Part shown: piece by piece, positions 1 to 49,343 of the stretch
Layout of the letters: every line of letters starts with the position of its first letter
How positions within the stretch are numbered: the first letter of the stretch is position 1
From: a virus
DNA: 49,343 nucleotides
Virus record (IMG/VR): IMGVR_UViG_3300033571_018524
Span: 1 to 49,343 of that record
Strand: one strand, 5' to 3'
Position numbers and translations under genes: made by a program
Notes under the pieces: generated by a model
What the model was told of the DNA's origin: nothing
What the model saw: the letters and a program-made list of their open reading frames with translations, nothing else
Databases searched by the model: none

Positions 1-5
1 CATTT

Positions 6-82
6 GGTCCATTAGCTCAGTTGGTTAGAGCGCTACCCTGTCACGGTAGAGGTCGACGGTTCAAGTCCGTTATGGATCGCCA
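6..82 (+). tRNA. tRNA-Asp (anticodon GTC)
   Basis: A full cloverleaf can be drawn. The acceptor stem GGTCCAT pairs with ATGGATC, with one G-U. The anticodon stem CTACC/GGTAG holds loop CTGTCAC, giving GTC. The T-arm has TTCAAGT, and CCA is encoded at 80-82. It precedes the rightward gene block and its first promoter. Confidence 0.95.
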
Positions 83-129
83 GGAATGAGATTTAATATC
101 TCAAAATATGAGATGCCCCCAATATTAGA

Positions 130-174
130 GGCAAAGGGGATGTGTTACGAGTCACAAAAATATTCCCTGGAAAT
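130..174 (+). repeat. Diverged copy of the left-arm 47-bp element
   Basis: This spacer carries GGCA, then TTACG 15 bases after the first G of GGCA, then an A-rich stretch ending CCCTGGAAAT. That is the order seen in the three stricter copies at 1978, 5152 and 5286. It abuts the first left-arm promoter at 177-205, so a regulatory role is plausible. Confidence 0.5.
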
Positions 175-176
175 CC

Positions 177-205
177 TTGTAAATGTCAGTGGGGTCCTGT
201 ATAAT
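177..205 (+). promoter_or_regulatory. Left-arm promoter P1, TTGTAA-17-TATAAT
   Basis: TTGTAA (177-182) and TATAAT (200-205) are separated by 17 bp. The 9-mer TGTCAGTGG (184-192) starts exactly 16 bp before the -10. The next ATG is at 213, seven bases after the -10, so the transcript would start at or next to the start codon. Confidence 0.75.
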
Positions 206-212
206 TCTCGGC

Positions 213-848
213 ATGACAGAGACCTGGACTAAAAACACATATGCATGTGACCCTGATGAATGTGATACTTTAATTGAAGTAACATCATCAGATAAATTTG
301 GATTTCCCTCTGGGAGCATCCATAATGTTAAATGCCCATGTGGTAGAACTCCAAATCTTTTGTCAGTGGAGCCTGCTACAATTGGACCAACAATCGAAAG
401 GAAACAAATGGAAGAGACAACAACATATGACGCCAACGTTCTTGTTACATACAAGAAAATTGAAAACGGTGAAGTAAGTTATCCAACAATTAAAGTAAAT
501 GAATTGGAATGGGAACTTGATTCTTATCGTAAACAAACTCAAAGACTAAATAATATTCAGTCACAAGTTAATCAGATTATTGATAACATGACTGAGGATT
601 ATTGGTACAATCCAAATACAGATAAAGAAACAGTTCTTTCTGATATATGTGAAATTCTAGGTCACACACCTAAGAAAACAATTCGTTTCTCAGGACGTAT
701 GACATTCGAGGGCGAACTAGACATTGATTTGGCAGACGCCGAAGACTTTGATTTAGAAGAGCACTTGGCAGATATCTTAACTCTTGATTCATATAATGGA
801 GATGTTGAGATTGGTAACTATAGTATCGACTGGGTACAGGAGGACTAA
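213..848 (+). CDS. Hypothetical protein with N-terminal Cys-rich motif and acidic C-terminus
   Basis: First gene of the rightward block, 211 residues, function not recognised. An upstream in-frame ATG at 183 lies inside the promoter, so the ATG at 213 is chosen. It sits seven bases after the -10, implying a leaderless mRNA. The N-terminal 50 residues hold Cys residues including a C-P-C-G motif that could bind zinc. The middle, around residues 95-130, looks helical and charged. The C-terminal 55 residues are very acidic and end in a beta-like segment. It overlaps the next ATG by one base (TAATG), indicating translational coupling. Confidence 0.75.
   Translation: MTETWTKNTYACDPDECDTLIEVTSSDKFGFPSGSIHNVKCPCGRTPNLLSVEPATIGPTIERKQMEETTTYDANVLVTYKKIENGEVSYPTIKVNELEWELDSYRKQTQRLNNIQSQVNQIIDNMTEDYWYNPNTDKETVLSDICEILGHTPKKTIRFSGRMTFEGELDIDLADAEDFDLEEHLADILTLDSYNGDVEIGNYSIDWVQED
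361..382 (+). promoter_or_regulatory. Candidate internal left-arm promoter
   Basis: TGTCAGTGG (361-369) is followed, with the same 16-bp offset as at three other left-arm sites, by TACAAT (377-382). It lies inside the first gene and could drive the downstream small genes. The -10 is imperfect. Confidence 0.4.
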
Positions 849-1057
849 TGTATTTTGAATTAACCGCTCCTGATCGAAATTCTTTAAACAATGCTTATTG
901 GGAAGCCACGGTCCTTGGCCTGGACCCCGAATTAAGTTTAGAGGACCCGTTGACATTCAATGTTGGAACTGGTAATATTGAGAAAGTAAGTAGGATTCGT
1001 GATAAGTTTAATCTAAAAGAAACTTATTGGGCGGATGCAATGCCTACAGGATATTAG
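848..1057 (+). CDS. Hypothetical small protein
   Basis: 69 residues, not recognised. Start ATG overlaps the upstream stop (TAATG), so it is probably translated by reinitiation. It has no Cys pairs, membrane segment or other clear motif. The composition is soluble, with a short patch of alternating charges in the C-terminal half (IEKVSRIRDKF). Second gene of an unbroken operon running to 1835. Confidence 0.65.
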   Translation: MYFELTAPDRNSLNNAYWEATVLGLDPELSLEDPLTFNVGTGNIEKVSRIRDKFNLKETYWADAMPTGY

Positions 1058-1065
1058 GAGATAAC

Positions 1066-1230
1066 ATGGAATACCAAGACGGATTCGAGGATGGAATTAA
1101 ATTTACTCGTGAAGTAATTATTAATAACATTCGTAAATGGGCTGAAGAATGCACAGACGGTAATGACGGCCAAGTAATGGACGACATTGCTGATAAAATC
1201 GAATTTGGGACGGTAGACTATGACCTCTGA
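1066..1230 (+). CDS. Hypothetical acidic small protein
   Basis: 54 residues, not recognised. The ATG at 1066 follows GGAG at suitable distance and lies just after the previous stop. An in-frame ATG at 1027 would overlap the upstream gene and lacks a ribosome site. The sequence opens MEYQDGFEDGIKFTRE and looks mostly helical and acidic. It overlaps the start of the next gene by 11 bases. Confidence 0.65.
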   Translation: MEYQDGFEDGIKFTREVIINNIRKWAEECTDGNDGQVMDDIADKIEFGTVDYDL

Positions 1231-1429
1231 GGATCTAAACAAATGGATTGGTTGTGACCAATGTGGTTCCGCCCAAGCTATGTATTTAGTTAAACTATTA
1301 GATGGTGAGTTAGCATTCTGTGGCCACCATTATAATAAAAATAAAGAGGCCCTTGACAAAAAGGCCTACGAAATTATACAATTGAATAAGGTTGAAGAAA
1401 TACCACAACTAACGGATGAAAGGATATAA
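1220..1429 (+). CDS. DUF7455-like zinc-binding protein
   Basis: 69 residues. The arrangement CDQCGSAQAMYLV, then a loop, then ELAFCGHHYN gives a C-x2-C and C-x-H-H zinc-binding pattern. This matches the DUF7455 family, small proteins known from Actinobacteria and their phages; I assign it by motif recall, not by search. Function of the family is unknown. It is one of the markers that suggest an actinobacterial host. It overlaps both neighbours within the operon. Confidence 0.7.
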   Translation: MTSEDLNKWIGCDQCGSAQAMYLVKLLDGELAFCGHHYNKNKEALDKKAYEIIQLNKVEEIPQLTDERI

Positions 1430-1430
1430 A

Positions 1431-1835
1431 GTGGGAGATAGAGCAAACTTCGGATTTGTACAGCCGAATGGAAACACAATTGTACTGTATGGACACTGGG
1501 CTGGGCACCAAATGCTTGGCAAATTGGCGGACGCTGTTATTGCAGCACGACCACGATGGAATGATTCATCATATGCAACACGTATAGCAATTAGTCAGAT
1601 TGTTGGCGACCAATGGAATGCGGAGACTGGTTGGGGTCTGCATGTAAATGAAATTGGAGACAATGAGCACAAGGTTGCTATCATTGATTGGGACCAGCAA
1701 ACGTTCAGTCTTCATGAAGAAGATAATCATAATAACACGGATAATAAAGTTCGTGGTATGAAGAATGAAGCACTATTCACAATGGACCTCACATCATTTT
1801 GTGAAAAGTATGCATTGGACGAATTGCTAGTATAA
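1431..1835 (+). CDS. Hypothetical protein
   Basis: 134 residues from GTG 1431. This start is preferred over the in-frame ATG at 1416 because GAAAGGA sits six to seven bases upstream of the GTG and lies just before the upstream stop, whereas ATG 1416 has no ribosome site. The N-terminal region (GDRANFGFVQPNGNTIVLYG) looks like beta strands, followed by a helical segment with GHQMLGKLADAV. Function not recognised. It ends the first left-arm operon; a strong terminator hairpin follows at 1931. Confidence 0.65.
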   Translation: MGDRANFGFVQPNGNTIVLYGHWAGHQMLGKLADAVIAARPRWNDSSYATRIAISQIVGDQWNAETGWGLHVNEIGDNEHKVAIIDWDQQTFSLHEEDNHNNTDNKVRGMKNEALFTMDLTSFCEKYALDELLV

Positions 1836-1930
1836 CCTAAAGGTGCTTCTATTTAGTCATTAGTTTGGCAAGGAGATAAATAAAGCGGGTGATTATTCCT
1901 TTCGTTATACCCTAGCAGCCTTACTACATT

Positions 1931-1957
1931 GGGACGGAGCTAAGCTCCGTCCCTTTT
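1931..1957 (+). terminator. Rho-independent terminator
   Basis: Perfect 10-bp stem GGGACGGAGC / GCTCCGTCCC with loop TAA, followed by TTTT. It closes the 213-1835 operon. The rest of the 1836-2126 spacer holds a 47-bp repeat and a promoter. Confidence 0.9.
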
Positions 1958-1977
1958 GCTTTGCGCCCAATATCGGA

Positions 1978-2024
1978 GGGCATGTGATCTCTTTTACGGT
2001 AAACATGTAAAAACTCCTGAAAAT
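1978..2024 (+). repeat. 47-bp left-arm element, copy B
   Basis: Starts GGGCA, has TTTTACG at the centre and ends TCCTGAAAAT. It matches in length and layout the copies at 5152 and 5286. It lies about 50 bp upstream of the promoter at 2071. Confidence 0.7.
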
Positions 2025-2070
2025 ATAAGATAAATAAACTTATTAGACATTCTATGTGATCCACATCATA

Positions 2071-2100
2071 TAGACAAATGTCAGTGGTCTGATATATAAT
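2071..2100 (+). promoter_or_regulatory. Left-arm promoter with TGTCAGTGG
   Basis: TAGACA (2071-2076), 18-bp spacer, TATAAT (2095-2100). The 9-mer TGTCAGTGG (2079-2087) again starts 16 bp before the -10. It drives the gene at 2127 and its followers. Confidence 0.75.
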
Positions 2101-2126
2101 TAGGGTAAATTCGAGAAAGGAATAAC

Positions 2127-2903
2127 ATGCCAAATTGGGTATATAATACCTTGACAATTCAAGGTCCAAAAGAGGAAATTGATTATATCAAAGAAAGACT
2201 TAATCGTCCATTCACATTAGCACAAGAGACTTTTGGTATGGGTGATATTAGTTCTTCGGGATTCCCCACCAAAATTACACAGGTAACATATTCAAATCCT
2301 GTATTTGCATTCTTTAATATCCACTCATATAAGGATGATGGCATTACTGATGAGGAGTATGCACGTCAACCTGACCGTGGCAATATCGATATGAAAAATG
2401 ACCCTGATTGGTTCCGCAAATCTGTTGAGTTTGCTAAAACTCAGAAAGATTGGTATTCATGGAACAACTCTAACTGGGGAACTAAATGGGATGTTGCTGT
2501 TCGTGATGATGATGAATATCCTGAAACAGAATTAATTGAACATAAGTCAGAGGGAGAAGACCAATGGCTTGTATATAAATATGAGACAGCATGGTCACCT
2601 GCTGTAACAATTCTAACTAAACTATCAAACATGGTTCCTAACTCTGTTCTAACTTTAGAATATGAGGAAGAAACAGGTTGGGGTGGAGAATACGAGATTG
2701 TTCGTGGTAATGTAACAGAACTCTTAGAATATGAGAATCGTTGTTATGCTTGCCAATCTTTTGATACATTATCATATTGTGATAATGACTGCGGTGAATT
2801 CTGCTCATCTTGCAATAATGGCTCATGGCAGGATGAAGAGGCTATGGCAGAATGTCAGACCCACATGGTATTATTGGATACTACAGAAAAGGCGGAAGTA
2901 TAA
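2127..2903 (+). CDS. Api92-like (DUF1281-type) protein with C-terminal Cys-rich tail
   Basis: 258 residues. The opening MPNWVYNTLTIQG is typical of the phage Api92-like/DUF1281 family, which has a ferredoxin-like fold and unknown function. The ribosome site GAAAGGA is well placed. Residues 1-200 are the family domain, rich in Trp and Tyr. The last 60 residues add a Cys cluster (CYACQ, CDNDCGEFCSSC) that looks like a zinc knuckle not usual for the family core. Its promoter is at 2071-2100. It overlaps the next gene by one base (TAATG). Confidence 0.75.
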   Translation: MPNWVYNTLTIQGPKEEIDYIKERLNRPFTLAQETFGMGDISSSGFPTKITQVTYSNPVFAFFNIHSYKDDGITDEEYARQPDRGNIDMKNDPDWFRKSVEFAKTQKDWYSWNNSNWGTKWDVAVRDDDEYPETELIEHKSEGEDQWLVYKYETAWSPAVTILTKLSNMVPNSVLTLEYEEETGWGGEYEIVRGNVTELLEYENRCYACQSFDTLSYCDNDCGEFCSSCNNGSWQDEEAMAECQTHMVLLDTTEKAEV

Positions 2904-3124
2904 TGGCTGAATCATTTCTAGAAAATATTAACCAAATGGTTATTGATGCGGCAGTAACAGATATTTCAGACCACTTATTTGATGAGTGGATGAATGCTAA
3001 TTTAGATGAGGGAACATATTTCTCTGATAGACGATTTGCAGAAATGTCAGGAGATAAATTCCTATATGATGAATTTAATAAGCATTATGGATTAACAGAA
3101 AAGGATGATGATTACTTATGCTAG
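2903..3124 (+). CDS. Hypothetical acidic protein
   Basis: 73 residues, not recognised. ATG 2903 overlaps the upstream stop and has AAAGGCGG ahead of it; an in-frame ATG at 2852 would lie deep in the upstream gene. The protein is acidic and helical, with one Cys as last residue. It overlaps the next gene by seven bases. Confidence 0.65.
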   Translation: MAESFLENINQMVIDAAVTDISDHLFDEWMNANLDEGTYFSDRRFAEMSGDKFLYDEFNKHYGLTEKDDDYLC

Positions 3125-3297
3125 GTTATACACAAAATGATATTGATACTATGCAGGCTAGTATTAGTTTAGCAAGGAAGTTTTATCTTTCCCACCCGTC
3201 CGATTTAATGAATAAGCAACCCGTCCTTGACGGGCTTGAAATGGCCAATAGCTTTTTTGACGGCCTATGGGCAGAGGGGTATTTCGATCATGCATGA
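3118..3297 (+). CDS. Small hypothetical protein
   Basis: 59 residues, opening MLGYTQNDIDTMQASI. It starts inside the last codons of the upstream gene and overlaps the next start by eight bases, the same packing as its neighbours. The reading frame is open over the whole interval and has biased, protein-like codons. Function not recognised. Confidence 0.6.
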   Translation: MLGYTQNDIDTMQASISLARKFYLSHPSDLMNKQPVLDGLEMANSFFDGLWAEGYFDHA

Positions 3298-3403
3298 ACA
3301 TAAATGGGAATGTACAGATGTACCAGGTATATTTAGTTGCACATGTCAGGCTGCTAGATATTATGATAGATTAACTCAAAGATATGAGGTAGTAAATGTC
3401 TAA
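3290..3403 (+). CDS. Cys-containing microprotein
   Basis: 37 residues with C-x8-C-x-C spacing (WECTDVPGIFSCTCQ), which could form a metal site. ATG 3290 overlaps the upstream gene and its stop overlaps the next ATG at 3396. No function can be assigned; supported mainly by operon packing. Confidence 0.5.
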   Translation: MHEHKWECTDVPGIFSCTCQAARYYDRLTQRYEVVNV

Positions 3404-3614
3404 TCAATTAATCGAATATATGAAGCTTCATTTAATTAGTCTTGAACAAGATTCTGAAAAGATTTGGAATGCTATGGACCAAATAGATGACCTTAACTCT
3501 GAAGAGTATGAAAGATTAAATATAGAAGATATTAGGAATGGTGGAGAACAATCTGCTACCCGCCATTTATTGTCAGTGGCTACTGATATAATGGAAAAAA
3601 CGAAAGGAAACTAA
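3396..3614 (+). CDS. Hypothetical helical protein
   Basis: 72 residues, helical and acidic, not recognised. GAGG lies upstream of its ATG. Its 3' end carries a promoter-like site at 3571-3592 within the coding sequence. Its stop overlaps the next ATG (TAATG). Confidence 0.65.
   Translation: MSNQLIEYMKLHLISLEQDSEKIWNAMDQIDDLNSEEYERLNIEDIRNGGEQSATRHLLSVATDIMEKTKGN
3571..3592 (+). promoter_or_regulatory. Internal left-arm promoter with TGTCAGTGG
   Basis: TGTCAGTGG (3571-3579) and TATAAT (3587-3592), with the same 16-bp offset seen at 184, 361 and 2079. It lies in the tail of the upstream gene and 22 bases before ATG 3614, whose ribosome site GAAAGGAA falls between. Confidence 0.65.
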
Positions 3615-3895
3615 TGGAACTATATTCAGAAAAACTGGACCCACATCTACAGCGCATGGTAGACGCTGGAGTTAACGGGCTCGATATCATGCACGGTCAT
3701 TTAAAGATTCTTATGCTGGAGGCTGACGCACAGTTAACGGAGGCACAGCGTATTGAAGAAGAGAATGACTATGACGACGCCATGGAATCCATGGAGCGTA
3801 AGTACTGGGAGGGTATGTGTGACGCATACACATCTTTATACAAACTTACGTATGACCTATCATTTGCAATTGCAGGAATGGAGAAGCCTGAATGA
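3614..3895 (+). CDS. Hypothetical helical protein
   Basis: 93 residues, almost entirely helical by eye, with Met-rich and acidic stretches (MESMERKYWEGMCDAY). Not recognised. A strong ribosome site (GAAAGGAA) precedes it, and the internal promoter at 3571 may express it on its own. It overlaps the next gene by four bases (ATGA). Confidence 0.7.
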   Translation: MELYSEKLDPHLQRMVDAGVNGLDIMHGHLKILMLEADAQLTEAQRIEEENDYDDAMESMERKYWEGMCDAYTSLYKLTYDLSFAIAGMEKPE

Positions 3896-4209
3896 AACCA
3901 GGAGATAAAGATAAGTTAAATGAATGCCTGGATATTCTGGACCAAACAGATCTGGGGCTTTCCCTGGTCTGGCTCTGGACCTGGAGCACAATCAAGAACT
4001 TCATGGCTGATGAAACGTTTATCATGAAGAAGACAGAGGATGAGATGTGGGACTGTCTCTGTAAGGCTGTGGAGGCTGGGCACGGGTTCTCTCTAGAGTA
4101 TGGTGCCGAACAACATCATGAAGACGTTATGGAATGGATGTTAAATCGAGATTACATGGTAGATTCCATGTTTGAAGAGGAGGAGGAGGATGAGGATGAA
4201 GATGACTGA
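3892..4209 (+). CDS. Hypothetical protein with poly-acidic tail
   Basis: 105 residues, not recognised. The last 16 residues are almost all Glu and Asp, a feature of DNA mimics and of proteins that bind basic partners. The body is helical with a Trp cluster near residues 27-33. ATGA overlap with the upstream gene. Its base composition around 3950-4090 is less AT-rich than its neighbours. Confidence 0.7.
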   Translation: MKPGDKDKLNECLDILDQTDLGLSLVWLWTWSTIKNFMADETFIMKKTEDEMWDCLCKAVEAGHGFSLEYGAEQHHEDVMEWMLNRDYMVDSMFEEEEEDEDEDD

Positions 4210-4351
4210 TGAATTTATTAATGATCAGTTACATAAGGCGCAGCAACTTTTATGGGGAGGATCTGAAACTGAAAATATCGAAGCCCATAATATCATTGCT
4301 AAATTAATTAAAGATAGAATAGAACAAGTGGGAGTCCTAGGGGCAGAATAA
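4202..4351 (+). CDS. Small hypothetical protein
   Basis: 49 residues, opening MTDEFINDQLHKAQQLLWGG. It starts within the acidic tail codons of the upstream gene and ends the operon. Mostly helical; no motif recognised. Confidence 0.5.
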   Translation: MTDEFINDQLHKAQQLLWGGSETENIEAHNIIAKLIKDRIEQVGVLGAE

Positions 4352-4388
4352 TTCCCTTACGGAGACAATTAAATAAATCCTGGCCCTA

Positions 4389-4417
4389 TTTACAAATTCC
4401 AGTAAATAGGATATAAT
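4389..4417 (+). promoter_or_regulatory. Promoter of the Lsr2-like gene
   Basis: TTTACA (4389-4394), 17-bp spacer, TATAAT (4412-4417). The 9-mer found at other left-arm promoters is absent. A ribosome site GAAAGGA follows before ATG 4447. Confidence 0.75.
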
Positions 4418-4446
4418 AAATACAAACCGATCATGAAAGGATCAAA

Positions 4447-4596
4447 ATGACAACAAAGCGAGAATATCTAAAGTCAAAGGGCATTACAGTGGGAGCCCGT
4501 GGCCGTTTCTCTGGAGCTGCTAAGACAGCTCTAGCTGAGGCTGAGAAGGCTGGAGTCAAGTTCACAGCTGAGCAGCCAACAAACAAGGCGAAGTAA
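4447..4596 (+). CDS. Free-standing Lsr2 DNA-binding-domain-like peptide
   Basis: 49 residues, basic. Residues 5-30 read REYLKSKGITVGARGRFSGA and onward, which follows the layout of the Lsr2 C-terminal domain: helix, K/G-x-x-V, the R-G-R triplet (residues 18-20), then a second helix rich in Ala. In Lsr2 the RGR loop enters the minor groove of AT-rich DNA. Here the N-terminal oligomerisation domain of Lsr2 is missing. The gene has its own promoter (4389) and terminator (4603), so it is a single-gene unit, and its codons are more GC-rich than the surroundings. It could silence or counter-silence AT-rich DNA. The assignment is by motif only. Confidence 0.65.
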   Translation: MTTKREYLKSKGITVGARGRFSGAAKTALAEAEKAGVKFTAEQPTNKAK

Positions 4597-4602
4597 ATAA
4601 TA

Positions 4603-4639
4603 TTAGGGAGGGTCAGGGTCCTGCCTTGACCCTCCCTAA
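4603..4639 (+). terminator. Long hairpin terminator overlapping the next promoter
   Basis: Perfect 13-bp stem TTAGGGAGGGTCA / TGACCCTCCCTAA with an 11-base loop. No T-tract follows. The 3' arm supplies part of the TTGACC -35 of the promoter at 4626. Confidence 0.75.
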
Positions 4640-4655
4640 CTCATTGTGGTATAAT
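4626..4655 (+). promoter_or_regulatory. Promoter of the 4679 gene
   Basis: TTGACC (4626-4631), 18-bp spacer, TATAAT (4650-4655). The -35 lies inside the upstream hairpin. A ribosome site GGAAAGGCGG precedes ATG 4679. Confidence 0.75.
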
Positions 4656-4678
4656 TCAAGGTTGCGGAAAGGCGGATA

Positions 4679-5083
4679 ATGAAATTAACTAAAGAACAAA
4701 AGTTAGCATATAGCATTGCTGATAGCGTAGAAGAACATTGGTTTAATTCTTCTATCATTGGACATATCCTGTCTGACCAACCACATTTCACCATTGACCG
4801 AATTATGGAGTTGGTAGCCCAAATTATCAAACATAATGCGGAACGATATAAAGGTGATTTGGCTGGCGGAGAAGTATCAGAGGGTCTTATATTAGCAAAT
4901 GCCCTACAACAAAGTATATCAGATATAAAGAAGTCTAATGAATTTAATAATCTTAGACTACCTAGAGAAGCAAATCAAATAATTCGGGAATTACCCGAAG
5001 TACAATCAAATAACAATAGATATGACTGGTCTAAACATAATGACAAGTTTCTACCATTTGAGGTAAATGCAGTCATAATGTAA
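4679..5083 (+). CDS. Hypothetical helical protein
   Basis: 134 residues, not recognised. The first 85 residues look like a helical bundle (EEHWFNSSIIGHIL, then ELVAQIIKHNAERY). The tail is Asn-rich and probably flexible. It has its own promoter and a good ribosome site, and is followed by a terminator at 5105, so it appears monocistronic. Confidence 0.7.
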   Translation: MKLTKEQKLAYSIADSVEEHWFNSSIIGHILSDQPHFTIDRIMELVAQIIKHNAERYKGDLAGGEVSEGLILANALQQSISDIKKSNEFNNLRLPREANQIIRELPEVQSNNNRYDWSKHNDKFLPFEVNAVIM

Positions 5084-5104
5084 TTTATCAGACATATTGC
5101 CATG

Positions 5105-5143
5105 ATCCACAGGATGTATCCACATCTTGTGGATTATTTTTTT
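5105..5143 (+). terminator. Rho-independent terminator
   Basis: A 13-bp stem (5105-5117 with 5122-5134, one G-U) around loop ATCC is followed by TA and seven T. It contains ATCCACA and TGTGGAT, which resemble DnaA boxes, but the hairpin and T-tract explain it better as a terminator. Confidence 0.85.
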
Positions 5144-5151
5144 GTGCATAA

Positions 5152-5198
5152 GGGCAGAATGTCTCCTTTACGACAAATGTGTAAAAATCCCTGAAAAT
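5152..5198 (+). repeat. 47-bp left-arm element, copy C
   Basis: Starts GGGCA, centre TTTACG, end ATCCCTGAAAAT. It has the same length and order as copies B (1978) and D (5286). It lies in the gene-free stretch 5084-5483. Confidence 0.75.
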
Positions 5199-5233
5199 TT
5201 ATGAAAATTAGATCTAATATAAATAAAATATAG

Positions 5234-5265
5234 GACATATAGGGCAAAATATGCCAAAATATGTC
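5234..5265. repeat. Nested palindrome in the left-arm gap
   Basis: GACATAT (5234-5240) and ATATGTC (5259-5265) enclose GGCA (5243-5246) and TGCC (5252-5255), giving nested inverted repeats. GGGCAAAATATGCC (5242-5255) recurs at 5286-5299, the start of copy D. It could be a binding site for a dimeric protein or part of an origin. Confidence 0.55.
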
Positions 5266-5285
5266 AAAAAGGCTCTTGACAATGT

Positions 5286-5332
5286 GGGCAAAATATGCCA
5301 TTTACGAGACATATTGACAAATCCCTGAACAT
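5286..5332 (+). repeat. 47-bp left-arm element, copy D
   Basis: Starts GGGCAAAATATGCC, centre ATTTACG, end ATCCCTGAACAT. Beyond it, 5333-5437 is AT-rich and shows no gene, hairpin or other signal that I can name. Confidence 0.75.
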
Positions 5333-5437
5333 TTGCTACAAATTTGATTACGTCTTACATTATGAGATGTCCAATTACATGTATATCTAAATATATATAA
5401 ATTGATAACAATCACAAACTAATTAATAACATTTATT

Positions 5438-5477
5438 CTCCACTTTACTCCACAATTCTCCACTATTATGCTATAAT
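5438..5477 (+). promoter_or_regulatory. Methyltransferase promoter with three CTCCAC repeats
   Basis: CTCCAC occurs at 5438, 5448 and 5458, a strict 10-bp period, immediately upstream of TTATGCTATAAT, whose TATAAT is 5472-5477. There is no good -35. The next ATG (5484) is six bases after the -10, the leaderless spacing. Confidence 0.65.
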
Positions 5478-5483
5478 CTTTAT

Positions 5484-6047
5484 ATGGGTAGTAATGTTTC
5501 TCCATGGGGTTTATTTGCCTCAGAATCGCTGGTACACACCTTAAATCTGCATATGCCAGAAGATGCTATAGCAGTAGAATGTGGTGTTTATAGGGCATAC
5601 AATTTGGTCAAGATATTAGAGAACTGCCAGAAGATCAAAACAATATTTGCAGTTGACCAATATTTGCCATACACAGATTATATTGAGGAACCTACAAATG
5701 TGGTGGATAAAGATAAAATTGCCAGAGTAAAAGAGGCAGCATACGAAGAAATTAGTCAATCAAAATATAAGGATAAAGTAGTAATGCTTGAAAAAAGCTC
5801 ATTAGATGCTGCTAGAGATTTTGATGATAATTCAATTAATTTTATATTCTTAGATTCATATTTATCTGCTCAGGATGTAAAAGATGATTTGCATGCTTGG
5901 TATCCTAAATTGGCGGAAGGCGGAATAATGGCTGGACATGATTGGGAACTAGGAAATGCTGTAGATATTGAAGTGCATTGGTTTTGCTTACAAAACAATA
6001 TTAAGACTGTTAGTTTCTACGATATGGTCTGGGTATTTATTAAATAA
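5484..6047 (+). CDS. Class I SAM-dependent methyltransferase (Methyltransf_24-like)
   Basis: 187 residues. AVECGVYRAYNLVKIL (about residues 29-44) fits the SAM-binding loop, IFAVDQY the end of strand 2, and INFIFLDSYLSAQDVKDDL the later acidic loop; EGGIMAGHDW near residue 150 is the usual strand-6 motif of the family. Substrate unknown; relatives act on sugars, small molecules or proteins. The ATG is six bases after TATAAT, so the mRNA is predicted to be leaderless. It is the last rightward gene and converges on the 38-residue gene ending at 6050, with two bases between. Confidence 0.8.
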   Translation: MGSNVSPWGLFASESLVHTLNLHMPEDAIAVECGVYRAYNLVKILENCQKIKTIFAVDQYLPYTDYIEEPTNVVDKDKIARVKEAAYEEISQSKYKDKVVMLEKSSLDAARDFDDNSINFIFLDSYLSAQDVKDDLHAWYPKLAEGGIMAGHDWELGNAVDIEVHWFCLQNNIKTVSFYDMVWVFIK

Positions 6048-6049
6048 GT

Positions 6050-6166
6050 CTATCTATTTGGTCCGAAGAATGGGGTAATTGGATTCCAGTCATCATCATC
6101 TGACCATTTGCCTGTAGAATACCCAATATTGGACTCATTTTCATTAACAGTTATGTGTGCATCCAC
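6050..6166 (-). CDS. Acidic microprotein or frameshifted tail of the zinc peptide
   Basis: 38 residues from a GTG, opening MDAHITVNENESNIGYST and containing four Asp in a row. It overlaps the 39-residue zinc peptide (6144-6263) in another frame. A +1 shift just after the last C-P-D-C-G of that peptide would join the two into one 76-residue protein. Whether it is a separate gene, a programmed shift or a disrupted gene cannot be told from one sequence. Confidence 0.45.
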   Translation of the reverse strand: MDAHITVNENESNIGYSTGKWSDDDDWNPITPFFGPNR

Positions 6167-6263
6167 AATCGGGACATTCTCCTCCAGGAGCAGCATTACA
6201 ATCATCACACCAATCTGGTGGGATTTGTTTATATCCTGGAATCTTCTCTACTTTTATATCCAT
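6144..6263 (-). CDS. Zinc-ribbon microprotein
   Basis: 39 residues with two Cys pairs, W-C-D-D-C and C-P-D-C-G-C, separated by a Pro/Gly turn. This is a plausible zinc ribbon of unknown function. The ATG lies one base after the stop of the upstream gene, so the two are probably co-translated. See the overlapping frame at 6050-6166. Confidence 0.6.
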   Translation of the reverse strand: MDIKVEKIPGYKQIPPDWCDDCNAAPGGECPDCGCTHNC

Positions 6264-6264
6264 A

Positions 6265-6609
6265 TTATTCTTCAAAGGATACTTGAGTTTCCCATATATC
6301 GCTCTTATAGTCTACTGAGCCATCTCTTGGAATATACCCGCCCAAATTTGGATTCATCATAGCTTCAGGGACATCTTTGCCATCAGGGTAGGTAAAGTGC
6401 ATAACTCCAGCGTTAGATTGATCTATGATAACTCTAACCTTTTCAATAACATGATCATCACATACGAAGAAGATGCTATATCCCTCTGAATTGATGCTGG
6501 TTGCTGGATTTTGGCATACATAGCATGTTGAAGCCTTTTCTACATTTCTATCCCGTAAATGCTGCAAGTATGCAGATACTGCAGGATCTTTAACTCTATA
6601 TTCGCTCAT
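6265..6609 (-). CDS. Hypothetical protein with Cys motifs
   Basis: 114 residues from ATG 6609, which overlaps the upstream stop (ATGA) and has GGTGG ahead; an in-frame ATG at 6654 lies deep inside the upstream gene. C-Y-V-C near residue 29 and C-D-D-H near residue 50 form a likely zinc site, resembling the DUF7455-like gene at 1220. The C-terminal half is not recognised. Confidence 0.65.
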   Translation of the reverse strand: MSEYRVKDPAVSAYLQHLRDRNVEKASTCYVCQNPATSINSEGYSIFFVCDDHVIEKVRVIIDQSNAGVMHFTYPDGKDVPEAMMNPNLGGYIPRDGSVDYKSDIWETQVSFEE

Positions 6610-6806
6610 ATTGACCACCATCCTTGATATGTTGCTTTTCCATCCGCTATCCATTGCTTATGGAGTTTATGCTGAAATTGCCAGTCTATCTCATGCGTTT
6701 CCTTGCCACATTTAGGGCAAGGATTAGCATGCATATTGTTATAGACATGCTCACAAATGTCTTCTACCGCCGCACTTTTTCGCTTCACTTTCGGGAAAAA
6801 TCGCAC
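6606..6806 (-). CDS. Small zinc-motif protein
   Basis: 66 residues, starting at GTG 6806. A basic N-terminus (MRFFPKVKRKSA) is followed by C-P-K-C-G near residue 30 and a Trp-rich tail. There is only one Cys pair plus nearby His, so metal binding is possible but unproven. Not recognised otherwise. Confidence 0.6.
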   Translation of the reverse strand: MRFFPKVKRKSAAVEDICEHVYNNMHANPCPKCGKETHEIDWQFQHKLHKQWIADGKATYQGWWSI

Positions 6807-6810
6807 TATT

Positions 6811-6948
6811 TTAATTATTTTCTAATAGGTGCTTATTATCTTCAAATGCTTTTATAATAGCTGCTCTAAGATTATCATTCTTAGTAGCAACATGTGTTCC
6901 GTCACATTCTGGATATTGATCAGATAAACCACATTTACATATTCCCAT
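6811..6948 (-). CDS. CDGSH-type iron-sulfur microprotein
   Basis: 45 residues. CKCGLSDQYPECDGTH (residues 4-19) fits the CDGSH signature exactly: C-x-C-x2-S-x3-P-x-C-D-G-T-H, with 2Fe-2S ligands Cys4, Cys6, Cys15 and His19. CDGSH proteins carry a redox-active cluster. At 45 residues this is close to a bare cluster-binding motif plus one helix. ATG 6948 overlaps the stop of the upstream gene (TAATG). Its role may tie in with the AhpC/AhpD/thioredoxin set nearby. Confidence 0.8.
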   Translation of the reverse strand: MGICKCGLSDQYPECDGTHVATKNDNLRAAIIKAFEDNKHLLENN

Positions 6949-7046
6949 TATTTTTCCTTAATCCTTTCTTGACATCGCCTACAATACATATCTTGACTAA
7001 AAACTAATTTATGACCTAGTTCTTGGCACTCTTCATTAACCGCCAT
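6948..7046 (-). CDS. Zinc-finger-like microprotein
   Basis: 32 residues: C-x4-G-H-K, then Y-C-R-R-C. This layout (C, H, C-x2-C) suits a single zinc knuckle. AGGAG lies five bases before the ATG. It starts inside the upstream gene and its stop overlaps the CDGSH start. Confidence 0.6.
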   Translation of the reverse strand: MAVNEECQELGHKLVFSQDMYCRRCQERIKEK

Positions 7047-7375
7047 GCGTCTCCTGTTTCTGGGTCTTCCTGCCACTCATAGAGCCAGTAAGGGTAGCCG
7101 TTCTCATCATAGTCGCTCCATTCGGCTCCTGGGGTCGTTAGAATGCCTTCTAAAGCATCAGTCATAGAGTAAAATGTTCCCCATTGATAATATGGAATTG
7201 AAGTAAGTCTATATATTTTAGAATACATTTTGTATTTAAATCCAAAATTTTCTTCTTCATCAAGCCACATGACTTTTGATATGGCCCATCCTGAAATTGA
7301 TCCAGATATATTGGCAAACCAGCGTAGGGGAAGGATGTTGGTTTTATGTTCAGGTATAAATAAACTATTATTCAT
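7016..7375 (-). CDS. Hypothetical protein rich in Trp and Tyr
   Basis: 119 residues from ATG 7375, which overlaps the upstream stop; a TTG-started longer form at 7393 is less likely. Aromatic-rich throughout (PYYQWGTFYSMTDALEG). The C-terminal stretch YWLYEWQEDPETGDAWRL looks beta-like. Not recognised. Confidence 0.65.
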   Translation of the reverse strand: MNNSLFIPEHKTNILPLRWFANISGSISGWAISKVMWLDEEENFGFKYKMYSKIYRLTSIPYYQWGTFYSMTDALEGILTTPGAEWSDYDENGYPYWLYEWQEDPETGDAWRLMKSAKN

Positions 7376-7505
7376 CGCTAAAATCCACTTCAAATGGATC
7401 GCTTAAATCAAGTTCTTGAATTCCCTCTAAAGCTTTAAAGGTAATGGCAGTAGTTAAAGCCATAACAGCAAGAATTGAAATAGCAAGGGCTATTTTTTTA
7501 TTCAT
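7368..7505 (-). CDS. Single-pass membrane microprotein
   Basis: 45 residues: MNKK, then a hydrophobic segment IALAISILAVMALTTAI, then an acidic tail. It is either a membrane anchor or an exported peptide. The start is six bases after a consensus promoter (7512-7540), so the transcript should be leaderless. It is the first gene of the unit reading toward 6050. Confidence 0.7.
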   Translation of the reverse strand: MNKKIALAISILAVMALTTAITFKALEGIQELDLSDPFEVDFSDE

Positions 7506-7511
7506 GTAAAA

Positions 7512-7540
7512 ATTATACTAAATTAACTAAAAGATGTCAA
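7512..7540 (-). promoter_or_regulatory. Consensus promoter TTGACA-17-TATAAT, leaderless
   Basis: On the minus strand TTGACA (7540-7535) and TATAAT (7517-7512) are 17 bp apart. ATG 7505 is six bases further on. Confidence 0.9.
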
Positions 7541-7547
7541 TAGTATA

Positions 7548-8243
7548 TTATTTTTTTGCTAATAAATTATTGCCTTGATCATCAAAAACTGGATTTTTTA
7601 CTAATGGCGCAATCCAAGTATTTGGTGATTTCTGAGCAATACTGCATTCTTCAGTACCATATTTATGGAAAGTTCCTGGCCATTTGGTTACTGGAAGCAT
7701 AAAGTTTGAATATGCATATCGCATTCCAGACTTTACTTCACGAACTCCATGCTCATGCTTTGAATGTGCTCCATGGATTATTAAATCTCCAGGTCTTACC
7801 GCATATTCTATTCCTAATTGTGGATAAAATACTTCTCCGCCTTCCCAATCTCCAAAATATGCAATGATTCCATAATCTAAAATACAGCATGTGCTCCATA
7901 AATCTAGGGCTGTAAGCTCATGATCATTTCCGTCCCCTGGGCTATCTGCATGCACAAACATAGTGTCTCCAGGCTTCATTACCTGTAAGCTAAGTCCTGG
8001 GTGAATAACGTGTTCTGGAGCAATAAGGGCAGACATTTGATCCCATACTGGAAGTAATTCAGGAAGAATTGGACCTGCCTTGTCTTTGTACCAATCAACG
8101 CCATGGCGATCAATAATAAAATCTTCATATGAATACTTAGACATAAGGTTATTTATTTCTTGAACCTTTTCTTCTGACACAAAATTCTTATAAACCCAGA
8201 TCTTTTCTTCAATCTGTGTTAAATTTGGATTATCTGCAAACAT
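7548..8243 (-). CDS. 2OG-Fe(II) oxygenase
   Basis: 231 residues with the prolyl-4-hydroxylase-like double-stranded beta-helix signature. The iron triad is His98-x-Asp100 (FVHADSPGD) and His165, and Arg175 fits the 2-oxoglutarate carboxylate ligand ten residues later. GGEVFYPQLG and RPGDLIIHG are the usual flanking strands. Such enzymes hydroxylate proteins, nucleic acids or small molecules; the substrate is unknown. The gene follows an overlapping 50-residue gene (TAATG). Confidence 0.88.
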   Translation of the reverse strand: MFADNPNLTQIEEKIWVYKNFVSEEKVQEINNLMSKYSYEDFIIDRHGVDWYKDKAGPILPELLPVWDQMSALIAPEHVIHPGLSLQVMKPGDTMFVHADSPGDGNDHELTALDLWSTCCILDYGIIAYFGDWEGGEVFYPQLGIEYAVRPGDLIIHGAHSKHEHGVREVKSGMRYAYSNFMLPVTKWPGTFHKYGTEECSIAQKSPNTWIAPLVKNPVFDDQGNNLLAKK

Positions 8244-8395
8244 TATTTTCTCCTTTTAATTTTAAAAAAATTTATAAACTTAAAAAACTTTTCTTCTATT
8301 TTCTTTTCAATTTGCGCCTCTTTACTTTCATGCTGAAAATGATCTGTTTGAAAGTATGGGTTTTGCATCATTTTTGAAAAGTGTCTTGGGCTCAT
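8243..8395 (-). CDS. Basic helical microprotein
   Basis: 50 residues, the last 25 strongly Lys-rich and amphipathic. Its ATG is six bases after TATAAT (8402-8407), so it opens a leaderless transcript that continues into the oxygenase by a TAATG overlap. Not recognised. Confidence 0.65.
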   Translation of the reverse strand: MSPRHFSKMMQNPYFQTDHFQHESKEAQIEKKIEEKFFKFINFFKIKRRK

Positions 8396-8397
8396 AT

Positions 8398-8643
8398 CTA
8401 TATTATATCATTTGTTATTCTATATTTTATCTTTTTCCATTGTCCAATAATGCCTCTATTGACCCTTTCTATTAGAAGTTTACTGAATTCTGGGTGAGGA
8501 TTTGGGTCTCCTATATATTCTTGACCCGTTTCCATATCTATAATTTTCCATTTTCCTGGACATTTAGTATGGATTATTAGATCAATTGGTTGATCAAAAT
8601 CATCAACCAATTGTCCGTCTAATAATTTTCTTTTTTTATCCAT
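8398..8643 (-). CDS. Hypothetical protein
   Basis: 81 residues with KWKIIDMETGQEYIG, beta-like, and one Cys. Not recognised. Its start overlaps the AhpD stop by eight bases, so it belongs to the AhpC-AhpD operon. Its final codons hold the promoter for the next unit. Confidence 0.65.
   Translation of the reverse strand: MDKKRKLLDGQLVDDFDQPIDLIIHTKCPGKWKIIDMETGQEYIGDPNPHPEFSKLLIERVNRGIIGQWKKIKYRITNDII
8402..8413 (-). promoter_or_regulatory. Extended -10 promoter, leaderless
   Basis: AAATGATATAAT on the minus strand, six bases before ATG 8395. It lies in the last codons of the upstream gene. There is no clear -35; the TG before the hexamer suggests an extended -10. Confidence 0.75.
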
Positions 8644-9151
8644 TTAGTATCTTGGATACAGCATTAATTGTAGCAGCAATTCTTGCTATGTCTCTTAGTT
8701 GTTCTGTTTTATATCCTAAGTCTTTTAATGATTTGTAATGAGCTTTAACACAAGCATGACATTTACCAATAATTGATGCGCCTAAAGAATAGCCCTCAAA
8801 TTTAGTTTTTTCTGTCCCGCCATGATTAGCCATGGCATTCATTCTTAGTTGAGCAGGCAATCCTTTCAGATCATCTTCATTAATCATTTCAATAAAAGGA
8901 TACCAAGTATTGTTTTGAGCCATTAATGCTCCAGCAGCTAAAGCTGCATCTCTATCAACTTCATTTGTTGCATACTGAGAAATAAATTGAACTAACTTAC
9001 CGTTACCAGTTGCAACAGCACATGCTAGAGATATGTACATGGCATCGTCTGGATTAATACCAGTGCTTCTGTTTATGACTGCATCAAGATTTAACTTGAT
9101 ATCTTTTGCATAATCAGGAATTTGATTTTGTAATTCTTCTACCCAAGTCAT
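8636..9151 (-). CDS. ahpD: AhpD-like alkylhydroperoxidase
   Basis: 171 residues, all helical, of the carboxymuconolactone decarboxylase/AhpD superfamily. The active-site string GKCHACVKAH gives Cys131, Cys134 and His138, with Glu119 twelve residues before the first Cys, as in mycobacterial AhpD. In Mycobacterium AhpD reduces AhpC through its CxxC, taking electrons from dihydrolipoamide. Here ahpC lies just upstream in the same operon, separated only by a 59-residue gene that overlaps both. A complete pair on a phage would let the infected cell detoxify peroxides. Confidence 0.88.
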   Translation of the reverse strand: MTWVEELQNQIPDYAKDIKLNLDAVINRSTGINPDDAMYISLACAVATGNGKLVQFISQYATNEVDRDAALAAGALMAQNNTWYPFIEMINEDDLKGLPAQLRMNAMANHGGTEKTKFEGYSLGASIIGKCHACVKAHYKSLKDLGYKTEQLRDIARIAATINAVSKILNG

Positions 9152-9327
9152 TTTAATCTAGACCACTTTCTGCCAGACCATTCATACTTAAGCAAGCACT
9201 CGCATTGCCAAATAGATCCAGCGTGTCTTTTTTGTAGATGTATTGCTCCCATACCTGGTTCATTTACAGACCATGGTAATTCACATTGATGACCTTTATC
9301 TTCACCAATCAATACAATCCAGGTCAT
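9148..9327 (-). CDS. Small protein between AhpC and AhpD
   Basis: 59 residues, opening MTWIVLIGEDKGHQCELPW, with three Cys (one C-x-C pair, QCECLL) and several Trp. It overlaps the AhpC stop (ATGA) and the AhpD start (ATGA), so all three must be translated in step. Not recognised; a role in the redox pair is an inference from position. Confidence 0.65.
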   Translation of the reverse strand: MTWIVLIGEDKGHQCELPWSVNEPGMGAIHLQKRHAGSIWQCECLLKYEWSGRKWSRLK

Positions 9328-9875
9328 CTAATTACATCTCCTCCGACTTCTCTGTTGCAAGCACAGAGTTCGCCTGTTTGGAGCGCATCTAAAATTCTTA
9401 ATGTCTCTTGAGGATTTCTTCCGACATCATGATTATTCACAGTTACATGCTGGATTACATTGTTTGGATCAACAATGAATGTTGCTCTATACGCAGAACC
9501 ATGCTTATGAGAAAAAACTCCTAGCTGTTCAGATAGAGAAAGTTCTCCTCTTTGTGTATCTGCAAACATCCATGTTTTTGTTTTCTTTAGGTCTTCATGT
9601 GAATTTCGCCATGCAATTTTACAAAATTCATTGTCTGTTGAGCCAATTAAAATTTGTGCATCTCTATCCCAGAAGTCCTGCGCTAGAGCGTCGTAAGCAA
9701 CAATTTCAGTTGGGCAAACAAAAGTAAAGTCTTTTGGATAAAAAACAATAACCTTCCACTTGCCTTCAAAATCTAACTCGCATAGGTTTTCAAATGATTC
9801 TGATGTGTAGTCAAGCATTCCTGGCTTTACTCCTACAACAGAAAATTTTTCTAATTTATCTCCGATTGTTTTCAA
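9324..9875 (-). CDS. ahpC: AhpC-type 2-Cys peroxiredoxin
   Basis: 183 residues, full length. The peroxidatic Cys54 is in FYPKDFTFVCPTEI and the active-site Arg130 in AYRATFIVD. Near the C-terminus GELCACNREVGG carries Cys171 and Cys173, the two extra Cys typical of mycobacterial AhpC that cooperate with AhpD. The start is TTG 9875, with GAGGAA upstream. It is followed by overlapping genes for a small protein and AhpD. Confidence 0.93.
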   Translation of the reverse strand: MKTIGDKLEKFSVVGVKPGMLDYTSESFENLCELDFEGKWKVIVFYPKDFTFVCPTEIVAYDALAQDFWDRDAQILIGSTDNEFCKIAWRNSHEDLKKTKTWMFADTQRGELSLSEQLGVFSHKHGSAYRATFIVDPNNVIQHVTVNNHDVGRNPQETLRILDALQTGELCACNREVGGDVIR

Positions 9876-9876
9876 T

Positions 9877-10122
9877 TTATATTTCCTCTATAGATTTAAT
9901 TTCATTAATGTGATTACATTCTGTAATACATTTTTTATGAGATTCTTTTAATATATTGATAGCTTTTTTTATCACTACAGATTTATAATGAGTTCTCCAT
10001 TTTAACCACAGAGCCTCTTGTTCTAAATCTATATTTGCAACAAGTCTGACTGTATCTGTATCTGTTAATTCAAATACTTTTACGTATTCTGACATATTTA
10101 TGCCATCAACTTTATCATTCAT
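9877..10122 (-). CDS. Hypothetical protein heading the AhpC operon
   Basis: 81 residues, not recognised. It has an acidic N-terminal half, a Lys-rich helix, and two Cys near the C-terminus. ATG 10122 is six bases after TATAAT (10134-10129), so it starts a leaderless transcript that runs into ahpC. Confidence 0.7.
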   Translation of the reverse strand: MNDKVDGINMSEYVKVFELTDTDTVRLVANIDLEQEALWLKWRTHYKSVVIKKAINILKESHKKCITECNHINEIKSIEEI

Positions 10123-10128
10123 CGTTAC

Positions 10129-10150
10129 ATTATACCATTTATGCTATAAT
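10129..10150. promoter_or_regulatory. Bidirectional leaderless promoter
   Basis: Two divergent -10 boxes lie 10 bp apart: TATAAT on the minus strand (10134-10129) and on the plus strand (10145-10150). Together they form a near palindrome. Each box is six bases from its ATG (10122 minus, 10157 plus), so only 34 bp separate two genes that both lack a leader. Confidence 0.8.
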
Positions 10151-10156
10151 AAAAGA

Positions 10157-10720
10157 ATGCATGTATCAATAGAAAATAAATTTATGGCAGACCAAGATTG
10201 TGACCTTTTAATTAATTTTATTGAAAATAATTTAGATAAATTTAATACGGGTAAATTCAAAAGGGCGCATAGATTACTATTTGGCATAGACTATTGGCAC
10301 GGGGAATCAATCCCAGAAATTAGAGACATAGATCCGATTAAAGATATTGTCTTTAAATACTTTGATAAAATAATTAAACATGCTAACGTTACCTATGGAG
10401 ATGACAAGAAGTACTATATTAGCTCTTTTTGGTTAGCCCGTCAAATTAAAGATGCTTTTTTAGATATTCACGGAGACACAGACGGAGATAGAAATCCTCA
10501 GTTAGAATATAGTTACGGTATATATTTAAATACAGTAGAAAAAGATGGAGAATTAGTATTCCCTAAATTAGATTATAAATATAAACCTATAAAGGGCGAT
10601 GTGCTGTACTGGCCTTCAAAAGATCCTATTTTTGATCATGAAGTTCCATTAATTACAGATACAAGATATACAATGTTAGTTTGGTTAACAACTGATAAAA
10701 AATACGCTTTAGTTGATTAA
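10157..10720 (+). CDS. 2OG-Fe(II) oxygenase (rightward)
   Basis: 187 residues from ATG 10157, six bases after TATAAT; an in-frame ATG at 10100 lies upstream of the promoter. Iron ligands His105-x-Asp107 (DIHGDTDGD) and His161, with Arg170 nine residues later for 2-oxoglutarate. The strand GELVFPKLDYKYKP and KGDVLYWPS are standard for the fold. It is the only rightward gene in the leftward arm and its end overlaps the next, convergent oxygenase by 12 bases. Confidence 0.88.
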   Translation: MHVSIENKFMADQDCDLLINFIENNLDKFNTGKFKRAHRLLFGIDYWHGESIPEIRDIDPIKDIVFKYFDKIIKHANVTYGDDKKYYISSFWLARQIKDAFLDIHGDTDGDRNPQLEYSYGIYLNTVEKDGELVFPKLDYKYKPIKGDVLYWPSKDPIFDHEVPLITDTRYTMLVWLTTDKKYALVD

Positions 10721-11245
10721 AGGTTCACAGTCTCCAGAATTACTATACCAATAGGCAAGTGTGTGTCTAGATCCAGTATTTATTTTGCTTACACCATGCA
10801 TGTATTCTAAATCATTTGCAGGGAAAATAATAAGATCTCCTTTTTTAGGAGAATAAGAAAAGTTTACATTTGGGAAATATATATCCCCGCCGTCAAATTC
10901 TTCATTTAAATACAATACAGAGCTATACTTTAAATAATCAAAAAGACCATAATCATTTATGGTGTCTATATGTGCATCCATTGAGTATCCTTGTTTAGAT
11001 ATAAATGCTCCATAGTCAGAAACAATAGAATTTTGTATTTTAAAAAAATTTTCAATTTCTTTTTTTGTTTTTATTGCATATTCTTCAACAATTTCATTAA
11101 GATCTTTATTTTTAAATCTCATAATTCTAACTTTTGAGGGGCCTCTAGATTCTAAAAGATTAAATACATCTAGGCCATTTAAAATTCCAACAATATAATC
11201 ACAATCATCTTCTGTAATAAAATTATTTATTATTTTTATTTTCAA
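10709..11245 (-). CDS. 2OG-Fe(II) oxygenase
   Basis: 178 residues from TTG 11245. His92-x-Asp94 (DAHIDT), His150 (YMHGVSKI) and Arg160 complete the iron and 2-oxoglutarate sites. GGDIYFPNVNFSYSP and KKGDLIIFPA are family strands. It is 12 bases into the convergent oxygenase at its 3' end, so read-through from either side would make antisense RNA. Substrate unknown. Confidence 0.87.
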   Translation of the reverse strand: MKIKIINNFITEDDCDYIVGILNGLDVFNLLESRGPSKVRIMRFKNKDLNEIVEEYAIKTKKEIENFFKIQNSIVSDYGAFISKQGYSMDAHIDTINDYGLFDYLKYSSVLYLNEEFDGGDIYFPNVNFSYSPKKGDLIIFPANDLEYMHGVSKINTGSRHTLAYWYSNSGDCEPLIN

Positions 11246-11328
11246 ACTATTTGATCCTCTACGGAATCTACTCCATCATCTATAGACCATTCGTGTTGTT
11301 TAGTGCAATCCCCACAATTTTTACACAT
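11242..11328 (-). CDS. Cys-rich microprotein
   Basis: 28 residues, MCKNCGDCTKQHEWS and an acidic tail. Three Cys and one His could hold zinc. It overlaps the oxygenase genes on both sides (stop TGA with start TTG 11245). Accepted on packing and motif; another ATG one codon earlier is possible. Confidence 0.45.
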   Translation of the reverse strand: MCKNCGDCTKQHEWSIDDGVDSVEDQIV

Positions 11329-11845
11329 CATAATCCCAAAATGTTCCAATTACATACCTTGTGCCATCTAAAATATCATTAACTGAATGAATATTGTTTA
11401 TTCCACCATCAAAAGCTAAAAATGTACCTGAAACTGGTTTTAAAGAAATATTATTTTTTTGAAAGACTAGTTCTCCTCCATTAAAATTATCATTGAGATA
11501 AATCATTGCTGCATGTTTTAAATGAGAAAATCCATTATCTGTTCCGTCTAAATTTGAATTATCAGAATGAAAATCTAAATAGCTATGTGGCTTCCATTTA
11601 ATAAAATAAAAACTTAAAGGTTTTAATTTTAAATCATTAAATGTTTCTATTTCTTTTTGCATTTTATTTTTTAAATTTAAAATATTATAACTATATAATT
11701 TATTAAATCCTATGCTATCATCGATATATATAATTTCAGTATTTGGAAAAGGGGGATTATCTTTCCATTCATTTGTTTTTTCTAAATATTCTAAAATATC
11801 TTCACATAAATCTAAAGATATAAAATTTTTAATTATTTGAATCAT
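11321..11845 (-). CDS. 2OG-Fe(II) oxygenase
   Basis: 174 residues from ATG 11845, with GGGG five bases upstream; longer forms would run far into the DUF2061 gene. His93-x-Asp95 (DFHSDN), His153 (NNIHSVN) and Arg163 form the active site. GGELVFQKNNISLKP is the usual strand. Its sequence differs much from neighbouring oxygenases, so recent tandem duplication is unlikely. Confidence 0.87.
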   Translation of the reverse strand: MIQIIKNFISLDLCEDILEYLEKTNEWKDNPPFPNTEIIYIDDSIGFNKLYSYNILNLKNKMQKEIETFNDLKLKPLSFYFIKWKPHSYLDFHSDNSNLDGTDNGFSHLKHAAMIYLNDNFNGGELVFQKNNISLKPVSGTFLAFDGGINNIHSVNDILDGTRYVIGTFWDYDV

Positions 11846-12044
11846 TTCTGCCCCACTGAATTTTATTCCAAATTCTTTCATGCCAATAATATATGATAAC
11901 TTTAACAACTGTTTCCCAAAATGCAACTAAGGTAGCTAGACTGCCTTTGCCTGTTATTACATAAACAACAGCCCAAGAAGAAAGGGTTCCAAATATTCTA
12001 TAGCTTAAAGATTTAGTAAATGATCTTGATTTAGTTACGTTCAT
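11829..12044 (-). CDS. DUF2061 membrane protein
   Basis: 71 residues. KSLSYRIFGTLSSWAVVYVI, a second hydrophobic segment, and YYWHERIWNKI at the end match the DUF2061 family of small two-helix membrane proteins, function unknown. A second, diverged member is at 13758. Its ATG overlaps the 45-residue gene upstream, and its tail overlaps the oxygenase start. Confidence 0.75.
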   Translation of the reverse strand: MNVTKSRSFTKSLSYRIFGTLSSWAVVYVITGKGSLATLVAFWETVVKVIIYYWHERIWNKIQWGRNDSNN

Positions 12045-12168
12045 CTTTAGTATTATCTTTCCACCAATGAGAATACATTTCTACTTCTTTATCTGCAATT
12101 ATATTGCCAGATTCATATACCCAGTTCTTTACGTTTTTGAGTAGCTGAAATACTTTCTGTTTTATCAT
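12031..12168 (-). CDS. Small hypothetical protein overlapping the kinase fusion
   Basis: 45 residues, opening MIKQKVFQLLKNVKNW and ending in an acidic-basic tail with two Trp. It starts within the last 56 bases of the kinase-nucleotidyltransferase gene in another frame and overlaps the DUF2061 start. The frame fills an otherwise empty interval; the exact start is uncertain. Confidence 0.45.
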   Translation of the reverse strand: MIKQKVFQLLKNVKNWVYESGNIIADKEVEMYSHWWKDNTKDERN

Positions 12169-12868
12169 CTAGTTTTACCTGTTCAATTTTGTATCCAACA
12201 TCTCTGCCGTAGACTATGTTAGTTATATTTGGCATTTTAATAATCATTGCCTCTTCCATAATAGGATCTTTATCTATATAACCTTTAACTTCTTCAAAAG
12301 TTAATGGGTCTTTGCTGCTAGTCTTATATGTGTTTCTAACTCCAAGCATGACTTGCTTAGTCCGATTACCTGCCTCTTCATATAAAGCATGATGTCCCTC
12401 ATGCCATGGCTGGTATCTTCCAAGCATTAAAGTTGTGGGTTCTCTCCAGTCATGTAATCTAAAATCAACACATGCTACTCTTGCTGCAACATTGTACTCT
12501 ATCATGTCATCAAACATAAGATCAACGCCTATTGGGGTTTCCCATATAGCTGTTGTGTCTGGGAAATCTCTGACTGGTTTTCTATTCATCCAGACTACTT
12601 TGTCTGGTTTGCCAAATGCTTCTCTTGTTTTTTTAGTTGGATTAATAAAATCTACAACAACATGATACCCTTGATTTGCAAGTAATCTAGATAAAGCACC
12701 CATTCTACGGGCTTGTTCAATTCTATCTTCAGGAGTAAAACCTAAATCTTTATTTAATTCTGCCCTAACTTCATCTGCATTTAAATGGATAGCATTAATT
12801 CTATCAGCAAGTTCTTTTGCAAACGTTGTTTTACCAGATCCTGGTAGACCTATTACTTGAATAATCAT
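12113..12868 (-). CDS. P-loop kinase / HxGH nucleotidyltransferase fusion
   Basis: 251 residues with two domains. Residues 1-130 are an adenylylsulfate-kinase-like P-loop domain (GLPGSGKT, residues 7-14; LNADEVRAEL afterwards). Residues 145-251 are a cytidylyltransferase-like domain (LMLGRYQPWHEGHHAL with HEGH at 156-159, then a C-terminal SISATQKRKEL resembling the ISxT/S-x2-R motif). Such fusions can act on NMN, sulfate or sugar-type substrates; which one cannot be told. The order kinase-then-transferase differs from bifunctional NadR. Confidence 0.8.
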   Translation of the reverse strand: MIIQVIGLPGSGKTTFAKELADRINAIHLNADEVRAELNKDLGFTPEDRIEQARRMGALSRLLANQGYHVVVDFINPTKKTREAFGKPDKVVWMNRKPVRDFPDTTAIWETPIGVDLMFDDMIEYNVAARVACVDFRLHDWREPTTLMLGRYQPWHEGHHALYEEAGNRTKQVMLGVRNTYKTSSKDPLTFEEVKGYIDKDPIMEEAMIIKMPNITNIVYGRDVGYKIEQVKLDDKTESISATQKRKELGI

Positions 12869-12871
12869 TTT

Positions 12872-13084
12872 TTATACTTTCTTAGGTCTTCCAGTTCTTT
12901 TAGCACCAAGATTTGTTTCTCTGCGAATTCCGTGTTTATTTGTATCTACACGAATCATAGAATTTTTATTACCGAAACCAGATTTAAATTTGCCTTGATG
13001 AGGTTTTTTAGGAGTTGCTTCTCTTGAAGTTACAGCTCCCGCTGGTTCATTATTTGATGGTGGCGTTGGTGTGCCATCAGACAT
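12872..13084 (-). CDS. Basic protein with AT-hook-like end
   Basis: 70 residues, highly basic and Gly/Asn/Pro-rich, probably disordered. It ends KRTGRPKKV, an AT-hook-like GRP core. Possibly nucleic-acid binding or a virion-packaged basic protein. The start overlaps the upstream stop (TAATG). Confidence 0.6.
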   Translation of the reverse strand: MSDGTPTPPSNNEPAGAVTSREATPKKPHQGKFKSGFGNKNSMIRVDTNKHGIRRETNLGAKRTGRPKKV

Positions 13085-13242
13085 TAATCTATGTCCTCTC
13101 CCATTGGTCCACGTGGCTCAGACATTTCATGAGCCATGCCCTCTTCAACTTCTGCTCCAAGAGGATTCATTGAATCCACTCCAAACATAGGCATTGAAGA
13201 CATTCTTTGCGCTTTACCGTCGCATCCGCAACTATCGCACAT
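13084..13242 (-). CDS. Cys-rich N-terminus, Met-rich microprotein
   Basis: 52 residues: CDSCGCDG at residues 2-9 followed by a Met/Pro-rich acidic chain. The Cys cluster could bind metal. It sits between two small genes, one base after the previous stop and overlapping the next start. Confidence 0.6.
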   Translation of the reverse strand: MCDSCGCDGKAQRMSSMPMFGVDSMNPLGAEVEEGMAHEMSEPRGPMGEDID

Positions 13243-13243
13243 A

Positions 13244-13405
13244 TTACTTACCGCCGTTGCCTACGCCTGCGCCATCCTGTGATGACTTGTCTGCTGCTGC
13301 TGGGAATGATCCAGTTGCTGGAGACCATGTACCAGTTTCGTTAATTGAGTTTGTTCCTGCTGGACGTGTCTCATTGAAACCTGTTAAATTCTTTCCGTCT
13401 GACAT
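13244..13405 (-). CDS. Low-complexity small protein
   Basis: 53 residues rich in Gly, Ser, Thr, Asn and Ala, opening MSDGKNLTGFNETRP. AGGAG is seven bases upstream. No Cys or hydrophobic segment; probably disordered or virion-associated. Its codons are GC-richer than nearby genes. Confidence 0.6.
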   Translation of the reverse strand: MSDGKNLTGFNETRPAGTNSINETGTWSPATGSFPAAADKSSQDGAGVGNGGK

Positions 13406-13426
13406 AATATTTCTCCTATAGGTTTA

Positions 13427-13456
13427 TTATTTAGATGGGTCTAGAAGTCCATCCAT
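13427..13456 (-). other. Nine-codon leaderless mini-ORF
   Basis: ATG 13456 lies six bases after TATAAT (13468-13463), and a frame of nine codons (MDGLLDPSK) ends 21 bases before the next start. It fits the leaderless rule of this phage, so it may be a leader peptide for the downstream small genes, but a short 5' UTR is equally possible. Confidence 0.35.
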
Positions 13457-13462
13457 GCTAAC

Positions 13463-13474
13463 ATTATAGCATTT
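13463..13474 (-). promoter_or_regulatory. Extended -10 promoter
   Basis: AAATGCTATAAT on the minus strand. It drives the small-gene run 13405-11242 and the kinase fusion. No -35 is seen. Confidence 0.7.
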
Positions 13475-13492
13475 AATCAACTATAATGAGCG

Positions 13493-13615
13493 TTAGCTAT
13501 TTTTATGTATGTAATAACAGTCTGAACAAAGCTTTACAATTCCTTTTTCAGGCAAGAAAGCTATATTTTTTGCTGCTTTATTACAATCTTTTGTATTACA
13601 AATTTCGTTAGACAT
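13493..13615 (-). CDS. Zinc-binding microprotein
   Basis: 40 residues with C-N-T-K-D-C near the start and C-S-D-C near residue 30, a C-x4-C / C-x2-C zinc pattern resembling the DUF7455-like gene at 1220. Its ATG overlaps the upstream stop. Confidence 0.6.
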   Translation of the reverse strand: MSNEICNTKDCNKAAKNIAFLPEKGIVKLCSDCYYIHKNS

Positions 13616-13758
13616 TATTTAGCATTATTGGCTTTTACGCCTCTGTAGCCCGTCTTCTTTTTATTCATAGATCCTGGAACCCTAAATCCCGAACCTTTAG
13701 GCATGTTAGCTTTTCTGATTTCCAAAGCTTTTGCTATTTTATCGTGGTGCTTTCCCAC
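13615..13758 (-). CDS. Basic small protein
   Basis: 47 residues, 14 of them Lys or Arg, opening MGKHHDKIAKALEIRK. Start GTG overlaps the DUF2061 stop. Gly/Asn-rich basic C-terminus; possibly nucleic-acid binding. Not recognised. Confidence 0.55.
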   Translation of the reverse strand: MGKHHDKIAKALEIRKANMPKGSGFRVPGSMNKKKTGYRGVKANNAK

Positions 13759-13976
13759 TAGTCAACCTTTTTTCCAAATTTTGCCCATGCTCTTTCATGT
13801 AAATAAAACCCTACCATTTCGCATGCGGTATATATAATTGCAAAACTTCCAGCATATTCCCAATGTGCTTCGCCAGTTAAAGTTTTTTCAAAAAAATAAA
13901 CCAGCGTACCCACAAATCCTATGTGTACTGCTGGCCAAGAAAGTGATTTATAAAGACTTCTTTTATTTGATTCCAT
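13758..13976 (-). CDS. DUF2061 membrane protein, second copy
   Basis: 72 residues. SLYKSLSWPAVHIGFVGTLV, a second hydrophobic segment and GFYLHERAWAKFGKK give the same plan as the gene at 11829, but the sequences are far apart. Two members in one phage suggest distinct roles in the membrane. It lies just after the hairpin at 13997. Confidence 0.72.
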   Translation of the reverse strand: MESNKRSLYKSLSWPAVHIGFVGTLVYFFEKTLTGEAHWEYAGSFAIIYTACEMVGFYLHERAWAKFGKKVD

Positions 13977-13996
13977 ATTATTATTCTATCATTTAT

Positions 13997-14032
13997 TTAT
14001 TAAGGGGGCAAGTTTCCTTGCCCCCTTAATAA
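13997..14032. terminator. Strong hairpin, likely terminator
   Basis: Perfect 16-bp inverted repeat (13997-14012 with 14017-14032) around loop TTTC, with a GC-rich core. It lies directly after the stop of the abundant-looking secreted protein gene. No clear T-tract on the minus strand, but the stem is the longest in the window. Confidence 0.8.
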
Positions 14033-14037
14033 TATTA

Positions 14038-15117
14038 TTACTTAACTAAAGTAACTTTAGCCTTTGGATTAGCCTTGTTCCACTTAACTGCAAGAGCATT
14101 AAAAGCTTTCTTTAAAGAAGCCAATGCTGCTGCGTTATCTGCCTTAAGTTTAACAATTTCTGTATCCTTAGCATCTGATGCAAGCTTTGCAGTTACTGCT
14201 TCTGCCTTAAGCTTAGCAATTTCTGCATTAGCAGTTAGAAGTGCTGCATCTGCTGTAGCCTTAGCAGTCTCTGCTGTAGCCTTAGCAGCATTTGCTGCTG
14301 CAAGTTGTGCTGTTAGGGCTGCTACCTGTCCTGAAAGATCAGTAACGGCAATTACCTTAACCGCTGAAGATGATGGAGTACTAAATCCTGTAACTGCTGT
14401 TCCCATATCTGCTGAAGCAGCATATGCAACAATTGTTACTGGACCAGTTGCAGGAGCAACAAACTTAACGTCTGCTACACCAAAATTTGTTAGACCAGAT
14501 CCAGTTGTCACTGTATTTGTGTCTAGGGTTGCGCCATTAGCAATTGCAGAAATTGACTTACCAGAAAGCTTGTTTCCAAATACGTCTACTGCGCCAATGG
14601 TTACTGTTACTGATGTGCCTGCTGGAGCAGAATCAACACCTGTAACTGTAAGAGAATTGATCTTATCTGATGTTCCTTGAACATAATAAGTGGTTGTGGT
14701 TCCACCATTTGTAATGGCTACTGAACCAATTGCTGTCGTTTTAGTATATACATAAAACGTTGCTGTTGTACCTGTTCCAACATTCTGTGTCCAAGTAGCG
14801 GCACCTGAAGATGCAGTTACTGGAGCAGTTGATGTTGCAACTGCTGAAACTACTAATGCATTTGTAGCCACAACTGAAACTGCTGTTCCTGTGTCTACTG
14901 TTACAACAAACTCAGCTACATCTGCTGTATCAACAGAGTTATCTGATGGTACTGGCAAAGTAATAGGTGATGTCGCTGCTGTGCCAAGAGTAGTTGTGCT
15001 ACCCGCCTTCTTTACAGAAGTTACTGACATAGGTGCAGCACTTGCAGATGTTGCAACAAGAGTGCTCATAGTCATGGCTGCAACCAGGCCTAGAGCGATT
15101 TTCTTAAATGACTTCAT
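14038..15117 (-). CDS. Secreted Ig-like/coiled-coil surface protein
   Basis: 359 residues. A signal peptide (MKSFKKIALGLVAAMTM, cleavage after SASA near 27) is followed by Thr/Val/Ala-rich beta domains, one of which (PAGTSVTVTIGAVDVFGNKL) resembles bacterial Ig-like repeats. Residues 262-330 are an Ala/Lys coiled coil, and the tail is basic. Codons are GC-richer and more uniform than the surroundings. It looks like an actinobacterial surface or S-layer-type protein taken from a host; a virion decoration protein would not need a signal peptide. It is followed by a strong terminator hairpin, suggesting high expression. Confidence 0.7.
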   Translation of the reverse strand: MKSFKKIALGLVAAMTMSTLVATSASAAPMSVTSVKKAGSTTTLGTAATSPITLPVPSDNSVDTADVAEFVVTVDTGTAVSVVATNALVVSAVATSTAPVTASSGAATWTQNVGTGTTATFYVYTKTTAIGSVAITNGGTTTTYYVQGTSDKINSLTVTGVDSAPAGTSVTVTIGAVDVFGNKLSGKSISAIANGATLDTNTVTTGSGLTNFGVADVKFVAPATGPVTIVAYAASADMGTAVTGFSTPSSSAVKVIAVTDLSGQVAALTAQLAAANAAKATAETAKATADAALLTANAEIAKLKAEAVTAKLASDAKDTEIVKLKADNAAALASLKKAFNALAVKWNKANPKAKVTLVK

Positions 15118-15136
15118 TTAATTTATTTCTCCTTAT

Positions 15137-15391
15137 TTATTCTGACTCTTGTGAATCAGAAATCTCTTTGTATATATTTCTCCATTGTGATGGACTATGA
15201 TTGTCCTCCACACGTTCTTTCATTTCTTTCCCATCATACATTCGCACAACATGTATGCAAAATGCATCTAAATCACCAGACTCATATTCTTCGTCTGTCA
15301 TGGGCAGTCCGTCATGTGTGTAACATACGGGAGGTCCACACCAGCCCTTATCTATCCCGTACTTCATCCATTTATCAAAACTCATAGCCAT
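15137..15391 (-). CDS. Conserved phage-type hypothetical protein
   Basis: 84 residues. KGWCGPPVCYTHDGLPMT is a motif I recall from many actinophage small proteins of unknown function. Two close Cys and a His suggest a metal site. AAGGAG lies eight bases before ATG 15391. It overlaps the thioredoxin stop. Confidence 0.7.
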   Translation of the reverse strand: MAMSFDKWMKYGIDKGWCGPPVCYTHDGLPMTDEEYESGDLDAFCIHVVRMYDGKEMKERVEDNHSPSQWRNIYKEISDSQESE

Positions 15392-15684
15392 TCGGAAAAC
15401 TCCTTAAGCAATTTATGCTTTGGCATGGCTCCGACAATTCTATGAACTGGTCGACCATTATCAAATAATACCATAGTTGGAATTGTTTGTACAGAGTATT
15501 CAGCAGATTTTACTAGATTCTCATCAACATTTAATTTACCAACCAGTAGGTTTGTTTCATTTGATATTTCGTCGAGTATTGGGGAAAGCTTTTTACATGG
15601 CCCACACCATTCAGCCCAAAAATCGACCAAAATAATACTGTTGTTTTTTAAAGTTTCATCAAAATTATTATCTGTCAGTATCAT
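15382..15684 (-). CDS. trxA: Thioredoxin
   Basis: 100 residues from ATG 15684 (ATGA overlap with the upstream stop). The active site WCGPC is at residues 26-30 (Cys27, Cys30), and the cis-Pro loop is QTIPTMVLF. Full length for a thioredoxin. It could serve host ribonucleotide reductase, the phage AhpC, or a polymerase as in T7; the last is unlikely here because the polymerase is of PolIII type. Confidence 0.93.
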   Translation of the reverse strand: MILTDNNFDETLKNNSIILVDFWAEWCGPCKKLSPILDEISNETNLLVGKLNVDENLVKSAEYSVQTIPTMVLFDNGRPVHRIVGAMPKHKLLKEFSEWL

Positions 15685-16175
15685 GCTGCCACAGCCTTTA
15701 ATACATGCGTTGGCCAATAATATAAGCACCTGTCACAACAAGGTTTATTATATGGGTCATTAACCGCAGAAGCAAATTCAGCATAATAAATTGGATCTTT
15801 ACGATATAGATTTGCTTTATGTGTAGCATTAACACGCTTAATGGTTGTAGGATTAATAGCCCATAAAGGAGTATCATCTCCCCAACTTAAAGATGCACGA
15901 GAACGAGAAAGTTTATCTAAATTTGCTCTATTCTTGTCTGTTTTAATTCCACGCATTTCTGCCAATACTACGGCAGTCATAGCATACCTATAAAGTTCTG
16001 CTTCGGCACCTTCCCACATCAAAACTGCTGGATGGTTACGCCAAGCTTTTGATTTAGAATTACCTGTCAATATATTAAGTATTTGATAGCATTCTAATAT
16101 TTGTTTGTTAAGACGCTTATTGTCTAATGCGTCTAAACTATTACGTTTAGCTGGGTACGGTAAAAAAGTTTGCAT
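15681..16175 (-). CDS. Pyrimidine-dimer glycosylase-like protein (MSMEG_6728/DenV family)
   Basis: 164 residues. MQTFLPYPAKRNSLDALDNKRLNKQ... followed by AWRNHPAVLMWEGAE matches the family of actinobacterial proteins related to T4 endonuclease V (pyr_excise). In T4 DenV the catalytic residue is Thr2 after Met removal; here residue 2 is Gln, so catalysis may differ. C-terminal Cys pairs (CCDRCLYYW) could bind zinc. A UV-repair role suits a surface-water phage. Motif-based call. Confidence 0.7.
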   Translation of the reverse strand: MQTFLPYPAKRNSLDALDNKRLNKQILECYQILNILTGNSKSKAWRNHPAVLMWEGAEAELYRYAMTAVVLAEMRGIKTDKNRANLDKLSRSRASLSWGDDTPLWAINPTTIKRVNATHKANLYRKDPIYYAEFASAVNDPYNKPCCDRCLYYWPTHVLKAVAA

Positions 16176-16187
16176 AGATGTATTCTA

Positions 16188-16415
16188 CTAAACTTGTTCA
16201 GGATCGTCAATAGATTTTAATTTTTCTGCTTCAGAATTAAATCTATTCATGAATTCTTGAATAATCCAAAAAGTAGTTTCTCCTGCATTTTTAGAAAGTG
16301 CTTGAGATTTCTCTTCAGTTTGTTCATCAACTGGCAAAGCATTCCACCATTTTTGATAAAGAATAGCTCCAATATCAGAAATAATGCCTTCTAGTACAGT
16401 CATTCTATTATCCAT
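16188..16415 (-). CDS. Hypothetical helical protein
   Basis: 75 residues, helical and acidic, no Cys. GGAG precedes ATG 16415, which overlaps the subtilase stop, so it is the second gene of that leaderless transcript. Not recognised. Confidence 0.65.
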   Translation of the reverse strand: MDNRMTVLEGIISDIGAILYQKWWNALPVDEQTEEKSQALSKNAGETTFWIIQEFMNRFNSEAEKLKSIDDPEQV

Positions 16416-17355
16416 TTATTGCTCCATTTACATTAATCATGTTACCTGATGGAACACGAGCACTTTTTACTTGTGTAGATTTGTTTTTAATTAAAGTATA
16501 TAGATCTGACACGCTAAGTCCTGGCTTACTATCGGAAATTGTTGCCCATTGAGCAGCAGCAACTATTGTCGCATATGATGTTCCAGAGCCCACGGAAGGG
16601 ATATTTCCTGGATTTACCAAAGGAACCGCATGCCCTTGTGCATAAAAATCAACAAGTGTTGGATTATTTATGTCTGCATTACTTGTTATAAATATTGTAT
16701 TAAGTTTATCGACAGAGCCAACGGAAACAGAATTTGGAATACATGCTGGCCAATCTATTCTTTGATAATCAGAATTATTACCAGTGGGGAAGAAAGAAAC
16801 AACTCCTGATTGCCACAACTGATCAATCAAAATATTTGTTGTATTTCGCTTTGTGCAGTAATCCGTCTTTGGTGCACCCAAGGAAGAGTGGTCTCCTTGT
16901 GACATTGAAATCATTTTAATATTATATAAATCTTTATTTTGATAAACCCATGTTAATGCTTTGTCTACTGCATTATATGTTAAAGGTTTACGCAACCCCG
17001 TAGGTCCGCTAGGAACTATTCTAATAAACACAATATTATATGTTTTATTATTGGCTACAAATAAAGATGAAATTTGTGTGCCGTGCTCAAAACCATTTGA
17101 TTTAATAAACTTGGGATCCATTACAGATGATCCAGGTCCTTCTTGGAAAGATTTTCCATTTGGACAAGAAAGATATTCCAAAATACATACCTCATATGCA
17201 ATTCTATCTTTAAATATAGGAAGAGATGTATCTAGGGCAGTATCTAAAATAGCTACCGTAGGGACAGATGATTTATTTTTTAATGCAGCATTTGCTACGG
17301 TTGATGGTACAAGTAGTGTTAGGGCTATCAAGAGCCCTGTTATTTTTTTATTCAT
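16408..17355 (-). CDS. Secreted subtilisin-like serine protease
   Basis: 315 residues, S8 family. Signal peptide with likely cleavage after ANA (residue 23). Catalytic triad Asp38 (VAILDTAL), His91 (FEHGTQ), Ser260 (GSGTSYAT), with oxyanion Asn193 (PTGNNS). There is no propeptide domain of normal size, since Asp38 follows soon after the signal. It would act outside the membrane, on host surface proteins or phage proteins. The start is six bases after a consensus promoter, so it is leaderless. Confidence 0.88.
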   Translation of the reverse strand: MNKKITGLLIALTLLVPSTVANAALKNKSSVPTVAILDTALDTSLPIFKDRIAYEVCILEYLSCPNGKSFQEGPGSSVMDPKFIKSNGFEHGTQISSLFVANNKTYNIVFIRIVPSGPTGLRKPLTYNAVDKALTWVYQNKDLYNIKMISMSQGDHSSLGAPKTDYCTKRNTTNILIDQLWQSGVVSFFPTGNNSDYQRIDWPACIPNSVSVGSVDKLNTIFITSNADINNPTLVDFYAQGHAVPLVNPGNIPSVGSGTSYATIVAAAQWATISDSKPGLSVSDLYTLIKNKSTQVKSARVPSGNMINVNGAING

Positions 17356-17361
17356 ACTGAA

Positions 17362-17390
17362 ATTATACTAATTTGTATAAAGTCTGTCAA
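17362..17390 (-). promoter_or_regulatory. Consensus promoter TTGACA-17-TATAAT, leaderless
   Basis: TTGACA (17390-17385), 17 bp, TATAAT (17367-17362), six bases before ATG 17355. It has the same structure as the promoter at 7512. The -35 overlaps the stop of the upstream 56-residue gene. Confidence 0.9.
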
Positions 17391-17557
17391 GAGTTATTGT
17401 CTAATTTTTTTTGATACCATTTGCCAGCGTCTAGCTCTGGCTTATTTATGCTTAAAGAATCAAACAGTGATTCATAGTATGTTTGTATTAAATCTAATTG
17501 AAATTCTAGTCTAAGGACCTGCATTTCAAGTAATCTAAGTCTTTCTGACTTTCTCAT
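17387..17557 (-). CDS. Coiled-coil microprotein
   Basis: 56 residues; MRKSERLRLLEMQVLRLEFQ continues as a Leu-spaced amphipathic helix, then a short tail. It may dimerise. The start overlaps the stop of the upstream zinc gene (ATGA). Not recognised. Confidence 0.6.
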   Translation of the reverse strand: MRKSERLRLLEMQVLRLEFQLDLIQTYYESLFDSLSINKPELDAGKWYQKKLDNNS

Positions 17558-17751
17558 ATTGTTCCTTTATCTTCGGGGGTGGGAGCAGTAGCAAGGCTTC
17601 CACAATTAATACATTCCATATCTAAAAAGTATTGTGCTATTTCGTAATCCCAAAAAGCAACTTTTACATTCCAGATAAAACATCCGCATGGACAAACATG
17701 TGTTGGAGTTCCTCTAAGATCCATTGCTAGACCCTTACCAGACTGCTTCAT
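17554..17751 (-). CDS. Zinc-ribbon protein
   Basis: 65 residues from ATG 17751, chosen because it lies exactly six bases after TATAAT (17763-17758). C-P-C-G-C near residue 21 and C-I-N-C-G near residue 47 form a four-Cys ribbon around an aromatic core. Unknown function. Confidence 0.7.
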   Translation of the reverse strand: MKQSGKGLAMDLRGTPTHVCPCGCFIWNVKVAFWDYEIAQYFLDMECINCGSLATAPTPEDKGTI

Positions 17752-17757
17752 AGTTCT

Positions 17758-17763
17758 ATTATA
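17758..17763 (-). promoter_or_regulatory. -10 box, leaderless
   Basis: TATAAT on the minus strand, six bases before ATG 17751, at the very end of the Ntn-hydrolase gene. No clear -35. Confidence 0.6.
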
Positions 17764-17765
17764 CT

Positions 17766-18323
17766 TCAAACCTGAATATATGTAAAGGGAGATCTTACTG
17801 CCATATTAAATTCAGCAGCAGCCTCTAGAGCAGTTTTTAAACGCATTCTAGGATTCTTTTGATTTTTTGTTGCATAAAGAGCACCTAAAGCTATATGTCC
17901 ACCGCTTCCTTCTGCCATATAATTTACAATATTCTCTCCAATATGAAAATCTTCATCTACTGTAAAGATTCTTCCCTCAACACCAACTATAAAGATTCCA
18001 CCTTCATCTTCAGCGCCAGCTTGTGATACGCTACCAAATCCATTTACTCTAAATGCATCTTTAACAGAATCAATAAATTTGGTTCTCATAAACTTATCAA
18101 GTCCTGAATTTGTTTTTGTTGGAGTATATTTTGGTGGAGTCCAATTGTACTGAAGAATTTGTCCCATACGAAACGAATCTGTAAAAGCAATTCCGTATTG
18201 ACCTACTTTAAAACACTTTGGCTCTTTTCGTGAAAGTATCCATCCAGATTTTTCATCTGATGCGGCATGATCGGAACCCATATAAACAGTTCCATTTTGG
18301 GCAATAGCTACTATGCAAGTCAT
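17766..18323 (-). CDS. Proteasome/HslV-like Ntn hydrolase
   Basis: 185 residues. MTCIVAIAQNGTVYMGSD fits the N-terminal strand pair of the proteasome-beta/HslV fold. Removal of Met1 exposes Thr2 as nucleophile; Asp18 is the canonical Asp17 of the mature enzyme, and a Lys (33 or 36) supplies the base. GSGGHIALGALYAT is the typical later helix. It may be a self-assembling protease; no ATPase partner is visible. The start is six bases after TATACT, so it is leaderless. Confidence 0.82.
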   Translation of the reverse strand: MTCIVAIAQNGTVYMGSDHAASDEKSGWILSRKEPKCFKVGQYGIAFTDSFRMGQILQYNWTPPKYTPTKTNSGLDKFMRTKFIDSVKDAFRVNGFGSVSQAGAEDEGGIFIVGVEGRIFTVDEDFHIGENIVNYMAEGSGGHIALGALYATKNQKNPRMRLKTALEAAAEFNMAVRSPFTYIQV

Positions 18324-18329
18324 AGTAAC

Positions 18330-18335
18330 AGTATA
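18330..18335 (-). promoter_or_regulatory. -10 box TATACT, leaderless
   Basis: TATACT on the minus strand, six bases before ATG 18323. It lies at the stop of the upstream coiled-coil gene. Confidence 0.55.
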
Positions 18336-18668
18336 CTATTTTTTAAATTCAGGGTCTAGTTCTTCGTGCTGCTCTATATGAGCTATTTGGACCAGGGTTT
18401 TTTCAAGCTCACCTTTAACCTCAATTAATTCCTGAAGGGCAACATAATATTTTTCTTTCCATTCAGTTAATTCTTTCTCAAGCTTATATAAGGAAATTCT
18501 AAGATCTTTAATTTCTAATTTTAAATTATCTTGCTGACGCTCCTCTTGGCGTACTTTTTCCTTTTTTTGATCTCGTCTGCCAGCTATAATTGCTGTAATT
18601 AAACCTGAAAAACTAGCAGCGAGTATAGCAGTAACTAAAGCTGGATAATTAATATGAAAAGATACCAT
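18336..18668 (-). CDS. Membrane-anchored coiled-coil protein
   Basis: 110 residues: one N-terminal membrane helix (about residues 9-28), then a charged coiled coil with Leu/Ile heptads from about 40 to 100. A TATAAT lies ten bases before the ATG, leaving almost no leader. It could be a holin-like or membrane-remodelling protein; no specific family recognised. Confidence 0.65.
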   Translation of the reverse strand: MVSFHINYPALVTAILAASFSGLITAIIAGRRDQKKEKVRQEERQQDNLKLEIKDLRISLYKLEKELTEWKEKYYVALQELIEVKGELEKTLVQIAHIEQHEELDPEFKK

Positions 18669-18698
18669 GGTGTATATAATTATACAGCAAAATCAATA

Positions 18699-18935
18699 TT
18701 AAATTAATAATTCAGAAGCCAGGATATCGTTCCCTACGTATCTCTTTTTTGAGATAAAATCTTTTACAAAATCAGAGCCATTTTGTCTTCCTGCCAAAAT
18801 AATAACCCAGCGTGGCTCAAATCTTGAGTTAATACAAGTTTCGCACATAAATAAATTTATTTCAAAAAGAACAGACCTTTTTAAGTTTAATTTATTTTTT
18901 GTTTTATTGCATGAATAGCAAAGTATTTTTTCCAT
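18699..18935 (-). CDS. Zinc-motif protein
   Basis: 78 residues. C-Y-S-C-N-K-T-K at the start and C-E-T-C near residue 31 form a zinc ribbon; the tail RWVIILAGRQNGSDFV is not recognised, though I recall similar sequences in uncultured aquatic phages. TAATG overlap with the upstream gene. Confidence 0.65.
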   Translation of the reverse strand: MEKILCYSCNKTKNKLNLKRSVLFEINLFMCETCINSRFEPRWVIILAGRQNGSDFVKDFISKKRYVGNDILASELLI

Positions 18936-19075
18936 TATTCCTCTTCTATGAATGTTAGATCATCATTTTCAATATCTTCATATTGAATTTTACCATTTTT
19001 AATATATTTGACTTTAGACATATAGACGCCTATAGACATTGCTTCTCCGTATATATTTTCAGAATGGATTAACAC
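18935..19075 (-). CDS. Small acidic protein
   Basis: 46 residues from GTG 19075, opening MLIHSENIYGEAMSIGVY, beta-like with an acidic tail. It starts one base after the upstream stop, with AAAGGA ahead, and overlaps the next gene. Not recognised. Confidence 0.55.
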   Translation of the reverse strand: MLIHSENIYGEAMSIGVYMSKVKYIKNGKIQYEDIENDDLTFIEEE

Positions 19076-19076
19076 T

Positions 19077-19400
19077 TTAACCGATTCCTTTTGCACTTGG
19101 TACCCCCTCAAGTTCGCATCTTACACCGTAGGACTCAATCATCTTTTTTGCTCTCATAACATAATCTATAACTTGTTCTTTTTTACTTCCTGTAAACTGT
19201 ATAAAGTTATCTTCGTATAATCTTAAAGCTAAGAATTCTGGATATTTAACAACATCCATTTCTAAAAGAAGTGGCTTATTCATTTCTCTAAGCCTTTTTT
19301 TCATCTCTGCATTGTAAAACACTGGCTTGTTAGGTTCACCAGTCCACTGATTAATCCCGTATTTAAAATGTTCTTTAGGATCTTTAGGATTAATTAGCAT
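19077..19400 (-). CDS. Hypothetical protein
   Basis: 107 residues, soluble, with an N-terminal region DPKEHFKYGINQWTGEPNKP and an alpha/beta body. No motif recognised. It overlaps the WhiB stop by 11 bases and is in the same operon. Confidence 0.65.
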   Translation of the reverse strand: MLINPKDPKEHFKYGINQWTGEPNKPVFYNAEMKKRLREMNKPLLLEMDVVKYPEFLALRLYEDNFIQFTGSKKEQVIDYVMRAKKMIESYGVRCELEGVPSAKGIG

Positions 19401-19701
19401 GTTTATTTTTTAATCTTTTCCATGTATTTTTATCTTTATGTAAATTTTTTAATTTATCATTGGAGCCAGCGGATAAATAAATTCCACCCCATACTCCGTA
19501 TTCGTTATTTGCTTTACCATATTCATGACAAATATTAATAACTGGACAAGATAAACACATCTCGTCTATATTTTTTGCAATATTGATATCATTTTCGTAT
19601 TTATCAAAAAATAAATTTGTATCTAGTCCAGCACAGATTGCTAGATGATACCATTCAAAATCTTTTTTATCTACACCAAAATTATCTAAAATACTTGACA
19701 T
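19390..19701 (-). CDS. whiB: WhiB-family transcription factor
   Basis: 103 residues. Four Cys for the 4Fe-4S cluster: Cys23, then Cys49-x2-Cys52-x5-Cys58, followed by GVWGGIYL (residues 69-76), the WhiB turn. The basic C-terminus (KNTWKRLKNKHAN) is the DNA-contacting part. WhiB proteins are found only in Actinobacteria and their phages and bind the primary sigma factor. It lies in the same operon as the gene at 19682. It may redirect host or phage transcription and respond to redox or NO. Confidence 0.9.
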   Translation of the reverse strand: MSSILDNFGVDKKDFEWYHLAICAGLDTNLFFDKYENDINIAKNIDEMCLSCPVINICHEYGKANNEYGVWGGIYLSAGSNDKLKNLHKDKNTWKRLKNKHAN

Positions 19702-19915
19702 ACTTTAAAGGCAATACCCATATACCATTAGAATCAACAGACACTCTATCTGCTATTCCCCAGGAATTATTTCTAAACATTCCCTTTAAGTCTGTAAATC
19801 CTGAATGATTTTTTTTCCATATGATTAAATCATAATTATCCCAGTATGTATCTAGGCTTTTCTTTTTGGCTCGATTAATAAATATTTCTGCGCCAAGTTC
19901 AGTTAAATGTAACAT
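19682..19915 (-). CDS. Hypothetical protein upstream of whiB
   Basis: 77 residues. Aromatic and beta-like (GFTDLKGMFRNNSWGIADRV, then GIWVLPLKYVKYF). Not recognised. AAGGG precedes ATG 19915, and a consensus promoter lies 36 bp further upstream, so here a true leader exists. It overlaps whiB by 20 bases. Confidence 0.7.
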   Translation of the reverse strand: MLHLTELGAEIFINRAKKKSLDTYWDNYDLIIWKKNHSGFTDLKGMFRNNSWGIADRVSVDSNGIWVLPLKYVKYFR

Positions 19916-19950
19916 TTTCCCTTATCGATAAATGTAGCATCCCACGTATA

Positions 19951-19980
19951 ATTATACAGTAGTTAAATAGACTTTGTCAA
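19951..19980 (-). promoter_or_regulatory. Promoter of the whiB operon
   Basis: TTGACA (19980-19975), 18 bp, TATAAT (19956-19951). A leader of about 30 bases follows with AAGGG before ATG 19915. Confidence 0.85.
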
Positions 19981-19982
19981 CA

Positions 19983-20555
19983 CTATTTACCGCAAGTTGG
20001 ACAAACTTTTGCCTTTTTAGCTGATTTTGCTGGAGTTTCAGTTTTTTCTGCAACCTTACCAAATTTAGGGCGTCCGAATCCAACAATAGAAATTTGTTCT
20101 CCTGCTTTGTTTTTCTTAAAAGCACGAAGTTTTTTAGAAACTTGTCCGCCATTTCGCTGGCTTCCCTTTTTATCTGGGCTAGTATTTCCTTCAATGCACC
20201 AAACAGTTCCGTCTTCATTGTCTGCAATAACAATACCTACGTGTGAAATTCTATCCACCCCATCTGATGGAAAATCAAAATAAGCAATATCTCCTGGTTC
20301 TGGATCTGCTACATCTCCATCAATCCAGGCTCCAGCTTTTTTAAATGCTGCTGCTCCTCCTGGAGTGTAAACGGTATTTGGAACTTTTACTCCTGCTTCA
20401 TTTGCACACCACATAACAAATGATCCACACCATGGCTGAAAATTGGCTTTAGTAAATGCACCATATTTTGTTTCGTTATCTTTAGGACCTTCAATAGTTC
20501 CTAATTCACCTTTAGCAACTTCAATAAGTCTTGCTGCTGTACCTTGTTCTGCCAT
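19983..20555 (-). CDS. CHAP-domain endolysin
   Basis: 190 residues from ATG 20555, with AAGGAG five bases upstream. The CHAP fold shows Cys43 (PWCGSFVMW), His105 (ISHVGIV) and Glu122/Asn124 (CIEGNT). A basic linker ends in a small C-P-T-C-G-K motif, only half a zinc ribbon. CHAP enzymes cleave peptidoglycan peptides. It comes last in a run with two holin-like genes and a lipoprotein gene, a lysis cassette layout. Confidence 0.88.
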   Translation of the reverse strand: MAEQGTAARLIEVAKGELGTIEGPKDNETKYGAFTKANFQPWCGSFVMWCANEAGVKVPNTVYTPGGAAAFKKAGAWIDGDVADPEPGDIAYFDFPSDGVDRISHVGIVIADNEDGTVWCIEGNTSPDKKGSQRNGGQVSKKLRAFKKNKAGEQISIVGFGRPKFGKVAEKTETPAKSAKKAKVCPTCGK

Positions 20556-20557
20556 GA

Positions 20558-21001
20558 TTACTCCTTGTGCCAATCTAAATCTACTGGTTGCTCTTCTGGC
20601 ATTTGACCATCTGGTTTAGCAGCAAGTCTTGCCATAGTAGCATCAATTTCTGCTTGAGCTTTATTTTCAGCAATTTCTAATTCTGATTCAAGCTTCTTAT
20701 CTGCTTGTGTATTTTTAGCATCTATCTCTTTATTATCGAGTTGTGCCTTCATAATATCTTTTGCACCGCTTTGTCCAATCAATAGACCAGCAAGTGTTCC
20801 TGTAATAAATGTTGCTACGCTTCCAAGGACATTAAAAAACATTTTATCGTTTTCTGATTGTGCTCCAATTGGTTGCGTTACAAATAAAAGTCCATATAAA
20901 ATTCCTACAGCCGTAAGGAATAAAATAGAACCTAATGTGATTCCTAAAATAAATTTTAATCTAGCGTCTAAATCCTGTGGACTTAATCTTTCTTTAGCCA
21001 T
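20558..21001 (-). CDS. Holin-like membrane protein with charged tail
   Basis: 147 residues from ATG 21001, which overlaps the lipoprotein stop. Two membrane helices, about residues 20-40 and 57-78, are followed by a long charged coiled coil. Position just before the endolysin supports a holin role, but the tail is longer than usual. Confidence 0.65.
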   Translation of the reverse strand: MAKERLSPQDLDARLKFILGITLGSILFLTAVGILYGLLFVTQPIGAQSENDKMFFNVLGSVATFITGTLAGLLIGQSGAKDIMKAQLDNKEIDAKNTQADKKLESELEIAENKAQAEIDATMARLAAKPDGQMPEEQPVDLDWHKE

Positions 21002-21212
21002 TTGTAGTACCTGTTTCAGTAGTAGTAGTTGATTGTTTACCAATTACATCTTTAGTGCATGTGCCGCTTGCTTCACAAATTGGAGGGTTGCATTCCGCTT
21101 TTTCCCAATTTACAGGATCCTGGCATGGGTATCTATATGAACCCTGAAAGCCGCAGCTAGTTAATGATAGCATTAGTAGGCCTGATAAAGCAATAGCAGT
21201 TATTCTTTTCAT
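20994..21212 (-). CDS. Small lipoprotein
   Basis: 72 residues. Signal sequence with lipobox LSLTSC (Cys20). The mature part carries five more Cys (YPCQDPVNWEKAECNPPICE) and a Thr-rich tail. The ATG is six bases after TATAAT, so it is leaderless. It would sit on the outer face of the membrane during lysis; a superinfection role is also possible. Confidence 0.8.
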   Translation of the reverse strand: MKRITAIALSGLLMLSLTSCGFQGSYRYPCQDPVNWEKAECNPPICEASGTCTKDVIGKQSTTTTETGTTNG

Positions 21213-21218
21213 GATAAT

Positions 21219-21230
21219 ATTATATCATTT
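21219..21230 (-). promoter_or_regulatory. Extended -10 promoter, leaderless
   Basis: AAATGATATAAT on the minus strand, six bases before ATG 21212. It immediately follows the upstream stop. No -35. Confidence 0.75.
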
Positions 21231-21231
21231 A

Positions 21232-21453
21232 TTAGTCTTTATCTTTAGAACCTTTTGCCCCAAAATATCCACCAATAATACCTATAAGGCCTCCAAGGGC
21301 TGTTTGAACTAAGGTCATTACTTCTGCTGAAACTTCTACGGGTTCACCAGTTTTAGCCGTTTCTAAGGCTGCAGTTACATAATCTCCAACAATGGCAGTA
21401 ATAATTGCAATACCCACCATCATTGACAACATTAAAATTACTTTATCTTTCAT
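21232..21453 (-). CDS. Two-helix membrane protein (holin-like)
   Basis: 73 residues from ATG 21453, with GAGGA upstream; in-frame longer forms lie in the next gene. Two hydrophobic helices with a short acidic loop between (about 5-24 and 48-63) and a charged C-terminus, a class II holin plan. Position in the lysis cassette supports this. Confidence 0.7.
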   Translation of the reverse strand: MKDKVILMLSMMVGIAIITAIVGDYVTAALETAKTGEPVEVSAEVMTLVQTALGGLIGIIGGYFGAKGSKDKD

Positions 21454-21455
21454 TA

Positions 21456-21650
21456 TTAATCCTCTTTTCTTAATGGAATTGTTATTAACCAGATAACTGT
21501 GGCGGCAATTGTAGCTAAACCAACGACATCTTGCGCTGTGCCAGTTAATGTTAACCAAGCAATAAAGAAGCCTAGAAGGGTCCAGACCTGGGCTATGCTC
21601 TCTTTTACTGCCTCCCATATCCAATTAAAAAAACCTTTAATTATTTTCAT
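21456..21650 (-). CDS. Small membrane protein (holin-like)
   Basis: 64 residues; an amphipathic N-terminal helix with Trp, then hydrophobic segments at about 22-37 and 43-58, and a charged end. ATG 21650 touches the PA14 gene stop. A second holin or antiholin is possible. Confidence 0.65.
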   Translation of the reverse strand: MKIIKGFFNWIWEAVKESIAQVWTLLGFFIAWLTLTGTAQDVVGLATIAATVIWLITIPLRKED

Positions 21651-23662
21651 TATATCCTCCTAGTCATGGCTGCTGCCACAATATTACTTGCAATAATTAC
21701 AGGAATTACAACTTCCTGTGCTTTTTCTCTTTGGTCATCTGTCATATCAGATCCCCAATTTGAAATATCAAATATTTTTTCAAAATCTATATCTGCAATT
21801 GCTCCAATTGGATCCGATAAAAATGCTTCTGTGGTAACCTCAGTCGTTGCATCTGCTAATGTATATGGCATAGGAGCATTAGCGTTTTCTTTTATTCTAT
21901 CACCAAATTCTTCCAAAGCTTTTGCAACTGTTGGTTCTGATGCTGCTAATGCTGCTACCTTTGCTAATTCTTCTGTTTTAATTCCAAGACCTTGTGCTAC
22001 CGCCTCTTTTTGTTCTGGACTTAATTTAGTTAATGTATCTTTGCTTGTTAAATCTGCAATTAGGTTTGCCGTTTCTTCTGTGATAGTATTAGGTTGTGAT
22101 GGTTTTTCAGAAGGTTCAGCAGGAGTTGGCTCTGGTTCAGGAGTTGGATCTGGATCTATATCCGATGGCAGAGGTGAAGGCTCTGGTGAAGGCTCAACAG
22201 TGGGCTCTGGTTCAGGAGTTGGATCTGGCTTCGGTTCATTTGTGGTTTCGGAATCTGGAGTCGGAGTGGGATCGTCTGGTAAAGTTTGCTCAGGCGATGG
22301 TTCAGGAGAAGATTCTGGCGTAGGTGCAATTGTTGCATCTGGTGTTGGCTGCGGTTGATTTGCCATAGCAGCAGCAATAGCTGCTTGAACTCTTTGTTGC
22401 TCTTCAAATTGCCAAGTTTCATTATATGAATCCCAAGCATCTTCTATTGCATTATTCATATCAATAATTGCTTGATCATAAGCAAATGTAGCATTATTTT
22501 TAGCAGTCAAGGCATCTGCTGTATTTATTACAGCAGTATCATATGCAGTAGTCTTAGTTGTTAATGTTTGATTATATGTAGTTAATGTATTATTTGCAGT
22601 ATTATATGCAGTAAGTTTTGTATTATATGTTGCTAATTTAATATTGTAATCTGTTTGTGCCGCCGCTTGTGCAGTTACTGCTTCATTATATGCATCAATT
22701 TGAGCTTGTGTAGCACCAGTGCCATGTGAAAATGTATTTGGATTACAAGTAAAGTTTACACCCCATGTATCAGGATAATAACATCCTGCTCCAGTCCATC
22801 CGCCAGGGATTGCCCACCCCAAATGAAAATAACCTGGACCTCCACCATTGTACCACCAAATTTCCACATCTAAAGTTTTATTCTGACTAACATCATATAC
22901 TGGAGAATATTCACTCCATGTAGATCCCTGTTCTACCCATTGATCAATTACTTGTACGCCATTGATGTACATTTTAAAACCATCGTCTGTATATCCTGCA
23001 AAATATGTTGATGTCCAATTTGATGGAACAGTAATTTTTCCAGTAAACTTAACTACAATATTTTCATATCTTCCACATGTTGCAGACCCAGGAGATAAAG
23101 AATTTGAAGTCAATACTCCGCTACACAAATATTGATCTGGGACAGCAGTATTAGATAGCCACAAAAATGAATATTGTCTTGCAAGAATATAAACATCATA
23201 ATGTAATCCAACAGATCCAGCATTTTGAACTATTGATTGGGCTGTTTGTAAATTAGTATTTGCGGTAGAAAGATTTAATTGAGCTATATCAAGAGCATTT
23301 TTAGCAGAATTTTTTTGATTTAATGCTGTAGCAACTGTTGCTGTTTGTCCATCGACTGCTGATTGAGCTAAATTCTTTTCTTCTAATGCCGTTGCTTGTG
23401 CTGCTACCGCCGTATCATATGCAGTATATGCAGCATCTCTAGCCTGTTTTGCAGACACTGCATCATCATACTTATTTTCTGCTATATCTATAAGGGCTTG
23501 AGTTTCAGCTTCTTCGTTTAGATTACTTACTTTTTCATTAAGCTCTTGTATTTCTTGAGCAGCTAAGCTTAATGGATCGTCACTATAAGCAGGTGTTAGG
23601 AATAGCCAACCAAACCCTAAAATGGCTGCTAATGATAATCTCCATGCCTTAGTCCTAGTCAA
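21650..23662 (-). CDS. Secreted PA14-domain surface protein with Pro-rich stalk
   Basis: 670 residues from TTG 23662, with AGGAG six bases before. Order: signal peptide (cleavage near AYS, residue 27); coiled coil to about 145; PA14-like domain about 150-300 (YTDDGFKMYINGVQVIDQW; PA14 domains often bind glycans); a second coiled coil to about 430; a Glu-Pro-Ser/Thr-Pro stalk about 435-535; a helical domain; and a C-terminal hydrophobic segment ending TRRI, which looks like a membrane anchor. It should be exported and held on the cell surface, perhaps binding polysaccharide or blocking adsorption. Alternative: a virion fibre, but the signal peptide argues against it. Confidence 0.75.
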   Translation of the reverse strand: MTRTKAWRLSLAAILGFGWLFLTPAYSDDPLSLAAQEIQELNEKVSNLNEEAETQALIDIAENKYDDAVSAKQARDAAYTAYDTAVAAQATALEEKNLAQSAVDGQTATVATALNQKNSAKNALDIAQLNLSTANTNLQTAQSIVQNAGSVGLHYDVYILARQYSFLWLSNTAVPDQYLCSGVLTSNSLSPGSATCGRYENIVVKFTGKITVPSNWTSTYFAGYTDDGFKMYINGVQVIDQWVEQGSTWSEYSPVYDVSQNKTLDVEIWWYNGGGPGYFHLGWAIPGGWTGAGCYYPDTWGVNFTCNPNTFSHGTGATQAQIDAYNEAVTAQAAAQTDYNIKLATYNTKLTAYNTANNTLTTYNQTLTTKTTAYDTAVINTADALTAKNNATFAYDQAIIDMNNAIEDAWDSYNETWQFEEQQRVQAAIAAAMANQPQPTPDATIAPTPESSPEPSPEQTLPDDPTPTPDSETTNEPKPDPTPEPEPTVEPSPEPSPLPSDIDPDPTPEPEPTPAEPSEKPSQPNTITEETANLIADLTSKDTLTKLSPEQKEAVAQGLGIKTEELAKVAALAASEPTVAKALEEFGDRIKENANAPMPYTLADATTEVTTEAFLSDPIGAIADIDFEKIFDISNWGSDMTDDQREKAQEVVIPVIIASNIVAAAMTRRI
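22060..22345 (-). repeat. Coding repeat: Pro-rich stalk
   Basis: Imperfect tandem codons for Glu-Pro-Ser-Pro and Thr-Pro units in the PA14 protein. The complementary strand shows Gly-Ser repeats, an artefact of the same DNA. Such tracts are prone to length change. Confidence 0.7.
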
Positions 23663-23699
23663 CTATAACTCCTAAACAAACAATTTGTTTATTTAGTTA

Positions 23700-23711
23700 A
23701 TTATATCATTG
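23700..23711 (-). promoter_or_regulatory. Extended -10 promoter of the PA14 gene
   Basis: CAATGATATAAT on the minus strand. The roughly 30-base leader contains a short AT-rich inverted repeat (AAACAA / TTGTTT) right before AGGAG and the TTG start. Confidence 0.7.
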
Positions 23712-23713
23712 AA

Positions 23714-23896
23714 CTACTTAGCGTTATCTGTTTTATAAAAGCCAGTACCTTTAAACTGTATTCCAAAACTGTTATATGCTCTAACCATATTGTATCCGCA
23801 TGACGGACATTGCGGAATTTGTTCTGTATCATTTATGCTTCTTGTTACTTCAATTGATTTATCACAAGTAACACAACCGTACTCATATATTGGCAT
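23714..23896 (-). CDS. FmdB-type zinc-ribbon protein
   Basis: 60 residues. MPIYEYGCVTCDK, then PQCPSCGYNMVRAYNS and IQFKGTGFYKTD, match the FmdB/putative regulatory zinc-ribbon family common in Actinobacteria (C-x2-C twice). Function is not established. The start overlaps the luciferase-like gene stop by 14 bases. Confidence 0.85.
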   Translation of the reverse strand: MPIYEYGCVTCDKSIEVTRSINDTEQIPQCPSCGYNMVRAYNSFGIQFKGTGFYKTDNAK

Positions 23897-24692
23897 TGTT
23901 AATCTCCCTTATAAGCTCTTTTGCCATTTTGTGCATAACATCTTCCTGTTCTGGCTCTACAGGAGAAATCAAAGCATTTGTTATTCCAATTTCAGATAAG
24001 GAAATTATTTGTTTGATTACCTCTTCTTTTGTTCCATAGACGGCAGAATCCATCATCATGTCATTGTTTCCCCATAATTTTAAAATTTTTTCTTCAGCTT
24101 CTTCATTTGTATCTGCTATACAAACTGGAACGGAAACCATTTTGCCTTTACACTTAATTTTATCTTTCATTAAATTTTTATATGTTGAAAGCATCATAAG
24201 CTGTTCATCCGCATATAGCTCAGCATTTTTATTTGCCATATCTGAGTAACCACTGATAATGATTTCTGGTAAATCTTTAGAAATTTTTGTAAATTTTTCT
24301 AACCATTCTTTTGTATAAAAAACTCTTTTTTCTGTAGTATTAATAAGATCAGAAATAAATACTACATCAGAAACACTTGTTTCATGCTCGTGTAGGTCTC
24401 CAGCAACAACATTTAATTTTAATCTGCCTGGCTGGATTTCATTAAAAGAATTACAAATCATATTACAATACTCAGGGCTGATGGCGTAAGTTCTCATGGC
24501 TATAATAAATTTAAATTTATGTGATGTGTCAAGGTATCTTGCACATTTAATCCAATAATCTGATACCGTAGAATGATAAACAAAAAGAATTCCGTCATAC
24601 CCCGTATCATTTAATACATTAAAAAAATTCTTGATACTTTCTGGGTTTTCCATATTAGTTTGAGTATACCTACTCATATAACTAATTTTCAT
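23883..24692 (-). CDS. Luciferase-like flavin monooxygenase
   Basis: 269 residues, TIM-barrel luciferase-like monooxygenase superfamily (FMN or F420 dependent). IAMRTYAISPEYCNMICNSF and QPGRLKLNVVAGDLHEHE correspond to the family's core strands; the C-terminal EVIKQIISLSEIGITNALI is the usual last helix-strand. It is slightly shorter than cellular members (about 300-350). Substrate unknown. Actinobacteria use many F420 enzymes, so F420 is possible. AAGG precedes the ATG. Confidence 0.75.
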   Translation of the reverse strand: MKISYMSRYTQTNMENPESIKNFFNVLNDTGYDGILFVYHSTVSDYWIKCARYLDTSHKFKFIIAMRTYAISPEYCNMICNSFNEIQPGRLKLNVVAGDLHEHETSVSDVVFISDLINTTEKRVFYTKEWLEKFTKISKDLPEIIISGYSDMANKNAELYADEQLMMLSTYKNLMKDKIKCKGKMVSVPVCIADTNEEAEEKILKLWGNNDMMMDSAVYGTKEEVIKQIISLSEIGITNALISPVEPEQEDVMHKMAKELIREINNANI

Positions 24693-24720
24693 AATTTTAC
24701 CTTATTGTTAATATCAATTA

Positions 24721-25128
24721 TTATTTACCACTTTTTTTTCTTTGTGCTGCCAAAGCTGCAAAATCTTTAATCTTTGTTTCTCCCATGTATCCCCATGCGT
24801 ACCCGTCTTCGATCATTTGTTCATTAACAGATTTTGTGGAACCATTTACATAAATCCAACCGAGAATTCTTCCATATTTTTCTGAAGAATCTGGCAACTC
24901 TGTTTTAATAACAACGGATTCAGCATCTTTTATTTTTGCTTTAAGATATTCTTTTGCTTCCAACCCAAGACTTTTTTCAAATTTGTCTTTGGTCCGTGAT
25001 TCTGGAGTATCAATCCCAGCAAGGCGAACTCGTTGGGAGTAGGACACATTGAAGCCAAGGTCAATATCACAGTCAATGGTATCACCATCTACTACGCCAG
25101 TTACTTTTTTAACATGATACTCGTACAT
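24721..25128 (-). CDS. SNase-like (thermonuclease) nuclease
   Basis: 135 residues. VVDGDTIDCDIDLGF, RVRLAGIDTPES and KYGRILGWIYV are the three SNase active-site regions, with both catalytic Arg and the Asp present. No signal peptide, so it would act in the cytoplasm, for example on host DNA or RNA. Its ribosome site GGAG is buried in the hairpin at 25133-25150. Confidence 0.87.
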   Translation of the reverse strand: MYEYHVKKVTGVVDGDTIDCDIDLGFNVSYSQRVRLAGIDTPESRTKDKFEKSLGLEAKEYLKAKIKDAESVVIKTELPDSSEKYGRILGWIYVNGSTKSVNEQMIEDGYAWGYMGETKIKDFAALAAQRKKSGK

Positions 25129-25132
25129 AATT

Positions 25133-25150
25133 CTCCTTAATCTTAAGGAG
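25133..25150 (-). promoter_or_regulatory. Hairpin masking the nuclease ribosome site
   Basis: On the minus strand CTCCTTAA and TTAAGGAG form a perfect 8-bp stem with a 2-base loop. The 3' arm is the ribosome site of the nuclease gene. The 5' arm holds the TAA stop of the upstream 32-codon frame, so ribosomes finishing that frame could open the stem. Confidence 0.6.
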
Positions 25151-25241
25151 CAGTTTTACAGTCATGCTCAGGACTATTCCAGTTATTTATTGTCGCTGTC
25201 TCCCCCGACAATACCTGCGACTCCCCGATGAAGGGGTGCAG
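25143..25241 (-). other. Unusual 32-codon frame or structured leader RNA
   Basis: Six bases after TATAAT (25253-25248) a CTG opens a 32-codon frame (L/M-HPFIGESQVLSGETATI and onward), the same spacing as the leaderless ATG genes here. The DNA is much more GC-rich than its surroundings and also folds: CTGC...GCAG around a CCCC/GGGG stem, and TTGTCG/CGACAA. It may be a CTG-started leader peptide, a regulatory RNA, or both. It ends in the hairpin masking the nuclease ribosome site. Confidence 0.4.
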
Positions 25242-25247
25242 ATTTAT

Positions 25248-25253
25248 ATTATA
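25248..25253 (-). promoter_or_regulatory. -10 box before the structured leader
   Basis: TATAAT on the minus strand just after the HSP20 stop. No -35 or TG extension. It would give the nuclease gene a leader of about 110 bases. Confidence 0.55.
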
Positions 25254-25256
25254 CTA

Positions 25257-25676
25257 TTATTTAATTTTTATGGTTTTAGGCTTTTTCTCTTCTGGAACTT
25301 CTCTGATTACCTTAATAATCAACATTCCATTTTCAAGAGAAGCGCTAGATACTTCCATATATTCACCTAGAGCAAAAGATCTTGTGAATTTACGGGAAGC
25401 AATGCCTTTATGCAATACTTCTGCATCCGTAACTTCTACAATTTCTCCAGTGATTTTTAAAGTACCGTCTTCTACGGTTACCTCAATATCATCCTTTGAA
25501 AATCCTGCTACTGCAAGTGATACTTGAAATGTATCTTCATCTAGCTTTAATACATCATAAGGCGGATAAGATTGACGTGATGCAAGATTATGCACATTAG
25601 CCATTCTTTCTAACTCTCGATTAAAGCCAATAAAAAATGGATCCCTAAAAAGATCCAATGCAAATTGTGTTACCAT
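25257..25676 (-). CDS. HSP20 small heat-shock protein
   Basis: 139 residues. The alpha-crystallin domain spans about residues 35-130: YPPYDVLKLDEDTFQVSLAV, AGFSKDDIEVTV, and the end motif ASLENGMLIIKVI. The C-terminus KKPKTIKIK holds the I-x-I tail that docks into neighbours. It holds unfolding proteins and may stabilise virion assembly. Its leader has a stable hairpin at 25705-25731. Confidence 0.92.
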   Translation of the reverse strand: MVTQFALDLFRDPFFIGFNRELERMANVHNLASRQSYPPYDVLKLDEDTFQVSLAVAGFSKDDIEVTVEDGTLKITGEIVEVTDAEVLHKGIASRKFTRSFALGEYMEVSSASLENGMLIIKVIREVPEEKKPKTIKIK

Positions 25677-25704
25677 TTTATTCCTCCTTCAAGCGAATAA
25701 ATTA

Positions 25705-25731
25705 ATATAGGTCCCTTTTGGCGACCTATAT
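25705..25731 (-). promoter_or_regulatory. 5'-terminal stem-loop of HSP20 mRNA
   Basis: 9-bp stem ATATAGGTC / GACCTATAT enclosing a GCCAAAAGG loop with two more pairs. The transcript should begin within this stem. It does not cover the ribosome site GGAGG, so it looks more like an mRNA stabiliser than a classical thermometer. Confidence 0.65.
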
Positions 25732-25733
25732 AT

Positions 25734-25742
25734 ATTATAGCA
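25734..25742 (-). promoter_or_regulatory. Extended -10 promoter of HSP20
   Basis: TTTGCTATAAT on the minus strand, TG extension present. The leader is about 50 bases and includes the hairpin. Confidence 0.7.
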
Positions 25743-25767
25743 AATTTTTAATTTATTGTATAGTTAA

Positions 25768-26016
25768 CTAGCCTAATAATTTTTTTACAGTTGGGACACA
25801 ATTTGGAACCTTTTTACCATTTTTGGTTTTCCATCCAATTTGTTCAAATCCTTCCCAACATGGATTAGATTTTGATACTTCACTTGCATATAAAGCACGT
25901 AAATGTGCTGTGGCACGAGATTTAGATGGATGGCATCCTACTAGTTCGCCAGTTCCTTCTTTAACGACTGCATATCCTTTACAGCCTGCAGTTCCCTGTT
26001 TAATTTGCCAAGGCAT
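25768..26016 (-). CDS. Conserved small phage protein with four Cys
   Basis: 82 residues. GTAGCKGYAVVKEGTGELVGCH and, at the end, NPCWEGFEQIGWK and VPNCVP match a small protein I recall from several tailed-phage groups, function unknown. The Cys may form disulfides or bind metal. Downstream of Dps; start ATG touches its stop. Confidence 0.65.
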   Translation of the reverse strand: MPWQIKQGTAGCKGYAVVKEGTGELVGCHPSKSRATAHLRALYASEVSKSNPCWEGFEQIGWKTKNGKKVPNCVPTVKKLLG

Positions 26017-26471
26017 TATAAGTTAAAAGTTGTCCCCAATGAGGCACGAAGTTTCCATTGCCATTTTTGATGAACATCTATCCTCTCTGCTATAAAATTA
26101 GCTACCCCTTCTTCACCTGCTTGAGTTGCAATAGGGAAAGCATTTTTTAAATCATTAATAATAATTTCATTTGAATTATATAAAGACTGAAGCATTGCTA
26201 TTGGATTGCTAATTTCTGGAGTTAAATCGTATTTAACATTTGACATCATTAAAGAATCTGATATGCTAAAAGAAGCTTTTGCTCCAAATCGTCTAATCCA
26301 TTCTGCGTAATCATCTACAGAATTCCATGCATCTTCATAAATCTCGCCAAAAAATGAATGGAACTGATCAAAAAGTATTCCTTCTACATCCCAATGATAC
26401 CCATGAGCTTTAGAATAGTAAACAAAAGCGTTGGCCTGGAGCTTTTTAAGGGTATATATTAATTCTTCCAT
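26016..26471 (-). CDS. dps: Dps-like ferritin
   Basis: 151 residues, four-helix ferritin fold of the Dps type. Ligands of the intersubunit ferroxidase site are visible: His26 (YHWDVEG), His38 (FHSFFGEIYEDA) and Asp53/Glu57. There is no long basic N-terminal tail, so DNA binding may be weak. It would oxidise and store iron using peroxide, fitting the AhpC/AhpD set. ATG 26471 lies six bases after TATAAT, hence leaderless. Confidence 0.85.
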   Translation of the reverse strand: MEELIYTLKKLQANAFVYYSKAHGYHWDVEGILFDQFHSFFGEIYEDAWNSVDDYAEWIRRFGAKASFSISDSLMMSNVKYDLTPEISNPIAMLQSLYNSNEIIINDLKNAFPIATQAGEEGVANFIAERIDVHQKWQWKLRASLGTTFNL

Positions 26472-26477
26472 ATATTT

Positions 26478-26489
26478 ATTATAGCATTT
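26478..26489 (-). promoter_or_regulatory. Extended -10 promoter of dps, leaderless
   Basis: AAATGCTATAAT on the minus strand, six bases before ATG 26471. No -35. Confidence 0.78.
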
Positions 26490-26494
26490 ATTGG

Positions 26495-26992
26495 TTAATT
26501 GTTAAAGTCAAAGATCAAAGAAGCTCTAGGTTCAATAGCCACTGCTTGATGAATTGTTCCTGCAGGCATAAAAAATAAGTCCCCAGGCTCTAACTTATAG
26601 GTTTTTTGCAGCCCATCTTCTTCAATTATATAATTTACAGATCCCACACATTGCCAGGTTAGCACATCCTGGGAATCATGGTGCTTAATAAATTTATCAT
26701 TATTGGCTGCTAAGTTAATAGAAGCTTTTACCTCAAAATCTTCATTAATGTATTTTAATATATTTGGATAATCTGTATTCTTTAAAATGTCAAAGGTTTT
26801 ATCATTTTTTAATTCCCAAACATGCATATACATTCTTCCTTGAATTAAAATGTCTGTTGTTTGATTTAAATTATTTTTAAGTAAAAGTTCATTATTGTTT
26901 TTTGATTCTATTTTATATTTATAATTTAAAATATCAATAAAGTTTTCCCAATTTGGTACGTCGCTAAATATATGTTTTTTATGACTAATCAT
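26495..26992 (-). CDS. JmjC/cupin-like protein 1
   Basis: 165 residues. FIKHHDSQDVLTWQCVGSVN gives His104-x-Asp106, and EPGDLFFMPAGTIHQAV gives His148; with the fold this is a cupin or JmjC-type iron site. PRASLIF after it holds a possible 2-oxoglutarate-binding Arg. It is a paralogue of the next gene and shorter at the N-terminus. It may be a protein hydroxylase. It overlaps the second member by eight bases. Confidence 0.7.
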   Translation of the reverse strand: MISHKKHIFSDVPNWENFIDILNYKYKIESKNNNELLLKNNLNQTTDILIQGRMYMHVWELKNDKTFDILKNTDYPNILKYINEDFEVKASINLAANNDKFIKHHDSQDVLTWQCVGSVNYIIEEDGLQKTYKLEPGDLFFMPAGTIHQAVAIEPRASLIFDFNN

Positions 26993-27653
26993 TTAAGTTT
27001 TGAAAATGAAAATTCATAATTAAAGTTGCTCGTGGCTGATCAACTATTACTTCGTGAATAACCCCTTTTGGAATAAAAATAACATCACCTGGGCTTAAAT
27101 TATATTCAGTAAAATTTCTACCCTCAACATTTAATGGAACTTCAAATTGATCAGAACTAACTCCATCATAAATTTTATAAGTTACTGTGCCAATACAGTG
27201 CCAAGACAGTACGTCTACAACGTCTTTATGTGGGCTATAATATGATTCGTTACCGACTAAATTAACTAAAGACTTAATACCCCATTGAGTAGTGCCTATA
27301 ACTTTTGTAAAAATATCAGTAAACTCTTTAGATTCTGGAATAAATTCTTGTCCATTAACCCTATCGTCGGGCCCTTGAGACAAAACATTCCACACCTGCA
27401 GATCCATTTTATTATAAATTAAAATATCAGTTTCTATAGTTTGAGGAATCCCATCAATAAAAACTCCTTCTTTTACAATAAATCTTTTATCTCCTGATTC
27501 AACATGTTTTTTTTCAGGATTATTATATTTATTGTTAATAGCAGAAACAAAACTTGACCAGTCTGGGTTTTTTGATATTAAATTTTTAAAATATACTTCT
27601 TTTGTTTCTGACTTTGCTTTGATAAAATCATTTTTAATTGATTCTATATTCAT
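26985..27653 (-). CDS. JmjC/cupin-like protein 2
   Basis: 222 residues. SPHKDVVDVLSWHCIGTVTY gives His142-x-Asp144; SPGDVIFIPKGVIHEVIVDQ gives His200, and PRATLI follows as in the first member. A tandem, diverged duplication. The N-terminal 80 residues are helical. It sits between a 2OG oxygenase and its paralogue, so the three probably act in one pathway. Confidence 0.7.
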   Translation of the reverse strand: MNIESIKNDFIKAKSETKEVYFKNLISKNPDWSSFVSAINNKYNNPEKKHVESGDKRFIVKEGVFIDGIPQTIETDILIYNKMDLQVWNVLSQGPDDRVNGQEFIPESKEFTDIFTKVIGTTQWGIKSLVNLVGNESYYSPHKDVVDVLSWHCIGTVTYKIYDGVSSDQFEVPLNVEGRNFTEYNLSPGDVIFIPKGVIHEVIVDQPRATLIMNFHFQNLND

Positions 27654-28504
27654 AAATTAATTTTATTTCCTTTTGTAATAAAAAATGGAGTTGCCCCATC
27701 TCTTTCTGTGTACTCTTCTCCTGGAAATACTAAATATCTATGCCATTTTCCTGTTTTAACGTCTGAAACAAATTGCTCTTTCCACATTTCGGCCCATTTT
27801 TCTTTACCATATTTCTTTTCATTTTCTAACCATTCAGGTGATCCTTCGTAGTCCCACTGCCAGAATGTTCTTATAAGATATTTGTTTCCGTTGGTTACTG
27901 CCTTTACTCCATGATAAAAAGGTTCTGCGGAAGGAAATACAACCATGTCTCCAGCTTTTGGTTTATAATCAATTACATCTTCTTTTTCTACATGCAAGAA
28001 AGATATTTCTCCGCCATCATATTCATCATTTAAATAAATAGTACAAGTTAATCCAAATTTAAATCCTGGCTCTGCAGCTTTATAGGGGGCATAGTCTGTA
28101 TGATACATCATTGCAAGAGCATTTCTTTCTGGAGTTGGATCGTATTTGTTAATTGATAATCCGCTCTTGTGCCAATTTGGTAATTCAAAATTCCATTCTT
28201 TAATGAAATCAGAAGTTACTGCATGAAATGCTTCAGAAATAGTTTCAATAAAATATTTTTGTTTTGCATTAGATTCGTTATCTGTTCCTGGAGGCATGTG
28301 TTCTCCTGGATCAACCATTGGGCAATCTGTCATAATTCCAAAACCGTACCAGTCTCTCCACGGCTCAAAATAATCGCCTTCTTTTAAATAACCTTCTTGT
28401 TCTGTTTCTTTAATGATTTCAAGAAGTTCTTTGACGTTTGGCAAAGCTTTGGTATACACAGAAACCTGTGGGTAAACAATAATTCTTTCTAAATCTATGC
28501 TCAT
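27650..28504 (-). CDS. 2OG-Fe(II) oxygenase, long form
   Basis: 284 residues, the longest of the seven. His135-x-Asp137 (MYHTDYAP) and His198 (FYHGVKAV) bind iron; ten residues later the usual Arg is Lys208, with Arg212 close by, so the 2-oxoglutarate contact may be changed. GGEISFLHVEKEDVIDYKP is the family strand. A C-terminal 65-residue tail is extra. AAAGGGAG precedes the ATG. It heads the run with the two cupin proteins. Confidence 0.83.
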   Translation of the reverse strand: MSIDLERIIVYPQVSVYTKALPNVKELLEIIKETEQEGYLKEGDYFEPWRDWYGFGIMTDCPMVDPGEHMPPGTDNESNAKQKYFIETISEAFHAVTSDFIKEWNFELPNWHKSGLSINKYDPTPERNALAMMYHTDYAPYKAAEPGFKFGLTCTIYLNDEYDGGEISFLHVEKEDVIDYKPKAGDMVVFPSAEPFYHGVKAVTNGNKYLIRTFWQWDYEGSPEWLENEKKYGKEKWAEMWKEQFVSDVKTGKWHRYLVFPGEEYTERDGATPFFITKGNKINL

Positions 28505-28519
28505 ATAATATTCTCCCTT

Positions 28520-29941
28520 TTAAACAATTATATCATTTTTATATGTAGTTTTCCAAAGCTCTATGTCAAATTTATCATTTAATAGTGGCTGCCCTTTTAT
28601 ATTTAAACTAGTGTTTAATAATACAGGAACTCCTGTTACCACATACCATTCTGATAAAAGACTATATAGTCCTGGATGTTGTTTTTTATTTACTGTTTGA
28701 ACTCTAGATGTTCCATCAGCATGAACTACTGAAGGTATTTTATCTGGCTGTAAACATTTAGGTGTGTATTGCATGTACGGAGATTCATAGTTCATATCAA
28801 ACCATTTTGATGCATGCTCAGCCAAAACTACTGGAGCAAATGGCCTAAACAACTCTCTTTGTTTAATCAAATTAACTTTATCTTTAATGTTTGGATCTCT
28901 AGGATCTGCCAGAATACTTCTATTGCCTAAAGCTCTTGGACCAAATTCCGCTCTTCCTGTTGCTACTGCTGCAATTTTATTTCTAATTAATTCTGTAATT
29001 ATTTCTTTTACAGGATATTCTCCTCCAAGGTCATGTCCTAAATATGGACCTTTCCAATTTATATGTTTTCCATACATAGCTGCTGCTGCACCTAAAGAGC
29101 TTCCCGCATCTCCTGGGTTCGGCATAATCCAAACATCTTTAAAAATATTCCACAATAAAGTATTAGCTTTGCTGTTTAAAGCACATCCACCCATAAAAAC
29201 AAGATTTTGTTTACCTGTTGAATGTTTTACCATTTGCATAAAATCTATTAATCTTTGTTCATAAACAAATTGAACTGCTGCAGCAATATCAAACTTATCT
29301 TGTTCTGTTATTGGCAAATCCCAATCTTTTATTCCTTTATGAAAATTGTAAGATTGTATATGATATTTTGGAAAATAACTATCTACTTTTTCATAATATT
29401 TTTTCCAATCTCCGTATGCTGCCATACCCATCATAATATATTCTTCTTGATTTGGCATAAGACCAATTAATTGCGTAAAGGCTGAATAAAATAATCCGAA
29501 ACTTACTGGATAATTTTGTTTATATTTTAATTTTATTTTTTCACCCTCACCGATCCAGACGGTGGAAGTATTGTACTCTCCTATTGCATCTAAAACTACT
29601 ATAGCAGCATCAAAAAAATTACTAGTATAGTATCCTGCTGCTGCATGAGAATAATGATGTTTGAAATATTTTACTGGTAAGTCCATTGGAATATTTGGCT
29701 TCCAATCTGCCTGACCACCTTTTAAAATAATTCTTGACTGCTTTAACCTTGGTTTTTCATAATATGCTATATGTGTTGGTGTTCCATAATTTAACATATC
29801 TAAATAAATTTCTTTATTGTTATACCAATCATTTTTTTGTTTGCTGTATCTTTCTGCATGACCTGCAAAAAGTATTTCTCCATCCTTAATTAAAGATATT
29901 GCTGCGTCATGAGATGTTTCATTTATGCCTAGAATAATCAA
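28520..29941 (-). CDS. Carbamoyltransferase (NodU/TobZ-like)
   Basis: 473 residues from TTG 29941, with AGAAGGA upstream and directly after the preceding stop. The N-terminal ASKHA fold shows LGINETSHDAAISLI; HHYSHAAAGYYTS carries the His pair of the Kae1-like part; GNRSILADPRD and VLLNTSLNIKGQP belong to the C-terminal carbamoyl-phosphate domain. Family members carbamoylate sugars or antibiotics via carbamoyl-AMP. Its oxygenase and SGNH neighbours suggest modification of a glycan or small ligand. Confidence 0.88.
   Translation of the reverse strand: MIILGINETSHDAAISLIKDGEILFAGHAERYSKQKNDWYNNKEIYLDMLNYGTPTHIAYYEKPRLKQSRIILKGGQADWKPNIPMDLPVKYFKHHYSHAAAGYYTSNFFDAAIVVLDAIGEYNTSTVWIGEGEKIKLKYKQNYPVSFGLFYSAFTQLIGLMPNQEEYIMMGMAAYGDWKKYYEKVDSYFPKYHIQSYNFHKGIKDWDLPITEQDKFDIAAAVQFVYEQRLIDFMQMVKHSTGKQNLVFMGGCALNSKANTLLWNIFKDVWIMPNPGDAGSSLGAAAAMYGKHINWKGPYLGHDLGGEYPVKEIITELIRNKIAAVATGRAEFGPRALGNRSILADPRDPNIKDKVNLIKQRELFRPFAPVVLAEHASKWFDMNYESPYMQYTPKCLQPDKIPSVVHADGTSRVQTVNKKQHPGLYSLLSEWYVVTGVPVLLNTSLNIKGQPLLNDKFDIELWKTTYKNDIIV
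28527..28538 (-). promoter_or_regulatory. Extended -10 promoter
   Basis: AAATGATATAAT on the minus strand, inside the 3' end of the carbamoyltransferase gene. A leader of about 20 bases with AAAGGGAG leads to ATG 28504. Confidence 0.7.
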
Positions 29942-29942
29942 T

Positions 29943-30539
29943 TTATTTTCCTTCTGGCCAAATATCTGGTGTGCTTGCAAAAGAAATATCACTATATTTT
30001 TCTAACACAAGCATTGCTGTGTACCTATAAGAATCTTCTACAGTTTTAATTCTATGCCATAAATGGGTAGGAAAAATAATTACAGTTCCAGGTACTGGTT
30101 TGTACTCTATGTTAAGATCATCAAAATAAAGTTCCCCGCCTTTAAAATCATCATTTAAATACAGAACTGCAACGTAACCTTTAATGCCATCTTCTGGATC
30201 ATCTATATTCATATCTTGATGAGACATAAAGTTTTCTCTTGGACCAATTTTTGTCATAATAAAATTAGGTCTTGGACTAAATCCTGTTTCGTTATACATT
30301 GTTAAAAATTTTCTAAATTTAGTTTTAAAGATAGCTTCTAGCTGTTGATGTAAAATAAAAGCAGTACTCTGATGTTTTTCTTTTCTTTTAATTAAGAACA
30401 TAGGGCCCCTGCGTGGAGAGTCATACCAGGCATAGTCTGGATTTTCTCCTTCTCCTAATTCTTTTACAAGACTAAGTATGCTTTCATGCCCATTTACATG
30501 GAAAACAACAATTCTATTTTTTTCATCTAAAATTATCAT
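29943..30539 (-). CDS. 2OG-Fe(II) oxygenase
   Basis: 198 residues from ATG 30539, six bases after TACAAT (30551-30546); an in-frame ATG at 30566 precedes the promoter. His107-x-Asp109 (SHQDMN), His162 (LWHRIKTV) and Arg172 complete the site. GGELYFDDLNIEYKP is standard. It lies immediately upstream of the carbamoyltransferase. Confidence 0.87.
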   Translation of the reverse strand: MIILDEKNRIVVFHVNGHESILSLVKELGEGENPDYAWYDSPRRGPMFLIKRKEKHQSTAFILHQQLEAIFKTKFRKFLTMYNETGFSPRPNFIMTKIGPRENFMSHQDMNIDDPEDGIKGYVAVLYLNDDFKGGELYFDDLNIEYKPVPGTVIIFPTHLWHRIKTVEDSYRYTAMLVLEKYSDISFASTPDIWPEGK

Positions 30540-30543
30540 ATAT

Positions 30544-31560
30544 CTATTGTACCAAATACCTCTCAAAGCATTCTGCTAAATGCATATGAGAATGTACCCC
30601 TGGGTGTCCTGTACCTACCTTGATATCTGTGCCTTTATCAAAATGTATTCCTACAACGTCTTTTAATGCATTGTGGTTGCATTTAGGAAACATTGGTTTT
30701 TTTAAAAAAGTTTCTCTTTCTGTAAAGCTACAAAGATCGGAATCAAGTGTAATAAAATATTCAAATGGATTTATTTCCGATATCAATGACTCAGCTCTAT
30801 AATCCCATGTTGCCCACTTTAAATTAATTCCTGTTGCTCTGCAGTATTGTTCTAGCATGTGTATATAAAATATTGACTCGGCAAAAGCCATGTCTGGGCT
30901 TACTGATTCATCATAAGGAATTGGTTTTTTTAAAAATTTTTCTCCTTTTGAATTAAAACCTAACAGTTTAAATCTCCAATAGGGGTATTTATCAAATGGA
31001 GATATTGTCATGTCTTGCCAGTCCGAATTCATTGGAAATTTCATTCTATCAAAACTTGGAAATAAACAAAATAAATTTTTAGGATTTCCAAATTCTTTAA
31101 AATAGGCAAAAAGATTTAAAACAATTCCCTGAACACTATCCCCAGGAGTGGATACGTTGGCGTATCTAAGATTATATTTATTTGCAATTTGAGTTCCCCA
31201 TATCCATTTTTCTGGAATTCCTACTCCAAATGTTACAGAATCTCCTGCAAAAACAAAATTTTCTTCTTTAACAAAATGACTTGACCTAAATCCATATACA
31301 TTTTGCATATATTCATTATGATCATCCCATAAAACTTCTAAGTCAAATGATCTAAACATAAATGTTTTTAAATCAAAAATTAAAAACAAAGGATTATAAT
31401 ATTTTATTAATGGATTAACAAATGGATCTTCTCTGCCTGAAAGAGGATTTGAAATAAATCTTTTAATAAATTTATCATTTACTCTTTCATTTAAATTGTG
31501 TGACCCTACAATATTTAACTCTTTAATTATTTTTATGATTTTTTCTATATCAGGTTTCAT
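30544..31560 (-). CDS. SGNH/GDSL hydrolase-like protein 1
   Basis: 338 residues. FAGDSVTFGVGI (residues 104-115) is the block-I GDS motif with Ser108; TPGDSVQG near 138-145 fits block II; HPGVHSHMHLAE near the end supplies the catalytic His region. SGNH enzymes remove acyl groups from sugars or lipids. No signal peptide. It is paired with a distant paralogue at 31951. Confidence 0.75.
   Translation of the reverse strand: MKPDIEKIIKIIKELNIVGSHNLNERVNDKFIKRFISNPLSGREDPFVNPLIKYYNPLFLIFDLKTFMFRSFDLEVLWDDHNEYMQNVYGFRSSHFVKEENFVFAGDSVTFGVGIPEKWIWGTQIANKYNLRYANVSTPGDSVQGIVLNLFAYFKEFGNPKNLFCLFPSFDRMKFPMNSDWQDMTISPFDKYPYWRFKLLGFNSKGEKFLKKPIPYDESVSPDMAFAESIFYIHMLEQYCRATGINLKWATWDYRAESLISEINPFEYFITLDSDLCSFTERETFLKKPMFPKCNHNALKDVVGIHFDKGTDIKVGTGHPGVHSHMHLAECFERYLVQ
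30546..30554 (-). promoter_or_regulatory. -10 TACAAT with TG extension, leaderless
   Basis: TTTGGTACAAT on the minus strand, six bases before ATG 30539, within the last codons of the SGNH gene. Confidence 0.6.
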
Positions 31561-31855
31561 CTCTAAAGTCTGGGTCTATTAATCCAATTTCTTTTGCAAC
31601 CCTTTTCCCTTCTTCTGATAAATGAAAAGTAGCTTCAAGATTTTCATCATACTCTACTTCTAAGAATCCTTTTTCAAAAAGATCAAGCAAATTTTTATCA
31701 ATAAATTCTTGATGAGATTGCCACAATTCTGGTGCCACTTCTTTAGCAATTTCATTAACTTGATAAATAGCTTCCCCATCAGTATCAAACCCCACAAATT
31801 CTATTGCTCCAATGCTGAGGTAGTACTCCATTTTGTCGTTAATATCATCCATCAT
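31550..31855 (-). CDS. Hypothetical protein between the SGNH genes
   Basis: 101 residues. AIEFVGFDTDGEAIYQVNEI, then a helix, then LEVEYDENLEATFHLSEEGK looks like a winged-helix unit with a beta hairpin. I recall similar proteins in aquatic phages, usually unnamed. AGGAG precedes ATG 31855. It overlaps the first SGNH gene. Confidence 0.65.
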   Translation of the reverse strand: MMDDINDKMEYYLSIGAIEFVGFDTDGEAIYQVNEIAKEVAPELWQSHQEFIDKNLLDLFEKGFLEVEYDENLEATFHLSEEGKRVAKEIGLIDPDFRDET

Positions 31856-31864
31856 TTATTTCTC

Positions 31865-31954
31865 CTAATAAATAAAATCACTTCTACCTCTTTTTGTTTT
31901 TTTCTTTTTTATTTTTTGTAAATAATAACCAATTATTAAAAAAACTTTTTTCAT
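31865..31954 (-). CDS. Tiny membrane-basic peptide
   Basis: 29 residues: a hydrophobic segment VFLIIGYYL followed by a very basic tail (KIKKKKTKRGR). ATGA overlap with the upstream SGNH gene. It could be a membrane-active peptide or chance frame. Confidence 0.4.
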   Translation of the reverse strand: MKKVFLIIGYYLQKIKKKKTKRGRSDFIY

Positions 31955-32859
31955 CTTGATACCTCAAAAAATATTTCTGCTAAATGGATATGTCTATGGT
32001 AACCCCAATGGGCATACTCCACTCCGTTTTCTTGATCTGGAGCAAAATGAAAATTTTTTGGTCTTTCTGCATGTTCTTTTTCATGGCATTTTGTAAATAC
32101 TAATGTTTTAGGGTCATTGTAGTTTATTATTTTTTCCATCGGATCAACAACCCACATTTCATTATATATATTTACTAAATTTTCATTGCCTTTATATGTA
32201 ACTAAATTTTCTTTTACAAACATTAAAGCTTCATATTGTTTTTGGTGCCACGTTGCCCAATATAATTTTATGTCTAAAGCTTTGCAATATTCTTCTAAAT
32301 ACATTATTTGTAAGTTTGAATAATATTGACACATATCTTGCGGGAATATAAATTCTGGTTCATAAGGAATTTTAAAATATTTATCTTCAGTAAAAGTTTC
32401 AACATTTGCTGTTGTTATGTAGTCTTTTATTCCATCAGATTTATGTTGCATCTTGAAAAAATTTTCATTATTAGGAAGCTCTATCCTATTAAATCCTGGG
32501 AATAAAGCAAAAATATATTCTGGAGCGCCATATTGTTTTATGTATGCAAATATTGCTCTAACTTGTCTTCCAACCGAACTTCCTGCTAGGGCTATATTAT
32601 TATATTCAAGACCCATTTTTTTTGCCAATACGTCTGCCCAAACTTCTTCTTTTTCTATGCCTCCACCGACGGTCATTGAGCATCCTGCAATTAATAAAGG
32701 TTTTGCAGATTTTATTTCTGTTGCTATATATGGAAATCTATGAGTATATATTTCTTTATACTTATCATCACTCATGTCGTACTTATCGGTTTTTTTATTT
32801 GACAACAAAGCATCAAAGTAATCGTTTGTAAAAGAATAAACAAACTCACTTGGAGACAT
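31951..32859 (-). CDS. SGNH hydrolase-like protein 2
   Basis: 302 residues. LLIAGCSMTVGGGI has GCS in place of GDS, with Ser61 kept; LAGSSVGRQV fits the next block, and AHWGYHRHIHLAEIF near the end matches the His region of the first member. Both share the plan and the WATW-type segment. The D-to-C change may alter activity. It follows the tRNA at 32878. Confidence 0.72.
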   Translation of the reverse strand: MSPSEFVYSFTNDYFDALLSNKKTDKYDMSDDKYKEIYTHRFPYIATEIKSAKPLLIAGCSMTVGGGIEKEEVWADVLAKKMGLEYNNIALAGSSVGRQVRAIFAYIKQYGAPEYIFALFPGFNRIELPNNENFFKMQHKSDGIKDYITTANVETFTEDKYFKIPYEPEFIFPQDMCQYYSNLQIMYLEEYCKALDIKLYWATWHQKQYEALMFVKENLVTYKGNENLVNIYNEMWVVDPMEKIINYNDPKTLVFTKCHEKEHAERPKNFHFAPDQENGVEYAHWGYHRHIHLAEIFFEVSR

Positions 32860-32877
32860 ACAATTAACACCTTTCCG

Positions 32878-32951
32878 TACAACAGGTAGGACTTGAACCT
32901 ACGATAACCGAATTATGAGTTCGGGGCCTTGACCAACTTGGCTACTGTTGC
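32878..32951 (-). tRNA. tRNA with anticodon CAT (Met or Ile2)
   Basis: Acceptor GCAACAG pairs with CTGTTGT (one G-U). Anticodon stem CCGAA/TTCGG holds loop CTCATAA, anticodon CAT. T-arm GTAGG/CCTAC has TTCAAGT. CCA is not encoded. The stem lacks the three G-C pairs of initiator tRNA, so it is an elongator Met or, if modified to lysidine, an Ile tRNA. Confidence 0.9.
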
Positions 32952-32963
32952 CTAGCTGATACA

Positions 32964-32969
32964 ATTATA
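32964..32969 (-). promoter_or_regulatory. -10 box upstream of the CAT tRNA
   Basis: TATAAT on the minus strand, 12 bases before the tRNA, overlapping the stop of the preceding gene. No clear -35. Confidence 0.45.
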
Positions 32970-33213
32970 TATTTTTTTCATCCTTTTTGTCAATAACCAT
33001 TTGTGCAATTTCTTGTACATATTCTGAAAAATGTTTTCTAACACTTCCCTTTGGTCTTCCGCCAACTTCGTTCCATATTCTAATATACTGTTGAATATTT
33101 TCAAATGTTGTAGGACATACTTTTATTCCTTCTATTTCTTTTAAAACAATAGGAAGTGGAACATGTTTTCCACAACATTTGCATTCTTTTGCAATTTCTT
33201 GATACTTATTCAT
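32965..33213 (-). CDS. Small zinc-motif protein next to the terminase
   Basis: 82 residues. C-K-C-C-G-K-H at 11-17 and a later Cys (VCPTTF) give a possible zinc site. GGRPKGSVRKHFSEYV follows, an AT-hook-like core. Overlaps the large terminase stop (ATGA), so it may assist packaging. Not otherwise recognised. Confidence 0.65.
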   Translation of the reverse strand: MNKYQEIAKECKCCGKHVPLPIVLKEIEGIKVCPTTFENIQQYIRIWNEVGGRPKGSVRKHFSEYVQEIAQMVIDKKDEKNI

Positions 33214-35012
33214 ATAATCATCATCCTATCAACGGCTTCTCTTAAATGCTCTGGCATTCTTGGGGCTCTAATAACATTCTGTCTATGTTCCACTTCTCCG
33301 TCTGCCTGACTCATATCAGACTCAAAAGACATAGATTCGTAATTATGAATTCTAATTTCTTGATTTATATCAGGACGAGTATTGCTTATTGCATTAAATA
33401 CTGCTCCACATGCAGAATCTGCTAAGTCTTTAGATCCTTTTCTTGGGTGGTCAACTTTATCTTTTAAAATTTTAAGCTGTAATAATTCATCTATTAATAA
33501 TTTAATATTAGGCCCAGTTATTCTTTCTTCTAAAACAACCATAGCTAAATCATCATAATGTTTTTTAGCAACTGATAAAATTTCTGTATTAATATTATAT
33601 TGTTTTAATTGCTGCATCATGTCATGAGAATTCCATCGGTCAAATGTACATAATCTAATGTTGAATCCTCTTGTTTTTAACGCCAATATATAGTCTTTTA
33701 CCTCTGTAAAATCTACAGATTTGTCTGGAGTCGGAGTCCAATATCTAATTGCATCAATATGAACTATTGGGGCTGGCTGTGAATAATCATTTGTAACCTT
33801 AACATTAACCCATCTATCAACATGAGCCATTGTAACCGCACAATGGTCGTGCTTTTGTGCTAAGTCTACGTGAATAAAATAAAGCTTATCTGTTTCTGGT
33901 TTAAACCATTCTTCTAGTCTTCCAAATTGATCTACTGCTAAAGGTAGTTTGCAAAAAGCTTTTTCTATTTTTTCTCTAGATTTAAAAAATGCATCAACCA
34001 TTTCTGGAGGCATACATGCAAATCTTCCCAGAGCATCTAACGGGTTTCGATAAAAATCAACTTTAAAATCTTCAATTTTTTTTGTAGGATTTACATCCCA
34101 TGTAGGTCTTTTCAATGCATACGTCTTTGGATATAAATATGATTTAATGTGGTCTTCTTCCCATTCAACAACAATTTCATTTCCTTCAGTACCGTCTGGC
34201 AAATCGTCATCAATTTTTAATAATTTACTTTGAATAATTGTTTCTTTTTCTGCAATAACTGATTCATAAAATTTTTGAATAGGATCATTTTTAAAACGGG
34301 GAAATGAAAGAAGAATTACTTTTCCATAATCTGGAAAACGAGACATAACGGAAGCTCTATACATTTCATATATTGCGTCAGCTGTTTTTGCCTGATCATG
34401 ACCTGTTGTATTTTCAATGGCAAAACCTGCAATTTCATCCAAGATCACGGTGATTACGTTATAACCTTCGAAAGCTTCTCTTTCTGAGTGGCCTGAATGC
34501 ACAGTAATGTTTTTATCAAATTTAATTTCAGATGCTTTTTCTGTGTATTTTCCATCAAACCAAGCTGACCTGGTAACTCTTGTTTTAAATCCTTTAAAAA
34601 AAACATTGTTTGCTTGTTGAGCGTTGATAGCGATATTAAGTATGTCTATGCTATCTCCTGGAGGTTTTCCATAATAATTTGCAGGATCTTTAAGGCATAA
34701 CAATAAATATACTATATAAGAAACAGCAATTGTAGAACAATAGTCTTTTCCAGAACCTTTGCCTAGTTGGGCTATGACTTCATTGCAAGTTTGTTTAAAT
34801 TTTCTTGTACCCTCTTCTTCTCCGAATAATTTTTTAAGTGTTGATTCTTTGTATATTTGAGAAGATTTTTCAATTAAAGTATATTGATATTCAGAAAGTG
34901 GCGGTAGCCCAAGATAGTCTGGACTTGTTACAAAAGTTTGCAAATCAACAGGACGCTCATCAAACTCTTCTCCGTCTAGTAAATCAATTATGTCATTAAA
35001 ATTAAGATTCAT
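33210..35012 (-). CDS. terL: Terminase large subunit
   Basis: 600 residues. ATPase domain with a Walker A-like GKGSGKD (84-90) and Walker B VILDE (189-193). C-terminal RNase H-like nuclease with Asp383 in FIHVDLAQKHDH and further Asp in LCTFDRWNS and KDLADSACG. It packages and cuts phage DNA at the capsid portal. Small terminase and a 2OG oxygenase lie upstream in the same operon; no portal or capsid gene follows in this window. Confidence 0.9.
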   Translation of the reverse strand: MNLNFNDIIDLLDGEEFDERPVDLQTFVTSPDYLGLPPLSEYQYTLIEKSSQIYKESTLKKLFGEEEGTRKFKQTCNEVIAQLGKGSGKDYCSTIAVSYIVYLLLCLKDPANYYGKPPGDSIDILNIAINAQQANNVFFKGFKTRVTRSAWFDGKYTEKASEIKFDKNITVHSGHSEREAFEGYNVITVILDEIAGFAIENTTGHDQAKTADAIYEMYRASVMSRFPDYGKVILLSFPRFKNDPIQKFYESVIAEKETIIQSKLLKIDDDLPDGTEGNEIVVEWEEDHIKSYLYPKTYALKRPTWDVNPTKKIEDFKVDFYRNPLDALGRFACMPPEMVDAFFKSREKIEKAFCKLPLAVDQFGRLEEWFKPETDKLYFIHVDLAQKHDHCAVTMAHVDRWVNVKVTNDYSQPAPIVHIDAIRYWTPTPDKSVDFTEVKDYILALKTRGFNIRLCTFDRWNSHDMMQQLKQYNINTEILSVAKKHYDDLAMVVLEERITGPNIKLLIDELLQLKILKDKVDHPRKGSKDLADSACGAVFNAISNTRPDINQEIRIHNYESMSFESDMSQADGEVEHRQNVIRAPRMPEHLREAVDRMMII

Positions 35013-35589
35013 TGCCTTTAGGAACCTTTATGTATTCATAAAAATTATTAGAATATGAATATCTTGTGCTAGAAACTACTGGACGAACACCATGTTTACA
35101 ATGCTCATAAGAACTATGAACTACTAAGTCGCCTGGTTCTGGATCATATTCTATATTTTGAGTAGGATAATATATATTTCCACCATTAAACTTATTAAAA
35201 TAAATAACAAACCCCCAGACAGAGTTTGGCTTTAGATCGTATGGGTCTCCTTCTTTTAATTTTTTATTTTCTTCGATTACAGAAAGATAAGTATGATTAT
35301 CTGAATGTTCTCCCCATGAACATCCATCCGTCATTTTTACTATGCACCGTGCTGGCCCAACATGTAGTGTGTTTGGTATAAGATTAGTTAATTTTTCAAC
35401 TAGGATTTCTGTTTCTGGCACATACTTACTAACCATATGCCAATCTTTCATTTCTTTGTTTGCATATTGCCACTCTTCTTTAGGTAAATTTTCTGCAATA
35501 CTAACAAAAGATTCACATTCATCTTTACTTAAAAAATTTTTATATACATAAATGTCTGTACCTAAAGCTTCAAAATTATTATGAAACAT
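35002..35589 (-). CDS. 2OG-Fe(II) oxygenase between terminase subunits
   Basis: 195 residues from ATG 35589, with GAGGAGGA ahead and overlapping the small terminase stop. His95-x-Asp97 (GEHSDN), His166 (CKHGVRPV) and Arg176 form the site. GGNIYYPTQNIEYDPEPGD is typical. It overlaps the large terminase start by 11 bases, so it is expressed together with the packaging genes. That suggests a virion or packaging protein as target, an inference from position. Confidence 0.87.
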   Translation of the reverse strand: MFHNNFEALGTDIYVYKNFLSKDECESFVSIAENLPKEEWQYANKEMKDWHMVSKYVPETEILVEKLTNLIPNTLHVGPARCIVKMTDGCSWGEHSDNHTYLSVIEENKKLKEGDPYDLKPNSVWGFVIYFNKFNGGNIYYPTQNIEYDPEPGDLVVHSSYEHCKHGVRPVVSSTRYSYSNNFYEYIKVPKGNES

Positions 35590-36115
35590 TATCCTCCTCA
35601 ACAATTGTAACTGGTTCAACTATACCAGTAATTTGAGACAATCTTTTTGCAACTTCCATTTTACATTTTGAACAAGAAGCAGTAACATCTTTCAATATTC
35701 CAATAAGTATCTCTTGTTTCTTTTCAGTATCTGCAATTTGTGTTGCTAGTTCAGCATTGTCTAAAAGGCCTACTTCTTGAAGCATTCCTATTCTTTTACC
35801 TTCAATTTCAGCAATTAATTTCATTGCAGCATTTTTGGCATTTAATTGTCCAGACTGGTCTGCGTCTTCTACGGTCTTCCAGGCTTCTTTAATCAACATA
35901 GCATAGTGCTGGTCTGCTCCAGAAACGGCCTCCTTTGCCCTTTCACGGGCTCCAGAATCGCTTCTAACGACCTCTTTCCACTCGTCTATATACTCGACAA
36001 CCTCTGACCTCTTAAAACCTGTTATAGAGGCAATCTGGGTAGGATTATTTCCTTTTAGTAATTCAGAAATTACTAGATTCATGCGATCAAAATGATCTGC
36101 TAATTCAATTTCCAT
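35579..36115 (-). CDS. terS: Terminase small subunit (putative)
   Basis: 178 residues. An N-terminal helix-turn-helix (LLKGNNPTQIASITGFKRSEV, residues 19-40) is followed by helical oligomerisation segments and an acidic end. Position directly upstream of the large subunit supports the call; homology is weak by eye. A TTGATT-17-TATAAT promoter lies eight bases before the ATG. Confidence 0.72.
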   Translation of the reverse strand: MEIELADHFDRMNLVISELLKGNNPTQIASITGFKRSEVVEYIDEWKEVVRSDSGARERAKEAVSGADQHYAMLIKEAWKTVEDADQSGQLNAKNAAMKLIAEIEGKRIGMLQEVGLLDNAELATQIADTEKKQEILIGILKDVTASCSKCKMEVAKRLSQITGIVEPVTIVEEDNVS

Positions 36116-36123
36116 ATGCCTAT

Positions 36124-36152
36124 ATTATAATCCTAGTTGACTAAAAAATCAA
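36124..36152 (-). promoter_or_regulatory. Promoter of the terminase operon
   Basis: TTGATT (36152-36147), 17 bp, TATAAT (36129-36124). The ATG is eight bases after the -10, giving at most a one- or two-base leader. Confidence 0.75.
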
Positions 36153-36469
36153 ATAGACTTGGCTATTTTTAATAAAATAAGATACCCAATTAAATCATCA
36201 ATATCATTATCGCCTGGGTATTCTGTGCCTTTCATAAGTCTATTTAATTTATCATCGATTCTTACATGAAGCTGTTCTCTAGGTCCCGCTTTTGAAAATA
36301 TACGAACAGGATCTAAAGCTGAATTTCCATATGCTATATTCTTTTTAATTAACATATGAGCAATCTCATGACAAGTTGTCCATATTTCTTTACCCGCTTC
36401 AGTTCCAACTGTTAACAAATAAAGGTCATCACATCTAAATTCTTTTACATCTGGGAATACTGGTTCCAT
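36149..36469 (-). CDS. Conserved hypothetical (DUF6378-like)
   Basis: 106 residues from ATG 36469, with AGGCGG upstream; the in-frame ATG at 36538 lies in the small HTH gene. A helical protein with HEIAHMLIKKNIAYGNSALD, then LHVRIDDKLNRLMKG, a layout recalled from phage DUF6378-type proteins and remotely from MazG-like all-alpha NTP hydrolases. Function inferred only loosely. Confidence 0.6.
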   Translation of the reverse strand: MEPVFPDVKEFRCDDLYLLTVGTEAGKEIWTTCHEIAHMLIKKNIAYGNSALDPVRIFSKAGPREQLHVRIDDKLNRLMKGTEYPGDNDIDDLIGYLILLKIAKSI

Positions 36470-36471
36470 TA

Positions 36472-36618
36472 TTACCGCCTTTTTATTAATCCAAATTTTT
36501 CTAAATATCTCTGTATAGTCATAGCAGAGACACCACACTCTTGAGCAATTTCTGTTACGTTTTTCTTTTGTACTACATATCTACGATATAACCAAGGTTG
36601 GCTTTGATACAACTTCAT
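36472..36618 (-). CDS. Helix-turn-helix microprotein
   Basis: 48 residues. VTEIAQECGVSAMTIQRYLE (21-40) is a clear HTH of the sigma-4/resolvase type, within a basic frame. It overlaps the RuvC-like stop (ATGA). A DNA-binding regulator is likely; a transposase remnant is less so because the frame is intact and packed in the operon. Confidence 0.68.
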   Translation of the reverse strand: MKLYQSQPWLYRRYVVQKKNVTEIAQECGVSAMTIQRYLEKFGLIKRR

Positions 36619-37181
36619 CTTTCAGTTAATACCTCATTTGCATAATAAGCAATTCCAAAAGAGTCTGCAACATCAAAATCATTTAAAGACAGATTATATT
36701 TATTATTAAAATAATCTACAGTTCTTTGTTTTCTCATTTCCCGCATTTTTGTTTTATACCACGATTCAACATGCCCAGGATTTTCAAACTTAAGTCTGTC
36801 TTTCTCCATCTTTGTTGGGTTTTTATTTCCAATATGAGCCTGCCAAGAACTAGGGGGTACAGTAATAACGGAAGAGCCACTAGCCATAAGTTCAGCAATA
36901 ACAACACCGTAGACATAAGATAATTTTATCACAGCATCGGCAGATTTGACAAGTATTGCTCCTTCTATAGCAATATAATCAGAACTTAATTGATTTAACA
37001 TTGCATGAATTTTTACTTTAGCATCATAAATTTTTTCATATATATTTGATCCAGCCAACTCTACTTTGCCCCATTTAATTGGAACTCCATTATCCATTAA
37101 ACAAAAAGCAACTGAGTTTGTAGAAGCATCTATGCCTAAAACTCTGGTTGCCTTTGTTTTAATTAAGCTGGTCAATTTCAT
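36615..37181 (-). CDS. RuvC-like Holliday junction resolvase
   Basis: 188 residues, RNase H fold. Acidic residues Asp18 (LGIDAST), Glu73 (IAIEGA) and Asp170/Asp173 (DFDVADSF) match the RuvC order. It would resolve branched replication intermediates before packaging. In an operon with a Cas4-like nuclease. Confidence 0.82.
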   Translation of the reverse strand: MKLTSLIKTKATRVLGIDASTNSVAFCLMDNGVPIKWGKVELAGSNIYEKIYDAKVKIHAMLNQLSSDYIAIEGAILVKSADAVIKLSYVYGVVIAELMASGSSVITVPPSSWQAHIGNKNPTKMEKDRLKFENPGHVESWYKTKMREMRKQRTVDYFNNKYNLSLNDFDVADSFGIAYYANEVLTER

Positions 37182-37446
37182 CTAGTATACTCAATACTTT
37201 CTTTTTTGAATTAACGTTAATATTTTTTTCACATAATACGCAAATATTATTTTGGTTATATCTACTCAACGGAGCCTTACATTTTTTACAATTTCTAAGT
37301 GCTCCATTTTTAATTGCCTTTTTTTCATAGTATTTTTCCATGATTCTTTTATTTGTAGCAACTCTGCAGCAATTCTCTTCACAATACTTTTGGTTATGAG
37401 TTTTTGGAGTAAATTCTTTTTTACATTCTGGATTAAAACAAATCAT
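37159..37446 (-). CDS. Double zinc-ribbon protein
   Basis: 95 residues. First set CFNPECKKEF plus YCEENCC, second set CKKCKAPLS plus CVLCEK: two four-Cys ribbons joined by a basic helix. A DNA- or RNA-binding adaptor is plausible. It overlaps the resolvase by 23 bases. Confidence 0.7.
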   Translation of the reverse strand: MICFNPECKKEFTPKTHNQKYCEENCCRVATNKRIMEKYYEKKAIKNGALRNCKKCKAPLSRYNQNNICVLCEKNINVNSKKKVLSILDEIDQLN

Positions 37447-37448
37447 TA

Positions 37449-38246
37449 TTAATTAACCTCATAAGGTTCAATCTGAACTGTTCCAGTTACATTGCTCCAA
37501 CAATCTTTTTTAATAGGACATGTCTTGCAAGATGAACTTGTTTTTATAAAAGGTCTTAGTGGTAAATCTCCGTTTTTAAAATTATCATATACTTCACATA
37601 GCCAAACAAATAGGTTATCAATTGTTTTTTTATTTTTTTCATTCATTTGAATTGGAATTATTAAAATTTCTTGAGTATTTTTATTTTCATACAAAAGAAA
37701 ACCCTCGTCTATATTTTTTAATTTCATATATGTTAAAACTTGCAACATATGATTTGCAGAAGGAGACATCTCTGACTGTCTAGTATCCCAAACTTCTTGC
37801 TTTGCTGTTTTAATTTCGCCAACTACACCTGTGCCATCCCAATCCATTACTAGATCAATAAAGCCTCTGATTGGAGGGTACTCATTTGTAATTTCTACTT
37901 CAGTTTCAATAGACTTAAGCTTTGTAGATTGAAATAAATCAGATGATTGACTTTGAATTAATTTTTGAATTCTTTCATGAGCTTGTGTGCCTTGAGACAT
38001 ATTTGCTACCGCTTGAGCATCGTTATTGTCTATAAAGTTTGCTCCACTAAATGCCATATACCAGTATCTCGGACAATTACCATGACCATACCCAAAAGAA
38101 CTAGGACTAAAACTTTTTTTAGTCATAGGTCCGTCTGGCCTTTTAGTAATTAAATATGCTTTATCAAGTAAATCAGAAAATTCAGATACATCAAAATTTC
38201 CATCATATTTTTTAAACTTTAAATTTTTTACTATTTGTCTAGACAT
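37449..38246 (-). CDS. Cas4/RecB-like PD-(D/E)XK nuclease
   Basis: 265 residues from ATG 38246. Cys58 (GNCPRYWY) and a C-terminal cluster CKTCPIKKDC give the four Cys of a Fe-S site. Between them Asp131 (RGFIDLVM), Glu144-x-Lys146 (VVGEIKTAK) and Q-x3-Y (169-173) are motifs II, III and the RecB-type QxxxY. Cas4-like phage exonucleases process DNA ends for recombination. No Cas1, Cas2 or repeat array is nearby. Confidence 0.85.
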   Translation of the reverse strand: MSRQIVKNLKFKKYDGNFDVSEFSDLLDKAYLITKRPDGPMTKKSFSPSSFGYGHGNCPRYWYMAFSGANFIDNNDAQAVANMSQGTQAHERIQKLIQSQSSDLFQSTKLKSIETEVEITNEYPPIRGFIDLVMDWDGTGVVGEIKTAKQEVWDTRQSEMSPSANHMLQVLTYMKLKNIDEGFLLYENKNTQEILIIPIQMNEKNKKTIDNLFVWLCEVYDNFKNGDLPLRPFIKTSSSCKTCPIKKDCWSNVTGTVQIEPYEVN

Positions 38247-38403
38247 TAAACAAACTTCCAATTAATGAAGCTCCAAGCCATATACCAACGATGCCCATCA
38301 CAGCTGGAAATACTGGCGGAGCTGGCACTGGCAATTTAAAAGCAGCAAAAATTCCACCTAATACTGCTCCTGTTATTGTGCACAAGAATATATCTTTAAT
38401 CAT
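38239..38403 (-). CDS. XapX-family membrane protein
   Basis: 54 residues with two hydrophobic segments and LPVPAPPVFPAVMGIVGIW between, the hallmark of the XapX domain (DUF1427-like) of small membrane proteins, function unknown. ATG overlaps the upstream stop, and its stop overlaps the Cas4-like start. Confidence 0.72.
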   Translation of the reverse strand: MIKDIFLCTITGAVLGGIFAAFKLPVPAPPVFPAVMGIVGIWLGASLIGSLFNV

Positions 38404-38735
38404 GAATTATACCTAACTACATATTTGAGAGCATCTACAAGTTTGTCTATAGATTCTTTAACTGAATAGTAAACGTTTTTCTTATTATTATTAACTGTTC
38501 CTGCTTTATCTTTTGCAATAGTAGAATAAACTGATGCAAGTACTGCAAATTTTGTTGATAAAGCTTGCAATTCAATAATTAAAAGTGGTGCCTTAGCTGC
38601 AGGAACATCAGGGTTCATTAATAATTTTACAACAATTGATAATGCCCTATCTAGTTGATCGTCTTTCATATAGTCATGAAGATCATTAAATTCAGTTATA
38701 TCACTGATAAGCTCTAAAGTATTTTTATCTTCCAC
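38400..38735 (-). CDS. Hypothetical helical protein
   Basis: 111 residues, all helical, no Cys. LDRALSIVVKLLMNPDVPAA and LIIELQALSTKFAVLASVY are the conserved-looking cores. I recall similar small proteins in phage replication regions but cannot name a function. Confidence 0.65.
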   Translation of the reverse strand: MEDKNTLELISDITEFNDLHDYMKDDQLDRALSIVVKLLMNPDVPAAKAPLLIIELQALSTKFAVLASVYSTIAKDKAGTVNNNKKNVYYSVKESIDKLVDALKYVVRYNS

Positions 38736-38829
38736 TTAATTTCTCTTTCTTGTCCAAAATATCAACAACAAATCCTAGTATATAGCCACATACTAGACCT
38801 ACTAAAGTTCCAAAAAGAAAACAAATCAT
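38725..38829 (-). CDS. Single-pass membrane microprotein
   Basis: 34 residues: MICFLFGTLVGLVCGYILGF and onward form one Gly-rich membrane helix, then a charged tail. It overlaps both neighbours (ATGA upstream). Confidence 0.6.
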   Translation of the reverse strand: MICFLFGTLVGLVCGYILGFVVDILDKKEKLSGR

Positions 38830-39143
38830 TCAGATTGCTCCATTTCTTTTTCCCAACATTCTACTAATTGTTCTAACATTGACCATTCTATAACTGCTAA
38901 TCTGACTTTGCTACTAGATGTGCCAAGGATGAGCTTGAGTACTGGATGCTTATCCCTACTAACTTTAAAAGTGTCTGTACAAATTTTAGCCCAAATATCT
39001 TTTGAAATAGAGATTGATTTTTCGTACTCTTTATAATCCACCACGAAATTTTTCCATTGGGCATCACCTTTTTGGTAATCACCACGTCCACTATTTTTTT
39101 GTTGTTTTGCTCCATCTCTTTTTGCCTCAGATCTTTCTGACAT
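38826..39143 (-). CDS. PD-(D/E)XK-like nuclease, Hjc-type (putative)
   Basis: 105 residues. SGRGDYQKGDAQWKNFVVDY followed by K gives the G-D...D-x-K layout of small phage Holliday-junction or repair nucleases; SISISKDIWAKI is the following helix. The lysine motif is D-Y-K instead of E-x-K. Its site between RecA and the Cas4-like nuclease fits recombination. Confidence 0.62.
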   Translation of the reverse strand: MSERSEAKRDGAKQQKNSGRGDYQKGDAQWKNFVVDYKEYEKSISISKDIWAKICTDTFKVSRDKHPVLKLILGTSSSKVRLAVIEWSMLEQLVECWEKEMEQSE

Positions 39144-39328
39144 TAGCCCACCTTATGAATAGTTTCATGGCCATTTTCACATGTCCATTTCATGATTAAT
39201 TTGATTTCATCCCAAAAATATTCTGATACGTCTAACTCGCATTTAGAACAAGGTTTTTGTCCCGATACCTTTTGAAGACCTTCATCATTATTTGAGTTTT
39301 CAGAAAAAAAATCAATTAAGTTTGGCAT
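39143..39328 (-). CDS. Zinc-ribbon protein downstream of RecA
   Basis: 61 residues from ATG 39328, inside the recA tail. C-S-K-C near residue 28 and C-E-N-G-H near residue 50 form a likely zinc site. Co-expressed with RecA. Not recognised. Confidence 0.65.
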   Translation of the reverse strand: MPNLIDFFSENSNNDEGLQKVSGQKPCSKCELDVSEYFWDEIKLIMKWTCENGHETIHKVG

Positions 39329-40319
39329 CAATTTTCTCCGACAATTTAGTAACTACTTCTGGGTTATCACGAAGATATTGCACTGCTTTTGCTCTTCCTT
39401 GAATTCTTTCCCCTTCCACGGTATACCAAGCACCACCTTTTTCCACTGCTCCGCACATTTCGGCAACATCCAATGTCTCTCCGATATAGTCAACACCTAA
39501 TTTTTCTCCTTGATAGTAGAAGTCATATTGTCCAGATAAATTTGGTGGGGATACTTTGCTGTAATCAATAATCCAATTAACTGGTCGTCCGACTCTTTGC
39601 TCAATAACTTTATCGCCAACTTTAACGCCATCTTTGATAGCATTAGCTTCAGCCTCGGAAGACCAAAGCTTAATGACAGTGGTGGAAAAGAATTTGACTG
39701 CCATTCCTCCCGTAGGTATGTGGCTGGCATGCATAGACCCAAATTGGTTTCGCTGTTGGGATATGAGAACAAGTAATGTATTTTTGTTTGCGTAGTTGAG
39801 CATTTTAACTGCATGTGTCATGTCCTTTGCTTCTGCACCAATTTGTTTGGTGTCTTCTAATTTTTTTAACTCTGTACTGTCTTTTTCAAAATAGATAGCT
39901 GGAAGCAATGCAGAAATAGAATCTACAACAATAATATCTACTCCAGCCTCCATGAGTTGTGTTGCAACATCTACCATGTCGTTAACAGTTTTAGCTTGTG
40001 AATAAATTAATTTTTCTGAATCTACTCCAAGTTTACTTGCCCAAGACGGATCATATGAGTGTTCTGCATCAATCCAAGCGCAGGTTTTACCGTCTTTCTG
40101 GGCCTCTGCAATCATCTGTAAACAAAAAGAAGATTTTCCTGCAGACTTATTTCCCCAAACTAGAACTTGACGTCCCATAGGTAGCCCTCCGCCCAAAGCA
40201 AAGTTTAGTCCTATACTAGGAGTCTTTTGTTTTAACAATTGCACTTCTTGTGCAGATTTAACACGATCTCTTGTTTTTGTATCTAGTTTTGCTAATATAT
40301 CATTTATATTTATAGTCAT
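39312..40319 (-). CDS. recA: RecA/UvsX-type recombinase
   Basis: 335 residues. Walker A GNKSAGKS (56-63), Walker B IIVVDS, the stretch LLVLISQQRNQFG before loop L2, and a C-terminal domain. The first N-terminal segment is short compared with host RecA (about 350). It catalyses strand exchange, here for phage recombination and repair. A TG-extended promoter and a 30-base leader lie upstream. Confidence 0.92.
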   Translation of the reverse strand: MTININDILAKLDTKTRDRVKSAQEVQLLKQKTPSIGLNFALGGGLPMGRQVLVWGNKSAGKSSFCLQMIAEAQKDGKTCAWIDAEHSYDPSWASKLGVDSEKLIYSQAKTVNDMVDVATQLMEAGVDIIVVDSISALLPAIYFEKDSTELKKLEDTKQIGAEAKDMTHAVKMLNYANKNTLLVLISQQRNQFGSMHASHIPTGGMAVKFFSTTVIKLWSSEAEANAIKDGVKVGDKVIEQRVGRPVNWIIDYSKVSPPNLSGQYDFYYQGEKLGVDYIGETLDVAEMCGAVEKGGAWYTVEGERIQGRAKAVQYLRDNPEVVTKLSEKIDAKLN

Positions 40320-40342
40320 TATTTATCTTTCTTGTTTACACC

Positions 40343-40354
40343 ATTATACCATTT
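40343..40354 (-). promoter_or_regulatory. Extended -10 promoter of recA
   Basis: AAATGGTATAAT on the minus strand, partly overlapping the stop of the MazG-like gene. Leader about 20 bases with AAGAAAGA. Confidence 0.7.
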
Positions 40355-40742
40355 AGAACTGGTTTCCGTGAAGCCTTTGTCTATTTTTATTTATTTCAAT
40401 TTTATTCATTAACACTTCGTCTAAACTATGTGTAACAAATCCAGCATTTCTCATTGCTGCATAAAGATCTACTAGCCTAATCAGTACGTCTGCCATTTCT
40501 TCTACAATTTTTTCAGACCCCTGATTTTTACGGATAGCTTCCAAAATTTCAGTAACTTCCGAATGTACGAGAGCAAGTTTATTACCCAACTTATCATGAT
40601 CTTTTGGCCCTTCCCAAAATCCTTTTTGTATTGCAATCTCATGCATAATAGCAGAAAATGCATCTAGCCCATAATCTGTAGGCAAAGAAATTTCACTTGA
40701 ATCTTTTTTTAAAAAATTCATTGTTTTAATAATATTATTCAT
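40353..40742 (-). CDS. mazG: MazG-like NTP pyrophosphohydrolase
   Basis: 129 residues, all-alpha. Metal motif E62-x2-E65 (HSEVTEIL) and E82-x2-D85 (EEMADVL). MazG enzymes hydrolyse NTPs or ppGpp-like nucleotides; phage forms may reset host nucleotide pools. The start overlaps the upstream stop; a second ATG seven codons in is possible. Confidence 0.82.
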   Translation of the reverse strand: MNNIIKTMNFLKKDSSEISLPTDYGLDAFSAIMHEIAIQKGFWEGPKDHDKLGNKLALVHSEVTEILEAIRKNQGSEKIVEEMADVLIRLVDLYAAMRNAGFVTHSLDEVLMNKIEINKNRQRLHGNQF

Positions 40743-40932
40743 TTGTTTCCTTTAATTTAAATATAAAACTACTTCCATCTTCATTTACAGTAACGCCAAG
40801 TTCGGAATCTGGCACATTCCTAAAAAATTCTATTGGAATTTCAATTTCTTTTAATTGAGATAAAATTCCAATCAGTATCTTGTTGGCATTTAATGAATTA
40901 AAATAGTCTTCTAGTGATACTACTTCTGTCAT
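40735..40932 (-). CDS. Hypothetical small protein
   Basis: 65 residues, not recognised. Helical N-terminus, then beta-like LGVTVNEDGSSFIFKLK. It overlaps both the polymerase stop (ATGA) and the MazG start, so it is made together with them. Confidence 0.62.
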   Translation of the reverse strand: MTEVVSLEDYFNSLNANKILIGILSQLKEIEIPIEFFRNVPDSELGVTVNEDGSSFIFKLKETNE

Positions 40933-43900
40933 TTTATTTCCTTTACCATTAAAGTTCCATCATCTAATTTTGATAGAACAACTTTACATTTCATGCCTTC
41001 TCGCATTTTTGCTAAAGACATCTTATACATACTAGGGAATACAATAACTCTAGTTAATTCTTTATCCCTATTAGATAATACTATGTGACTCATTTGTTTA
41101 CCAGCCTTTGTTGTGTATGGCGTAAAATTAACCACGATATATTCGTCTTCTTCTAAATCATATTCTTTTCTATAAAGGTAATCTACAAATAGGTCGTCAC
41201 CCTTTGGATCAATATCGTTTACCTTAATATATCTTGCAATACGATTATCTCCTACAAGAATAAAATACATTTGATTTGTTTCAATTTGGGTTTGTTCATT
41301 ATGAAATAGGCCAACAGATCCAGTTTCATCAACCAATTCTACTCTAGCCCATCCATTTCCTCGTTTTATATTCTTTACCATTCCAAACATAACAAAGGCT
41401 CCCAAATCATCAAAATCTTGAATAGATCTAGCTTGAGCTTTAATTCTTGGAGGGATACCTTCTAGATTAAATGTGGGTATGCCAAGATACTCATAATAAT
41501 TATCTTTCTCTTTACCACTTCTTGGATTATCTGTAAAAGCTGCTCCGCCAATTGCATTCAATGCAGAAATTGCTCTTGAGTTAATACCGCTATTCTTTTT
41601 AGAAGATTTAGTAATAAAATCATTATAATTTTCATAAGGTCTATTATCAATAATTTTATTAGCAATAGCATCTGAAATAAATTTTACATCTGTAAGTCCA
41701 AATCTTATTGCTTCTTTTTCTAGAGAAAAATACAATTCAGATTCTTTAATATGTGGTAATAATACTTTTAACCCAAGGCGCTTTGCTTCAATTAGATATT
41801 CCGTTTTTGTATCTTTGTTGTTTTCGTTTTTAAGTAACGAGAACATAAATTCCAACGGGTAATAAGTTTTGAGCCAAGCAGTATGGTAAGAAAGCATAGA
41901 GTAAGCAACAGCATGGGAACGATTGAACGAATACCCAGCATGTGCTTCAAAGTCGTGCCATAACGCTTCTGCTTTTTTCTTAGAAATGTGTTCTGAAGCC
42001 CCAGTAATAAATTTATCCTTGAACTGGTCGAATTCTTTTGCATCTTTTTTCTTTCCAATAATCTTGCGGACCTTATCAGCCTCTGCCCAAGTCATTCCTC
42101 CTAAGTGTACGCATGCTTGCATAACTTGTTCTTGATATATAATAACACCATAAGTATTTTCAGTAAATGGTTTTAAAATTGTGTGAGTATATTCTACTGC
42201 TTCACGGCCATGCTTACGATTAATATATGATGCACCAACGGTATTCATGGCTCCTGGACGAACCAGGGCATTTGAGGCAGCAAGATCTTCAAACTTATCC
42301 ACGCCCATCTTCATCAACAGATTTGTATAGGGAGTTGCTTCAGCTTGAAATACTCCTTTTGTATATCCATCACTTAAAAGTTTGTAAACTTGTGGATCAT
42401 CTAAAGACAATTCAGAAAGATTAATGTCTAGTCCATAACGTTCTTTAATAGATTTCAATGTGTCAGAAATAACAGATAAAGTTTTTAATCCTAATGCATC
42501 TAGCTTAATAAGTCCGATATCCGCAACAGTATCCATATCGTATGCAACAACAGGAATTCTTCCTGAAACTTTATCTTGTGCATCTTCACGAGATTCAATT
42601 GGAGCATATTTTCTAATATCATCTTTTGCTACAACAACACCTGCAGCATGAACTCCTACAGATCTTATTTTGCCACGCAGACGTTCTGCAAGCCAAACAA
42701 CCTCTGGATATTTCATTCTAAATTCTTTTGTATTTGGAGAATCAATAAAGTCTTCAAATGTATCTACAGATTTTAATGCACGATTTACATCTGAAAGTGG
42801 CACCATAAATACACGAGCAGCATCTCTAACAACACCTTTATCTTTAAAATAAGTGTATGTAGAAATAGAAGCAACATGTTTAAATTTCTTTTTTAGATAA
42901 TCTTTAACTTCTTTGCGACGACGATCTTCAAAGTCTGTATCAATATCTGGGAAGTCATTACGTTCTGGATTAATAAATCGGAAGAAAAGTAAATCATATT
43001 CAATTGGATCAACATCTGTAATTCCTAATGTGTAACAAACTAAAGACCCAGCTGCAGAGCCACGACCTGGACCCACCATAATTTTATTTTGTTTTGCCCA
43101 ATTAATCATGTCTGCTACAACAAGAAAATAAGAAGCAAATTTTTTCTGCTTAATAATCTCAAGTTCTTCTTCTAAGCGTTCTTTATAAATAGGATCTAAA
43201 GCCTTCTGAAGGCTATCCAAGCCTGTTTCAGCCAACTCCCTTAGCTTTTTATCAGCATTAGTTTTTGGAACTGGCAAAAGCTCTAGGCCTTGATAAAAAT
43301 CATAATCTTCTATTTTATTGGCAACTTCAACAGTATTATCATAAATATCAGTTCTATTAATTCCTGAAGAATTAAAATCTTTTTCTATTTGTTCTCGTGT
43401 CTGAATAAAAAGATTATAATTTTGAAATGAAATTTTTCTATCTGGATAAAGATAATTAAATCTATCTAACATATTTTTCATTTGACGAGACATATCAAAG
43501 TCTGCATCTTTATCCATTTTAGGATTAGTTGATAGAATAAGCATTGCTTCTTCTAAAATGCGGTCTTCTTCTTTTGCAAAGTGAGCATCACCTGTTGCTA
43601 CAGCTTTAATCTTTAATTCATCCGCTAATTCTAGAAGTTTGTCATTTACTTCTTTCGGGTTGTGGGATTGTACCTCCACATAAAAATCTTCGCCAAAAGT
43701 TTGTTTAAAGTCTTTGAGTATAAGTTTTGCTTCCGAGAACTCCTGACGTTCAATAGCTTTACTAATAATACCATTAAGACATCCGCTAAGTACGATAATA
43801 CCTTCTGCATATTCTTTTAATACCTCTCTATCAATACGTGGTTTATGATAAAAACCTTCGTTCCAAGCTAACTCCTGTAACGTATTAATGTTTTCTAATC

Positions 43901-44198
43901 CCTTTTTATTTTTTGCTAATAGGATTATATGATTGTAGGCTTGAATAGATTTATCTGTTTTAGAAGATCTATCAAATCTATCAGTCGGAGAAATATATGC
44001 CTCTACACCAAGAATTGGTTTTATACCTAATTCTTTTGCAGCAATTTGCATTTCTCTATGTGATGATAGTGTACCATGATCTGTTATGGCGATTGCGGTT
44101 TGATTTGCTTCAATAGCGGCTAGGCATAAATCTTTTGGAGAATTAAGCCCATCCATTAATGAGTAATATGAGTGAACATGTAAATGTACAAAATTCAT
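40929..44198 (-). CDS. dnaE: DNA polymerase III alpha subunit (DnaE-type)
   Basis: 1089 residues. PHP domain first (HLHVHSYYSLMDG, 5-17; GVEAYISP near 64). Palm with GPGRGSAAGS (376-385) and the catalytic Asp pair in PDIDTDF (417-423), a third in LIKLDALG. Helix-hairpin-helix and an OB fold (about 960-1050) follow. It is the phage replicative polymerase. Cellular DnaE is slightly longer (about 1160-1180). No clamp or tau gene is seen here, so host partners may be used. Confidence 0.93.
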   Translation of the reverse strand: MNFVHLHVHSYYSLMDGLNSPKDLCLAAIEANQTAIAITDHGTLSSHREMQIAAKELGIKPILGVEAYISPTDRFDRSSKTDKSIQAYNHIILLAKNKKGLENINTLQELAWNEGFYHKPRIDREVLKEYAEGIIVLSGCLNGIISKAIERQEFSEAKLILKDFKQTFGEDFYVEVQSHNPKEVNDKLLELADELKIKAVATGDAHFAKEEDRILEEAMLILSTNPKMDKDADFDMSRQMKNMLDRFNYLYPDRKISFQNYNLFIQTREQIEKDFNSSGINRTDIYDNTVEVANKIEDYDFYQGLELLPVPKTNADKKLRELAETGLDSLQKALDPIYKERLEEELEIIKQKKFASYFLVVADMINWAKQNKIMVGPGRGSAAGSLVCYTLGITDVDPIEYDLLFFRFINPERNDFPDIDTDFEDRRRKEVKDYLKKKFKHVASISTYTYFKDKGVVRDAARVFMVPLSDVNRALKSVDTFEDFIDSPNTKEFRMKYPEVVWLAERLRGKIRSVGVHAAGVVVAKDDIRKYAPIESREDAQDKVSGRIPVVAYDMDTVADIGLIKLDALGLKTLSVISDTLKSIKERYGLDINLSELSLDDPQVYKLLSDGYTKGVFQAEATPYTNLLMKMGVDKFEDLAASNALVRPGAMNTVGASYINRKHGREAVEYTHTILKPFTENTYGVIIYQEQVMQACVHLGGMTWAEADKVRKIIGKKKDAKEFDQFKDKFITGASEHISKKKAEALWHDFEAHAGYSFNRSHAVAYSMLSYHTAWLKTYYPLEFMFSLLKNENNKDTKTEYLIEAKRLGLKVLLPHIKESELYFSLEKEAIRFGLTDVKFISDAIANKIIDNRPYENYNDFITKSSKKNSGINSRAISALNAIGGAAFTDNPRSGKEKDNYYEYLGIPTFNLEGIPPRIKAQARSIQDFDDLGAFVMFGMVKNIKRGNGWARVELVDETGSVGLFHNEQTQIETNQMYFILVGDNRIARYIKVNDIDPKGDDLFVDYLYRKEYDLEEDEYIVVNFTPYTTKAGKQMSHIVLSNRDKELTRVIVFPSMYKMSLAKMREGMKCKVVLSKLDDGTLMVKEIK

Positions 44199-44217
44199 TT
44201 TAACCGCCTATCTCTTG

Positions 44218-44290
44218 TACCAGAAGTGGGATTCGAACCCACGCTTTGTAAATTTTAAGTCTACTGCCTCTACCGCTGGGCTACTCTGGC
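44218..44290 (-). tRNA. tRNA with anticodon TAA and short variable arm
   Basis: Acceptor GCCAGAG pairs with TTCTGGT (two G-U). Anticodon stem GTAGA/TTTAC holds loop CTTAAAA, anticodon TAA (Leu UUA). T-arm GTGGG/CCCAC with TTCGAAT. The variable region is only five bases (AAAGC), while normal tRNA-Leu has a long variable arm. CCA is not encoded. It lies between the polymerase and SSB genes, without its own clear promoter. Confidence 0.85.
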
Positions 44291-44299
44291 AACAGGTAA

Positions 44300-44965
44300 T
44301 TACCAGTCTACGCTGCTAGATGCAGATTGTTCGGATTCAACACTTTCTCCACTAAAAAATGCTTCTTGCTCAACATATGGCAAATCACGAACTGCTACTT
44401 TTTCTAATTCATATAGTTCAAAAGAAGAACCATCAAATGCAGTTTCATCTTTTGCTAAAGGAATTATCGTATAGCTTGTATCAGTCTTTGATCCTGTACG
44501 CTTAATGCGCCACATCAAATTTGAAATTGAACCCATTTCTCCAGCATACTCAATCAATGTTGGAGTAATTGTTTTTCCGCTGCTTCCTTGTGAAAGAATT
44601 GCAACATATGGGTCTTCCTTACCGTCATCAACCAATACGTTAATATAAAGTCGTGAACGACCCTTCCAGCCAGCCTTGTAATCTTTTCGATGCTGCTCAC
44701 AACCCCAGCACTTACCTTGGTCATCCATTGAGCATAGACCCTTGCGTTTATAATCTTTAGGGTTTGTATGTTCTACTGCAATAAATCCTAGACCACTTTT
44801 TTCAACATAATTTGGCGAATCTGGATCAAGTTCCTGTAAAAACCTAATCTTAACACTCTCACCGTCTTCAATTTTAAACCAACGTGCTTTTGTTCCATCT
44901 CCTGATGAAGTTGTAGGCTTATCCATAGCCTTATTTAGTTCTTTTAGACCTTTTACTAGTCCCAT
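44300..44965 (-). CDS. Phage ssDNA-binding protein (gp32-like, putative)
   Basis: 221 residues. An OB-like middle with an embedded zinc site (Cys78, Cys86, Cys89, His92; GKCWGCEQH) and an acidic, Ser-rich C-terminal tail, the plan of T4-gp32-type proteins. Position between polymerase and primase supports it. A TG-extended promoter is at 45006. Confidence 0.75.
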   Translation of the reverse strand: MGLVKGLKELNKAMDKPTTSSGDGTKARWFKIEDGESVKIRFLQELDPDSPNYVEKSGLGFIAVEHTNPKDYKRKGLCSMDDQGKCWGCEQHRKDYKAGWKGRSRLYINVLVDDGKEDPYVAILSQGSSGKTITPTLIEYAGEMGSISNLMWRIKRTGSKTDTSYTIIPLAKDETAFDGSSFELYELEKVAVRDLPYVEQEAFFSGESVESEQSASSSVDW

Positions 44966-45005
44966 TTTTATCTCCTTTTATTGTGCTATTTGTGCACTTT
45001 CTTTT

Positions 45006-45016
45006 ATTATATCATT
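45006..45016 (-). promoter_or_regulatory. Extended -10 promoter of the SSB gene
   Basis: TAATGATATAAT on the minus strand, just before the primase stop region; a leader of about 35 bases with AAAGGAG leads to ATG 44965. Confidence 0.7.
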
Positions 45017-46007
45017 ACCAAGCAGAATATTCAATATGTGAGACAGAATTTTTAATACATTTAATTATTTCTTCTTCTGTCATATCTCCTACATCTTTTG
45101 CGCCGTGTGGGTATATCTTACCATATTCATAAGAAGCCCACAAGATGTCTTTATTTTTTAATCTATTTGCTATGCTTAAACCCAAATCTCGTCCAGCTTC
45201 GTCTGAATCGGTCATAATAATAATTTTATTAAAATATCTATTTAATAAGTTTTGCTGCTCGGAAGACAAGGATCCACCTAATGTTGCAACTACATTTGGA
45301 AACCCAGCTTGATGCACTAGTATTGCATCAAAACTAGATTCAACAATGATTACCTGATTACCAATTTTTTTGGCACGATGAATATTAAATAATGTTTTGC
45401 TCTTTGCCAGGTTTGTACTGTTTTTAAAAGACTTGCCTTCGATTGATCTGCCAACTAGACCTATGGGGGTTCCGTCTGGACTATGTACTGGAACAATAAC
45501 CATATTTTGATTACCCGAATATCCTAATCTGAAATGGTGCATTGACTCTTCATTGATGCCACGAGAAATAAAGTATTCTTTTGCCTTAGAGCTTGCCCCT
45601 AATTCATTATATAACTTGTCTAAAACTTCTTGAGAAAATTCTTCAAAATTTGGTTTTTCTTCCATTATTGAATTAATTGTTTCTTCAAAATTATTTAATG
45701 CTTCCATTTCTTTTGAAGAAATAAATCTGATTGCTTCAAAATCGTTTTTCTTTAAAGTTCTTTTTACTAGTTCAATTAGGTTTCCAGATTCTCCGCATGC
45801 TGGGTTGTAGCATAACCATGCTCCATTATTTTCACTAATACTAAAACTTGGTGTATGCCTATTGCTATGAAAAGGGCAATATAAGATTAAATTATCATTA
45901 GCTTCACTTAATATATCTAACCCTATTGATTTAATTATAGACTTGATATGGTTTGGTGCGTAGTACGTGGTATTAGTTTGTCTTGAGACATTCCCTCGTA
46001 TTGCCAT
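45015..46007 (-). CDS. dnaG: DnaG-type primase
   Basis: 330 residues from ATG 46007, with AGGAAAGAAG ahead; an in-frame ATG at 46058 lies further inside the overlapping gene. CHC2-type zinc domain: Cys44, His47, Cys66, Cys71 (CPFHSNRHTPSF, CYNPAC). TOPRIM: VIIVESSFDAI and IIIMTDSDEAG. It lacks the C-terminal helicase-interacting domain of cellular DnaG. It primes lagging strands with the helicase at 46215. Confidence 0.9.
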   Translation of the reverse strand: MAIRGNVSRQTNTTYYAPNHIKSIIKSIGLDILSEANDNLILYCPFHSNRHTPSFSISENNGAWLCYNPACGESGNLIELVKRTLKKNDFEAIRFISSKEMEALNNFEETINSIMEEKPNFEEFSQEVLDKLYNELGASSKAKEYFISRGINEESMHHFRLGYSGNQNMVIVPVHSPDGTPIGLVGRSIEGKSFKNSTNLAKSKTLFNIHRAKKIGNQVIIVESSFDAILVHQAGFPNVVATLGGSLSSEQQNLLNRYFNKIIIMTDSDEAGRDLGLSIANRLKNKDILWASYEYGKIYPHGAKDVGDMTEEEIIKCIKNSVSHIEYSAW

Positions 46008-46234
46008 GCTTTCTTCTTTCCTAGATATACCCCATGTAAAGTCATTAAGAACTTCCATGTCTCGCCTGTAAATTGTACTGAAAATGCTGGGTCTATGTCA
46101 AGTACTCTGACATATCCTTTTGATCTCATATCATGAGTCAATAGGTTTTCGTACTGTGGTCTTAAACTAATTAATTGTGCATTATCATAAAACTGAACAT
46201 CTATTTGAAACCTTTTAATTTTTTTGTGAGTCAT
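45935..46234 (-). CDS. Conserved small protein overlapping primase
   Basis: 99 residues. RSKGYVRVLDIDPAFSVQFT and VYLGKKKAWQYEG are recalled from phages, function unknown. The last 73 bases are also the 5' end of the primase frame, a long overlap for this genome. ATG lies inside the helicase tail. Confidence 0.68.
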   Translation of the reverse strand: MTHKKIKRFQIDVQFYDNAQLISLRPQYENLLTHDMRSKGYVRVLDIDPAFSVQFTGETWKFLMTLHGVYLGKKKAWQYEGMSQDKLIPRTTHQTISSL

Positions 46235-47459
46235 TGTTAAAAGGATTTTCGTAAATTTCTTTTATGATACCGTTGTTGATATCCCAATCTAAATACATTG
46301 AAAAATCTTGACCATGTCTATTCTTTCTAGATACAACTTCTACCATTTGTGTTCCCGTATACTTATGAATAGCTATAGCCATATCTGCATCGTATTCAAT
46401 TGCTTTTGACCAGGCCACCTGAGACAACATAGGTGGGTTATCTTGATCAGAAACATCATCCATCGTTGCTGCAGTAATATCAATAATTGGAATATTATTT
46501 GTCATTGCAAGCATTTTAAATTCACGAGAGATATTCATATTGCGCTCTGTAGCTCCAAAGCTTTTTTTGTTATCAGAAAATAGCTGATGATAATCTAAAA
46601 TAACAATATCAGGTTTATGTTGGTCAATTTTTCCCTGAACAACTGCAGGAGTAACCTCTGACATTCCTTCATTTGAAACAAGAATAAATCCGCTTTTATT
46701 TTCAAACTTTTTATTTGACCATGACTTGAAGTCGTCAACATTAACTTCTCCTCTAGATAAATCACTGGCCTTAAATAAACCTGACCCTAGCATAGTATAG
46801 ATACGGTCACGCATATTTTCTGGAGACATTTCAAGAGAAACAATCATTGGTTTAAATCCTTGTTCCCAAGCCTTACATGCAAGATAAGAAGTAAACCAAG
46901 TCTTACCACGTCCTGGCCATCCAATTGCTACAATTAAATGTCCTGGAGCCATTCCTGTAGGATATGCCTTATCAATTGATTCAAATCCAGTTTTAATTCC
47001 TGGAGATCCACCCATCTCTAAAGATCTTGCTCTAACAGACTCAAAATGTTTTGTTGCGGAATCAACATCTGTAACATCTAAATCTCTTACGTTATTTGTA
47101 AATTTATTTAATAAAGAAAGTTGAGCTTGCATTTCAGACAAAACCCTAGATGCAGCATTTTCTTTTAAAGAAGAGCTAGACTGAAGAATCACTGTTTTTA
47201 ACTTTACAGATAAAAATTCATTTTTTAATTTATCAAGATAATATGCAGTTTTTGCAGTAACATCAACAGGATCAAAATCTTTATGCCTTTCCATAAGAAC
47301 GCCCACTTCTGGAACTGCTTTAAATTTATAATAATAAGTTTTTAAACTATTCCAGATGTCTCCGTGAGACATAAATAAATCATCAACATTTTCTGCAAGC
47401 AATGTGCTGATATCTTTATTTTTACATACAGCCGATATTAATTCTGCTTCTGTATTCAT
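46215..47459 (-). CDS. dnaB: Replicative DnaB-type helicase
   Basis: 414 residues. N-terminal helical domain, then RecA-type motor with Walker A GWPGRGKT (180-187) and Walker B DIVILDYHQL. AWSKAIEYDADMAI and SRKNRHG are family motifs in the C-terminal part. It is shorter than cellular DnaB (about 450-470). It unwinds DNA with the primase encoded just downstream. Confidence 0.9.
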   Translation of the reverse strand: MNTEAELISAVCKNKDISTLLAENVDDLFMSHGDIWNSLKTYYYKFKAVPEVGVLMERHKDFDPVDVTAKTAYYLDKLKNEFLSVKLKTVILQSSSSLKENAASRVLSEMQAQLSLLNKFTNNVRDLDVTDVDSATKHFESVRARSLEMGGSPGIKTGFESIDKAYPTGMAPGHLIVAIGWPGRGKTWFTSYLACKAWEQGFKPMIVSLEMSPENMRDRIYTMLGSGLFKASDLSRGEVNVDDFKSWSNKKFENKSGFILVSNEGMSEVTPAVVQGKIDQHKPDIVILDYHQLFSDNKKSFGATERNMNISREFKMLAMTNNIPIIDITAATMDDVSDQDNPPMLSQVAWSKAIEYDADMAIAIHKYTGTQMVEVVSRKNRHGQDFSMYLDWDINNGIIKEIYENPFNNDSQKN

Positions 47460-47812
47460 TATTCGCTCTCCACCAATCTTTTAGTTGCTTCTCTCATTTT
47501 AGCCCTATTAACTCTATCTTTAGATAATTCTTTTTCTGCAATATCAAGTCTATCAAAATTGTATAGAAAAAAAGATAACGGATGTTCGCTTTTAGAAGTT
47601 TTAAAATAATACTCAACAACCTCCATTGCTCTTTCAAATCCTATAGTATCAATTACATCTTTCATTGCCATCTTGTCACGATATTTATTGATACGTGGTT
47701 TTTTCCCATACTTCTCTTCAAAAAGTTTTTCATATTTCCATAGCAAAACATAGGGCTGCTTAGTTTTTTCTACTTTAACAGACTCCTGCATTTTTTCTAT
47801 ATTATTTGCCAC
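47459..47812 (-). CDS. Possible helicase loader
   Basis: 117 residues from GTG 47812. Helical and basic: KYEKLFEEKYGKKPRINKYR and ERAMEVVEYYFKTSKSEHPL. Position directly upstream of the helicase and the size suit a loader, but no ATP motif is seen. Not confirmed. Confidence 0.6.
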   Translation of the reverse strand: MANNIEKMQESVKVEKTKQPYVLLWKYEKLFEEKYGKKPRINKYRDKMAMKDVIDTIGFERAMEVVEYYFKTSKSEHPLSFFLYNFDRLDIAEKELSKDRVNRAKMREATKRLVESE

Positions 47813-48008
47813 GCTTTAATTCTTCTTCCACTTCACGTGTCTTCTGTACCAACTTGTCTTCTACAAATTTGTATACTCTTTCGGTGGCAGAATCTACCGT
47901 TTCGCCTTCTCTAATATGATCTTCAACACCAATGCCAATCTTGATGCTTTCATAGTTTCCTAGGTTTCTAGTAAACGAAAGATCTACTTTAACTACAGTA
48001 TTAGACAT
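47802..48008 (-). CDS. Hypothetical protein in the replication operon
   Basis: 68 residues from ATG 48008, with AAAGGCGG upstream. VVKVDLSFTRNLGNYESIKI is beta-like and DSATERVYKFVEDKLVQK helical. Not recognised. Overlaps the possible loader. Confidence 0.62.
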   Translation of the reverse strand: MSNTVVKVDLSFTRNLGNYESIKIGIGVEDHIREGETVDSATERVYKFVEDKLVQKTREVEEELKRGK

Positions 48009-48117
48009 TTTTGTGTTCCGCCTTTCTATGTCTTGACAAAGTATCGTGGGCAAATATTCCCCAGCGAACTTCTATTTCTTTTTTACAAGTATCACAAATT
48101 ACAACTTTGCTTGCCAT
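48001..48117 (-). CDS. C2H2-type zinc microprotein
   Basis: 38 residues: C-D-T-C near the start, then LSRHRKAEH, a C-x2-C...H-x4-H arrangement like a single classical zinc finger. Overlaps neighbours at both ends. Confidence 0.6.
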   Translation of the reverse strand: MASKVVICDTCKKEIEVRWGIFAHDTLSRHRKAEHKNV

Positions 48118-48596
48118 TAATCCGCCTTCCATACTGGTACAAATCCAGATTCTGTCTTAGTATACAATATTAAGTTGTGTTTGAGAAGAGCTTGTATTTC
48201 AGCCTTTGTAGGCAAATTTTTTGCATACCCAGCCTCAAGTATATATTCATGCAAATCAAATATGTCTGATTCGCTTAACATAAACTTAAACCATTTGCTT
48301 TCTGTATTTCCAATTGGATATACTTTTTGCGGGTTTTTAATCTTACCATTTAAAATATAATTTTCAATAGTAACTTTATGTCTATTTAAAATATCTGATA
48401 CCTGTTTAATTGTATAAGCATTTTCCATATTTTTTTCAACTTGAGAATAAGAATACATAACTCTTTTTTTATCCAAATAAGACCACGCTACAATTTCATC
48501 CTTTGCACGAGAAGAACTAATTGTTTTATGTAGTTTCTTATTTAGGAAGAAATAGCTAAACTTTTTTCTATTTCTATATCTTTTTGTTCTAGCCAT
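48117..48596 (-). CDS. MerR-like helix-turn-helix protein
   Basis: 159 residues. A basic N-terminus (MARTKRYRNRKKFS), then AYTIKQVSDILNRHKVTIEN (60-79), a MerR/excisionase-type HTH with a following wing (KWFKFMLSESDIFDLHEYIL). A DNA-binding regulator or replication-initiation factor; adjacent to the replication genes. It overlaps the zinc gene by 55 bases. Confidence 0.7.
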   Translation of the reverse strand: MARTKRYRNRKKFSYFFLNKKLHKTISSSRAKDEIVAWSYLDKKRVMYSYSQVEKNMENAYTIKQVSDILNRHKVTIENYILNGKIKNPQKVYPIGNTESKWFKFMLSESDIFDLHEYILEAGYAKNLPTKAEIQALLKHNLILYTKTESGFVPVWKAD

Positions 48597-48730
48597 CGCC
48601 CTAAAGCATTCGTCTCTTTATTGATCATCCATCTTTTACCGCAAAGTATGCAAAAAAGCTCAACGTGAAGTTTTTGAGAAAATACTCTATCTACAAAAAC
48701 TCTTCCATTACATTTTTTGCAAAACATCAT
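48542..48730 (-). CDS. Zinc-ribbon protein
   Basis: 62 residues. C-K-K-C-N-G and C-I-L-C-G-K-R-W form a four-Cys ribbon with a beta hairpin between; the rest is acidic. ATGATG at the start overlaps the phosphoesterase stop. Confidence 0.65.
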   Translation of the reverse strand: MMFCKKCNGRVFVDRVFSQKLHVELFCILCGKRWMINKETNALGRWLEQKDIEIEKSLAISS

Positions 48731-49343
48731 AGCTTAAACACCTTTCCATCAACAACACATGAATAGTCTGGGGCCACATGAATCATTTGAATGTGAGGAT
48801 AATCATTTACAATATGTGCAATAGCAAAACCTTTTTGCCAATCGTGGTGCTGGGTATATTTCATTCCTGGACCCTTTTCATCGCACATGTGTCCAATTTC
48901 ATATCCACGAAGCGTTTCACCTTCACCGTTATTTCTTAGTTCATATGTAACTAGATGCGATGCAATTCTATGCGAATGTCCACGGATTAGTGAGACTTGT
49001 AAGTCTTCCATGTCTTTACGAACAGAACCAGTTGCTGCAATTGAAATACCATGATGAACATGTATATCTCCAAAGCGACGCTTAGGCAATTCGTTATAAT
49101 GAATATATTCATAACCTAATGAGTCTAATGACCATAGTGCTTCTGGTGTAACCTGCGAAACATATTCTGGAAGCTTTTTATCTAAATAATCAAAAATACG
49201 AATATCATGATTTCCTAATGCTGAAAATAATTGTGCATCTGGAAGCATCTCACGAGTCTTTGCATAAAAATCTCTTGCCCCCTTTGCTTCATTTCTCATC
49301 ATTGGAACAATTAAATCTGCACTATCAGTTTTGTGTAAATTTA
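48727..49343 (-). CDS. Metallophosphoesterase, N-terminus cut by window edge
   Basis: The frame is open to the right edge, so the true start lies outside; an internal ATG at 49302 would drop the first strands. FSALGNHDIRIF is the GNHD motif, HVHHGISI and LIRGHSHRIASH supply later His ligands of the binuclear metal centre. It probably hydrolyses phosphoesters in DNA repair or nucleotide turnover. Confidence 0.8.
   Translation of the reverse strand, partial: NLHKTDSADLIVPMMRNEAKGARDFYAKTREMLPDAQLFSALGNHDIRIFDYLDKKLPEYVSQVTPEALWSLDSLGYEYIHYNELPKRRFGDIHVHHGISIAATGSVRKDMEDLQVSLIRGHSHRIASHLVTYELRNNGEGETLRGYEIGHMCDEKGPGMKYTQHHDWQKGFAIAHIVNDYPHIQMIHVAPDYSCVVDGKVFKL

Follow-up and report, generated by a model that had tools for sequence, protein, structure and literature searches.

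The window, here the whole analysed stretch of 49,343 nucleotides (IMG/VR record IMGVR_UViG_3300033571_018524), carries on its plus strand a small gene for a protein of 49 aa, MTTKREYLKSKGITVGARGRFSGAAKTALAEAEKAGVKFTAEQPTNKAK. The gene and the features around it were as follows.

4385–4410, plus strand: operator-like inverted repeat CCTATTTAC / GTAAATAGG, spanning the -35 hexamer and the spacer, as read from the sequence
4389–4417, plus strand: sigma-70-like promoter TTTACA-17 nt-TATAAT, 11/12 consensus match
4429–4443, plus strand: small hairpin holding the Shine–Dalgarno site, GATC / ATGAAAG / GATC, with compensatory variants in relatives
4447–4596, plus strand: free-standing Lsr2-type DNA-binding module of 49 aa, assigned from family, selection, profile and fold comparisons
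4603–4639, plus strand: terminator-like hairpin of 17 bp (-31.4 kcal/mol, z -5.6)
4626–4655, plus strand: promoter of the next gene, 11/12 consensus match, with a -35 hexamer (TTGACC) that falls within the hairpin's 3' arm
4679–5083, plus strand: neighbouring gene of 134 aa, conserved in 75 of 80 loci and outside the peptide unit

Conservation and expression signals of the peptide gene

The peptide is basic, with 11 lysine and arginine residues, four aspartate and glutamate residues and a pI of about 10.3. Relatives are encoded on 141 stretches in IMG/VR, and the peptide is present in at least 80 contigs; the family counts given here rest on the best 80 of the 141 relatives, which represent 51 distinct proteins, 50 of them aligned. 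All of the best 80 were free-standing and 46–50 aa long. Synonymous change greatly exceeded non-synonymous change (pS 0.52 versus pN 0.13, median dN/dS about 0.15), indicating purifying selection on the peptide. A chance ORF at 4447–4596 was ruled out by the 141 relatives together with this dN/dS ratio. Among the 50 distinct aligned sequences 23 positions were invariant, including R5, E6, Y7, L8, G12, R18, G19, R20, F21, S22, A24, A25, K26, G36 and F39. A six-frame search of the window found the motif R-x-[WYF]-x4-G-x2-[VILA]-x2-[RK]-G-[RK] once, in the peptide ORF; all 51 distinct relatives had it too, and each kept the RGR triplet itself.

The GC content of the gene was 0.51, versus 0.34 in the next gene. 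A preliminary description of the locus had drawn attention to GC-richer codons than in the surroundings; the overall GC difference is real, but GC3 was an unexceptional 0.449, with genes at 3614–4209 reaching 0.47–0.53, and the excess is partly due to amino-acid composition, which leaves the point weak. No cellular relatives were found when genome contigs were scanned with the peptide alignment, and Rfam gave no match at 4000–5500.

Of 59 distinct upstream regions of relatives, 50 had a promoter in the corresponding location that matched at least 10 of 12 consensus positions. A minority sub-lineage (L030, L036, L046, L047, L050 and L075) had no promoter and carried a hairpin-like GGCTTCAAGGCGGAGCC before the peptide gene instead. 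The core of the inverted repeat, ATTTAC-N-GTAAAT, occurred once in the window versus 0.05 times expected, and about 20 related loci had the repeat in the corresponding position. Only 14 of 39 distinct promoters had arms of at least 6 bp, and covariation was weak, the observed pairing being reached in 66 of 2000 partner shuffles; the palindrome was rejected as a conserved operator on both counts.

The hairpin around the Shine–Dalgarno site varied in a paired manner among relatives (ATCTC/GGGAT, ATATC/GATAT, TTATC/GATAA, CTATC/GATAG and TTGTC/GACAA), and none of 2000 partner shuffles reached the observed pairing; the window copy taken alone was not significant. The same hairpin of 4–7 bp, with a loop ending in GAAAG, precedes a 258-aa gene in relatives (for example at about 790–815 in L005 and about 1003–1030 in L011). 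Its occurrence before this second gene marks it as a habit of the lineage rather than a special property of the peptide gene, and it may act in translation across the whole lineage.

At the 3' end, comparable strong hairpins were present in nearly all relatives, often with T-rich tails, and the layout in which the 3' arm doubles as the -35 hexamer of the next promoter recurred in many of them. The gene had been described earlier as having its own promoter and terminator. The promoter was borne out and a strong hairpin does follow the gene, but the hairpin at 4603–4639 is without a T-run and was not listed by the terminator scan. The combination of a separate promoter, a hairpin-framed ribosome site and a hairpin end suggests dosed, probably strong, independent expression.

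Small genes upstream of the peptide gene were conserved in 48–77 of 80 loci. The 134-aa gene downstream, whose start lay about 212–237 bases from that of the peptide gene among the loci listed, gave a weak Pfam match below the cut-off (PF01672, E 0.012).

Relation to the Lsr2 DNA-binding domain

The single peptide matched PHROG 6269, ‘Lsr2-like DNA bridging protein’, with an E-value of 2.4e-8, as did all 50 aligned members; the match was partial, covering profile positions 6–45 of 188, and a search of 16 related phage records that have the short form gave no second piece matching the rest of the profile. PF23359 (Lsr2_DNA-bd) was the only Pfam family touched by most members (48 of 50 at E up to 10, best E 0.012). 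The members lay below its cut-off as far as shown, the window peptide scoring 12.8 bits against a gathering cut-off of 26.9. When whole records were scanned, the peptide was the best or only place for PF23359 in 15 of 16 related phage records.

A profile–profile comparison of the peptide family with canonical Lsr2 domains, represented by eleven Lsr2-type domains mostly from actinobacterial plasmids, gave a probability of 96 and an E-value of 3.9e-9 over 29 gapless columns. The real alignment scored 38.7 bits, versus a best of 16.9 in 300 column shuffles of the peptide alignment and 10.4 for the reversed alignment. In the match, REYLKSKGITVGARGR aligns with the canonical IREWARxNGxxVSxRGR. No match to PF11774, the N-terminal dimerisation/oligomerisation domain of Lsr2, was obtained at E 0.1 in 16 related records including the window, and a 49-aa ORF is too short to leave room for it; nor was a second Lsr2 domain found in 16 related phage records. 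A search of the PDB by sequence returned chance matches only. On sequence grounds, these comparisons identify the peptide as a conserved Lsr2-type DNA-binding domain standing alone, with its own predicted promoter.

Two AlphaFold models (pLDDT 75 and 77, pTM 0.49 and 0.50) placed one helix at residues 4–10, the RGR in a loop and a second helix at residues 23–34/35, with a short strand pairing of residues 2–3 with 38–39. The first model, from a narrower alignment, had no Lsr2 match in the PDB; among viral models it came closest to a 193-aa protein (48 % identity, TM 0.71 by query length). The second was built from an alignment also holding the modules of two cultured phages, and the Lsr2 C-terminal domains 2kng and 6qkp ranked first and second of 350,542 PDB chains against it (rmsd 1.7 and 2.2 Å, TM 0.48 and 0.45, with weak E-values of 2.7 and 5.1). 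This ranking is supporting evidence, not proof, of an Lsr2 C-domain fold.

The structural comparison suggested by the preliminary description was thus favourable in rank, but the E-values and the unmatched first model make it less than conclusive. Its account of an Lsr2-like DNA-binding module with an RGR loop and two helices agrees with the profile–profile match, the RGR kept in 51 of 51 relatives and the models, and its statement that an oligomerisation domain is absent was confirmed by the scan for PF11774.

The module was also present in 49 cultured-phage records, and in the cultured relatives that were translated it stood at the N-terminus of a larger protein annotated as ‘Lsr2-like DNA bridging protein’. 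In the PHROG 6269 proteins of the Stanwilliamsviridae (Wakanda gp234, TunaTartare gp216, Mildred21 and Emma1919 gp219) the same module makes up the N-terminal ~40 residues, with the shared pattern REYL..GRGRFS..AK.AL..A..G..F and 42–60 % identity among the aligned modules. These Streptomyces phage proteins are multi-part and 173–193 aa long, whereas the window phage keeps the module alone. In Wakanda, TunaTartare, Mildred21, Emma1919 and Ankus the module is followed by a canonical Lsr2 domain and a Cys-containing tail, and in Mildred21 the two DNA-binding parts are visibly alike (...GLAKDARGRMS... and ...GMTVSARGRLS...). The Lsr2-like protein of Rhodococcus phage Weasels2 (124 aa) has the N-terminal module as in the window peptide and a Cys-containing tail without the canonical domain; the window peptide, in contrast, is module only.

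With the actinobacterial Lsr2 C-terminal domain (PF23359; 2kng, 6qkp) the peptide shares an R-x-[WY]-x4-G-x2-V-x2-RGR core and, in the models, two helices around the loop. It differs from actinobacterial Lsr2 in having no PF11774 domain, in a G-x2-F tail absent from canonical domains and in its sub-cut-off Pfam score. Phage-encoded Lsr2 is known in many actinophages, and a Ku–Lsr2 domain fusion has been described (PMC8612146). The ‘truncated’ Lsr2 proteins of lytic actinophages in clusters BD, BK, EE and EH are likewise short phage-borne pieces of Lsr2, for which interference has been suggested as the mode of action; they keep the oligomerisation domain without the DNA-binding domain, the reverse of the half carried by the window peptide (PMC10066036). 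No report of a phage protein consisting of the Lsr2 DNA-binding half alone was found in the literature. The single-domain Lsr2 DNA-binding phage peptide is new, although phage-borne Lsr2 and its pieces were already known.

Phage lineage and host

The closest annotated relatives of DnaE (57 %) and TerL (61 %) were from Streptomyces phages of about 125–135 kb, and those whose taxonomy was looked up belong to the family Stanwilliamsviridae. Judged by these proteins, the window phage is a distant relative of that family. It shares with Wakanda the gene order DnaE – TerL – WhiB – Lsr2 module, although the module gene is reversed relative to TerL between the two. When viral contigs were scanned with the long cultured relatives, one contig was matched by each, and no DNA near-identical to 24344–49343 of the window was found in phage records.

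WhiB was present in 20 of 20 records tested, including the window (19480–19653, minus strand), as detected with a profile that matched only Corynebacterium in a control set. This indicates that the phages are actinophages and that the host is an actinobacterium. The kind of phage suggests that the group is probably of freshwater origin. The phage genome is AT-rich, at about 34 % GC. No literature on Lsr2 in Planktophila/Nanopelagicales was found.

The peptide was carried by seven of 14 TerL relatives on contigs of at least 38 kb, at 16–30 kb beyond TerL, and by their coordinates the seven contigs without it end within about 29 kb of TerL on the side where the gene would lie. The gene looks near-core in the lineage. 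Relatives of TerL itself (33210–35012, minus strand) were found on at least 600 stretches in IMG/VR, which points to a large and mostly uncultured lineage.

Elsewhere in the window, six genes matched the 2OG-Fe(II) oxygenase family PF13640 (10100–10720, 10709–11245, 11321–11926, 27650–28504, 29943–30566 and 35002–35619) and a carbamoyltransferase was found at 28520–29992, together an unusual load for a 49-kb piece. A peroxiredoxin-like gene at 9324–9875 (minus strand) had its closest genome matches mostly in proteobacteria, in Ralstonia and other Burkholderiales (56–65 %), in contrast to the actinophage identity.

Possible roles of the lone domain

Competition with host Lsr2, the reading offered in the preliminary description, was taken as the best explanation of the peptide, with somewhat less than even confidence, and its mechanism was judged the most economical. 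In the C-terminal domain of Lsr2, the RGR loop enters the minor groove of AT-rich DNA. The peptide would be a monomeric mini-protein consisting of one Lsr2-type DNA-binding domain, whose RGR loop, by homology, most likely contacts AT-rich DNA in the same way. Lacking any known oligomerisation part, it would be expected to bind at nucleation sites but not to assemble a silencing filament there, and a host Lsr2-type silencer would in this way be excluded from the AT-rich phage genome as infection begins.

In C. glutamicum, Lsr2-like silencing can be countered simply by an unrelated DNA-binding protein bound at the nucleation site (PMC7002338), and counter-silencing at such a site with dCas works in Streptomyces (PMC12239563). 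Ler, whose resemblance to H-NS is confined to the DNA-binding domain, displaces H-NS and does so without cooperative binding, and RokLS20 (sRok), a Rok consisting of the DNA-binding domain only, can replace Rok in the competence pathway (PMC7074111). Both are silencer relatives on mobile elements with their likeness in the DNA-binding domain, as in the window peptide, but they belong to other silencer families (H-NS and Rok), are larger or have other parts, and are reported to have effects opposite to each other (PMC7074111). The ability of RokLS20 to stand in for Rok counts against competition, and the need of many mycobacteriophages for host Lsr2 in productive infection (PMC10066036) counts against a simple anti-Lsr2 role; loss of lsr2 is reported to lead to broad phage resistance (PMC11139207). 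A single small domain may also bind too weakly to displace an oligomer, and the position of the module within longer proteins of cultured relatives means that silencer competition need not have been its original job. Advanced more guardedly still is the fuller proposal that a freshwater actinophage lineage reduced a multi-domain Lsr2-like protein to one strongly expressed domain that blocks host Lsr2 nucleation on AT-rich phage DNA, which would make the peptide the smallest Lsr2-derived anti-silencer.

The basic pI of about 10.3, the strong and conserved promoter, the very strong sequence conservation and the ‘DNA bridging protein’ annotation in cultured relatives would also fit a small, abundant architectural or packaging protein that coats phage DNA for replication, condensation or packaging independently of host Lsr2. 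We consider this rather unlikely, given a lone domain with no obvious further surface through which it could dimerise or bind a second DNA and so bridge, the absence of any link found to structural genes and the selection of single domains as regulators elsewhere (PMC7074111). Less probable again is a sequence-specific regulator of phage transcription, which might be autorepressing by way of the palindrome that covers the -35 hexamer. The uniqueness of that repeat in the window and its recurrence in about 20 loci speak for such a regulator, but no more than 14 of 39 distinct promoters show it clearly, with weak covariation, and a lone Lsr2-type domain would more probably recognise the shape of the minor groove than a 9-bp arm.

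A similarly low standing is given to an auxiliary silencer or host-takeover factor, which would bind AT-rich parts of the host chromosome or add to host Lsr2 and so shut down host genes or defence. The complementation of Rok loss in competence by RokLS20 (PMC7074111) and the benefit that many phages draw from host Lsr2 activity (PMC10066036) are consistent with it, while the oligomerisation domain is missing from the peptide and from elsewhere in 16 related phage records. It is very improbable that the Lsr2 resemblance is non-functional and that the domain now serves as a protein- or RNA-binding peptide: the Pfam score below the cut-off, the W to Y replacement and the lineage-specific G-x2-F tail could be read in this way, but RGR and its flanking residues are invariant in 50 members and both the profile match and the fold ranking point to Lsr2 alone.

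If competition with host Lsr2 is correct, the peptide would be an actinophage counterpart of Ler-type anti-silencing from a single 5-kDa domain, and would point to a means by which phages rich in AT may withstand Lsr2-type silencers in freshwater actinobacteria, which are very abundant. It would also separate the DNA-binding and oligomerising halves of Lsr2 in nature and so make the action of the binding half on its own testable. Even without anti-silencing, the gene is widespread and strongly conserved in a phage lineage about which little is known, and the module alone, the module with a tail, and the module with a canonical domain and tail form a natural set of architectures.

Follow-up and report, generated by a model that had tools for sequence, protein, structure and literature searches.

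The algal virus PBCV-1 encodes a viral collagen prolyl 4-hydroxylase (P4H), vCPH (PDB entry 5c5t), which acts on peptides, yet amino-acid analysis of PBCV-1 particles did not reveal any hydroxyproline according to the account in PMC7019647 (reference 162 therein). The use of prolyl hydroxylases by viruses has been called cryptic (PMC9301287). The P4Hs of Bacillus anthracis and Pseudomonas putida (3itq, 4iw3) are cellular enzymes, and their protein target, EF-Tu, is known. As far as PMC3037559 and PMC9602691 describe them, T4-like cyanophages encode 1-5 2-oxoglutarate (2OG)-Fe(II) oxygenases per genome, with 24 in S-SCSM1; many are divergent PF13640 genes without a known role, a Nol carbamoyltransferase is also present, and what the numerous 2OG oxygenases of aquatic phages do has been open since they were first noted. 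That a virus can modify repeat proteins of its own making is exemplified by the collagen-hydroxylating and -glycosylating system of Mimivirus, as outlined in PMC8968730.

The window analysed here, a stretch of 49,343 nucleotides (positions 1 to 49,343 of IMG/VR virus record IMGVR_UViG_3300033571_018524), encodes seven oxygenases, OX1 to OX7, which resemble these systems in part. Among PDB sequences, vCPH is the one that the OX5 clade matches best; it is a virus-encoded P4H of similar size with the same HxD..H..K motif, although identity is ~18% and the host of PBCV-1 is an alga. In contrast to PBCV-1, the phages considered here carry many divergent copies, which in relatives of the window virus form arrays adjoining a repeat-protein gene. 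The closest bacterial relatives in both fold and sequence are the P4Hs of B. anthracis and P. putida. Unlike the T4-like cyanophages, the window belongs to a lineage with a Stanwilliamsviridae-like terminase large subunit (TerL), and arrays behind a gene with (F/Y)FPP repeats (FFPP gene) do not figure in the cyanophage accounts of PMC3037559 and PMC9602691 as far as these go. Mimivirus, in turn, is a eukaryotic giant virus, and its substrate is collagen and not an FFPP repeat. Phages with multiple oxygenases are already known, but their linkage to FFPP tail proteins appears to be undescribed; a literature search found no paper on DUF6065 or on proline-rich repeats together with phage prolyl hydroxylases.

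The window virus is a relative of actinophages and belongs to a clade of uncultured phages that is rich in oxygenases, probably of freshwater origin, and related to Stanwilliamsviridae. The window is a fragment that does not include the capsid/tail module. Its relevant features are as follows.

7548..8243, (-) strand: OX1, P4H-like oxygenase; H98xD/H165/R+10; homologues with 38-48% identity in G013 and L065
10157..10720, (+) strand: OX2, oxygenase; HGD/H/R+9; PF13640 34.2 bits
10709..11245, (-) strand: OX3, oxygenase; HID/H/R+10; PF13640 42.9 bits
11321..11926, (-) strand: OX4, oxygenase; HSD/H/R+10; PF13640 36.7 bits
26495..26992, (-) strand: JmjC/cupin protein; JmjC_2 (PF08007) 30.4 bits; HxD...H; family of ribosomal oxygenases
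26985..27653, (-) strand: JmjC/cupin paralogue; JmjC_2 (PF08007) 30.9 bits; HxD...H; MINA53 match
27650..28504, (-) strand: OX5, oxygenase with Lys for Arg; HTD135/H198/K+10
28520..29992, (-) strand: Nol/TobZ-type O-carbamoyltransferase, context in the same island; phrog_1601 5.7e-106; PF16861/PF02543
29943..30566, (-) strand: OX6, oxygenase; HQD/H/R+10; PF13640 38.9 bits; 55% orthologue in the same island of G005
33210..35012, (-) strand: TerL, context and lineage marker; phrog_2; 61% to Streptomyces phage Gilson
35002..35619, (-) strand: OX7, oxygenase between TerL and the phrog_9507 gene; HSD105/H176/R+10; PF13640 28.5 bits

The preliminary description had listed seven complete 2OG-Fe(II) oxygenases with an H-x-D...H motif, followed by Arg at +9 or +10 in six of them and by Lys in 27650 (OX5). 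All nine open reading frames, counting the two JmjC/cupin genes, are present at the positions given; the seven oxygenases have intact motifs, and the basic residue is as described in each; the OX7 gene ends at 35619 with a TTG start or at 35589 with an ATG start. A family HMM recovered exactly these seven members from the window. The Pfam gathering cut-off for PF13640 (27 bits) is passed by six of them (28.5-50.2 bits), OX1 alone falling below it (13.5 bits); OX1 nevertheless aligns with the OX7 clade and matches L044, among the OX7 relatives, with a blastp E value of 5e-26. Among 204 cluster representatives, most retain the H-D-H triad and the Arg or Lys. Some PHROG labels on the matches, 'DNA endonuclease' and 'ferrochelatase' for example, seem to be annotation noise.

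Profiles of three clades (27650; 35002/7548; 11321/10709) all have prolyl hydroxylases as top matches. The OX5-clade profile matches vCPH (5.9e-8) and also B. anthracis P4H, to which the OX7/OX1 profile (1.2e-9) and the OX4-clade profile, A3 (9.6e-19), are likewise similar. The Lys of OX5, K208, is nearly invariant in 34 aligned clade sequences and, at +10, coincides in alignment with the Lys residues of vCPH and B. anthracis P4H; by these alignments it is a clade signature common to known prolyl 4-hydroxylases. This mark of collagen-type P4Hs, a Lys where the 2OG carboxylate binds, is confined to the OX5 clade, the other six enzymes having Arg. Structure prediction, which had been proposed as a check, was run on OX5 and OX7 with AF2 (pLDDT 91.9 and 90.9); both models adopt the double-stranded beta-helix, P4H-like fold, and their top PDB matches are prolyl hydroxylases, those of OX5 falling within prolyl-hydroxylase/PHD folds and those of OX7 being P4Hs. 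PF13640 folds serve lysyl, aspartyl, and small-molecule hydroxylation, too. It is an even call whether OX1 to OX7 are functional Fe(II)/2OG peptidyl hydroxylases of the P4H type, belonging to a family that modifies prolyl or other peptidyl residues of virion repeat proteins.

The seven oxygenases share 22-38% pairwise identity over locally aligned parts. The phylogeny confirmed that they are not simple recent copies: one recent expansion is ruled out because the window enzymes occupy seven separate places in the tree, in line with these identities. Decay of the genes is likewise ruled out by the intact motifs and by the clade-wide retention of K208. OX4 and OX5 are placed in clades rich in members of FFPP arrays (9 of the 15 members of the OX4 clade are FFPP-linked, support 100), while OX1, OX3, OX6, and OX7 lie outside array-dominated clades.

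The two JmjC/cupin paralogues noted in the preliminary description, with their H-x-D...H motifs, both pass the JmjC_2 cut-off (22 bits) and in this respect resemble the ribosomal oxygenases YcfD, MINA53, and NO66. They are, however, much smaller, their open reading frames of just 165 and 222 aa being short for additional C-terminal domains, and the similarity of 26985 to MINA53 is weak (E 0.027). This family membership bears on a host-takeover function, in which EF-Tu of the host would be the target of the dispersed P4H-like enzymes of the window and a ribosomal protein that of the JmjC_2 pair, with hydroxylation adjusting host translation. Such a function would agree with the bacterial P4Hs being the best relatives in sequence and fold, with PDB entries that include EF-Tu complexes (5v7y, 4iw3), and with the location of the oxygenase genes in accessory islands. 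It is considered quite unlikely, since seven divergent copies exceed the need of one host target, the families seen in arrays are linked to a virion gene, and the JmjC resemblance to MINA53 is slight.

Mapping against relatives placed the window oxygenase genes in variable, accessory islands. One of these, at 26-31 kb, holds the carbamoyltransferase, flanked by OX5 and OX6, and two genes with SGNH-like motifs. Because these share one island, a role in making or decorating a capsular, cell-wall, or virion glycan remains a rival, which echoes the preliminary suggestion of host glycans as substrates: the oxygenases would add hydroxyls, the TobZ/Nol-type carbamoyltransferase would cap them, and SGNH-like hydrolases would trim acyl groups. 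The carbamoyltransferase resembles TobZ/GdmN enzymes, which act on sugars and antibiotics, it is retained at 67-79% identity in most relatives mapped, and the Nol gene of cyanophage S-SSM7 also adjoins a 2OG oxygenase. This role is nonetheless unlikely, as the carbamoyltransferase persists in an island whose oxygenases come and go, the window genes searched included no recognised glycosyltransferase, and the profile relatives of the oxygenases are peptidyl hydroxylases. Alternatively, a TET/JBP-like oxygenase could form hydroxymethyl bases in DNA that are then carbamoylated, and a phage 5hmC carbamoyltransferase is indeed known (PMC8670742). Matches of OX6 (E 0.0058) and OX1 (E 0.066) to Tet_JBP are weak, their 16.3 and 12.9 bits lying far below the cut-off of 34.9, so that identity as TET/JBP base oxygenases was rejected; the P4H matches are much stronger, and genes of the thymidylate-synthase/hydroxymethylase type, which mark modified contigs in PMC8670742, were not found among the window genes searched. 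DNA hypermodification is therefore highly improbable. An auxiliary-metabolism function, put forward for cyanophage 2OG oxygenases (PMC3037559), would have the enzymes draw down 2OG or modify host metabolites; it leaves the sequence diversity, the arrays, their one-sided FFPP linkage, and the P4H signature unexplained and is likewise highly improbable.

A peptidyl substrate in the virion is suggested by the gene arrangement in relatives. In close relatives as well as in other lineages, arrays of 3-11 oxygenase genes stand directly downstream of a tail-region gene whose product combines FnIII with (F/Y)FPP repeats (or PPGFFS repeats); tail-fibre genes adjoin it, and portal, protease, and capsid genes come after. 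G032 (TerL 78%), G009, and G013 each combine the FFPP/PPGFF gene and the array with portal and capsid genes on a single contig; elsewhere, both G013 and G032 show collinearity with the window. The window itself was searched for an FFPP-repeat gene and none was found, the structural module lying outside the fragment; FFPP-linked array membership is thus seen in these three relatives and not in the window. The earlier suggestion that substrates may include phage structural proteins gains indirect support from the relatives' arrays of the same families behind a proline-repeat gene of the virion module, while the window lacks such a gene.

Loci picked by the FFPP DNA pattern alone contained oxygenases in 92 of 120 cases (0.326 per kb), compared with 0.043 per kb at terminase loci and 2/120 (0.002 per kb) at control loci with PEPT proline repeats, which rules out the latter as oxygenase partners; a gene with PEPT-type repeats is present in the window at 21650-23662. 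Among non-redundant FFPP loci followed by 3 kb or more of sequence, 56/66 had an oxygenase and ten had none. The linkage is one-sided: oxygenases occupy positions +1 to +12 (21-54% of positions), against <=7% upstream. PF13640 genes were present on 22/22 long repeat-bearing contigs, two of which had been retrieved through similarity to oxygenases, and 13 of the 22 are without a related TerL; in G006, the repeat is present and a PF13640 gene was not found. In bacterial genomes, 28 of 31 FFPP pattern matches fell outside any called repeat ORF, and an oxygenase accompanied 1/28 of these versus 2/3 with a real repeat ORF. Collagen (GXY) was rejected as a general partner and is a side partner at most, because collagen-like ORFs occurred in 16/120 FFPP loci versus 5/120 controls. 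Isolated phages gave no tblastn match to FnIII-FFPP or DUF6065 proteins with the low-complexity filter on.

The linkage to the FFPP gene is no proof of the substrate or of the modified residue. Extended over many loci to a single repeat-protein gene, it nevertheless offers a concrete, testable substrate. During infection, array enzymes may hydroxylate prolines, and possibly other residues, of the repeat, each at a register or site of its own, and hydroxylation might stiffen or prime an extensin- or collagen-like tail part. Enzymes dispersed in the window could share this repeat protein as their substrate or have other targets among virion or host proteins. Somewhat short of an even chance is given to the broader proposal that a widespread group of uncultured phages combines a hydroxyproline-rich, extensin- or collagen-like (F/Y)FPP tail protein with a row of distinct prolyl hydroxylases dedicated to it; the window would then stem from one of these viruses, with further family members scattered over accessory islands. 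If true, phage tails would hold hydroxylated proline-rich fibres, virions would carry a kind of post-translational modification that is regarded as characteristic of eukaryotes, and the arrays would amount to a ready-made collection of bacterial-type peptidyl hydroxylases that differ in specificity.

OX7 had been described as lying between the terminase genes; its downstream neighbour is indeed TerL, but the upstream gene (35579-36115) belongs to phrog_9507, of unknown function. As only 12/67 scorable relatives have an oxygenase at this site, it is an apparent insertion point and says little about the substrate. OX2 is encoded on the strand opposite to its neighbours, and a 44% orthologue in G018 is likewise inverted relative to its own.

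All nine genes listed in the preliminary description are present in the window, namely the seven 2OG-Fe(II) oxygenases 7548, 10157, 10709, 11321, 27650, 29943 and 35002 (named by start coordinate) and the JmjC/cupin genes 26495 and 26985. HxD...H is retained in all seven oxygenases, with Arg at +10 (+9 in 10157) or, in 27650, Lys at +10. Six pass the PF13640 cut-off; 7548 falls below it by itself and is alignable with 35002 and relatives of 35002. Both cupins exceed the JmjC_2 (PF08007) cut-off, and the motif and profile agreement for the nine genes is far beyond chance. A family HMM, for which the window and its relatives supplied the training sequences, detected exactly seven oxygenases in the window.

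These enzymes are intact and of the prolyl-hydroxylase type. Prolyl hydroxylases were the first match of three clade profiles, with PBCV-1 vCPH for the 27650 clade (5.9e-8) and the B. anthracis prolyl 4-hydroxylase (P4H) for the 35002/7548 (1.2e-9) and 11321 (9.6e-19) clades, and 29943 as a single query gave only marginal P4H matches. Structure prediction, proposed earlier as a check, was run on 27650 and 35002; prolyl hydroxylases were the top fold matches of both AlphaFold2 models (pLDDT 91.9 and 90.9). An alignment of 34 sequences shows almost no variation at the Lys of 27650, which also lines up with the Lys present in both the PBCV-1 and the B. anthracis P4H; this rules out decay and identifies the residue as a subfamily signature. 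A single recent expansion, the other concern of the preliminary description, is contradicted by the phylogeny, since the seven oxygenases occupy seven separate places in a FastTree of 204 representatives, in which deep branches are often weak. Their local pairwise identity is 22-38%.

In relatives, the oxygenase families of the window are linked to a proline-repeat gene of the virion module. Relatives with a similar terminase carry 0-11 PF13640 genes. Contigs G009 and G013 have six to eight in a row, interspersed with DUF6065 genes and flanked by tail-fibre-like genes on one side and portal, protease, and capsid genes on the other. Close upstream, directly adjacent to the row in G013 and a few genes off in G009, is a gene whose product has FnIII-like domains and then FFPPFFPP... 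or PPGFFSPPGFFS.... The same arrangement occurs on a single contig, G032, which is collinear with the window (terminase large subunit, TerL, 78% identical).

IMG/VR was scanned with a DNA pattern for [FY]FPP[FY]FPP[FY]F that is blind to oxygenases. Oxygenases were found in 92 of 120 FFPP loci (359 genes, 0.326 per kb), compared with 2 of 120 loci of a PEPT-repeat control pattern (0.002 per kb) and 0.043 per kb at terminase loci (Fisher p 8e-38 and 6e-11, respectively, both ignoring relatedness). After removal of similar loci and with at least 3 kb required downstream, 56 of 66 FFPP loci had oxygenases. The link is one-sided, with oxygenases making up 21-54% of the genes at positions +1 to +12 and at most 7% upstream. 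The share of H-D-H-K enzymes is higher in FFPP loci (50/113) than elsewhere (16/75). All 22 long repeat-bearing contigs have PF13640 genes; two of these contigs (G029, G030) had been retrieved through their oxygenases and so do not count as independent. As 13 of the 22 have no related TerL, several lineages are probably involved, although some may merely miss the terminase region. Exceptions are ten non-redundant FFPP loci without an oxygenase and contig G006, with a repeat but no PF13640 gene. Of the 31 pattern matches in bacterial genomes, 28 lay outside any called repeat ORF, with an oxygenase at one of these 28 loci; two of the three loci with a real repeat ORF have nearby oxygenases. FFPP repeat genes with nearby oxygenases also occur in contigs binned as Verrucomicrobiales and Chitinophagaceae (L434:6319-6705, L452:3807-4589), which are probably phage and possibly hint at hosts.

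DUF6065 (PF19541) and phrog_7084 proteins recur within the arrays (L173:3565-5003, L111:6816-8992), and no other non-oxygenase family is as frequent downstream (68 and 47 FFPP loci, assigned by length and position); they are possible array partners. What looks like a Hint/intein-type domain stands at the end of some FFPP/PPGFF proteins (L167:14574-15890, L460:3762-5138, L218:3-785), which suggests self-processing downstream of the repeat.

The FFPP-type repeat would be the enzyme substrate and proline the residue modified, and the product may end up in the virion; the dispersed enzymes of the window may take part in the same modification. The precedent of PBCV-1 cautions that possession of a viral P4H does not by itself imply a modified virion (PMC7019647, reference 162). 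Like the window, cyanophages carry multiple 2OG oxygenases (1-5; 24 in S-SCSM1), none of them assigned a tested role in PMC3037559 or PMC9602691. No report of the FFPP-oxygenase linkage was found in an open-access library.

The window, an IMG/VR virus fragment of 49,343 bases, encodes DNA polymerase, primase, helicase, recombinase, and a Cas4-like exonuclease, as well as the following terminase:

33210-35012, TerL, 61% identity to Streptomyces phage Gilson (Stanwilliamsviridae)

Many metagenomic contigs match this TerL at about 80% identity. Its relatives suggest that the host may be an actinobacterium, and the virus presumably comes from freshwater. The window genes searched yielded no portal, capsid, or tail module, so the window is probably about half a genome.

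Core genes are mostly 60-89% identical between window and relatives, with order kept. By contrast, variable islands hold the oxygenases: at 7.5-12 kb, at 26-31 kb and at the junction of TerL with its neighbour, the phrog_9507 gene. An oxygenase occupies this junction in 12 of 67 scorable relatives. The Nol/TobZ-type O-carbamoyltransferase 28520 is retained in most mapped relatives; the adjoining oxygenases vary. In G018 as in the window, 10157 is oriented opposite to the genes around it. Peroxiredoxin (AhpC/TSA), carboxymuconolactone-decarboxylase family, and ferritin/Dps-like genes adjoin the islands (8636-9875, 26016-26471) and possibly serve iron and peroxide handling. Two related proteins (30544-31560, 31951-32859) have no Pfam match and show SGNH/GDSL-like motifs by eye; one to three copies lie close to the carbamoyltransferase in relatives. 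The labels of phrog_2297, phrog_274, and phrog_3531 (DNA endonuclease, ferrochelatase) are at odds with their 2OG-oxygenase matches. A PA14 protein (21650-23662) looks secreted and carries PEPT repeats of a type common in relatives without oxygenases, and a Bac_luciferase (luciferase-like monooxygenase family) gene (23883-24692) is shared with several relatives.
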